A stretch of 34,880 bases of DNA from Pseudonocardia sp. (GTDB lineage: Bacteria > Actinomycetota > Actinomycetes > Mycobacteriales > Pseudonocardiaceae): assembly GCF_025965585.1 (NCBI RefSeq), contig NZ_JAOPWR010000372.1, forward strand, positions 1 through 34,880. The letters are read 5' to 3'. Below, in pieces: positions 1 to 34,880 of the stretch. A model generated the notes under the pieces. The model made no database searches. It had not been told where the DNA came from and saw only the letters and a program-made list of their open reading frames with translations. How positions within the stretch are numbered: position 1 is the first letter of the stretch; each line of letters starts with the position of its first letter. Both the position numbers and the translations under genes were made by a program.

Positions 1-188
1 GCGCCGACGCCGGCTTCGAGGCCGCCGACCGCGCCCTGCAGACGCACGGCGGGATGGGCTACTCCGAGGAGTACAACGTGGCCCGCTACTTCCGCGAGGC
101 CCGGCTGCTGAAGATCGCGCCGCTGTCCCAGGAGATGGTGCTGAACTACCTGGGCTCCCACGTGCTGGGCCTGCCCCGGAGCTACTGA
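1..188 (+). CDS. Acyl-CoA dehydrogenase, C-terminal fragment (5' end outside window)
   Basis: The open frame entering from the left edge encodes 61 residues and stops with TGA at 186-188. It reads ALQTHGGMGYSEEYNVARYF followed by REARLLKIAPLSQEM, the classic C-terminal helix region of FAD-dependent acyl-CoA dehydrogenases, including the QTHGGMGY motif near the FAD contact. These enzymes introduce a trans-2,3 double bond into acyl-CoA. It is followed after one base by the SDR gene at 190, so it is very likely the upstream member of the same catabolic operon. In the alicyclic pathway suggested by its neighbours it would fill the role of a cyclohexanecarboxyl-CoA dehydrogenase (AliB-like), but the fragment is too short to assign a substrate. 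The catalytic glutamate cannot be seen. Confidence 0.9.
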   Translation, partial: ADAGFEAADRALQTHGGMGYSEEYNVARYFREARLLKIAPLSQEMVLNYLGSHVLGLPRSY

Positions 189-189
189 A

Positions 190-960
190 ATGGGGATGCC
201 ACTAGTGAACGCCTTCTCGCTCGACGGCCGCACCGCGCTGCTCACCGGGGCAGGCAGCGGGATCGGTGCCGCTGTCGCCACCGCGTTCGCCGACGCCGGA
301 GCGGCCGTGCTGGTCACCGACCTCGACGGCTCCGCGGCGGAGGCCGTCGCGAAGCAGATCGTCGCCGCGGGCGGCACGGCCGAGAGCCACGAGCTCGACG
401 TCCGCGACCGGGCCGTGGCCGACGCCGCCGCGGCCCACGCCGCGCGGCTCGGCGGCGGCACGCTCAACATCCTGGTCAACAACGCGGGCGCGATCGCCCC
501 GGCGATGTTCCCGAAGATGTCCGAGGACACCTTCCGGCTGGTCGTCGAGATCCACCTGATGGGCTCGTTCACGTGCTCGCAGGCGGCTCTGCCGTTCCTG
601 CCGGACGACGGCACCGGCCGGATCATCAACGTCACCTCCGCCGCGGGCCTCACCGGCACGATCGGCCAGGCCAACTACGGCGCGGCCAAAGCCGGGATCA
701 TCGGGCTGACCAAGTCGCTGGCCCGCGAGCTGGCGCGGCGGCAGATCACCGTCAACGCCCTGGCGCCGCTCGCGGCCACGCCGATGACCAGCGGCATCCG
801 CAGCAACGAGAAGCTCGCCGCGAAGACCCTGGAGCGCATCCCGCTGGGGCGGTGGGCCGAGCCCGCGGAGATCGCGGCGAGCTTCGTCTACTTCGCCTCC
901 GACGCGGCCTCCTACGTCACCGGCCAGGTGCTGCCGGTCGACGGTGGGACGGTCATCTGA
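190..960 (+). CDS. SDR-family NAD(P)-dependent oxidoreductase (FabG-like)
   Basis: A 256-residue classical short-chain dehydrogenase of normal length. The cofactor motif TGAGSGIG lies at residues 19-26, NNAG at 97-100, and the catalytic triad is Ser150, Tyr163 and Lys167 (YGAAK). The C-terminal FASDAASYVTGQVLPVDGG is typical of 3-oxoacyl reductases and hydroxyacyl-CoA dehydrogenases. Asp44 after the second beta strand favours NAD(H). The start at 190 is preceded by GGAG at 178-181, eight bases away; an ATG at 196 is a less well-spaced alternative. It sits between an acyl-CoA dehydrogenase and a thiolase, so it probably oxidises a 3-hydroxyacyl-CoA in a beta-oxidation-like route. The stop overlaps the thiolase start (TGATG), showing translational coupling. 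The exact substrate cannot be read from sequence. Confidence 0.9.
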   Translation: MGMPLVNAFSLDGRTALLTGAGSGIGAAVATAFADAGAAVLVTDLDGSAAEAVAKQIVAAGGTAESHELDVRDRAVADAAAAHAARLGGGTLNILVNNAGAIAPAMFPKMSEDTFRLVVEIHLMGSFTCSQAALPFLPDDGTGRIINVTSAAGLTGTIGQANYGAAKAGIIGLTKSLARELARRQITVNALAPLAATPMTSGIRSNEKLAAKTLERIPLGRWAEPAEIAASFVYFASDAASYVTGQVLPVDGGTVI

Positions 961-2129
961 TGCTCGGGAACGAGGTGTTCGTCGTCGAGGCGGCCCGCAC
1001 GCCGTTCGGGCGGTCGCACCCCGAGAAGGGCTGGTTCCGCGACACCCACCCCAACGACCTGCTCGGCGCCGTCTACCGTGAGCTGCTCGGCCGCTCCGGC
1101 ATCGCGCCGGGCGTGGTCGAGGACATCGTGATCGGCTGCACCGCGCCGTTCGGCGAGCAGTCCCGCAACATCGCCCGCAACGCCTGGCTGCAGGAGGGCT
1201 ACCCGCCCGAGGTGCCCGCCACGGTGCTCGACCGCCGCTGCGGCTCCGCCCAGACCGCCATCGAGATGGCGTCCGCGCTGATCGCGTCGGGCGTGCACGA
1301 CGTGGTGCTGGCCGGCGGCGTGGAGCACATGGGCCACGTGCCGATGAACTCCCCGGTGAAGATCTCCGAGCTCTACGGCGACCCGTGGACCGCTCGCATG
1401 TGGGAGCGCTACGACTTCGTTCCCCAGGGCGAGAGCGCGGAGCTGATCGCGGAGCGCTGGGACCTCTCCCGCGAGGAGATGGACGAGTTCGCCGTCCGCT
1501 CACACCGGCTCGCCGCCGAGGCGATCACGGCCGGGCGCCTCGATGCCGAGATCATCCCGTGGGGCCTCGACGGCGGGAGCCGCACGAGCGACCAGACCGT
1601 GCGGCCGGGCACGGACCTCGCCGCGCTCGCCGGCCTGCGCACGGCGTTCCGCAAGGAGAACGGCCGGATCACCGCCGGCAGCTCCTCGCCCATCTCCGAC
1701 GGCGCCGCGGGTGTCCTGCTCGCCTCGGGCACCGCCGTCGACGAGTACGGGCTCCGCGCCCGCGCCCGGATCGTCGACCACACCACGGTCGGCGTCGACC
1801 CCGTGATCATGCTGACCGGCCCGATCCCGGCCACCCACAAGCTCCTCGAACGCAACGGGATGTCCGTCGGCGACATCGACCTGTTCGAGGTCAACGAGGC
1901 CTTCAGCTCCGTGGTCCTGGCGTGGGAGCGCGAGCTCAAGCCGGATCCCGACCGCGTCAACGTCAACGGCGGGGCGATCGCGCTCGGCCACCCGGTCGGC
2001 GCCACCGGGGCCCGCCTGATCGCGACGACCGTGGCCGAGATGGAGCGCCGCGACGTCGAGTTCGGGCTCGTCACCATGTGCTGCGGCGGCGGACTGGGCA
2101 CCGGCACCCTGCTGCAGCGGGTGAGCTGA
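960..2129 (+). CDS. Thiolase (acetyl-CoA acyltransferase family)
   Basis: A 389-residue thiolase, the usual family length. It begins with FVVEAARTPFGR. The nucleophilic cysteine is Cys94 (DRRCGSAQ), the NEAF motif is at 312-315, the catalytic histidine is His344 in GGAIALGHPVGATG, and the second cysteine lies in the C-terminal CCGGGLGTG (Cys374/375). All residues needed for thiolytic cleavage of 3-oxoacyl-CoA are present, so it should be a degradative or biosynthetic thiolase rather than a non-catalytic SCP-type homologue. The ATG overlaps the stop of the preceding SDR gene. The frame is open further upstream to 573, but that extension is a shadow of the SDR gene. It likely releases acetyl-CoA or propionyl-CoA in the same pathway. 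Confidence 0.95.
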   Translation: MLGNEVFVVEAARTPFGRSHPEKGWFRDTHPNDLLGAVYRELLGRSGIAPGVVEDIVIGCTAPFGEQSRNIARNAWLQEGYPPEVPATVLDRRCGSAQTAIEMASALIASGVHDVVLAGGVEHMGHVPMNSPVKISELYGDPWTARMWERYDFVPQGESAELIAERWDLSREEMDEFAVRSHRLAAEAITAGRLDAEIIPWGLDGGSRTSDQTVRPGTDLAALAGLRTAFRKENGRITAGSSSPISDGAAGVLLASGTAVDEYGLRARARIVDHTTVGVDPVIMLTGPIPATHKLLERNGMSVGDIDLFEVNEAFSSVVLAWERELKPDPDRVNVNGGAIALGHPVGATGARLIATTVAEMERRDVEFGLVTMCCGGGLGTGTLLQRVS

Positions 2130-2172
2130 TGCTCGGGACGACCTCCTCCAGGCCCTCTCATCAGGAGAACAC

Positions 2173-3096
2173 ATGACCAGACCGAGCACGGTCCGCATCC
2201 GCGAGGTCGGGCCCCGCGACGGGTTCCAGAACGAGCCCGAGCACATCTCCACCGACCACAAGGTCGAGCTGATCGACGCTCTCGGCCGGGCCGGCTTCAC
2301 CCGGATCGAGGTGGCCAGCTTCGTGCGGCCGGACGTCATCCCGCAGCTGGCCGACGGCGTCGAGGTCCTCCGCCGGATCGACGTTCCCGATGACGTCCGG
2401 CTGATGGTGCTGGTCCCCAACAGCAAGGGCCTCGACAACGCGCTGGCCGTGCGGGAGACCTTCCACGACGCGGCGATCTTCGTCAGCGCGTCGGAGACCC
2501 ACAACGGGAAGAACGTCAACCGCACCGTCGCCGAGACCATGGCGGACAACGACGTCATGGCGACGCGGATCCGCGGCGAGGGGCTCGGCTGCGCCGCCGT
2601 CATCGCCACGTCCTTCGGATGTCCGTACGAAGGTCGCGTCCCCCTGACCCGCGTCCTCGACCTCGCGGAGCGCTTCGCCGAGGCCGGTGCGACCGAGGTC
2701 GGGTTCGGCGACACCACCGGGATGGCGAACCCCGGATACGCGGGCGAGTTCTTCGCCGCGGCACTCGATCGGCTCCCGGGCGTCGAGGTCACGGCCCACT
2801 TCCACAACACCCGGGGCCAGGGCCTGGCCAACGCCTACGCCGCCCTCGAGGTGGGATGCTCGAGCTTCGAGTCGAGCTTCGGGGAGCTCGGCGGCTGCCC
2901 GGTCCCCGCCGGGTCCACCGGGAACATCGCCACTGAGGACCTCGTGGGCATGTTCCACGAAATGGGCGTCGGCACCGGCCTCGACCTGCCCGCCGTGATC
3001 GACGCGGCGCGCCGGGCGCAGACCGTTCTCGGCCGCACCCTCACCAGCCACTCCCTCGTCGCCGGCCAGATCGACTGGCACCTGCAGTCGGTCTGA
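2173..3096 (+). CDS. Hydroxymethylglutaryl-CoA lyase family protein
   Basis: A 307-residue TIM-barrel enzyme of the HMGL-like family. It starts with VRIREVGPRDGFQNE, containing the catalytic Arg15-Asp16 pair. Metal-binding histidines sit in AHFHNTRGQG (His209, His211). The C-terminal signature GELGGCPVPAGSTGNIATED carries the catalytic-loop cysteine Cys242. The family cleaves 3-hydroxy-3-methylglutaryl-CoA to acetyl-CoA and acetoacetate by a retro-Claisen reaction, and some members act on other branched 3-hydroxyacyl-CoAs. A good ribosome site (AGGAG at 2163-2167) precedes the ATG. Its place in an operon with a thiolase and a BadH-like SDR suggests cleavage of a branched intermediate left after ring opening, for example one bearing a tertiary alcohol. 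Leucine catabolism is the conventional alternative, but no other leucine-pathway genes are in view. Confidence 0.88.
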   Translation: MTRPSTVRIREVGPRDGFQNEPEHISTDHKVELIDALGRAGFTRIEVASFVRPDVIPQLADGVEVLRRIDVPDDVRLMVLVPNSKGLDNALAVRETFHDAAIFVSASETHNGKNVNRTVAETMADNDVMATRIRGEGLGCAAVIATSFGCPYEGRVPLTRVLDLAERFAEAGATEVGFGDTTGMANPGYAGEFFAAALDRLPGVEVTAHFHNTRGQGLANAYAALEVGCSSFESSFGELGGCPVPAGSTGNIATEDLVGMFHEMGVGTGLDLPAVIDAARRAQTVLGRTLTSHSLVAGQIDWHLQSV

Positions 3097-3119
3097 CCAT
3101 CTCTTCGGAAGGACTTCAC

Positions 3120-3875
3120 ATGAGCAGCAGAACGGCATTCATCACGGGCGGGGCCCAGGGCATCGGCCAGGGCATCTCCACCACGCTGGGGGCCCAGGGC
3201 TTCGCGGTCGCCGTGGTCGACCTCAATCTCGACACCGCACAGGCGACGGCCGAGTCGATCACCGCGGCCGGCGGCACCGCGCTGGCCGTGCAGGCCGACG
3301 TCACGGACACGGCGTCGGTGCAGGCGGCGGTCAAGACCGTCACCGCCGAGCTCGGCCCGATCGAGATCGCAGTGAACAACGCGGGCTGGGACGACTTCAT
3401 GAAGTTCGTCGACACCACCGAGGAGTTCTGGGACCGCGTCCTGGACGTCAACTTCAAGGGCATGTTGCGCGTCTGCCACGCAGTGGTGCCCGGCATGTCG
3501 GAGCGCGGTTTCGGGCGTGTGATCAACATCGGCTCCGACGCCGGGCGCGTCGGTTCGTCGCTGGAGGCCGTCTACTCCGGGGCGAAGGGCGGCACCATCG
3601 CGTTCACCAAGACCCTGGCCCGTGAGGTCGCCGGCAAGGGCGTCACGGCCAACACCGTGTGCCCCGGTCCGACCGACACCCCGATGCTGCGGGCCTTCGC
3701 GGAGAAGTCCGGTGACGGCGCGAAGGTGCTGGCCGGGATGACGCGGGGCGTACCGATGCGCCGCCTGGCCGAGCCCGCCGACATCGCCGCGGCCGTCGCG
3801 TTCTTCGCCTCCGACGCCACCGGTTACATCACCGGTCAGACGCTGTCCGTCAGTGGCGGCCTGACGATGGCGTGA
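3120..3875 (+). CDS. SDR oxidoreductase resembling 2-hydroxycyclohexanecarboxyl-CoA dehydrogenase (BadH)
   Basis: A 251-residue short-chain dehydrogenase. The cofactor motif is TGGAQGIG (9-16), followed by VVDLNLD. NNAGWDDF is at 86-93, and the catalytic residues are Ser139, Tyr152 and Lys156. Several stretches match what I recall of Rhodopseudomonas palustris BadH: NNAGWD-x-F, the NIGSDAGRVGSSLEAVY block, CPGPTDT, and the ending ITGQTLSVSGGLTM. BadH oxidises 2-hydroxycyclohexane-1-carboxyl-CoA to the 2-keto compound before hydrolytic ring opening. The next gene is an AliA-like ligase sharing a 4-base overlap, which supports an alicyclic acid pathway. A ring-opening hydrolase (BadI) and hydratase (BadK) are not in this window. 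A different cyclic or branched 3-hydroxyacyl-CoA substrate remains possible. Confidence 0.85.
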   Translation: MSSRTAFITGGAQGIGQGISTTLGAQGFAVAVVDLNLDTAQATAESITAAGGTALAVQADVTDTASVQAAVKTVTAELGPIEIAVNNAGWDDFMKFVDTTEEFWDRVLDVNFKGMLRVCHAVVPGMSERGFGRVINIGSDAGRVGSSLEAVYSGAKGGTIAFTKTLAREVAGKGVTANTVCPGPTDTPMLRAFAEKSGDGAKVLAGMTRGVPMRRLAEPADIAAAVAFFASDATGYITGQTLSVSGGLTMA

Positions 3876-5524
3876 GTGCGGAACTCACCGCCGAGGCCCG
3901 CTTCGGGGCCGCGTCGGTCCAGGACTTCCGGGAGCGCGGGTGGTGGCAGGACGGCTCGGCCGCCGCACTGCTCGACCGGTGGGCGAAGGAGCATCCGGAG
4001 CGGCGGTTCGTCTCCGACGGCACGGTGGAGCTGGACTGGGCCACGACGCGTGCCCGGGCCTACCGGCTGGGCGCGCGGCTGCGCGAGCTCGGTGTGCGGC
4101 CGGGGGACCGGGTGGCCGTGCAGCTGCCCAACTGGGCCGAGTTCGCGGTGTCCTATCTGGCGATCGCCCGCATCGGCGCGGTGACGGTGCCGATCATGAC
4201 GGTGTACCGGCACACCGAGGTGGCGCATGTGCTGCGCAACTCCGGTGCCGTCGCCGCGATCACCACCGGGCGGTTCCGGTCGTTCGACCATGCGGAGATG
4301 TTCCGCGGGCTGCGCGCCGAGTGCCCCGAGCTGCGCACGCTGCTGATCGCGCGCGCCGACGCCCACGACGGTGAGCTGTCGTTCGACGAGGCCTGCGCTG
4401 GTACGGATGTGCCCGAGCTCGGCCCGCACCCGGACCCCGACGCCCCGCACCTGATCGTCTACACCTCCGGCACCGAGTCCACCGCCAAGGGCTGTGTGCA
4501 CACCTGGAACACGCTGGACTTCTCCGGTCGTGGTCTCGCGAACGACGTGTTCCGGATGACATCCGAGGACGTCATGTTCATGCCGTCCCCGGTCGCCCAC
4601 GCCACGGGCCTGCTGGTCGGGTTGCTGGTGCCGCTCGCTGTCGGCGCCCAGACCCACCTGCTCGACGTCTGGGAGCCGAACGAGGGCCTGCGCCGGATCG
4701 CCGACTACCGCTGCACCGCGACGGCCACCGCGACCCCGTTCGTCCGGATGGCGTTGGACGCGTCCCGCGGCGGGCACCCGGACGTCTCGTCGATGCGGTT
4801 CTGGCTGTGCGCCGGCGCGCCCATCCCCGAGGCACTCGCCCACGAGTTCGCGGGAGTGTTCACGAACGGGAACCTCGTGCCGCTCTACGGCGCGTCTGAG
4901 GTCATGGCGGCCACGTGCTGCCACCTCGAGGACTCGCCGGAGCGCATGTCGAGCTCCGACGGCTCACCCGCGCTCGACGGCGTCCGGATCAAGATCGTGG
5001 ACCCCGACGGCGATGAGGCGGCGCCCGGCGAGGAGGGCGAGATCTGCTACTGGGGCCCGGGCGCGACCCTGGGCTACTGGCGCGAGCCCGAGCGCAGCGC
5101 CGCGGTGATCGACGGCGAGGGCTGGCACCACATGGGCGACCTCGGCCGGGCCGACGCCGACGGGTATGTGCGGGTAACCGGCCGGCTCAAGGACATCATC
5201 ATCCGCGGCGGCACCAACATCAGCGCCGGCGAGGTGGAGGGGCACCTCGTCTCGCACCCGGACGTCGCGGCGGCCGCGCTGGTGGCCTACCCCGACGACC
5301 GGCTCGGGGAGCGGGCCGCGGCCATCGTCGTCCCGGCCGGGGGTACGACGCCGACGCTGGAGGACCTGACGGCCTACCTGCGCACCGAGCGCCGCATCGC
5401 GCCGCACAAGCTGCCCGAGCGGCTCGTGCTCGTCGACGAGCTGCCGACGACCGCCACGGGCAAGGTGCAGAAGTTCCGCCTGCGTGAACTCGGTCAGGGC
5501 GAGCTCGCGCGCGGTCAGGCCTGA
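3872..5524 (+). CDS. Acyl-CoA ligase (AMP-binding), cyclohexanecarboxylate-CoA ligase-like
   Basis: A 550-residue adenylate-forming enzyme starting at a GTG that overlaps the previous stop (GTGA). The nucleotide loop is YTSGTESTAKG at about residues 197-207. This departs from the common TSGTTGxPKG form in a way I associate with AliA-type cyclohexanecarboxylate-CoA ligases. YGASE lies mid-protein, and the hinge motif MGDLGRADADGY and GRLKDIIIRGG follow. The C-terminal catalytic lysine is Lys531 in TATGKVQK. It should activate a free carboxylic acid to its CoA thioester with ATP, feeding the dehydrogenase, SDR and thiolase upstream. It is the last gene of the operon; a strong hairpin follows 36 bases after its stop. 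The substrate (alicyclic acid) is inferred from neighbours and partial resemblance. Confidence 0.88.
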   Translation: MSAELTAEARFGAASVQDFRERGWWQDGSAAALLDRWAKEHPERRFVSDGTVELDWATTRARAYRLGARLRELGVRPGDRVAVQLPNWAEFAVSYLAIARIGAVTVPIMTVYRHTEVAHVLRNSGAVAAITTGRFRSFDHAEMFRGLRAECPELRTLLIARADAHDGELSFDEACAGTDVPELGPHPDPDAPHLIVYTSGTESTAKGCVHTWNTLDFSGRGLANDVFRMTSEDVMFMPSPVAHATGLLVGLLVPLAVGAQTHLLDVWEPNEGLRRIADYRCTATATATPFVRMALDASRGGHPDVSSMRFWLCAGAPIPEALAHEFAGVFTNGNLVPLYGASEVMAATCCHLEDSPERMSSSDGSPALDGVRIKIVDPDGDEAAPGEEGEICYWGPGATLGYWREPERSAAVIDGEGWHHMGDLGRADADGYVRVTGRLKDIIIRGGTNISAGEVEGHLVSHPDVAAAALVAYPDDRLGERAAAIVVPAGGTTPTLEDLTAYLRTERRIAPHKLPERLVLVDELPTTATGKVQKFRLRELGQGELARGQA

Positions 5525-5560
5525 CCCGGTTCGGCCTCGCCGCAAGGTCAGCGCAAGGTA

Positions 5561-5606
5561 CGGAAGGCCGTCCCGAGGTTCGTGGGAACCTCGGGACGGC
5601 CTTCCG
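5561..5606. terminator. Perfect 20-bp hairpin, likely terminator
   Basis: Two arms of 20 bases (5561-5580 and 5587-5606) are exactly complementary around a 6-base loop CGTGGG. It lies between the stop of the acyl-CoA ligase (+) and the stop of the FAD monooxygenase (-), so it can end transcription from both sides. There is no T-tract, which is common for actinobacterial terminators. Confidence 0.85.
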
Positions 5607-5645
5607 GTGTCTGTCGGTCTCGTCAGCTCGCCGATCCCTCGCCGG

Positions 5646-7112
5646 TCATACCGCGGCGTTCGTCGCGTGGGATTGCGCTCCACCCGTCATGACGGGCGCG
5701 GGCTCGGTGGCGGGTCGGCGGGACGGGGGCTTCGGAGCCGGTCCGACGCTCCACCCCTCGCGTTCGGTGGCGGTCGGGCGGGTGGAGCGGAAGCCGTCGA
5801 GCAACCGGTGACGCCGCAGCGAGATCTCCATCGGCAGTTCGGTTCGCAGCTCCCGCAGGATCGCGCGCCGGTCGGCGCCGGGTGCGCGTAGCGCGCGAGC
5901 CAGCCCGGTGACCAGGCGGCTCGGGCTGATGACCGACTCGACGGGGCGGACGCGGTTGAACGTGTCGGACAGGTTCGGCCGGTCCCCGCCGACGAAGGTA
6001 CGCAGGACCTCCCGCACCAGGGGGCTGGTCGTGCCGGGCCGGGACTCGCGGTTGCCCCAGTGGTAGGTGGAAATGGTGTCCGCGTCGCGGGCTGCCTCCC
6101 AGTCACGCAGTGCGGCGTCGAGTGTCCCGGGGTCGGACAGGGTGGTGGCGGCCGCCTCGCCGAGCAGGCGTCCGAACTTGAGGGCGTCGCGCATGCCGTT
6201 GCCGGTGACCGGGTCCTTGAAGTGGCCGGCATCGCCGGCCAGCGCCCAGCCGGGGCCGGAGGAACGCCGGTAGTAGGCGGAGAGGTCGTCGGTGCTGCGC
6301 AGCTTGCTGAGGTTCGTGGCGGCCCCGACCCGGGCGTTGAGCGCCGGGTTGCGATCGAGCATCCGCTGCCAGTGCGCGTCCGGCTCGCGTCGGAAGTCCG
6401 GGATGGTCGCGGCGTCGGTCATGTTCACGACGAGGGTTCGACCTGCGGGGCAGGACGGCAGGACGAGTACCTGGTCGCTGCCTGCGCGGAAGATCTCGAG
6501 TGCGTCCGGGGCGTCGGCGCCGAGGGGGTCGTCCAGGTAGCGGAACGCGAAGCCCCGCCCGTTCCTCGATGCCCGGTAGGGAGTCCAGGCGTCGACTTCC
6601 CCGGCGATGCGGGAGCGTCGACCGTCGGCCCCCACCACGAGTGCGGCGTGGATCTCGTATTCGGTGTCGCCGCTCCGGCAGCGCACTCCCACCGCGCGTC
6701 CGTCCCGCCAGACGACCTGGTCGACCATGGTGCGCTCGCGGACCTCGGCCCCGGCCTCCCGGGCGGTCTCGACCAGGACGGCGTCCTGCTGGTCGCGAGG
6801 GATGCACAACGCGTAGTCGATTCCGGAGAACGGTGTGAACCGTTCCTTGATCTCCAGGTCGCCGTCGTGCACCGACAGATAGCGGCTCTTCGACGGCCCG
6901 AGGGCGAGGATCCTCGGCAGGGCACCCATGAACTGGAGTTCCTGCACCCCGTTCGGGACCAGCACATGCGTCGAGAGCGTGTCTGAGGGGAACTTGCCCT
7001 TGTCGACGACGATGACCTTGTGTCCGGCGCGCACCAGCGGCACGGCCGCCGCGGTGCCCGCGCAGCGGGCTCCCACGATGACGACGTCCGCCTTCTCGAT
7101 CTCCGTGCTCAT
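5646..7112 (-). CDS. FAD-dependent monooxygenase / oxidoreductase (PHBH-like, group A)
   Basis: A 488-residue flavoprotein. The N-terminal dinucleotide fold is ADVVIVGARCAGTAAAV (Gly14, Gly19), the NAD(P)H/FAD DG motif is VVGADGRRSRIA (161-170), and the GD motif is WALAGDAGHFKDPVTGNGM (Gly293-Asp294). This arrangement is that of class A flavin monooxygenases and geranylgeranyl-reductase-like oxidoreductases. The start is at 7112, preceded by GAGAGGA; the frame is open further upstream but that part overlaps the SnoaL gene. The C-terminal 40 residues are rich in Pro, Arg and Thr and look disordered. It is the second gene of a two-gene unit with the SnoaL-like protein, 20 bases apart. It probably hydroxylates or epoxidises a small organic substrate; aromatic, terpenoid and prenyl reductase roles cannot be separated here. 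Confidence 0.88.
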   Translation of the reverse strand: MSTEIEKADVVIVGARCAGTAAAVPLVRAGHKVIVVDKGKFPSDTLSTHVLVPNGVQELQFMGALPRILALGPSKSRYLSVHDGDLEIKERFTPFSGIDYALCIPRDQQDAVLVETAREAGAEVRERTMVDQVVWRDGRAVGVRCRSGDTEYEIHAALVVGADGRRSRIAGEVDAWTPYRASRNGRGFAFRYLDDPLGADAPDALEIFRAGSDQVLVLPSCPAGRTLVVNMTDAATIPDFRREPDAHWQRMLDRNPALNARVGAATNLSKLRSTDDLSAYYRRSSGPGWALAGDAGHFKDPVTGNGMRDALKFGRLLGEAAATTLSDPGTLDAALRDWEAARDADTISTYHWGNRESRPGTTSPLVREVLRTFVGGDRPNLSDTFNRVRPVESVISPSRLVTGLARALRAPGADRRAILRELRTELPMEISLRRHRLLDGFRSTRPTATEREGWSVGPAPKPPSRRPATEPAPVMTGGAQSHATNAAV

Positions 7113-7132
7113 CAGCGTCCTCTCTCGGGGAT

Positions 7133-7570
7133 TCAGGCCAGGCCGATGGCGCGGAGCAGGACGAGTGAGTCGTAGTAGGCGTGCACCGAGGTCGCCTGAC
7201 CTTCCGCGTCCACTTCCCAGACGTCGGTGCCGAAGACCTCGAACGCGTTGCCGCTGATCGGTGCGCCGGGCGGGAACTCGCCGGTGTGTGTTCCGGTCAT
7301 CCGCCACTCCGACGCGACGCGGCCGGCGGCGGCGTCGACGAGCGGCCTGCCCACGGGCTCGAAGGTGAGGTCCGGGAATCCCTGCCAGGCACCCGTGAAG
7401 AAGGCGGCCGCACCATCGTGGTCGGCCAGCGGCTCGGGGAGCAGTGGATCCACCCAGTGGACCTTGGGATGCACGACCGCCAGAGCGGTCGCGACGTCCC
7501 GCTGGTTCCACGCGGCGAGGTAGCGCCCCGGATAACCCTCCAGCGTGCTCGTGGTCAGGCTGAGCGACAT
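7133..7570 (-). CDS. SnoaL-like / nuclear transport factor 2-fold protein
   Basis: A 145-residue single-domain protein with the SnoaL-like pattern: an N-terminal helix (YPGRYLAAWNQRDV), a VHWVDP strand, DHDGAAAFFTGAWQGFPDL, and a C-terminal half (FEVFGTDVWEVDAEGQ). Family members form alpha+beta barrels that act as polyketide cyclases, isomerases, limonene-epoxide-hydrolase-like enzymes or small-molecule binders. Its start at 7568-7570 is preceded on the minus strand by GGAAAGG. It is co-transcribed with the FAD monooxygenase and divergent from the acyl-CoA synthetase. Given the P450terp-like cassette nearby, an epoxide hydrolase or isomerase role for a monooxygenase product is conceivable, but I do not see a diagnostic limonene-epoxide-hydrolase signature. 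Confidence 0.82.
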   Translation of the reverse strand: MSLSLTTSTLEGYPGRYLAAWNQRDVATALAVVHPKVHWVDPLLPEPLADHDGAAAFFTGAWQGFPDLTFEPVGRPLVDAAAGRVASEWRMTGTHTGEFPPGAPISGNAFEVFGTDVWEVDAEGQATSVHAYYDSLVLLRAIGLA

Positions 7571-7741
7571 GTACTACACCTTTCCTTCGGCGACGATCCC
7601 AGCTGTGAGCGCTGGATCCTGTGTGTCTGGTCACCGTCACACCCCCACCTGGGTCGCGCCACATCCCGATGAGGGAACTTCATCCCTGAGAAGGCGGAGA
7701 AGGGTTGTCCGCGCTGTGGGCCCCTGCTTCGCTCACGCGAC
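7571..7741. promoter_or_regulatory. Divergent promoter region with a CCCCAC box
   Basis: A 171-bp gap separates the SnoaL start (-) from the acyl-CoA synthetase start (+), so it must contain both promoters. CCCCAC at 7643-7648 ends 94 bases before the ATG at 7742, the same distance as in three other promoters of this window. No clear -10/-35 pair or strong ribosome site before 7742 could be picked by eye. Confidence 0.5.
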
Positions 7742-9322
7742 ATGAGCACCCAGACTTCTGCGATCGACAGCGACGTGATCGCGGCGCCGACCGGCTCCGT
7801 CCCGGCCGAGATCGACTTGGCGGCGTTGCTGGAACGCCGGGCACGTGTTTCGGCGGAACGCCCTGCCGTCACCTTCCACGGGGTGACGCGCACGTTCTCC
7901 GAGGTCTACGACCGGGTCCGGCGCCTGGCCGAGGTGTTGCGGCGGGGCGGAGTGGGCAAGGGCGACCGCGTCGCGTATCTCGGCCTGAACGACCCGGCGA
8001 TCCTGGAGTCGCTGTTCGCGGCGGCCAGCCTGGGCGCTGTTCTCGTCCCCTTGAACTTCCGTCTCGCGGGCCCTGAGCTCGCCTACGCGATCACCCACTC
8101 CGACGTCCACACCGTCCTGGCCGACCAGCTGCAGACCGCGGCGATCGACGGAGTCCGCGACCAGCTGCCGGCGCGCAGGTTCATCCGCGTCGCCTCGGGC
8201 GAGCCCGTGCCGGGCTGGGAGGAGGGCGAGGAGCTGATCGCCGCCACGAGCTGCCTGACCGAGCGCGTGCCGGTGCAGCCCGACGACCCGGCGCTGATCA
8301 TGTACACGTCGGGGACGACCGGACGTTCCAAAGGCGCCGTGCTGACCCATGGGAACCTGTGGTGGCACAACATCGGCGTGGTGCTGGCTCTCGACATCGC
8401 CTACGACGACGTCTCCATGGTCTGCGCGCCCATGTTCCACATCGGGGCACTGAACGTGACGACGATCGCGACGTGGATCAAGGGCGGTCGGCTGGTGATC
8501 CACCAGGGCTTCGAGGCACAAGCGGTGCTCGACGACCTAGAGCGCGAGCGGGTCACGACGATGTTCGGCGTCCCGGTGATGTGCGAAGCGCTCTCGGCGC
8601 TGCCCGGGTTCGAGGTCGCGGATCTATCGACCCTGCGGCTGATCATCACCGGTGGTGCACCGGTCCCCGTGGGCTTGATCCGTCGCTTCCAGGATCGCCA
8701 CGTCGAGCTGGCCCAGGGTTACGGTCTGACCGAGGCCGCGCCGGTCGCCTCCTTCCTCACGGCGGAGAACGCGCTGCGGAAGATCGGCTCAGCGGGGCGA
8801 CCGCTGTTGTTGTGCGATCTCCGCGTCGTCGACGCAACTGGTACACCGGTGCCGCCGGGTATCGACGGCGAGATCGAGGTCCGCGGCCCGAGCGTGACAC
8901 CCGGATACTTCCGGGACCCCGACGCGACGAATTCGGCTTTCAACGGCCAGTGGCTGCGCACCGGAGACGGCGGCCATCTCGACGAGGAAGGCTTCGTCTT
9001 CATCGCCGACCGGATCAAGGACATGATCATCACCGGCGGTGAGAACGTCTACCCCGCCGAGGTCGAAGAGGCGCTGTTCGACCACCCCGCCGTTGCTGAG
9101 GTCGCGGTCATCGGCACGCCCGACCCCCGGTGGGGCGAGCGGGTCTGCGCGGTCGTCGTCACGGCGCCCCATGCCACGGTGGATCTCGAACAGCTCCGGG
9201 AGTACGCCGCGCGGCGTATCGGCCGCTACAAGCTGCCGCTGCAACTCGAGATCCTCGACGCCCTTCCCCGCAACGCCACGGGAAAGGTCCTCAAGACCGA
9301 GCTACGTAGGCTGTACAGATAG
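7742..9322 (+). CDS. Acyl-CoA synthetase (FadD-like AMP-binding ligase)
   Basis: A 526-residue ligase of the medium/long-chain acyl-CoA synthetase type. The P-loop is YTSGTTGRSKG at residues 188-198. MFHIGALNV, GGAPVP, QGYGLTEAAP and the hinge RTGDGGHLDEEGF follow. The A8 region is DRIKDMIITGGENVYPAEVE and the catalytic lysine is Lys515 in NATGKVLK. All elements of a functional adenylate-forming enzyme are present. It is a single gene between two minus-strand units, with no obvious Shine-Dalgarno sequence. It differs from the ligase at 3872 in the P-loop, so the two probably activate different acids, for example the imported or oxidised substrate and a later intermediate. Its CCCCAC upstream box, shared with the P450 and aldehyde dehydrogenase, ties it to the locus. 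Confidence 0.93.
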   Translation: MSTQTSAIDSDVIAAPTGSVPAEIDLAALLERRARVSAERPAVTFHGVTRTFSEVYDRVRRLAEVLRRGGVGKGDRVAYLGLNDPAILESLFAAASLGAVLVPLNFRLAGPELAYAITHSDVHTVLADQLQTAAIDGVRDQLPARRFIRVASGEPVPGWEEGEELIAATSCLTERVPVQPDDPALIMYTSGTTGRSKGAVLTHGNLWWHNIGVVLALDIAYDDVSMVCAPMFHIGALNVTTIATWIKGGRLVIHQGFEAQAVLDDLERERVTTMFGVPVMCEALSALPGFEVADLSTLRLIITGGAPVPVGLIRRFQDRHVELAQGYGLTEAAPVASFLTAENALRKIGSAGRPLLLCDLRVVDATGTPVPPGIDGEIEVRGPSVTPGYFRDPDATNSAFNGQWLRTGDGGHLDEEGFVFIADRIKDMIITGGENVYPAEVEEALFDHPAVAEVAVIGTPDPRWGERVCAVVVTAPHATVDLEQLREYAARRIGRYKLPLQLEILDALPRNATGKVLKTELRRLYR

Positions 9323-9332
9323 CACGCGCGGC

Positions 9333-10148
9333 TCACCGCCTGCTGCGGGCGAAGCGGGCCACGGCGTCGGACCGATTGACGGCACCGCTGACCCGCAGCA
9401 CCGCGCGCACATGGCTCTTCACCGTCGGCACGGCCAGCACGAGCCGCTCCGCGATCTCGGCGTTCGACAGCCCCTTCACCATGAGATCCCGGACTTCGCG
9501 CTGCCGCGCCGTGAGCCGTCCGTTCAGATCTGACGAGGTCGTCCCGGGGCCCGGAGCGGTCGTTGTGCTCCACAGGACGAGTGGACTGTCGACCAGCTCG
9601 AGTGGGCGCTCCGTGAAATCGGCGAGTCCGTTGAGCAGCCGGGCCAGAACGTGCTGCTGCTCCTGCGCCCGCTGCCGCATACCGAGGAAGGCGAACATGG
9701 AGCCGAGCGCGCTCGCGTACGCCTCGACGATCTCAGGGGCGATATCCTCGGCCCCCACCACGTGTAGCAGGCCGACGATCCGGCCGGAGGAGGTGACGGC
9801 CGCGACGACGAACCTGCGTCCGTCGGGGGCCGGATCCCGCATGCCCGACCGTCCGGAACGGATCACCTGCTGTTCCACAGCAGCGGCGTCCTCCACGTTC
9901 ACCGGGCCCGAAGGGAGAGCGTCGTCGGCTTCGAGAAGCTCGACCTCTCCCGCCCTTAGCCAGGGCACCCACACATCGTTCGTGACCTGCCCGAGCGCGG
10001 CGGCGTCGGCATCGCATCCCGCGACGGCCAGCGCCCCTGCACAGCTGACGAGCTCATCGACATCGCGGCATGCCCGCAGATCTGCCAGCACCGCATCCAG
10101 GGTGTCCCAGTGCGGCCGGCCGGACGGCACGCTGCCAGCCTCGTTCAC
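9333..10148 (-). CDS. LuxR-family transcriptional regulator, GAF-like N-terminus
   Basis: A 271-residue regulator beginning with GTG at 10148, overlapping the stop of the preceding regulator by four bases (GTGA). The C-terminal HTH (about 205-265) reads LTARQREVRDLMVKGLSNAE then VKSHVRAVL, a LuxR/NarL four-helix domain. The N-terminal 170 residues look like a small ligand-sensing domain (GAF-like; FVVAAVTSSGRIVGLLHVVG). No phospho-acceptor receiver domain is visible, so it is probably controlled by a bound ligand or partner protein. One recognition-helix region, LAVPTVKSHVRAVLRVSGAV, differs from the consensus of the two regulators upstream. It ends 10 bases from the convergent acyl-CoA synthetase, with no hairpin between. 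It is the last gene of the regulator operon. Confidence 0.88.
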   Translation of the reverse strand: MNEAGSVPSGRPHWDTLDAVLADLRACRDVDELVSCAGALAVAGCDADAAALGQVTNDVWVPWLRAGEVELLEADDALPSGPVNVEDAAAVEQQVIRSGRSGMRDPAPDGRRFVVAAVTSSGRIVGLLHVVGAEDIAPEIVEAYASALGSMFAFLGMRQRAQEQQHVLARLLNGLADFTERPLELVDSPLVLWSTTTAPGPGTTSSDLNGRLTARQREVRDLMVKGLSNAEIAERLVLAVPTVKSHVRAVLRVSGAVNRSDAVARFARSRR

Positions 10149-11052
10149 CTGACGCCCTTCCTGATGGCGAGGTACCTGGCCACCGCGGCGCCCCGCGTGG
10201 TGACCCGGAGTTTGCGCAGCACGCTGCGCATGTGGGTCTTCACGGTCTCCTCCGACAGGGACAACCGCTGCGCGATGACCCGGTTGGTGGCACCGTCGGC
10301 GACGTGGCCGAGAATCTCCCGCTCCCGCACGCTGAGGAAGGCATCCACGTGGATGGCCGCTTCGGCGTCCGGGCGCGCAAGATCCGGCCCGTCCACGGCG
10401 ATCGGGAGACCGGGGGTCGCCGAGCCGAGCAGGGTGAGTGCCTCGACGGCCCGCTCCAGCTCGCCCGCGGCGCGCCTTCCCCGCTCAGCCACCCGCTCGC
10501 TCCACTCCACCCGCTGGTAGACGACCGCCAGCTCGCCGGTGAAGGCCTGGATGTGCCGCCGGTCGTCGTCGTCGACCCGGCGTTCCTGCCCCACCCGGTC
10601 GGCGTGCATGAAACCGATGGTGCGCCCTCCGACAAGGATGGGCGCGGCGACGTATCCGGGGCTCCGGGCGACCTCGATGATCGGCTGGAACGCCCGGCTA
10701 CGGATGAGGGACTCGTCGACGAGCACCGCTGTCCGACGCCGAACCATGTCGGTCTCGGCCAACATGTTGGCGAGCGGGATCTCCGTATCGCTGTCGACAT
10801 AGGCCCGGAATGCCGGCGCCGCGGCATCCAGATCGTCGCGGGTGTGCAGCTGCAGCGGTACCCAGCGCGACCCGCGGACCGCGGAGAGCATCGCCCGGGT
10901 GAACCCGCACGCCTCGGCCAGCTCGCGCGGCGCTGAAGCCCGGACAAGCAGGGTCGACCCGGCCGCATCGAGACGCCCCAGGGCGTCGCGGATCCGAGCC
11001 CGGCACTCGACGAACGGATCCCTGGCCGCCAGCGGTTCCTCGACACGCCGTG

Positions 11053-11056
<4 letters not shown>
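10145..11056 (-). CDS. LuxR-family transcriptional regulator, GAF-like N-terminus
   Basis: A 303-residue protein with an N-terminal GAF-like sensor (YVAAPILVGGRTIGFMHADR, about 135-155) and a C-terminal LuxR HTH (LSVREREILGHVADGATNRV then ETVKTHMRSVLRKL). The same YxAAPxxVGRxxxGFxHAD block occurs in the 396-residue regulator upstream, so the two are paralogues. The ATG at 11056 overlaps the end of a tiny open frame (ATGA). Absence of a receiver domain suggests direct sensing of a small molecule through the GAF-like part. It is followed by a third regulator with a GTGA overlap, so both are translated together. Confidence 0.9.
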
Positions 11057-11384
<328 letters not shown>

Positions 11385-11415
11385 CCCACCCCTTCTGGTC
11401 GCGGCCCGGCGTCGG

Positions 11416-12606
11416 TCAGCCGCGGAAGTAGTGGCTCACCGCTGCTGCGCGGTTGGCCGCCCCGAGCTTGCGCAGTATGTGCTTCACGTGGGCCTTCACC
11501 GTGGCCTCGCTGATGAATAGGGACGAGGCTATCCGCGCGTTCGTGTCGCCGTCCGCCATCCGCTCGATGACCTCGCGTTCGCGAGCCGTCAGCACCTCGA
11601 TCACGGCTTCCCGGCCCGGCCTGACCGGGACGGTCGGAACGACCTCGGAACCGAGGCCCGTCGGTATCGTGGCCCGTCCGGGTGTGTGGTCCATCTCGGA
11701 GTCGAGCAGCTCGTCGACCATGTCGGTGACCGAGGCGCTGTAGGCGCTCACGGTCTGCCTGATCGACTGCAGGCGTTGGTGGTAGACGGCCCGCTCGAGG
11801 GCGAACCCGAGACATTCGGTGATCATGCCGAGCACGTCCCGGTCGAACCCGTCCACCGAGCCGGTCTGCAGACCGGTGTCGGCGTGCACGAACCCGACCA
11901 CGGCACGTCCGACGACGAACGGCGCGGCGATGTAGGCCTTGGTGCCTGTGACCTCGACCAGCTCACGATGGACCCGTGGGTTGTTCTGTGGGTCCGATAC
12001 CAGCATCGGGGATCGCCTGCGGACGAGTTCGGACTCCAGCAGCCCGCTGTCGATCCACCGTGGTGAGGCACTGCCCGCGGCGATGATCGCCTCGGCCAGC
12101 GCGGAGTCGCCGTCGACGTGTGCGGCGTCGGCGACCCAGCACCCGTCGTCGATCCGCGACACGAGGCACCGTCCGTAGCCGACTCTCGCGACCTCCGCGG
12201 GTGCCCTGGTGAGGATGTCGCCGACTCTGGTGGCGGATCGCAGCCGGTCGAGGACTCCGGTCACCGAGGGCGCCGCGGCCCCTCGCCGGGCGGTCTCCGC
12301 CTCACCGACCGCGGTGCGGCACCTGCCGACACGGGCCAGAACCGTGCAGAGTCGAGCCCGCTTCTCCACGTGCAAGGTCGGGTCGGCAAGGCTCTCGACC
12401 AGCGCGGCGCTCGCGATGTCGAGTGCGGACAGGATCGTGGCGGAGCCCGCGTCGAACCGGGCGGCGGGTACACAGTCCACGGCCGTCAGGGACTCGGCGA
12501 GCTGGAGAACGGTGCATGCGTTTCGGACCTCGTCGGCGACGGAGCCGGTCGCTCGTAGGAGCGGCGGTTCGGCCGGGCCGTGCGGTGTGCCGGTGGGCGT
12601 GTTCAT
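11416..12606 (-). CDS. LuxR-family transcriptional regulator, GAF-like sensor, 396 residues
   Basis: The largest of the regulators. An N-terminal helical region (1-115) precedes a GAF-like domain (about 120-290) with the block YIAAPFVVGRAVVGFVHADT. A linker follows, then the LuxR HTH at about 338-395 (LTAREREVIERMADGDTNAR then TVKAHVKHILRKLGAANRAA). That recognition region is identical over more than 20 residues to the partial regulator at 34653-34880. The start at 12606 is preceded by GGAGGAGATG-like purines. It is divergent from the P450 gene, the classic position of a pathway-specific activator. A CCCCAC box lies 91 bases upstream on its own strand, suggesting autoregulation. It probably heads the three-regulator operon. 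Confidence 0.92.
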   Translation of the reverse strand: MNTPTGTPHGPAEPPLLRATGSVADEVRNACTVLQLAESLTAVDCVPAARFDAGSATILSALDIASAALVESLADPTLHVEKRARLCTVLARVGRCRTAVGEAETARRGAAAPSVTGVLDRLRSATRVGDILTRAPAEVARVGYGRCLVSRIDDGCWVADAAHVDGDSALAEAIIAAGSASPRWIDSGLLESELVRRRSPMLVSDPQNNPRVHRELVEVTGTKAYIAAPFVVGRAVVGFVHADTGLQTGSVDGFDRDVLGMITECLGFALERAVYHQRLQSIRQTVSAYSASVTDMVDELLDSEMDHTPGRATIPTGLGSEVVPTVPVRPGREAVIEVLTAREREVIERMADGDTNARIASSLFISEATVKAHVKHILRKLGAANRAAAVSHYFRG

Positions 12607-12743
12607 CGCATCTCCTCCTCGAGCACGGTGACGTCACCCCGCAAACCACGGTGAGCGGCTCGATGCGGTCCGGTCCGTCAGTGACTCAGATCATAGGTGG
12701 GGCGGGGGCCAACGGGACATCACCCCGGTCGACGGTGCAACCA

Positions 12744-12755
12744 TGATAATTATCA
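12744..12755. promoter_or_regulatory. Perfect 12-bp palindrome TGATAATTATCA
   Basis: The sequence is its own reverse complement and lies midway in the LuxR/P450 divergent promoter. It is strikingly AT-rich for this genome, so a dimeric repressor or activator site, or overlapping -10 elements, is plausible. Confidence 0.5.
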
Positions 12756-12797
12756 GACCAATCTATGAGCCAGACGGCTACACCTCCGGCGGAGTAG

Positions 12798-12827
12798 CCG
12801 TGGGGATGAGGAACCTTCTCCCCACGG
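12798..12827. promoter_or_regulatory. Inverted repeat CCGTGGGGA-N12-TCCCCACGG
   Basis: Nine-base arms are perfectly complementary across a 12-base spacer. The right arm with its flank (CTCCCCACGGA) recurs upstream of the aldehyde dehydrogenase at 33006-33016, at nearly the same distance from the start codon. Likely operator for a dimeric regulator, probably one of the LuxR proteins. Confidence 0.55.
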
Positions 12828-12920
12828 ATGATGTGTGCTCCCTCCGCCGGTCGGATCATTGGGCCCCGAGAGTCCCACCGGTCGCACCGTTGCGACCCCG
12901 ACGGCCCGGAGGAACATGTC

Positions 12921-14252
12921 GTGACCACCATCCAGGAATCCGTCGATCGAGTCGTACCCGTCCCGGACAACGTGGTGCGGCAGATCGTCCTTCCCGAGGG
13001 CCACCGCGACGAGGTGCGGTTGTTCGAGGCCTACTCCTGGCTGCGGGAGCACAACCCGCTCGCCCAGGTGACCGTCGAGGGCTACGACCCGCTGTGGCTC
13101 GTCACCAAGCACGCCGACCTGATGGAGATCGAGCGCCAGCCGCATCTCTTCACCAACGGTGGAGCGGACGAGCCCGGCTCGCACAACCCGATCCTCGGGA
13201 ATCAGGCAGGTGACGCGTTCACCCAGAGCCTGACCGGCGGCAGTCTGCGCATCCTCGACGCGCTGCCCTACCTCGACCCGCCGGAGCACTCGACGGTCAA
13301 GGATGTGGCCAACGACTGGTTCCGGCCGGCGAACCTGAAGAAGTGGGAGGACCGGATCCGCGGGCTGGCTCAGGAGGCGATCGGCAAGTTCCTGCACAGC
13401 GGCGCGAACGACATCGACTTCGTCAAGCAGTTCAGCGTCTTCTACCCGCTGCATGTGGTGATGAGCCTCTTCGGGGTCCCGGAGGAGGACGAACCCCGGA
13501 TGATGGCGCTTACCCAGGAGTTCTTCGGAACCGCGGACCCGGACACCGCCCGCGCCGACGTCGAGCCGCTCACTCCGGAGGCCGCGGCACAGCAGTGGGC
13601 GGCGGCGATCGCGGACTTCTACGCCTACTTCGACACGCTGGTCGAGGCGCGCCGGGCGGAGCCGCGCGACGACCTCGCGACGATCATCGCGGTGGCGAAG
13701 GACGAGAACGGTGAGTACTTCCCCAAGACGTTCGCCTACGGCTGGTTCGTCGCGATCGCGACCGCCGGACACGACACGACGTCGAGCACCCTGGCCGGCA
13801 CGATCGAGGCGCTGGCCCAGCACCCCGACCAGCTCGCCGCGATCCAGAAGGACCCGGCGCGGATCCCGGACCTGGTCAACGAGGGCCTGCGCTGGGTCTC
13901 GCCGGTCAAGCACTTCATGCGGCGGGCGACGCAGGACTACGTGCTGCGCGGCCGGGAGATCAAGAAGGGCGACCGGTTGATGATGCTCTACCAGTCGGGC
14001 AACCGGGACGTGGACGTGTTCGACGAGCCCGACACTTTCGACAGCACCCGCAAGCCCAACAAGCACATCGCGTTCGGTTACGGGCCACACATGTGCATCG
14101 GGCAGCACCTGGCGAAGCTCGAGATGCGGATCATGTTCGAGGAGCTGCTGCCGCGGATCCGCTCGGTCGATGTCACCGGGCCGCGCAAGGTGCTGCAGAC
14201 CAACTTCGTCGGCGGCCTGCAGAACCTGCCGGTGCGGCTCGAGCTGACCTGA
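12921..14252 (+). CDS. Cytochrome P450, CYP108 (P450terp)-like
   Basis: A 443-residue soluble bacterial P450. The oxygen-binding I-helix is AGHDTTSS (282-289), the ExxR pair is Glu321/Arg324, and the haem ligand is Cys392 in [18 protein letters not shown]. The C-terminal half resembles P450terp as I recall it: [43 protein letters not shown], and a [16 protein letters not shown] end. CYP108 members hydroxylate the allylic or benzylic methyl of alpha-terpineol, p-cymene and related compounds. The GTG start at 12921 is preceded by GGAGGA at 12908-12913; the frame is open to 12828 but lacks a ribosome site there. Ferredoxin, ferredoxin reductase and alcohol dehydrogenase follow, giving a complete class I electron chain plus the next oxidation step. 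The substrate is inferred. Confidence 0.95.
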
Positions 14253-14375
14253 CCCACGCTCCGGCGGGGGTCGCGTCAACCTCGCCGGGGTGATAGTGGC
14301 CGGGCCCGTTCCCGCGACCTCTCGGCGGCGCGACACCTCATCGTTCCCTCGTCCCCGAACCCCTTCGGAGCTCCC

Positions 14376-14696
14376 ATGCCCATGGTCACCTATGTCGTCC
14401 CCGACGGATCGACACACGTCGTCGACGTCCCCGCCGGGCAGAGCGTGATGGACGGCTCGGTACGCAACAACCTGCCCGGGATCGTCGCCGAGTGCGGCGG
14501 TAGCTGCTCCTGCGCGACGTGCCACGTCCACCTCGACGAGGAGTTCGCCGACCTCTTCGACGAGGCGAGCGACGAGGAACGGGACCTCCTCGAATACGCC
14601 GAGGACCGATCTCCGCACTCGCGGCTGTCCTGCCAGCTGATCGTCCGCGCCGGCTGCGACGGTGTGCGCTTGACGGTCCCCGACAGCAACGGATGA
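14376..14696 (+). CDS. [2Fe-2S] ferredoxin (adrenodoxin/terpredoxin type)
   Basis: A 106-residue ferredoxin of the class I P450 partner type. The cluster cysteines follow the C-x5-C-x2-C-x36-C rule: Cys40, Cys46, Cys49 and Cys86, within AECGGSCSCATCHVHL and RLSCQL. Cys44 is an additional cysteine inside the binding loop. The acidic patch DEEFADLFDEASDEE (54-68) is where the reductase and P450 would dock. GGAG at 14367-14370 serves the ATG at 14376; an ATG at 14382 is less well spaced. It transfers electrons from the reductase encoded next to the P450 encoded before it. The 123-bp gap to the P450 gene contains no other gene. Confidence 0.96.
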   Translation: MPMVTYVVPDGSTHVVDVPAGQSVMDGSVRNNLPGIVAECGGSCSCATCHVHLDEEFADLFDEASDEERDLLEYAEDRSPHSRLSCQLIVRAGCDGVRLTVPDSNG

Positions 14697-15934
14697 CCCG
14701 CATGCCGACGGAGTCAGCCGCCCGCTCCCGGGTGGTCGTCGTGGGTGCCGGTCACGCTGCAATCACGCTGGCCGGCCTGCTCAGGCAGGCCGGCCACGTC
14801 GGGGAGATCGTGATGATGGGGGACGAGCTCGACCACCCCTACCAGCGGCCGCCGCTCTCCAAGAAGTTCTCCGACGGCAACCTGGAGCAGTGGCTGCGAC
14901 CACCGGAGTTCTACGGCGAGCAGGACATCACGCTCCGTCTCGGCGAACGGGTCCTGACGATCGACGTGCCACGGCAGCACATCGCCACGTCATCCGGCGA
15001 CGAACACCCCTATGACGTGCTCGTGCTTGCTACCGGCGCACGCTCCCGCCCGTTGCCCGTCCCCGGGATCGAACTGTCGGGTGTCGGCCACCTCCGGACG
15101 CTCGAGGACGCCCGCGTGCTGCGGAAGTGGGTCGCCGACGGACGGCGCCTGGTGATCGTCGGCGGCGGCTACATCGGTCTGGAGGTCGCCGCCGTCGTGC
15201 GTGCGCGAGGCGGTGAGGCGACAGTTCTCGAGCGGGAGGAGCGCGTCCTGGCCCGCGTGGCGAGTGCCGACCTGTCCGCGATCATGAGCGACCGGCACAC
15301 CACCGAAGGAACGTCGATCCGCACCGGCGTACACGTGACCGGATTCGAGGGTGCGGGGTGCGTGTCCCGAACCGTGCTGGCAGGCGGGGCGAGAATCGAC
15401 TGCGACGCGGTGCTCGTCGGCGTGGGTGCCGTGCCCAACGACGACCTGGCTGTCGAGGCCGGCTTGGACGTGGCACCCGGCGGTGGCGTGCTCGTCGACG
15501 GAGTCTGCCGCACGAGCGTGCCCTCGATCCTCGCCATCGGCGACGTGACCTCTCGGCCGTTGCCGGGCCTGGCCGCCACCCGACGGCTGGAGAGCATCCC
15601 CAGCGCTACCGAGCAGGCGCGGCAGGCGGTCGCCGCGATCCTCGCTACCGAGCCGCCCCCGCCTGAGACCCCGTGGTTCTGGTCCGACCAGTTCGATCTC
15701 AAGCTGAAGATCGCGGGAATCGTCCGACCGGGCTCTGAGATCGTGCTTCGCGGCACACCGGCCTCCGGGCGCTTCGCCCTGTTCCACCTGCACGACGACG
15801 TGGTGGTGGCTGTCGAGTCCGCCAACGCCTCGCCGGAGTTCATGGCCGGAAAGCGCTGGATCGGCTCCGGCAGCCGCGTGGACCCGAAGCGGCTCGCGGA
15901 TCCCGGTGTCGCCCTGCGCGACGCCGAGGTCTGA
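14693..15934 (+). CDS. FAD-dependent NAD(P)H-ferredoxin reductase
   Basis: A 413-residue reductase of the putidaredoxin/terpredoxin reductase family. The FAD-binding fold is VVVVGAGHAAITLAG (14-28), the NAD fold is VIVGGGYIGLEVAAVV (about 154-169) and the FAD pyrimidine motif is AIGDVTSRP. PYQRPPLSK is a typical FAD-contact stretch of this family. The ATG overlaps the ferredoxin stop (ATGA), so ferredoxin and reductase are made in step. The first fold has His-Ala where many homologues have another small residue pair (GxGHAAI rather than GxGxAGV), a mild variation. It supplies NAD(P)H electrons to the ferredoxin and so to the P450. Confidence 0.95.
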   Translation: MTRMPTESAARSRVVVVGAGHAAITLAGLLRQAGHVGEIVMMGDELDHPYQRPPLSKKFSDGNLEQWLRPPEFYGEQDITLRLGERVLTIDVPRQHIATSSGDEHPYDVLVLATGARSRPLPVPGIELSGVGHLRTLEDARVLRKWVADGRRLVIVGGGYIGLEVAAVVRARGGEATVLEREERVLARVASADLSAIMSDRHTTEGTSIRTGVHVTGFEGAGCVSRTVLAGGARIDCDAVLVGVGAVPNDDLAVEAGLDVAPGGGVLVDGVCRTSVPSILAIGDVTSRPLPGLAATRRLESIPSATEQARQAVAAILATEPPPPETPWFWSDQFDLKLKIAGIVRPGSEIVLRGTPASGRFALFHLHDDVVVAVESANASPEFMAGKRWIGSGSRVDPKRLADPGVALRDAEV

Positions 15935-16006
15935 TCTCCGGCGCTGATCCCCCCGAGCACCGATCCACAAGCCTCACTGCACACCCGACCCACCCAGGAG
16001 TTCCGA

Positions 16007-17125
16007 ATGAGAAGTCGCGGCGCTGTTCTCCGCCACGCTCCAGGCAAGTTCGAGATCGTCGACCTCGAGGTCGACGATCCCCGCCAGAACGAGATCCGTG
16101 TGAAGATGGTCGCCTCGGGGCTGTGCCACTCCGATGACCACATGGCCACCGGTGACCTGCCGGTCGCGTTGTACCCGGTGTGCGGGGGACACGAGGGCGC
16201 CGGCATCGTCGAGTCGGTGGGTCCCCACACGACGGGCTTCGTGCCGGGCGACAAGGTCGTCTTCTCGTTCCTGCCGGCCTGCGGCAAGTGTCGGTGGTGC
16301 TCCACCGGCCACCAGAACCTGTGTGACCTGGGCGCGCTCGCGCTCGTGGGTTCCCGCTGGGACGACCCGACGAGTTTCCGTCTGAAGCTCGACGACGGCA
16401 CGCCGGTCGCGCAAGCGCTGGGGATCTCGACGTTCTCCGAGTACACGACCGTCTCGGTGGACTCGGCGATCAAGGTGCCGGCGGACACACCACTGGAGCG
16501 GGCGTGCCTGCTCGGCTGCGCCGCGGGCACCGGATGGGGTTCGGCTGTGAACACCGGTGAGGTCAAGCCCGGCGACACGGTGATCATCATGGGTGTCGGT
16601 GGCATCGGATCGATGGCGGTGCAGGGTGCGGTGCACGCGGGAGCCGCGCAGGTGATCGCGGTGGACCCCGTGGCGTTCAAGCGGGAGACCGCCGAGGCGC
16701 TGGGCGCCACGCACTCCGTGCCGTCCATCGACGCGGCCACCGAACTCGCCCAGAGCTTCACCAACGGCCAGGGTGCGGATGTCGCGATCGTGACGGTCGG
16801 AGTGATCCACGGCGAGCACGTGGCGCAGGCTTTCGCGTCGGTCCGCAAGCAGGGCACGGTCGTGGTCACCGCACTCGGCAACGTCACCGAGGTGGGTATC
16901 CCCGTACCGCTTCTCGAACTGGTGCTCTTCGAGAAGAAGATCAAGGGGTCGCTGTTCGGGTCGTCCAGCCCGAACGCAGACATCCCCAGGCTGCTCGGCC
17001 TCTACCAGAGCGGGATGCTCAGGCTCGACGAGCTGATCACCACCGAGTACGGGCTCGACGACATCTCTCGTGGCTACGAGGACATGCACGCGGGCACGAA
17101 CATCCGCGGCGTCATCCGCTTCTGA
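16007..17125 (+). CDS. Zinc-dependent alcohol dehydrogenase (NDMA-dependent family)
   Basis: A 372-residue medium-chain dehydrogenase. Catalytic zinc ligands are Cys40 (SGLCHSD) and His62-Glu63 (GGHEG). Structural zinc cysteines are Cys92, Cys95, Cys98 and Cys106 (ACGKCRWCSTGHQNLC). The NAD fold is IIMGVGGIGSMAVQGA. Length and the VFSFLPACGKC and FGSSSPNADIPRLL stretches resemble the actinobacterial NDMA-dependent alcohol dehydrogenase family, which includes members with tightly bound NAD or mycofactocin-linked recycling. It has a good ribosome site (AGGAG before 16007). It follows the P450 reductase by 72 bases and probably oxidises the P450-made alcohol to an aldehyde, as the alcohol dehydrogenase of the terp operon does. 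Whether it needs mycofactocin cannot be told here. Confidence 0.93.
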   Translation: MRSRGAVLRHAPGKFEIVDLEVDDPRQNEIRVKMVASGLCHSDDHMATGDLPVALYPVCGGHEGAGIVESVGPHTTGFVPGDKVVFSFLPACGKCRWCSTGHQNLCDLGALALVGSRWDDPTSFRLKLDDGTPVAQALGISTFSEYTTVSVDSAIKVPADTPLERACLLGCAAGTGWGSAVNTGEVKPGDTVIIMGVGGIGSMAVQGAVHAGAAQVIAVDPVAFKRETAEALGATHSVPSIDAATELAQSFTNGQGADVAIVTVGVIHGEHVAQAFASVRKQGTVVVTALGNVTEVGIPVPLLELVLFEKKIKGSLFGSSSPNADIPRLLGLYQSGMLRLDELITTEYGLDDISRGYEDMHAGTNIRGVIRF

Positions 17126-17196
17126 TCGACCCGGTTCGCCGTCGCCCGATCGCGGGTGACCGTACGTCGTGACGTGACCCGCAGGAGGTGTCGACC

Positions 17197-17694
17197 ATGC
17201 AGAAGTTCTCCGCCATGAGTGCCGGACCGTCGTCGGGAGCCGGCGGGCGGCGTCGAAGGCGCCGGCCCGATCCCGAGCGCCCTGTCGTGACCGGCCGAGA
17301 CGCCTACCCCTGGCAGATCGGCCTGGCCGCGGTCGTCTGGATGGCCCTGGGCGCCCTGCTGATCTCGTCGGGGATCGGTTTCACCGGTTCGGATGCGGAT
17401 ACGGAGCAGGTCGACAAGATCTCCGGATCGCTGGGTGCGGACACGGTCGTGAGTACGGCCCAGCACGGCGGGGGAGTCCTGTGGATTCTGCTCGGCATCG
17501 CGGTTCTCCTCGTCGCGGCGCTCCTCGCGATCGGCCAGGGCTGGAGCCGGTACGTGCTGTTCGCGCTCGGCTTCACCGCCGTCATCGCGCTCGGTGTGGC
17601 GGCCCGGTGGGAGGTCGTCCTGGCGATGGGCTTCTTCGTGGCCGGTTCCCTGCCACTGCTCGCCCCGCGCGCACACCGGTACCTCGCGCCGTGA
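17197..17694 (+). CDS. Membrane protein of unknown function (4 predicted TM helices)
   Basis: A 165-residue protein. The first 35 residues are basic and low-complexity (GGRRRRRR), cytosolic by charge. Hydrophobic segments lie at about 40-60, 93-113, 117-135 and 138-155. The start at 17197 is set by AGGAGG at 17183-17188; an earlier in-frame GTG at 17188 overlaps that ribosome site. I do not recognise the family. Its stop overlaps the start of a second small membrane protein (GTGA), and the pair immediately precedes the YrbE permeases in the same direction, so they may be accessory to the Mce transporter or the link between it and the P450 cassette. Confidence 0.75.
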   Translation: MQKFSAMSAGPSSGAGGRRRRRRPDPERPVVTGRDAYPWQIGLAAVVWMALGALLISSGIGFTGSDADTEQVDKISGSLGADTVVSTAQHGGGVLWILLGIAVLLVAALLAIGQGWSRYVLFALGFTAVIALGVAARWEVVLAMGFFVAGSLPLLAPRAHRYLAP

Positions 17695-18107
17695 CCGCCG
17701 AACGGAGCACCCGCAGGCGCAACGTCCCCGAACCGGTCCTGGGCTGGATCGACTGGGCGCAGACGGCTCGCGGCGCCTCGACCGCGTTCAGCATCCTGGT
17801 CGTCGGAGGCCTGGCCCAACCGGTGGTCGGTACGGTCGCGCCCCCGGTGGGGGCGGTCTGGCTGATCATCGTCGCCGTCCTCGCCTTCGCCGTTGCCGGG
17901 TGCAGGATCGGTGACGCAGGCCTTCCGATCGCGCACGGCGCGGCCACCGCGGTCTTCGGCTACCTCTTCGTGCTGCCCCTCGTGGTGTTCGCCGCGCACG
18001 GCATCGATGCCGGACAGGTCGCGGGCACTGCGGCCGTGGCCGTCGTCGTCGGCGGTGCGGCGGGCTGGCTGGCCGGTCAGGCCAGGTCGCGTACCCCGCA
18101 GGGATGA
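17691..18107 (+). CDS. Small membrane protein of unknown function (about 4 TM helices)
   Basis: A 138-residue protein beginning with GTG overlapping the previous stop. After a basic N-terminus (AERSTRRRNVPEPVLGW), hydrophobic helices span about 30-48, 54-71, 82-102 and 109-128. The end is short and basic (QARSRTPQG). I do not recognise the family. The frame is open upstream to 17481 but that is a shadow of the preceding gene. Translational coupling with the gene before it suggests that the two products act together, perhaps as a heteromeric membrane unit next to the Mce permease. Confidence 0.7.
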   Translation: MTAERSTRRRNVPEPVLGWIDWAQTARGASTAFSILVVGGLAQPVVGTVAPPVGAVWLIIVAVLAFAVAGCRIGDAGLPIAHGAATAVFGYLFVLPLVVFAAHGIDAGQVAGTAAVAVVVGGAAGWLAGQARSRTPQG

Positions 18108-18225
18108 CTCGGACGATCTCAGGTGCGGATGTGGCGCAGGCCACTGTCCATGACTGTAGGAACACGCTCGGCGTTGGCGACGTCCACCTCCGCCCGACTC
18201 TCCCCGATCGATCACAAGGAGTTCG

Positions 18226-19095
18226 ATGACCACCGCGACCGACAGCGGGTCTGCCGGAGCCCCAGGAATTCTGGAGATACCGCGCCGGACAGTGGGCGGC
18301 CGGCTCCGCTCGGTGGGGTCCGGTCTGCGCGGGACGTTGCAGCAGGCCGGGGAAATGGCCGAGCTACTGGCGACCGTCGCCTACAGCGCCGTTCGACACC
18401 CGCGCGGGTACTGGGGGGATGTCCGCGACCAGCTCTTCGAGGTCGTGAAGCTCTGCTGGTTCCCGATGGCCGTGGCATGCGTGGCCTTCGGCTTCGGTGC
18501 GCCCGGACTTCAGGCGGGCAACCTCTTCATCCTGTTCGGGATCCCGGAACGGCTGGGTTCCTTCTTCGTCATGGCGAGCGTTCGTGAGTTCGCACCCTGG
18601 ATCAACGCGATGGTCGTGGCCGGCGTGGTCGGCACAGCGATGACAGCCGACCTCGGCGCCCGCAGGATCCGGGAGGAGATCGACGCCATGGAGGTGCTGG
18701 GCATCGATCCGGTCCGTGCCCTGATCCTTCCGCGGGTCATCGCGGTCACCATCATGACCGGCCTGATGGACCTCGTCGCGCTCACGTTCGGCGTTTTCGG
18801 AGGGTATCTCGCGGCCATGCAGCTCGGTGCTGGCTCCGCGGCGTTCGAACAGAACTTCTTCTCCAACGCAACGACGATCGACCTCTGGGGCAGCGTTCTG
18901 AAGACGACGCTCTTCGGGCTGATCATCGGGGTGGTGTGCTGCTACAAGGGCTTCCGCGCCGGGGGCGGCCCGATCGGCGTCGGCCGCGCGGTGAACCAGG
19001 CGGTCGTCATCTCCTTCGCGGCGATCTGGAGCTTCAACTTCGTCTTCACCACGATCCTGCTCGGGCTCTACCCCGAGATCCAGGTGTACCGATGA
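18226..19095 (+). CDS. yrbEA: YrbEA: MlaE-family ABC permease of Mce system
   Basis: A 289-residue permease of the MlaE/YrbE family. The hallmark cytoplasmic coupling segment REEIDAMEVLGIDPVRALILPR lies at about 149-170, with transmembrane helices around it and at the C-terminus. GFRAGGGPIGVGRAVNQAVV near the end is also typical. Two YrbE proteins form the membrane channel on which the Mce ring sits; the ATPase binds the EExDAxxVLGI helix. AAGGAG precedes the ATG. It starts the transporter proper, 13 bases before the second permease. Letters A and B are by position only. Confidence 0.96.
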   Translation: MTTATDSGSAGAPGILEIPRRTVGGRLRSVGSGLRGTLQQAGEMAELLATVAYSAVRHPRGYWGDVRDQLFEVVKLCWFPMAVACVAFGFGAPGLQAGNLFILFGIPERLGSFFVMASVREFAPWINAMVVAGVVGTAMTADLGARRIREEIDAMEVLGIDPVRALILPRVIAVTIMTGLMDLVALTFGVFGGYLAAMQLGAGSAAFEQNFFSNATTIDLWGSVLKTTLFGLIIGVVCCYKGFRAGGGPIGVGRAVNQAVVISFAAIWSFNFVFTTILLGLYPEIQVYR

Positions 19096-19108
19096 CCGGG
19101 GAGAGCTG

Positions 19109-19966
19109 ATGACCATTACCGAACCGAACCCGGGCGGCGCGACGACGGCGCCCGAGGTGCCGTCTGCGGCCCCGAGGCCGTCCCTCGGTACGCAACTGCG
19201 CGATGGCGTCGCCGCCGCCGGGGAGATCTTCCGGTTCGCCGGACAGGTCGTCCGCGGATTCCGGGACGTACGGCACTACAGCAGCGAGGTGCTGCACCAG
19301 ACCGCCATCCTGATCCTGTCCAGCGGTCTGATCATCTGGGTGATGCAGGGCGTGATGGGCACCGTCTGCGGCCTGGAGGCGAGCTACACACTCAAGCAGA
19401 TCGGAGCGCCGCTCTACTCGGGCATCTTCAACGCGTACTGCTCCATCCGCGAGATGGCTCCGTACATGTGGGGATACATCTTTGCGGCCAAGGTCGGCTG
19501 TGGGCTGGTCGCCGAGCTCGGCTCGATGCGGATCGCCGACGAGATCGACGCCATGGAGGTCATGGGCATCAAGTCCAGGAGTTTCCTGGTCGGCACCCGT
19601 GTCATCGCCGCGTGGCTCGCCATCCCGTTCCTCTACACCGTCGGCCTCGGGATCATGTACGTCACCATGTACCTGGTGACGGTCGTCCAGCTCGGCGGTG
19701 TCTCACCCGGCGGCTACCTCTACATCTTCTGGCTCTACCAGAACCCCCTCGACTTCCTCTACTCGATGATCAAGGTGATGTCCTTCGGGACGACGATCGT
19801 GTTCGTCGCCTGCTACTTCGGCTTCAACGCGAGTGGCGGACCGGTCGGGGTCGGCAGGAACACCGCGAAGTCCATGATGATCAACATGGTCCTCATCCAC
19901 GTGCTCGGTGTGCTGGGAACGCAGCTGTTCTGGGGTCTCAACCCGAACGCGCCGATCGCCAACTGA
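19109..19966 (+). CDS. yrbEB: YrbEB: MlaE-family ABC permease of Mce system
   Basis: A 285-residue partner permease. The coupling motif is ADEIDAMEVMGIKSRSFLVG (about 146-165). Transmembrane segments include LILSSGLIIWVMQGVMG and the C-terminal MMINMVLIHVLGVLGTQLFW. GFNASGGPVGVGRNTAKSMM matches the conserved C-terminal cytoplasmic loop. The ribosome site GGGGAGAG precedes the ATG by a few bases. It likely pairs with YrbEA as a heterodimer in the inner membrane. The ATPase gene follows 23 bases later. Confidence 0.96.
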   Translation: MTITEPNPGGATTAPEVPSAAPRPSLGTQLRDGVAAAGEIFRFAGQVVRGFRDVRHYSSEVLHQTAILILSSGLIIWVMQGVMGTVCGLEASYTLKQIGAPLYSGIFNAYCSIREMAPYMWGYIFAAKVGCGLVAELGSMRIADEIDAMEVMGIKSRSFLVGTRVIAAWLAIPFLYTVGLGIMYVTMYLVTVVQLGGVSPGGYLYIFWLYQNPLDFLYSMIKVMSFGTTIVFVACYFGFNASGGPVGVGRNTAKSMMINMVLIHVLGVLGTQLFWGLNPNAPIAN

Positions 19967-19989
19967 CCCCACCCGCCGAGGAGCAAGCG

Positions 19990-20847
19990 ATGACTGCACG
20001 CCCGTCCTACCCCCTCAGCTCGTACGACGATTCGCCCACCACCGTGATCCCTCGGACGAGCACCAGTGGTGCCCACGCCGTCGTCGACACCAAGCCGCAC
20101 ACGATGGAGGTCTCCGGCGTCCACAAGGCGTTCGGCAGCTTCAAGGTGCTCCAGGGACTCGATCTGCAGTTCGCCGACGACGCGATCACCACGGTGCTCG
20201 GTCCGTCGGGTACCGGCAAGAGCGTTCTGATCAAACATCTCGTCGGTCTGCTGGAGCCCGACGCCGGCGAGGTCACCGTCTTCGGTCAGGACATCTGGAA
20301 ACTGTCTGAGAATCAGCGATACGACATTCGCAAGCGCATGGGAGTGCTCTTTCAGGACGGTGCGCTGTTCGGTTCGATGAACATCTTCGACAACACGGCG
20401 TTCCCGCTCCGCAAGCACACGGACAAATCGGAGGAGGAGATCCGTGAGATCGTGATGGCGCGGTGTACGGAGGTCGGTCTGGAGCGTTCGCTCCACAAGT
20501 TCCCGAACGAGGTTTCCGGCGGTATGCGAAAGCGTGCTGGGTTTGCTCGCGCGATGGTGCTGAACCCGGAGATCGTCTTCTTCGACGAGCCCGACTCGGG
20601 CCTGGATCCCGTCCGCACGAGTCTCCTGAACGACCTCATCCTCCAGATGCACGCCGAGCACGGAGGCACATACCTGCTGGTCACACACGATATTCGGACG
20701 GCTCGCAAGGTCAGTGACTACGTCGGTCTGATCTGGAAGGGCAAGGTCGTGCACTACGGGGAGGCCGACGAAGCATTCGCATCCGACGATCCCTTCGTGC
20801 GTCAGTTCCTAGCCGGCGACTCGGCGGGACCGCTCGGTATGGAATGA
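19990..20847 (+). CDS. Mce ABC transporter ATPase (MlaF/Mkl-like)
   Basis: A 285-residue ATP-binding subunit. Walker A is GPSGTGKS (71-78), the Q-loop Gln is 122 (FQDGALF), the signature is VSGGMR (175-180), Walker B is EIVFFDEPDSGLDP with Glu200, and the switch His is His233 (VTHD). The SGGMRKRAGFARA and DEPDSGLDP forms are characteristic of MlaF/Mkl rather than other ABC families. A 38-residue N-terminal extension precedes the domain. GAGGAG before 19990 fixes the start; the frame is open upstream as a shadow of yrbEB. In mycobacteria the Mkl ATPase gene is unlinked, whereas here it lies inside the operon, so the transporter is self-contained. A hairpin follows its stop. Confidence 0.96.
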   Translation: MTARPSYPLSSYDDSPTTVIPRTSTSGAHAVVDTKPHTMEVSGVHKAFGSFKVLQGLDLQFADDAITTVLGPSGTGKSVLIKHLVGLLEPDAGEVTVFGQDIWKLSENQRYDIRKRMGVLFQDGALFGSMNIFDNTAFPLRKHTDKSEEEIREIVMARCTEVGLERSLHKFPNEVSGGMRKRAGFARAMVLNPEIVFFDEPDSGLDPVRTSLLNDLILQMHAEHGGTYLLVTHDIRTARKVSDYVGLIWKGKVVHYGEADEAFASDDPFVRQFLAGDSAGPLGME

Positions 20848-20881
20848 GCGCCGTCGACAACTGAATCGATGTACTCCGAAA

Positions 20882-20906
20882 GCCGTTCCGCACAATGCGG
20901 GGCGGC
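20882..20906 (+). terminator. Hairpin between ATPase and first mce gene (attenuator or processing site)
   Basis: GCCG (20882-20885) pairs with CGGC (20903-20906), and CCGCA (20888-20892) pairs with TGCGG (20896-20900), around a CAA loop and a 2x2 internal loop. It lies in the least compact junction of the Mce operon and may reduce read-through or protect an mRNA end. No T-tract. Confidence 0.35.
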
Positions 20907-20950
20907 TACCGGTGTCTCCTGCTTCCGGTCCGGAGAATAAATCTCTGAAG

Positions 20951-22255
20951 ATGTTGTCCATTCGGGTGAATTTGCACCGTGCGGCGTCTCCTGAAGAGCT
21001 CCGTAATCGTTGCCCGAGCGTGAAACCAATCCGCCTGATAGCCGTCGCCGCCGTATCCGGACTACTGGTCCTGGGTACCGTCGTCGCGGTCGGATGGACG
21101 GCCCCCTACCAGGTTCATGTCGTCCTTCCCTCCGCGGTGAACGTCGTGAACGGCGGCGCCTTGCTCATGAACGGATTCGAGGCGGGGACGGTCTCCGGGA
21201 TCGAGGTCCGCAACGGGCAGGCGTACCTGACGTTGTCCCTCGACGGTGACGCCGCCCCGCTGCACGACGGAGCGGCGGTGTCGATCGGGTGGAAGGCGGT
21301 GCTGAGCGAGCGCCAGATTCAGATCACCGACGGCCCTTCCGGCAACGCCCTGATCCCGAACGGCGGGATGCTCGTCGGGGCGATGCCGAAGGCGACCGAG
21401 GTCGACGACGTGCTCGATGCGCTCGACGCGCCGACGCGGGACAAGCTCCGCTCCCTGGTCGGCAGGCTCGACGGAACACTGACCGGCAACGAGCAGAACC
21501 TGAACGCGACGCTGCAGACGGCCGGTCCGGCGATCTCGTCGCTCGGACGGGTGCTCCAGGCTCTCGGCACCGACGGGCCCGCGATCCACAACCTGGTCGT
21601 CCGGCTCAACGGCATGATGGGCACGCTGTCCGACCGGGATGTGCAGGTGCGGACCATCATCGACCAGCTGTCCCAGTTCTCGTCGCAGGCCGCGAGCAGA
21701 CAGGCGCAGCTCCGGGACACGCTGGGGAAGCTCCCCCCCACGCTGCTGCAGGCTAAGTCCACGCTGGACCTGGTTCCTGAAGCCGTCGACCAGGCGGCGC
21801 CGCTGCTCGACGACCTACGTCCGGCGACCGCGAAGCTCGGGCCGGTCGCGCAGAACCTGCGGCCGCTGCTGCAGGACCTCCGCCCGCTGACAGCGGATCT
21901 GCGACCCACTCTGGCCGCCGCCCAGGACCTGCTCGATCGCACCCCCGGCCTGCTCGATGTCGCCCACGGCACCGTCCCCGGACTCACCACGACGGTGGCG
22001 AACCTGAGCCAGCCGGCCGCGGTGCTCCGCCCCCTCATGCCCGAGGCGGTCGCGTGGGCGTCGCACTGGGGGTCGTCGATGGCGAACTACGACGGCAGCG
22101 GCAACTACGCGCGCGTCTACTTCCAGGAAGGTTCGACCAGCGTGACCGAGATGCCCAGCGTCACTCCGCCGGGGGTCACCTACGACCCCTATCCGCTTCC
22201 CGGTGCCATCGACGGGCAGCCGTGGACCGACGCCTTCGGGGACGGTCTGCGGTGA
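20951..22255 (+). CDS. mceA: Mce family protein, first of six (MceA position)
   Basis: Roughly 434 residues, depending on start. An N-terminal membrane anchor (IRLIAVAAVSGLLVLGTVVA) is followed by an MlaD/MCE domain (GFEAGTVSGIEVRNG, then ATEVDDVLDALDAPTRDKLR) and a long helical region. About 120 bases code a regular seven-residue pattern with LRP at each turn (DLRPATA, NLRPLLQ, DLRPLTA, DLRPTLA). The C-terminal MANYDGSGNYARVYFQ is a family feature. The start is uncertain: GTG 20912, ATG 20951 and GTG 21020 are in frame. Codons before 20951 have AT-rich third positions, unlike the gene, so 20912 is unlikely. Mce proteins form a hexameric periplasmic tunnel that carries lipids or sterols to the permease. 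Letter by order only. Confidence 0.88.
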   Translation: MLSIRVNLHRAASPEELRNRCPSVKPIRLIAVAAVSGLLVLGTVVAVGWTAPYQVHVVLPSAVNVVNGGALLMNGFEAGTVSGIEVRNGQAYLTLSLDGDAAPLHDGAAVSIGWKAVLSERQIQITDGPSGNALIPNGGMLVGAMPKATEVDDVLDALDAPTRDKLRSLVGRLDGTLTGNEQNLNATLQTAGPAISSLGRVLQALGTDGPAIHNLVVRLNGMMGTLSDRDVQVRTIIDQLSQFSSQAASRQAQLRDTLGKLPPTLLQAKSTLDLVPEAVDQAAPLLDDLRPATAKLGPVAQNLRPLLQDLRPLTADLRPTLAAAQDLLDRTPGLLDVAHGTVPGLTTTVANLSQPAAVLRPLMPEAVAWASHWGSSMANYDGSGNYARVYFQEGSTSVTEMPSVTPPGVTYDPYPLPGAIDGQPWTDAFGDGLR

Positions 22256-23658
22256 GCGGCCCGACGACCCGTGCGGGGGGAGCCCCGCGGCAGGCGCGGT
22301 TCACCCGCAGTCGGTTGGCTGCGACGGCGCTGGCGGCGGTGGCCGTCGTTGCGACCGCCGGCGCGTCGAGCCCGGACGGGGGGCAGAGCGGCGACATCAC
22401 TGTGCTCGCCCGCTTCACCGACGCCAGCCCGCTCCTGAACGGGAACGACGTCAGGGTGTCCGGCGTCAAGGTCGGTGAGATCTCCGGTATGCGGGTGGTC
22501 GACGGCACCGCCGAGGTCACCATGGACCTCGACCGCGATGTGCTGCCGCTGCACACCGACGCGCGGGCGACGATCCGGCCTGTCACGTTGCTCGGGGAGC
22601 GTTTCGTCGACCTGAACCGCGGAACGCCTGGAGCTCCGCTGATGGCGACCGGCGACGAGATCCCGATCTCGCGGACCGGCCAGGCCACGGACCTCGACCA
22701 GGTCCTCGACGTCGTGGACGACCCCACCGGTCAAGCGCTCGCAGCGATGGTCGGTGTGCTGGGCGACGGGATGAACGGGAACGGCCAGAACGTGAACGAC
22801 GCGGTCAAGGCGCTCGAGCCCGCCATGAACCACACCGACCAGCTCGCCTCGATCCTCGCTCAGCAGAACGACACGCTCAACAGCCTGGTCGACTCGCTGC
22901 AGCCGGTGGCGTCGTCGCTGGCATCGCAGGACGGCAAGGCCCTCGACCGTCTCGTCGGCTCGGCGAACGGGCTGCTCACCACAGCCGCAGCCAATCAGCA
23001 GGACCTGCGGGCGACGGTCCAGCAGCTGCCGGACACGTTCACCAGCGCGCGGACGACGCTCGGCCAGCTCGCTAGCACAGCTCGCGACGCGAGGCCGGCC
23101 CTCGACGCGCTGCGGCCGACCACCGACAACCTCTCCGACATCAGCCGCGAGCTGATCGCCTTCGCCGACTCGGCCGACCCCGCCCTCGCGTCTGCCCAGC
23201 CGGTGCTCCAGGAGGCTCAGCAGCTGCTCGACAACGCCCGGCCAGTGGCGACCAGCCTCCGGCAGCAGGGCCCGGACACCATCGGCTCGGCCACCGGACT
23301 CGAGCCGATCGTGCGGGACCTCACCGACAACCGCACGAACGTCATGGAGTTCCTCAAACGCTGGGCACTGACGACCAACGCCAAGGACGGCCTCACCCAC
23401 TACTTCCGGGCCTTCGCCGACGTCACCCCGATGACGGCGACGAGCCTCATCCCGGGTGAAGGCGGGAACGCCGGAGTCGGTGGGACCCCGCCCCCGCTCA
23501 CGACCGAGCCGGGTGGAGCGCCGGCCGCCCCGCCGATGACGGGCAACCCGAGCGGCCTGCTCACCCCCACCGCGCCGTCCGGCGACGGGGGAGCGACGGG
23601 CCTGACCAAGCAGCAGGAGAGCGGAGCCCTCGGGTTCCTCGTCGGAGGCAACCAATGA
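22252..23658 (+). CDS. mceB: Mce family protein, second of six (MceB position)
   Basis: A 468-residue protein starting at a GTG that overlaps the previous stop (GTGA). A basic N-terminus and one hydrophobic helix (LAATALAAVAVVATAGA) precede the MCE domain, with LLNGNDVRVSGVKVGEISGM and TLLGERFVDLNRG. A helical segment follows, then a low-complexity Pro/Gly/Thr-rich tail (GGTPPPLTTEPGGAPAAPP). The hydrophobic segment resembles a lipoprotein signal, but the place where a lipobox Cys would be reads AGASS, so lipidation is not expected. The frame is open upstream to 22054 as a shadow. It is an Mce ring subunit; letter by order only. Confidence 0.92.
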   Translation: MSGPTTRAGGAPRQARFTRSRLAATALAAVAVVATAGASSPDGGQSGDITVLARFTDASPLLNGNDVRVSGVKVGEISGMRVVDGTAEVTMDLDRDVLPLHTDARATIRPVTLLGERFVDLNRGTPGAPLMATGDEIPISRTGQATDLDQVLDVVDDPTGQALAAMVGVLGDGMNGNGQNVNDAVKALEPAMNHTDQLASILAQQNDTLNSLVDSLQPVASSLASQDGKALDRLVGSANGLLTTAAANQQDLRATVQQLPDTFTSARTTLGQLASTARDARPALDALRPTTDNLSDISRELIAFADSADPALASAQPVLQEAQQLLDNARPVATSLRQQGPDTIGSATGLEPIVRDLTDNRTNVMEFLKRWALTTNAKDGLTHYFRAFADVTPMTATSLIPGEGGNAGVGGTPPPLTTEPGGAPAAPPMTGNPSGLLTPTAPSGDGGATGLTKQQESGALGFLVGGNQ

Positions 23659-24944
23659 GCGCTCAGACCAAGAACGCATGGCGCAGGCGGCGCTCGACGC
23701 TCATCGGCGGCGGCGTGGTCGTCTTCCTCGTGGGCATCGTCGCCTTCGCCGTCACGGCGTCGAACGGCCTGCCTGGCTACTTGCCCGGGGTCCACCGGGC
23801 AATGATCAAGGTCGCGTTCTCGGACGTCGGCGCGCTGCGCAAGGGCGACGACGTCCGGATCGCCGACGTGCGTGCCGGGTTCGTCTCCGACATCGCCCTC
23901 GCCGACGGCGGTCCCGTCGTCACCCTCGACCTCGACAAGGTGCGCCCCGTCTACACCGACGCGACCGCGGCGGTGGGTGCGCGGTCCGCCCTCGGGCAGA
24001 AGTTCGTATCGCTCGACCCGGGCACGCCTGCGGCCGGCTTGCTGGCCCCGGGCGCCACCATCACCAGGACCAAGCCGTCGCAGGAGCTCGACACCCTGCT
24101 CGACGTGTTCGACCAGCCGACGCGCAATGCTGTCGGCTCGACCGTGCGCAACGTCGGCGGCGGTCTGGCCGGGCGCGGCAGCGACCTCGGCGACGGGCTC
24201 CGCGCTCTGCCGGCGGTATTGCCGGATCTCGGTACCATCTCTGACGCCCTGTCGTCCGACAACGGGGCAGGGCTCTCCGACATGCTGACCGCGGCCAACC
24301 GGCTGGCCCGTTCCTTTGCCGACCGCCAGCACGACATCGGCGCACTGGTCACCCAGCTCGACCCGACCCTGGCCGCGGTCAACACCGACGACGGCGCACC
24401 CGCCGCCGACTCATTGAAGGCGGCACCGGACACGCTGCGCGACGTCAGGGCTGCTCTGACCTCGCTGAACGGGCCGCTGGCGTCCACCGATGCTGCGGTC
24501 ACGACCTTGCTCCCGGGCGCGATCGCGCTCGGCGATGCGACACCCGACGTGCGCGGCGTACTGCGGGAGAGCGTCACACCGCTCGACAAGCTGCCCGGCG
24601 TCGCGGGGAGCGCGGACACCGCGGTACAGGACCTGACCCCGACCGTCGGCGACCTCGCTCCGCTGGTCCGGCAGCTCGGGACGACGTTCGCGCAGGCCGC
24701 CCCGACGCTCCAGTACACGGCTCCGTACGCGAACGACATATCGCTGTTCTTCACCTACTTCTCCGACGCGCTCAAGTACAGCGACAAGATCGGCCACGGT
24801 CTGATGATCTACCCGATCCTCAAGCCGGAGAGCGTGCTCAACAACCTTCCCGTCCAGGACCCGACCGTTCACAGGGATGCCCACCCGCCGCCCGGTGGCA
24901 CGTTCGACCACCACTCCAACTCCCTGATCGGAGGGCGGCGATGA
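23655..24944 (+). CDS. mceC: Mce family protein, third of six (MceC position)
   Basis: A 429-residue Mce subunit with an ATGA overlap on its predecessor. The short basic N-terminus (KNAWRRRRS) and anchor (LIGGGVVVFLVGIVAFAVTA) precede the MCE domain: VAFSDVGALRKGDDVRIADV and ALGQKFVSLDPG. The helical part is followed by NDISLFFTYFSDALKYSDK, a conserved late motif. The C-terminus is His/Pro-rich (DAHPPPGGTFDHHSNS). Part of the six-subunit tunnel; letter by order only. Confidence 0.93.
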   Translation: MSAQTKNAWRRRRSTLIGGGVVVFLVGIVAFAVTASNGLPGYLPGVHRAMIKVAFSDVGALRKGDDVRIADVRAGFVSDIALADGGPVVTLDLDKVRPVYTDATAAVGARSALGQKFVSLDPGTPAAGLLAPGATITRTKPSQELDTLLDVFDQPTRNAVGSTVRNVGGGLAGRGSDLGDGLRALPAVLPDLGTISDALSSDNGAGLSDMLTAANRLARSFADRQHDIGALVTQLDPTLAAVNTDDGAPAADSLKAAPDTLRDVRAALTSLNGPLASTDAAVTTLLPGAIALGDATPDVRGVLRESVTPLDKLPGVAGSADTAVQDLTPTVGDLAPLVRQLGTTFAQAAPTLQYTAPYANDISLFFTYFSDALKYSDKIGHGLMIYPILKPESVLNNLPVQDPTVHRDAHPPPGGTFDHHSNSLIGGRR

Positions 24945-26359
24945 GCGCCCGCACGATGTGGAAGCCGAGCACCTGGCGAGGTGACCGCCGTCGACGCCGG
25001 TTGTCGGCGGTCACGCTCGGTGTGATCTTCGTGCTGGCGGTCCTCGCGCTGTTCCTCACGTTGTTCAACAAGGACCGCATCGGGACCTTCCTTCGGGGTG
25101 GCGAGACGATCACCGTCCATTTCGCTGCGGACTACAAGCTGCGCAAGTTCATCAGCGTGGTGAAGACGGCGTACGTCCCCGTCGGGAAGGTCAGCGATGT
25201 CGAGCGGGCCGCCGACGGGAGCGCCCTGGTGACGCTCAAGGTCGACGCGAATGCCGTCGACACCCTCGGTTCGGCGCCAACGGCCACCGTCCGCGCCACG
25301 ACGCTGCTGGGCGGCATCTACTTCGTCGACCTCCAGCCGGGCGGTGACCCCGGACGCTTCGCCGGGACCGAGATCCCGATCGAGCGGGCCCACGGGCCGG
25401 TCGAGCTGGGCCAGGTCGTGCAGGCTCTGCAGCCCGACTCGCTGAAGGGCCTGCAGGACTCGGTCGGCAATCTCGACGACACCCTGGGCGATGACGGGTC
25501 TGCGGCGCTCCGCAGGCTGACCCGGACCGCCCCGGCCGCGCTGGGGCCGGCCGCCACTGTCCTGAACGCCGCGATGGGATCGAACCCCGGTGACCTCACG
25601 AACGTCGTGACGGGCCTGGAGAAGACGGCGAAGGTGCTGACGGAGAACACGGGTCAGCTCGACGCGATCGCGAACGACATGGCCACGACCAGCACTGTGC
25701 TGGGCGACCGGAGCCAGGACATCGGCACCGCGATCGACGCGCTGCCGGCCACGCTCGACAGCACCCGGATCGGCCTCGCCCGGCTCAGCGGCACGCTGAA
25801 CACGCTGCGCGACACCGCATCGGACATCCGTCCGGTTGCCACGCAGCTCACAAGCACCCTCGACACGCTGAACCCGGTGCTCGCGCACGCCGTCCCACTC
25901 GTCCGTGATACGCGCGTACTGCTGACCGATGCCCGGCCACTCGTCGAGCAGCTCGTCCCGGCCTCATCGACGGCGACCACCGCGCTCGCGAACGTGCGCG
26001 GCCCGGTGCTCGACCGGCTCAACGGGCCGATCAACACCCTGCTGCAGACCCCGTACAAGGGCACAGGTCCCTACGACTCGACATCGTCGGACCGGCCGCT
26101 CTACTGGGACGCCGTGTACTCCCTCGTCGACCTCGGCCGCGCGTCGGCTTACGAGGACCAGAACGGCGGGACGATCGGATTCCAGCCCGGCCTCGGCAGC
26201 GGCACGGCCAGTGGGCTCCCGCTGAGCCTCGACCAGATGGTCAAGCGCCTCTCGGGAAGCACGTTCACCGATCCTCCCAAGTCGCCGGTCCCGCCCTTCA
26301 ACGACGTCACCAGTCAGCCGCCGGGCACGGGTCCGCTGGGCCTGGTGGGAGGCAACTGA
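24941..26359 (+). CDS. mceD: Mce family protein, fourth of six (MceD position)
   Basis: A 472-residue Mce subunit, ATGA overlap with the previous gene. A strongly basic N-terminus (RGDRRRRR) and one membrane helix (VTLGVIFVLAVLALFLTLF) are followed by an MCE domain (VKTAYVPVGKVSDVERA, TLLGGIYFVDLQPGG). A helical region follows and a glycine-rich end (GTGPLGLVGGN) closes the protein. DRPLYWDAVYSLVDLG is a late conserved-looking block. Ring subunit of the transporter; letter by order only. Confidence 0.93.
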   Translation: MSARTMWKPSTWRGDRRRRRLSAVTLGVIFVLAVLALFLTLFNKDRIGTFLRGGETITVHFAADYKLRKFISVVKTAYVPVGKVSDVERAADGSALVTLKVDANAVDTLGSAPTATVRATTLLGGIYFVDLQPGGDPGRFAGTEIPIERAHGPVELGQVVQALQPDSLKGLQDSVGNLDDTLGDDGSAALRRLTRTAPAALGPAATVLNAAMGSNPGDLTNVVTGLEKTAKVLTENTGQLDAIANDMATTSTVLGDRSQDIGTAIDALPATLDSTRIGLARLSGTLNTLRDTASDIRPVATQLTSTLDTLNPVLAHAVPLVRDTRVLLTDARPLVEQLVPASSTATTALANVRGPVLDRLNGPINTLLQTPYKGTGPYDSTSSDRPLYWDAVYSLVDLGRASAYEDQNGGTIGFQPGLGSGTASGLPLSLDQMVKRLSGSTFTDPPKSPVPPFNDVTSQPPGTGPLGLVGGN

Positions 26360-26360
26360 T

Positions 26361-27731
26361 ATGACCACCGGAAGCGTCACGAACCGCGTGCGGACGAAGT
26401 TCCGCGTCACTCTGCAGCACATCCGGAGCGAGCCTGGCCTGGGACGCAACGTCGTCATCGTCCTCGTCCTGCTCGCGCTGGCCATGATCAGCGGCGGGAT
26501 CATCCTGGGCAACCAGCGGTTCACCCCGCCGTGGGCCGACCGCTACATCGTCAATGCCGCGTTCGAGGCCGCGCCGGGCGTCTCACCCGGAAACGGCCAG
26601 GAGGTCCGGATCGCGGGCGTCATCGTCGGGCAGATCAGCGACGCCACGATCGGGCCCGACGGCAAGGCGCGGCTCGCACTCGACATGAACCCGGGCACCA
26701 CGATCTACGACAACGCGCGCCTGGTCCTGAGGCCGAAGAGTCCGCTCAACGAGATGTATGTCGAGATCGCTCCCGGGGGCCCTCCCGGCAAGCCGGTCCC
26801 GTCCGGAGGGTCGCTGCCGGTGACCAACACGGTCCGACCAGTGCAGATCGACGAAGTGCTGGGCCACCTCGACGGGACCGCACGCCAGGGACTCACCGAT
26901 CTCCTCGCCGAGTCGGACATCGCCCTGGCCAGTGCCCCGCAGGCGCTGCCGGGCGGGCTGGATGCGACCGCCGCGGTCACCCAGAAGCTCCAACCGGTGG
27001 TCGCCCAGCTCGACCAGCGTCGCGACACCCTGCGCAAGCTCGTGACGGCACTGGGCCAGATCTCGTCGGCCGTCGGCAGCAACGACTCACGGCTGACCCA
27101 ACTTGCCGGTTCACTCCAGACGACACTGGGAGCACTCGCGCAGAACAATCAGCCCCTCGACTCGGCGCTCGGGCAGCTGCCCGAGCTGACGGCTCAGCTC
27201 CGTGATGCGATGACCCAGGTGCAGGGGCTCGCCGACCAGCTCGACCCGACCCTGCGCGATGTGCAGTCCGCGTCGCAGGCCCTGCCGGAGGCCCTGTCCC
27301 GCGTCGAGGGCACCGCGCACCAGCTCGACGCGACGATCGACGTCGCGGAGCCCGTCGTGCAGAAGGCCGGCCCGGTCGTCGCCGACCTCCGTCCCTACGT
27401 GGACGACCTGAACCGCGCCCTGCCGGCGCTGGCGCAGACGACGGCACGACTGGAGCCGTTCACGGGCACGATGCTCGACTACCTGCCCGACATCGGCGCC
27501 TTCTTCGTCAACACCCGCGACATGGTCAGCATGCGTGACGGCAACGGCGGGATCCTGCGCGGAATCCTCACCTTCAACCCGCAGACCCTGCTGCCCCCGC
27601 CGGCGAATGTGCAGGGCCTGGCCGGTGGGCCGGTGACCGGGCCGCTCGGTACCGCGGACAAGCCCGTCCCGGTGCCGCTCGTCGGCAACGCGATCAACCA
27701 GGTCCCGTCCCCGATCATCGCCCCGAGATAG
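26361..27731 (+). CDS. mceE: Mce family protein, fifth of six (MceE position)
   Basis: A 456-residue Mce subunit starting one base after the previous stop. An N-terminal cytosolic segment of about 29 residues precedes the anchor (NVVIVLVLLALAMISGGIIL). The MCE domain contains GNGQEVRIAGVIVGQISDA and SPLNEMYVEIAPGGPP, the latter close to the family consensus. Late in the protein, LDYLPDIGAFFVNTRDMVS and GILRGILTFNP are typical of actinobacterial Mce C-terminal regions. No lipobox is seen, although MceE subunits of mycobacteria are lipoproteins, so the letter reflects order and not orthology. Confidence 0.93.
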   Translation: MTTGSVTNRVRTKFRVTLQHIRSEPGLGRNVVIVLVLLALAMISGGIILGNQRFTPPWADRYIVNAAFEAAPGVSPGNGQEVRIAGVIVGQISDATIGPDGKARLALDMNPGTTIYDNARLVLRPKSPLNEMYVEIAPGGPPGKPVPSGGSLPVTNTVRPVQIDEVLGHLDGTARQGLTDLLAESDIALASAPQALPGGLDATAAVTQKLQPVVAQLDQRRDTLRKLVTALGQISSAVGSNDSRLTQLAGSLQTTLGALAQNNQPLDSALGQLPELTAQLRDAMTQVQGLADQLDPTLRDVQSASQALPEALSRVEGTAHQLDATIDVAEPVVQKAGPVVADLRPYVDDLNRALPALAQTTARLEPFTGTMLDYLPDIGAFFVNTRDMVSMRDGNGGILRGILTFNPQTLLPPPANVQGLAGGPVTGPLGTADKPVPVPLVGNAINQVPSPIIAPR

Positions 27732-27740
27732 GTGAGTTCC

Positions 27741-29048
27741 GTGCCAGCACTCGTCAAACCGCAGACCGTGCGGCTGCTCGTGGTCGTCGTGTTCGCGGCT
27801 CTCTGCGCCAGCATCTTCACCTTCCTCTGGGTGAACTCCGGCGGGAAGGTCCCCGGCTATACGCCTGCTGCCTACCGCGTCTACGTCGACGTCCCGCGCG
27901 TGGCCAACCTCGTCTACTTCGGCGATGTGATGATCGCCGGCGTGCCGGTCGGCAAGGTGGCGGACATCCAGGAGGAGGGCGACCACGCCCACGTGGCGAT
28001 GGACCTCGACCCGGCTGAGGCGCCGATCCACGGGGGTGCGGTCATCCAGGTGAGGGCCAAGAGCCTGATCGAGGAGACCTACCTCGAGATCATCGACGGA
28101 AGCGGACCCGCGGTCCCCGCGGGCACCACGCTGCCCGAGGGATCGGCCCGCCCGCCGACTCAGGTGAACGACGTCCTGACATCGCTCGACGCGCCCACCC
28201 GCGACTCCCTCGGGCGCTCGATCCGAGCTGCGGGACTCAGCACCGCGGACAGCAAGGACGCCATCTCTGGCGCGGTGGAAGGCCTTGGTGAGCTCGGCCG
28301 CAACGGGCGGGACGCCCTCGACGCCCTGGCCGCCCAGTCCGACGACCTGAAACAGCTCACCGGCTCCACGGCGAAGGTCCTGGCTGCGCTGAACACCCAG
28401 CAGGGCCAGATCGCCCAACTCGTGGAGGATACCGACACTGTCACCAAGGCCACGGCCGATGGAGCCGATGACGTGCGCTCGGTGATGCGGGCGCTACCGC
28501 CGGTGCTGCAGAGCGCGCGTACCGCAAGCGGCAAGCTCCAGATCCTGTCGGCATCACTCGCACCCGTAGCATCCAACCTGCAGGCCGCGGCACCCGACCT
28601 GTCGGCAGCCCTCACCGAATTGCCGGCGACCGCGGCCGACCTCCGCGCGACACTGCCATCGCTGAACGGGACCCTGGACCGGGCACCCGCCACGCTCAAC
28701 CGGGTGCCGACGCTCACCGACGACCTGAACGGCTTCATCCCGCCCGCGTCCGGGATCCTCCGCGACGTGAACCCGGCGCTGACCTACCTGCAGCCCTACG
28801 CGCCGGACGTCGTGTCGGTGTTCCAGAACTTCATGGCCGCGCTGGCAGGAGGCGACGCCCGCGGTCACGTCTACAAGATCATGCCGCTCTTCAGCGAACA
28901 GACGTTCAAGGGGATCCCCGTGAACACCAACACCCTGCCACTGCGGGCCAGGCAGAATCCGATCCCCACTCCGGACGACGCGGTGCACCCGGGCACCATC
29001 AACACGGCCCCGTACCCGCGGGTCCAGCGGGACGGGCCGCCGCGGTGA
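27741..29048 (+). CDS. mceF: Mce family protein, sixth of six (MceF position)
   Basis: A 435-residue Mce subunit. The GTG at 27741 is preceded by AGGTGAG, so I prefer it over the in-frame GTG at 27732. The anchor is VRLLVVVVFAALCASIFTFL. The MCE domain shows FGDVMIAGVPVGKVADIQEE and SLIEETYLEIIDGSG. The helical region ends with PYAPDVVSVFQNFMAALAGG, a conserved late motif. Its stop overlaps the start of the RND-type transporter gene (GTGA), showing that the transporter and the Mce ring are expressed as one unit. Letter by order only. Confidence 0.92.
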   Translation: MPALVKPQTVRLLVVVVFAALCASIFTFLWVNSGGKVPGYTPAAYRVYVDVPRVANLVYFGDVMIAGVPVGKVADIQEEGDHAHVAMDLDPAEAPIHGGAVIQVRAKSLIEETYLEIIDGSGPAVPAGTTLPEGSARPPTQVNDVLTSLDAPTRDSLGRSIRAAGLSTADSKDAISGAVEGLGELGRNGRDALDALAAQSDDLKQLTGSTAKVLAALNTQQGQIAQLVEDTDTVTKATADGADDVRSVMRALPPVLQSARTASGKLQILSASLAPVASNLQAAAPDLSAALTELPATAADLRATLPSLNGTLDRAPATLNRVPTLTDDLNGFIPPASGILRDVNPALTYLQPYAPDVVSVFQNFMAALAGGDARGHVYKIMPLFSEQTFKGIPVNTNTLPLRARQNPIPTPDDAVHPGTINTAPYPRVQRDGPPR

Positions 29049-31450
29049 CGTCCGGCTGTCGGAAATCCGTCGCCACCGCGATGCGCCTCCGTGACCCGCG
29101 CCGGTGGGCTCGCGCACTGCCGGGTCGGCTCGTGGCCGCTCCGGGAGCGGCGCTGCGCTGGCTGCGGTACGACCTTCGGCGGGCTCTGGCGGCGGTTCTC
29201 CTCCTCGCGGCCCTGGCCGTGATCGTCGGTGGTCTCACCAGGCTCCGCACCGAGACCGGGCTCGACTCGTTCCTGCCGTCCGACGACGTGGCGGCGCAGC
29301 AGTTCGACGAGCTCGCGCGGGGGTTCGGTGGCGATCCGGTGGTGGTGCTGCTTGAGTCTCCCCAGCCGCGGGAGCTGCTCCAGGGCGACCGCCTGGACCG
29401 TCTGGTCCAGCTGGAGGGCACGCTCGCGAAGCTGCCCGACGTGGCGACGGTCTACGGGCCCGGCACCTTGCTGAACCAGATCGCCGGGCGGACCCAGGAT
29501 CTGTTGGCGGAGCTGAGCGGCACGCGTGACGCCGACCGGGTGGTGGCCGAACGCAAGGCACTTGCCGCGGGCGACTCCGCGGCGGCGGCCACCGCGGCCG
29601 CGGACGCCGCCGCGGCGGCCTTCGACGACCGCTACGCGCCCCTGCTCGCACAAGGTCTTCCGGCCGGCCTGCCGACGCTGAAGAATCCGTCGTTCGTGAA
29701 CACCGTGGTCTTCGGCGGGGCCGGCACGCCGCGTCCGCAGTGGCGGTTTGTCGTCCCGTCCGACAACGCCGTTGCCATCCTCGTCCGTCCGCGCGAGGGT
29801 CTCGATGCCGCCGCTGCCTCCGCGCTCGTCTCCGGTGTCACCGATGCGGTCGGCAGGGCGGACCTGGGAGGGACGACGACCGTCTCCGGGGTTCCGGCGG
29901 TCGTGGCTGCGCTCTCGGACCAGACCGCGCGGAGCGCTCCGCTGCTGGGCGGTCTCGCCCTGATCGCGGTGAGCGCGTGCTTCCTGCTCGTGCGCTGGGC
30001 CCGCCGCCGTGACCGGTTGATCCCTGTGGCGACCACCGTTACAGCGATCGCGATCACGCTCGCGGGTTACGGCTGGATCGGGAGGCCCGTGTCGCTGGGG
30101 GTGGTTGCCTTCCTCTCGGTCGTGCTCGGCGTGGGCTGCTACTACCCGACCTACCTCCTGCTCGGCGCTCCTCGTCGGACGGTGCTGACAGTCGCGCTCG
30201 CCACGGCGTTGAGCTTCGGCACGCTGGTGCTCTCACCACTGCCGCTGGTCCGTGACCTCGGCGTCACTCTCGCGTGCGGTGTCCTCGTCTCTGCGTTGGT
30301 CGGCCTCACCGCACCGCTCCTCGCCGGTGCCCGTCCCGCTCCGGCGACCGCCGTCCGCGAGTCCGGGAGCGGTCCGAGCGGTGGTGGCCGAGGCCGGCGA
30401 GCGTGTGCTCTCGGCAGCCTCGCCGTCCTCGTCGCGGTGGCCGGCGTCGGGTGGGCCGCGCTGCCGTCGATCCCGCTGCGCACCGACGTCGACCAGTTCG
30501 CTGGCGGGCTCTCCGTTCTCGACGACGCCCAGCACGTCGAGGACGTCATCGGCTCCTCGGGCGAGGTCGATGTGGTTCTCCGCGGACCGGACACCATGTC
30601 GCCGGCGGCCTTCGCGTGGCTCCGGAAGGTCCAGGAGACAGTAGTGAGCCGGCACGGCGACGCCATGCGACCGGTGGTCTCGCCGCCGGCTCTGTTGCCG
30701 TTCCTCGGCCCGAACCCGACCTCGGGGCAGATCCTCGCCGCGCTGCAGCTGCTCCCGCGGTACCTCACCGGCGCGGTGCTGTCCGACGACCGGTCGACGG
30801 CCATCCTCAGCTTCGGGGTGCGGCTCGAGGACCTCGACCAGCTCGCTGCCGCCCGAGATGACCTGCGGGCCACGTTGCCGCCACCGCCGGCCGGATACGA
30901 CATGGAGCTGACCGGACTGCCGATGGTCGCCGTGCGCGGCAGCGAGCTCGTCTCCGCCGACCGCGTCCTCGCCAACATCCTGGGGATCGTCGTGGCCGGA
31001 ACCGTGCTGGCTGTCGGCCTGCGGCGGCGGACCGACGCGGTTCTGGCCGTGGGCTCGGCGGTCCTCGCCACGGGTACCGGCCTGTTCCTCATCTGGCTGA
31101 GCGGCACGGAGCTCACTCCGATCACCGTTGCGCTCGGCTCCCTCACGGCCGCCGTGGGCTGCGAGTTCGCGGTCGTGCTGGCCGAGGCCGCCCGCCGGGG
31201 CCGCAGCCCCCTGCGCATCGCCGTGCCGCTGGTCACCGGGACTTCGGTCCTGGGCTATGCGGTGCTGCTGGCGTCCGGTCTGCAGGTGGTCCGCCAGTTC
31301 GGACTCCAGCTCGCCGTCGCCGTCGTCCTGTCCATGCTGAGCTCGCTGGTGGTGCTGTGGGTGCTGCGGTCGTTCCGACCACCAGTGCCTGCAGATCCCG
31401 GAGCTCAGCGACCGTCTCGAAACGAACTGTCCGTGGTGGGAGCTGACTGA
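29045..31450 (+). CDS. RND/MmpL-like transporter
   Basis: An 801-residue membrane protein with the two-fold RND layout. TM1 lies at about 47-64, followed by a large outer loop starting with DSFLPSDDVAAQQFDELARG. A cluster of helices follows at about 295-430 (GGLALIAVSACFLLVRWA onward), then a seventh helix near 455 and a second outer loop with RTDVDQFAGG. The last helices run from about 665 to 785. It resembles MmpL/HpnN-type lipid transporters but is shorter than typical mycobacterial MmpL proteins. GTG start overlapping the last mce gene by four bases. An RND partner in the same operon as Mce suggests joint handling of a hydrophobic substrate or export of an envelope lipid that supports uptake. 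The direction of transport cannot be read from sequence. Confidence 0.88.
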   Translation: MTSGCRKSVATAMRLRDPRRWARALPGRLVAAPGAALRWLRYDLRRALAAVLLLAALAVIVGGLTRLRTETGLDSFLPSDDVAAQQFDELARGFGGDPVVVLLESPQPRELLQGDRLDRLVQLEGTLAKLPDVATVYGPGTLLNQIAGRTQDLLAELSGTRDADRVVAERKALAAGDSAAAATAAADAAAAAFDDRYAPLLAQGLPAGLPTLKNPSFVNTVVFGGAGTPRPQWRFVVPSDNAVAILVRPREGLDAAAASALVSGVTDAVGRADLGGTTTVSGVPAVVAALSDQTARSAPLLGGLALIAVSACFLLVRWARRRDRLIPVATTVTAIAITLAGYGWIGRPVSLGVVAFLSVVLGVGCYYPTYLLLGAPRRTVLTVALATALSFGTLVLSPLPLVRDLGVTLACGVLVSALVGLTAPLLAGARPAPATAVRESGSGPSGGGRGRRACALGSLAVLVAVAGVGWAALPSIPLRTDVDQFAGGLSVLDDAQHVEDVIGSSGEVDVVLRGPDTMSPAAFAWLRKVQETVVSRHGDAMRPVVSPPALLPFLGPNPTSGQILAALQLLPRYLTGAVLSDDRSTAILSFGVRLEDLDQLAAARDDLRATLPPPPAGYDMELTGLPMVAVRGSELVSADRVLANILGIVVAGTVLAVGLRRRTDAVLAVGSAVLATGTGLFLIWLSGTELTPITVALGSLTAAVGCEFAVVLAEAARRGRSPLRIAVPLVTGTSVLGYAVLLASGLQVVRQFGLQLAVAVVLSMLSSLVVLWVLRSFRPPVPADPGAQRPSRNELSVVGAD

Positions 31451-32754
31451 TGTCGTCGACGAAGACGCACGAAACCGCAACCGAGACCCAGACCGGGACC
31501 GACCCGAAGTCGGGTGCGCCGGAGGACGCCGTATCGGAGGACGCCGTATCGGAGGACGCTGCGCCCGAGGCCGCCGCGTCCGAGGACGTCCCGGAGGCCG
31601 GCATCAATGCCGAGGCCGCGGTGGAACCGAAGCCGGCCGCAGATCCGGTGTCCGATGTGGATGGTGCGCCGAGGCTCGTTGCCCGAATCGCCTCCCGGCT
31701 GCGTGCGGTGCGCCCGCCCTCCACGCGGCGCGGCCGGATCGTGCTCGCGCTCGTGCTGGTCGTGGTCCTCGCCGCGGGAGGAGGTGGCTTCACCTGGTGG
31801 CTGACCTCGCGGCTGCCGGTCGGGGTGGCCTTCCGTGCTGAGGGCCAGGATGTCACTGTGACCGATCTCGATCACCAGATGCAGACGCTGACCGCTCTGT
31901 ACGGGATGCAGAAGCCCACCGACCCGGCGGGGCTCGACACGTTCCGGCGTGACTTCGCGAAAGCGTCCGCGATCGGCATGGTGATCGACCGTGCGGCCGC
32001 GAACAAGAACATCGCGATCGCCGATCGCGCGGCGCAGGACTTCCTCGACCGCTACATCGACCAGTACTTCGGGTCTGGTGACGCCGCGCGTACGAACTTC
32101 GTGACCGCACTCGGCAACGTGGGAACTTCTGAGACCGACGTGCTCAGCGAGGTCAAGCGGCAGATGGCGGCCTCCGAACTGTTCGACGCCGTCACCGCGA
32201 ATGTCCCCGCAGTGACCGACGCCGATGTCGACAAGGCCTTCACCGAACGCAAGGACTCGTTGGCGACACCGCAGCGCCGCCAGCTCAACAACATCGTGGT
32301 AGCCGACCAGGCGACCGCCGACCAGGTCGTCGCCCAGCTCAAGAGCGGAACGGCGTTCGCGGACGTCGCCAAGGCCAGCAGCCAGGACGCATCGAGCAAG
32401 GACAAGGGCGGAGCGATCGGCACCCTCTCCGCAGATCAGCTGGAGAAGCCCTACGCTGACGCGGCATTCGCTGCCGCCCAAGGTGCGGTGTTCGGTCCGG
32501 TCCAGACCCAGTACGGCTGGAACGTCGGCATGGTCACCGCGGTTCTGCCCTCCACCCCCGCCGTCGCCAGCGCTGTGCACGAGCCGCTCCGCAACCAGTT
32601 GCTCATGGAGCGCAGGGGCGCCGCCTGGCGCAGCTTCCTTGGTGGCGAGCTGGCGGACGCCGATGTCAGGTACGCCCCCGACTACGCCCCCGCCGACCCC
32701 GACGGGATCCCTTCCACGCCCTCGGCGCTCGTGCCCTCGTCCGCTCCGCACTGA
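31450..32754 (+). CDS. Membrane-anchored parvulin-type peptidyl-prolyl isomerase / SurA-like foldase
   Basis: A 434-residue protein. The first 95 residues are acidic and Ala-rich, with a short tandem repeat (EDAVSEDAVSEDA). A signal-anchor helix lies at 97-119 (IVLALVLVVVLAAGGGGF). A SurA-like helical region (125-270) precedes a parvulin domain at 275-365 with RRQLNNIVVA, FADVAKASSQDASSKDKGGA and VQTQYGWNVGMV. The standard RHIL start is degenerate (RQLNNIVV), so activity may be that of a chaperone more than an isomerase. TGATG overlap with the RND gene places it in the Mce operon. It probably folds or stabilises the exported Mce or RND domains outside the membrane. Confidence 0.87.
   Translation: MSSTKTHETATETQTGTDPKSGAPEDAVSEDAVSEDAAPEAAASEDVPEAGINAEAAVEPKPAADPVSDVDGAPRLVARIASRLRAVRPPSTRRGRIVLALVLVVVLAAGGGGFTWWLTSRLPVGVAFRAEGQDVTVTDLDHQMQTLTALYGMQKPTDPAGLDTFRRDFAKASAIGMVIDRAAANKNIAIADRAAQDFLDRYIDQYFGSGDAARTNFVTALGNVGTSETDVLSEVKRQMAASELFDAVTANVPAVTDADVDKAFTERKDSLATPQRRQLNNIVVADQATADQVVAQLKSGTAFADVAKASSQDASSKDKGGAIGTLSADQLEKPYADAAFAAAQGAVFGPVQTQYGWNVGMVTAVLPSTPAVASAVHEPLRNQLLMERRGAAWRSFLGGELADADVRYAPDYAPADPDGIPSTPSALVPSSAPH
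31521..31560. repeat. 15-bp in-frame tandem repeat in the foldase gene
   Basis: GGAGGACGCCGTATC occurs twice in a row (31521-31550), followed by a partial third copy (31551-31560). It encodes EDAVS units in the acidic cytosolic tail and could vary in copy number without breaking the frame. Confidence 0.9.
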
Positions 32755-32759
32755 GCGTC

Positions 32760-32975
32760 GTGGTCGTAGCCGTACTGGTCCACGTCGGCATCGCCCTGTC
32801 GCTCGTGCTGCTCGGGTTGTGGGGTCGCTCCCACGCGACGGTCGTGCCGCCGGTGTGGATGACGCACGCGGAGCGGCTGCGCAGGGCGAAGACGATGCAT
32901 CGGGGCGGCACGGCGTGCGTCGTGTTCGGTGCGCTCTACGCGATCGCTGCCGCAGTGGCGGTCATCGCGAGCTGA
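32760..32975 (+). CDS. Small two-helix membrane protein of unknown function
   Basis: A 71-residue protein with hydrophobic helices at about 2-21 and 51-70, separated by a basic loop (THAERLRRAKTMHRGG). It begins with GTG five bases after the foldase stop, with no good ribosome site, so it is probably translated by re-initiation. It is the last gene of the Mce operon. I do not recognise a named family, although short two-helix proteins of this shape are common in actinomycetes. Third positions are GC-rich, supporting real coding. Confidence 0.65.
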   Translation: MVVAVLVHVGIALSLVLLGLWGRSHATVVPPVWMTHAERLRRAKTMHRGGTACVVFGALYAIAAAVAVIAS

Positions 32976-33005
32976 CCAGGAATGCCCGGAAGGGTAACGG
33001 GGTGC

Positions 33006-33021
33006 CTCCCCACGGAGGACG
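33006..33021 (+). promoter_or_regulatory. CCCCAC box upstream of aldehyde dehydrogenase
   Basis: CTCCCCACGGAGGACG matches CTCCCCACGGATGATG in the P450 promoter (12818-12833) at 14 of 16 bases. CCCCAC ends 95 bases before the aldehyde dehydrogenase ATG. Candidate activator site shared by the pathway genes. Confidence 0.5.
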
Positions 33022-33107
33022 TCGATCCCCACGTCCGTGAATACCGTCGGCCACTCGTGCCGCGCCATCGCACCGTTCGACCCCATCCGCATCCGAAGGG
33101 ACAAAGC

Positions 33108-34571
33108 ATGAGCACGATCGACTACCCGCACCTTTACATCGGCGGTGGCTGGACCAGCCCCAGCTCGTCAGCCACGATCACGGCCGTGTCGGCCAGCACG
33201 GAGGAGGTGCTGGGATCCGTACCCGAAGGCACCGACGCCGACATCGACCGGGCCGTCGACGCCGCCCGCAGGGCCTTCGACGCGCCCGACGGCTGGTCGC
33301 GGCGCAGCCCGCAGGAACGGGCCGAGGTCCTGGAGCGCTTCGCCGTGGCACTCGAGGCCCGAGGCGGCGAGACCGCGCGCCGGGTGAGCATGCAGAACGG
33401 CATGCCGCTGGCCGTGGCGGGGCAGTTCGAGGCGTTCTTCCCCCCGGCGCTGCTCCGCTACTACGGCGGCCTCGTGGCGACGACGCCGGGGGAGGAGGAA
33501 CGCCCCGGCATGCTCGGAGGGGCTTCGCTCGTCATCAAGGAGCCCATCGGTGTCGTCGGCGCGATCGTGCCGTGGAACGTCCCCCAGGGCATCACGTTCC
33601 TCAAGATCGCACCGGCTCTGGCGGCGGGCTGCAGCGTCGTCCTCAAGCCGGCGCCCGAGACGGTGCTGGACGCCTTCCTGATGGCCGAGGCCGCGATCGA
33701 GGCGGGCCTGCCCGAGGGTGTGCTCAACATCGTGCCCGGTGGGCGCGAGCTGGGTGCCTACCTGGTGGCGCATCCCGGCGTCGACAAGGTGTCGTTCACC
33801 GGCTCGACGGCGGCGGGCCGGGCCATCGCGGAGACGTGCGGGCGGTTGCTCCGACCGGTGACGCTCGAACTGGGCGGCAAGTCCGCGGCCATCGTGCTCG
33901 ACGACGCGGACCTCTCCAGCACGATCGAGAGCTTCTTCGCCTCCACCCTGCTCAACAACGGCCAGATCTGCTGGTTGGGCACCAGGGTGCTGGCTCCGCA
34001 GAGCCGCTACCAGGAGATCGTGGACACCGTGACCGGGTTGGCGTCGTCGTTGGTCATCGGCGACTCGCTGGACCCGGCAACGCAGATGGGCCCGCTCGTG
34101 TCGGCCCGTCAGCGCGACCGGGTCGAGTCCTACATCGCCAAGGGCAAGGGCGAGGGCGCGCGGCTGACGACAGGGGGTGGGCGCCCGGATCGTGACAAGG
34201 GATGGTTCGTGCAGCCCACGGTGTTCGCCGACGTCGACAACAACCACACGATCGCCCAGGAGGAGATCTTCGGACCGGTGCTGTCGGTGATCCCCTACCG
34301 CGACGAGGACGAGGCGGTCGCAATCGCGAACGACAGCGACTACGGCCTGGGTGGTTCCGTGTGGACGGCGGACCCGGACCGCGGCGCCGCCGTCGCCAGG
34401 CGCGTGCGGACGGGGACGATCGGCGTCAACGCCTACGTCAACGATCCCTCGGTGCCGTTCGGCGGGATCAAGGCCAGTGGGATGGGCCGGGAGCTCGGAC
34501 CCGAGGCACTGGGTGCGTTCCAGGTCCTCAAGACCGTGTACCTCGACGTTTCCCGGCGCACGTCGGCCTGA
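33108..34571 (+). CDS. NAD(P)-dependent aldehyde dehydrogenase
   Basis: A 487-residue enzyme of the aldehyde dehydrogenase superfamily, normal length. PWNVP holds the catalytic-site Asn, FTGSTAAGRAI the cofactor glycine, Glu254 lies in LELGGKS, and the nucleophile is Cys288 in NNGQICWLG. EEIFGPVLSVIPY and NAYVNDPSVPFGGIKASGMG follow as expected. The ATG at 33108 is preceded by GAAGGGA; the frame is open to 32982 without a ribosome site. It likely oxidises the aldehyde made by the alcohol dehydrogenase at 16007 to the acid that the CoA ligases activate. It has its own promoter region and shares the CCCCAC box with the P450, so it may be co-regulated although it lies 20 kb away. Confidence 0.95.
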   Translation: MSTIDYPHLYIGGGWTSPSSSATITAVSASTEEVLGSVPEGTDADIDRAVDAARRAFDAPDGWSRRSPQERAEVLERFAVALEARGGETARRVSMQNGMPLAVAGQFEAFFPPALLRYYGGLVATTPGEEERPGMLGGASLVIKEPIGVVGAIVPWNVPQGITFLKIAPALAAGCSVVLKPAPETVLDAFLMAEAAIEAGLPEGVLNIVPGGRELGAYLVAHPGVDKVSFTGSTAAGRAIAETCGRLLRPVTLELGGKSAAIVLDDADLSSTIESFFASTLLNNGQICWLGTRVLAPQSRYQEIVDTVTGLASSLVIGDSLDPATQMGPLVSARQRDRVESYIAKGKGEGARLTTGGGRPDRDKGWFVQPTVFADVDNNHTIAQEEIFGPVLSVIPYRDEDEAVAIANDSDYGLGGSVWTADPDRGAAVARRVRTGTIGVNAYVNDPSVPFGGIKASGMGRELGPEALGAFQVLKTVYLDVSRRTSA

Positions 34572-34576
34572 CAGCG

Positions 34577-34602
34577 CGCGCCCGCCGGTGACGGCGGGCG
34601 CG
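34577..34602. terminator. Hairpin terminator between convergent genes
   Basis: Perfect 11-bp stem CGCGCCCGCCG / CGGCGGGCGCG around loop GTGA, six bases after the aldehyde dehydrogenase stop and before the end of the minus-strand regulator. Likely used in both directions. Confidence 0.8.
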
Positions 34603-34652
34603 TCGAGGACGCCGTCCCATGGCTCATACTGTCTTGTCTGTCTGTCGGACAG

Positions 34653-34880
34653 TCAGTCGCGGCGCAGGTAGCGCGACACCGCCGCCGCGCGGTTGGCGGC
34701 TCCCAGCTTGCGCAGGATGTGCTTGACGTGCGCTTTGACCGTGGCCTCCGCCACGAAGAGCCGTCGGGCGATCCGGGCGTTCGTGTCACCCTCAGCCATG
34801 CATTCGAGCACCTCCCGCTCGCGCACGGTCAGCTGGTCCAGGCACGCGGCACGCGGCGGCCGGGAGGCGAACGTTAGGAG
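34653..34880 (-). CDS. LuxR-family transcriptional regulator, C-terminal part (5' end outside window)
   Basis: The last 75 codons of a regulator, stop TGA at 34653-34655. The LuxR HTH reads LTVREREVLECMAEGDTNAR, then ATVKAHVKHILRKLGAANRA, ending AVSRYLRRD. The stretch from TVKAHVK to AAAVS is identical to that of the 396-residue regulator at 11416-12606, so the two should bind the same DNA. The sensor part lies beyond the window. It is convergent with the aldehyde dehydrogenase. A run of short CTGT repeats near 34637-34655 overlaps its stop. Confidence 0.92.
   Translation of the reverse strand, partial: LLTFASRPPRAACLDQLTVREREVLECMAEGDTNARIARRLFVAEATVKAHVKHILRKLGAANRAAAVSRYLRRD

Follow-up and report, generated by a model that had tools for sequence, protein, structure and literature searches.

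The window analysed here, a 34,880-nucleotide stretch from Pseudonocardia sp. that constitutes a whole contig, encodes on a single strand (12921-34571) a cytochrome P450, a ferredoxin, a ferredoxin reductase, an alcohol dehydrogenase, two small hydrophobic proteins (y1 and y2), a Mce operon with its ATPase, an MMPL-type membrane protein, a peptidyl-prolyl isomerase and an aldehyde dehydrogenase (Table 1). A sequence-only reading had described the oxidation genes and a complete Mce operon between them, and Pfam and NCBIfam matches confirm both the full operon and the position, strand and order of every gene it listed. Not on that list are the ATPase encoded within the operon, the genes for the MMPL protein and the isomerase, y1 and y2 (17188-18107), the divergent LuxR-type regulators (10145-12606) and the lower-pathway genes (190-5524).

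From the P450 to the isomerase, intergenic gaps measure at most 123 bases and six junctions overlap by 4 bases; a 353-base gap lies upstream of the aldehyde dehydrogenase. A scan of positions 15000-34880 returned no promoter-like site and 7 terminator-like ones, the latter compared with 4.7 (sd 2.0) in shuffled sequences. Co-expression of the P450 cassette and the Mce operon is predicted.

Table 1. Genes of the window with their coordinates, strand and family matches
Feature	Coordinates	Strand	Match
Short-chain dehydrogenase SDR1 (opens lower-pathway block)	190..960	+	PF13561 1.2e-57
Thiolase	960..2129	+	PF00108/PF02803
HMG-CoA-lyase-like enzyme (HMGL)	2173..3096	+	PF00682 2.3e-40
Short-chain dehydrogenase SDR2	3120..3875	+	PF13561 1.1e-60
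Acyl-CoA ligase 1	3872..5524	+	PF00501 2.2e-77
LuxR-type regulator 1, GAF domain	10145..11056	-	PF00196, PF01590
LuxR-type regulator 2 (luxR2), divergent from P450	11416..12606	-	PF00196
CYP108-like cytochrome P450	12921..14252	+	PF00067
2Fe-2S ferredoxin	14376..14696	+	PF00111; relatives include putidaredoxin, terpredoxin
Ferredoxin reductase	14693..15934	+	PF07992, PF14759
NDMA-dependent zinc alcohol dehydrogenase	16007..17125	+	TIGR03989 547.5 bits (cut-off 440)
y1, small hydrophobic protein	17188..17694	+	no family match
y2, small hydrophobic protein	17691..18107	+	no family match
YrbEA permease	18226..19095	+	PF02405 5.6e-56; YrbE1A of 8fed 3e-32
YrbEB permease	19109..19966	+	PF02405 2.4e-56
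Mce ATPase, MceG/MlaF type	19990..20847	+	PF00005
MceA	20912..22255	+	PF02470 25.4 bits (barely above cut-off 25.1); TIGR00996 77 bits (below cut-off)
MceB	22252..23658	+	PF02470
MceC	23655..24944	+	PF02470
MceD	24941..26359	+	PF02470
MceE	26361..27731	+	PF02470, PF11887
MceF	27732..29048	+	PF02470
MMPL/HAE3-type membrane protein	29045..31450	+	PF03176 23.3 bits (cut-off 20.5); TIGR00921 112 bits (below cut-off)
PpiC/SurA-type peptidyl-prolyl isomerase	31450..32754	+	PF13616, PF00639
Aldehyde dehydrogenase	33108..34571	+	PF00171 1.8e-155

The oxidation cassette and its upstream genes

P450 families are delimited by an identity above 40%, and the window P450, being 47% identical to P450terp (CYP108A1; 198/424 residues, 456 bits), belongs to CYP108. 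Its closer relative is P450tol of Rhodococcus coprophilus TC-2 (308/431 residues, 71%; 730 bits), with which it shares 11/11 of the pocket residues given in the consulted part of PMC11219674, compared with 8/11 retained by P450terp. CYP108N12 and CYP108N14 of R. globerulus, which the consulted portion of a review reports to hydroxylate p-cymene and limonene (PMC11279926), are likened to the window enzyme by description and not by sequence; the consulted parts of the accounts of P450tol and the CYP108N enzymes make no mention of a Mce operon alongside them. Toluene, suggested as a growth substrate by the resemblance to P450tol and by nothing else, was set aside.

Oxidation to the acid stage would be completed by dehydrogenases of the kinds seen in the Pseudomonas terp operon, whose P450, ferredoxin, reductase, alcohol dehydrogenase and aldehyde dehydrogenase have counterparts of the same five enzyme families in the window. 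The earlier comparison with that operon thus holds for the gene set but not for the P450, which is nearer to P450tol and has 3/11 pocket residues changed relative to P450terp. The window further differs in containing the Mce operon and in the NDMA-dependent nature of its alcohol dehydrogenase, which we take to be of the mycofactocin type; a mycofactocin maturase is encoded in the same genome.

The upstream block recalls limonene/perillyl-CoA degradation in Castellaniella and LiM6, with which it has in common a ligase, a thiolase, dehydrogenases and an HMG-type lyase, but entry in the window is by a P450 rather than by anaerobic activation; a ring hydrolase or hydratase was not seen in the window, where the contig ends. 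At least three of the SDR1, thiolase, HMGL and SDR2 genes recur at an identity of at least 68% in 17/46 P450 segments (window counted), and luxR2-like genes adjoin many related P450s; the match of luxR2 itself to GAF_2 is weak (24.9 bits, below the cut-off of 28.6).

A Mce operon with its own ATPase

Like the Mce1 and Mce4 systems of mycobacteria and Rhodococcus, the operon combines an adjacent pair of YrbE/MlaE permeases (PF02405 in each), six Mce (MlaD) proteins in a row (20912-29048; PF02470 in 6/6) and a MceG-type ATPase. Unlike in those systems, the ATPase gene is located between yrbEB and mceA, and MMPL and isomerase genes follow mceF. A weak motif scan for the lipoprotein signal of MceE detected no lipobox pattern in the window Mce proteins, MceE included; elsewhere, this weak test found the pattern in a single Mce protein of G027 and of G261, as well as in frames of the MceF region in three window-type operons (G051, G012 and G024), and in no other operon. 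MMPL orthologs occur in 8/298 sampled genomes of the order, its own genome counted. Neither Pfam nor NCBIfam matches y1 at 1e-3, and y2 has no NCBIfam match; relatives of y1 lie near window-type Mce genes in P. terrae, G278 and G298, and y2 is found near 9/13 window-type Mce operons, window counted (E <= 0.01).

The ATPase alignment covers MceG residues 5-250 and reaches the penultimate residue of the window protein, so that the C-terminal extension of MceG, described in the consulted part of PMC9882608, is absent. This extension is a trait of the orphan mycobacterial ATPase and not of the family.

The main rival to an import function is that the Mce/MMPL operon protects the envelope from a toxic solvent, being co-induced with the P450 and clearing misplaced lipids or terpene from the membrane without feeding the pathway. 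Ttg2/Mla systems are thought to perform such removal in toluene tolerance; the window ATPase also matches MlaF/Ttg2A chains, and the MMPL protein shows a likeness, below the cut-off of TIGR00921, to RND proteins of the HAE3 family. Moreover, the consulted parts of two reports place RND efflux genes in the Castellaniella monoterpene island, with a mutant in one of these genes apparently marked in a table row for decreased growth (PMC4109377), and an efflux set next to the LiM6 limonene operon (PMC12583861). The ATPase, however, scores 282 bits against MceG of the Mce1 complex and 167-197 bits against MlaF-type chains, which places it with the Mkl/MceG type, and Mkl-type ATPases fall in with importers according to the consulted part of PMC1810536. 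Considering also that oxidation genes flank the operon in several genera, we regard solvent protection as unlikely, albeit to be reckoned with.

Recurrence of the P450-Mce pairing

P450 loci were gathered regardless of Mce, the relatives being the best 80 of 97 found via short peptide patterns. There are 38 loci at an identity of at least 63%, of which 37 lie in 31 genomes, the L045 genome (a 3.5-kb contig) being left out. The genomes carried forward contain 53 P450 matches, four of them without a flank reading: a match in G011, which nearly duplicates G010, and one each in G005, G020 and G023, these last being three of the four matches above E 1e-180.

The pairing recurs in several genera of other actinomycetes, where the sequence-only reading had proposed looking for it. 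Considering solely the 39/53 non-window loci with complete 15-kb flanks on both sides, a Mce gene lies within 15 kb of the P450 in 12 (1.3 expected, P ~4e-9), and collapsing at 80% identity leaves it in 7/17 clusters (P ~7e-7), common descent being not fully corrected in either figure. P450 and Mce genes are co-oriented in 10/12 genomes (window excluded), or 5/7 by lineage. YrbE genes occur within 10 kb of 7/38 CYP108-like loci vs 0/42 loci of less related P450s, 30/42 of the latter having full flanks; this midpoint test covered 48 loci, the second S. humicola P450, four further genomes and the window not being among them.

Chance proximity of gene types that are both common could be argued from the abundance of Mce operons (~0.78 per Mb in 31 genomes, four further genomes left out) and from the 27/39 related loci that lack Mce within 15 kb. 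Set against the excess over expectation, which persists among clusters, and against the same interleaved gene set in several genera, with the Mce operon placed between oxidation genes, chance is exceedingly improbable and was rejected. Support for the functional link between cassette and operon that had been read from the window comes from the return of the pairing in further genera, where the Mce lineage differs. Mce was found within 15 kb in none of a sister P450 clade (n=15, some members sharing a Rhodococcus or Nocardia genome with the P450s above, some flanks incomplete), and a close Rhodococcus ruber locus, one of the 27 without nearby Mce, continues from the cassette into p-cumate-like genes.

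Mce lineages

The YrbE tree ties three Mce lineages to CYP108-like P450s. In it, the window type stands well apart from the further Mce operons that G000, G016 and G029 carry, none of which is labelled Mce4; identity with a generic steroid Mce4 was considered and put aside with reservations, in a tree without a labelled Mce4 reference. Of eight other genomes with window-type Mce, three have it near P450cin-like, CYP268-like (G278) and CYP125-like (G548) P450s, and in five no P450 was found nearby.

The CYP268-like and CYP125-like neighbourhoods favour the possibility that the operon imports another hydrophobic nutrient, such as a sterol, a fatty acid or a larger terpenoid, within a broad lipid/terpenoid catabolic island whose parts do not share a substrate. 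Fatty acids and sterols are the known Mce substrates in the consulted parts of PMC9882608 and PMC6498646. Yet Pfam scans of the window reveal no steroid-specific family, although Pfam names could hardly discriminate, two further Mce lineages are tied to CYP108-like P450s, and window-type YrbE is well separated from the remaining Mce operons in three genomes; on balance, import of another nutrient appears improbable.

Likely substrate

Relatives of the cassette adjoin Rieske dioxygenase, dehydrogenase, extradiol dioxygenase and hydrolase genes reminiscent of the p-cymene/p-cumate (cym/cmt) pathway. This dioxygenase/ring-cleavage set, which we take to be that of the p-cumate pathway (no family model so names these enzymes), occurs in the P450 clusters of P. 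terrae, S. humicola, Nocardioides RYN209, N. alni and R. koreensis. It was not found within the window and, in a difference from cym/cmt, lies on a separate contig (C315) of the window's own genome. Such genes also adjoin P450s without Mce; extra flanks were searched for Mce-linked loci only, so that the counts for these loci cannot be set against those for loci lacking Mce.

Their presence beside relatives and on the genome's other contig points to p-cymene or a related p-menthane as the likeliest predicted substrate, rather than specifically alpha-terpineol. The latter, implied by the original comparison with the terp operon, is considered less likely and was set aside as the specific substrate on the pocket residues, which are nearer to those of P450tol.

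Proposed function

We hold it about as likely as not that the locus serves the catabolism of a small cyclic monoterpene, with p-cymene or a related p-menthane the leading candidate, and that a Mce-type importer of the P450 substrate has been recruited to it. The P450, receiving electrons via the ferredoxin and its reductase, would hydroxylate a methyl group. The product would be turned into an acid by the alcohol dehydrogenase (NDMA-dependent, mycofactocin-type) together with the aldehyde dehydrogenase, and ring-cleavage or beta-oxidation genes would then complete the degradation. The Mce operon would form an ATP-driven envelope conduit, in which YrbEA, YrbEB and their own ATPase pull the hydrophobic substrate through a tunnel of six Mce proteins to the inner membrane or cytoplasm, with the MMPL protein, the isomerase, y1 and y2 as putative accessory parts.

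It is not evident why an importer would be needed, because small monoterpenes should cross membranes unaided. Import is also weighed down by the majority of loci without Mce and the Mce-less sister clade, by window-type Mce beside other P450 families or none, and by the location of the genome's own p-cumate-like set on another contig.

More tentatively, and with somewhat less confidence than doubt, actinobacteria may on three or more occasions have turned Mce systems into importers dedicated to supplying CYP108-type P450 pathways with small cyclic monoterpenes; the window type would then be a separate Mce subfamily, equipped with an ATPase of its own, the MMPL protein, the isomerase and the small membrane proteins, and serving terpenoid oxidation generally, also where a mycolate outer membrane is probably absent. 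Among the titles and abstract openings listed from the open-licence literature, none linked Mce to monoterpenes or P450s, both words co-occurring in, for example, PMC12117332 and PMC3670865.

A pairing that recurs with at least three Mce lineages suggests that small plant terpenes, too, may be among the cargoes of Mce importers. If the link to monoterpene oxidation holds, the Mce substrate range would widen to small volatile hydrocarbons, Mce specificity could be assayed in non-pathogens by simple growth on a cheap compound, and a route of plant-oil uptake in actinomycetes would be hinted at. For heterologous study, the compact operon with its ATPase is a handy system.

Gene content and layout

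The window is one entire contig (34,880 bases) of a draft genome assembled into 555 contigs totalling 6.8 Mb. The genes named in the sequence-only reading, a CYP108-like P450, ferredoxin, reductase and alcohol dehydrogenase followed by a complete Mce operon and an aldehyde dehydrogenase, are all present in the order claimed on the plus strand. In the Mce operon, genes for a pair of YrbE permeases and an ATPase precede those for the six Mce proteins, after which come an MMPL/HAE3-like protein and a PpiC-type isomerase; y1 and y2, two genes for small hydrophobic proteins of no known family, separate the operon from the alcohol dehydrogenase. Intergenic gaps from the P450 to the isomerase are all at most 123 bases; that ahead of the aldehyde dehydrogenase is 353 bases. 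Upstream of the P450, on the opposite strand, lie two LuxR-type regulators (GAF domain clear in one, weak in the other) and, further left on the plus strand, a short-chain dehydrogenase (SDR), a thiolase, an HMG-CoA-lyase-like enzyme, a second dehydrogenase and an acyl-CoA ligase. An oxygenase/ligase pair has relatives (58% and 44%, respectively) no more than about 12 kb from the Nocardia RYN116 P450, and a short LuxR-like match (73% identity) at the extreme contig end may represent one more, truncated regulator.

Coordinates of the features in the window and in two further sequences
Feature	Sequence	Position	Strand
FAD-dependent oxygenase and acyl-CoA ligase pair	window	5646-9322	
P450 cassette, Mce operon, aldehyde dehydrogenase	window	12921-34571	plus
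y1, y2	window	17188-18107	
LuxR-like match	window	34.7-34.88 kb	minus
p-cumate-like gene set	contig C315, same genome	24.0-30.1 kb	
Two different CYP108-like P450 cassettes	L253, R. ruber MSA14 linear megaplasmid	1180-34752	

The P450 and its partners

The best match of the P450 is P450tol (730 bits, 308/431 residues identical), followed by P450terp (456 bits, 198/424). The 11 residues named around toluene in a study of the P450tol structure (PMC11219674) are all identical in the window P450, and eight of them in P450terp. A review describes, for Rhodococcus globerulus, hydroxylation of p-cymene and limonene by CYP108N12 and N14, and of terpineols by N14 (PMC11279926). TIGR03989 classes the alcohol dehydrogenase as NDMA-dependent (547.5 bits, cut-off 440). 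Such enzymes use mycofactocin, and a mycofactocin maturase is encoded in the same genome (641 bits, cut-off 265).

Linkage of CYP108-like P450s and Mce genes

Relatives of the P450 were fetched without regard to Mce (best 80 of 97; 38 of them, L009-L046, at least 63% identical), and 53 P450 matches were located in 31 genomes of these relatives. With the addition of four genomes from the window's order (5/298 with a match, own included), and with flanks of up to 20 kb per side, 54 CYP108-like loci were examined, window included, and an Mce gene was found, edge to edge, within 20 kb in 15, within 10 kb in 12 and within 5 kb in six. In linkage tests that allow only in part for shared ancestry, Mce lies within 15 kb of 12 of the 39 loci outside the window that have complete 15-kb flanks in both directions, versus 1.3 expected from Mce density (351 MlaE matches in 226.2 Mb, 31 genomes; P about 4e-9); collapsing at 80% identity leaves 7/17 clusters linked (P about 7e-7), and at 75% 6/12. 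A cruder test between P450 and YrbE midpoints (48 loci) gave 4 versus 0.8 expected within 10 kb (P 0.009) and 10 versus 1.6 within 20 kb (P 3e-6). In the loci as first fetched, YrbE accompanied 7/38 CYP108-like P450s versus 0/42 less related ones (30 with full flanks; three 41-42% identical to the window P450). P450 and YrbE share orientation in 10/12 genomes, window excluded (P 0.02, with the same incomplete correction for descent), and in 5/7 by lineage.

Counting against the link, 27 of the same 39 loci lack Mce within 15 kb. In the Nocardiaceae clade, Mce lies within 20 kb of seven of the 11 P450s; of the remaining four, three have a contig edge within 2.5 kb on one side, and Rhodococcus PMG259 lacks Mce in flanks of 18.9 and 14.9 kb. 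None of the 15 P450s of the sister clade, partly from the same genomes and some with cut flanks, has Mce within 15 kb, and R. ruber, grouped with the window and Pseudonocardia terrae, carries the cassette with no Mce nearby. The Patulibacter minatonensis genome gave five CYP108-like matches, of which two adjoin; the four with flanks examined have no Mce nearby.

Recurrence with different Mce lineages

In a quick-method tree, Mce-linked P450s comprise a Nocardioides pair, that of genome G261, a Nocardia/Rhodococcus/Gordonia clade, Streptomyces humicola and, beside the window's, P. terrae. A YrbE tree, likewise quick and with long-branch warnings, resolves the Mce operons into three groups. One, the window type, takes in P. 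terrae, S. humicola, both Nocardioides and seven loci found via the MMPL gene along with the window; another is a Nocardia/Rhodococcus/Gordonia group; the last is G261, whose nearest neighbor is a Mycolicibacterium operon on a different contig from that genome's P450s. Nocardia has the order alcohol dehydrogenase, aldehyde dehydrogenase, YrbE, Mce, ATPase, P450, ferredoxin, reductase, and R. wratislaviensis P450, ferredoxin, alcohol dehydrogenase, YrbE, Mce, ATPase, aldehyde dehydrogenase, ligase. Different Mce operons have thus come to lie among these enzymes on more than one occasion, and the pairing recurs in other actinomycetes with varying order and Mce lineage.

The window-type operon is rare, its MMPL gene occurring in 8/298 sampled genomes of the order and 2/396 of the phylum (each count includes the window's own genome). 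The MMPL and isomerase genes occupy 29045-32754 in the window; MMPL follows mceF in 13/13 window-type operons and the isomerase gene is present in 12/13, the contig ending in G210. In G051 (locus L090) the MMPL match contains one internal TGA, and that copy may be disrupted. Genes like y2 lie near 9/13 of these operons (counting the window), either ahead of yrbEA or behind the isomerase gene, and y1 and y2 may therefore be accessory subunits. Eight window-type loci lack a CYP108-like P450 (the seven found via MMPL, and G548, assigned by gene order rather than tree). Three hold another P450 in the stretch examined: G302 (P450cin 198 bits, but CYP125MRCA 196), G278 (CYP268A2, 449 bits, for one of two) and G548 (CYP125MRCA, 447 bits). 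No P450 was found at the other five, two of them on short contigs (23 and 30 kb). The window-type Mce is thus not restricted to CYP108 or one substrate. G302 also has the SDR/thiolase/HMG-lyase-like/SDR block, and G210 its lyase and ligase.

Candidate substrate

One P450 of the R. ruber MSA14 megaplasmid is 79% identical to the window's and is followed by reductase, ferredoxin, aldehyde dehydrogenase and NDMA-dependent alcohol dehydrogenase, then by Rieske dioxygenase alpha and beta subunits, SDR, ligase, amidohydrolase, extradiol dioxygenase and hydrolase. We take this dioxygenase and ring-cleavage set to be a p-cumate-like route; none of the family models names its enzymes as p-cumate pathway. 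The megaplasmid's two cassettes are about 19 kb apart, one of them followed by the p-cumate-like genes. The P450-Mce cluster of P. terrae contains relatives of five genes of the set at 78-86% and of the amidohydrolase at 37%, and that of S. humicola relatives of six at 60-75%; more distant ones occur in the clusters of Nocardioides RYN209, N. alni and R. koreensis. Relatives also lie beside Mce-less P450s in R. ruber, Protofrankia, Frankia californiensis, Patulibacter and Rhodococcus PMG259; extra flanks covered Mce-linked loci only, so the two lists are not comparable as rates. In the window's own genome, six such genes (69-77%) lie on C315, at least 10 kb from both contig ends. The contamination given for this assembly is 5.13%, and contigs such as C315 could in principle derive from another organism. 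In N. kruczakiae the dioxygenase finds no match at E 1e-40; G261 yields just a distant one (34%), and for Nocardioides Soil797 and Gordonia aichiensis the nearest (51-52%) sit on different contigs.

Within the window lies the other lower block (SDR, thiolase, HMG-lyase-like enzyme, SDR), of which at least three of four genes at 68% or more are found in 17/46 P450 segments, window included (three of the 17 without the lyase). In R. koreensis it adds an enoyl-CoA hydratase, three acyl-CoA dehydrogenases, two ligases and a CoA transferase, and resembles the limonene routes described for Castellaniella (PMC4109377) and LiM6 (PMC12583861); for the latter, an HMG-type enzyme has been suggested to cleave a 3-isopropenyl intermediate. 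Together, the p-cumate-like sets and this limonene-like block make p-cymene, limonene or a similar p-menthane the likely substrate.

Possible transport or solvent protection

In the M. smegmatis Mce1 structure, six Mce proteins form a tunnel to YrbE1AB and MceG (PMC9882608). The window ATPase matches MceG residues 5-250 (282 bits) but lacks its extension, and its gene lies between yrbEB and mceA, unlike the linked mkl genes that PMC1810536 places immediately upstream of other operons. We infer that the Mce operon would pull the hydrophobic terpene across the envelope to the P450 in the cytoplasm. The chief competing reading is that it serves solvent protection instead, for which Ttg2/Mla and the RND systems mentioned near other monoterpene islands (PMC4109377, PMC12583861) offer models. 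Among the open-licence papers listed, no title or opening of an abstract connects Mce with monoterpenes; the parts of the proposed import system are already known, and the way they are combined, the recurrence of this combination and the window-type operon look like a new variation on a known type.
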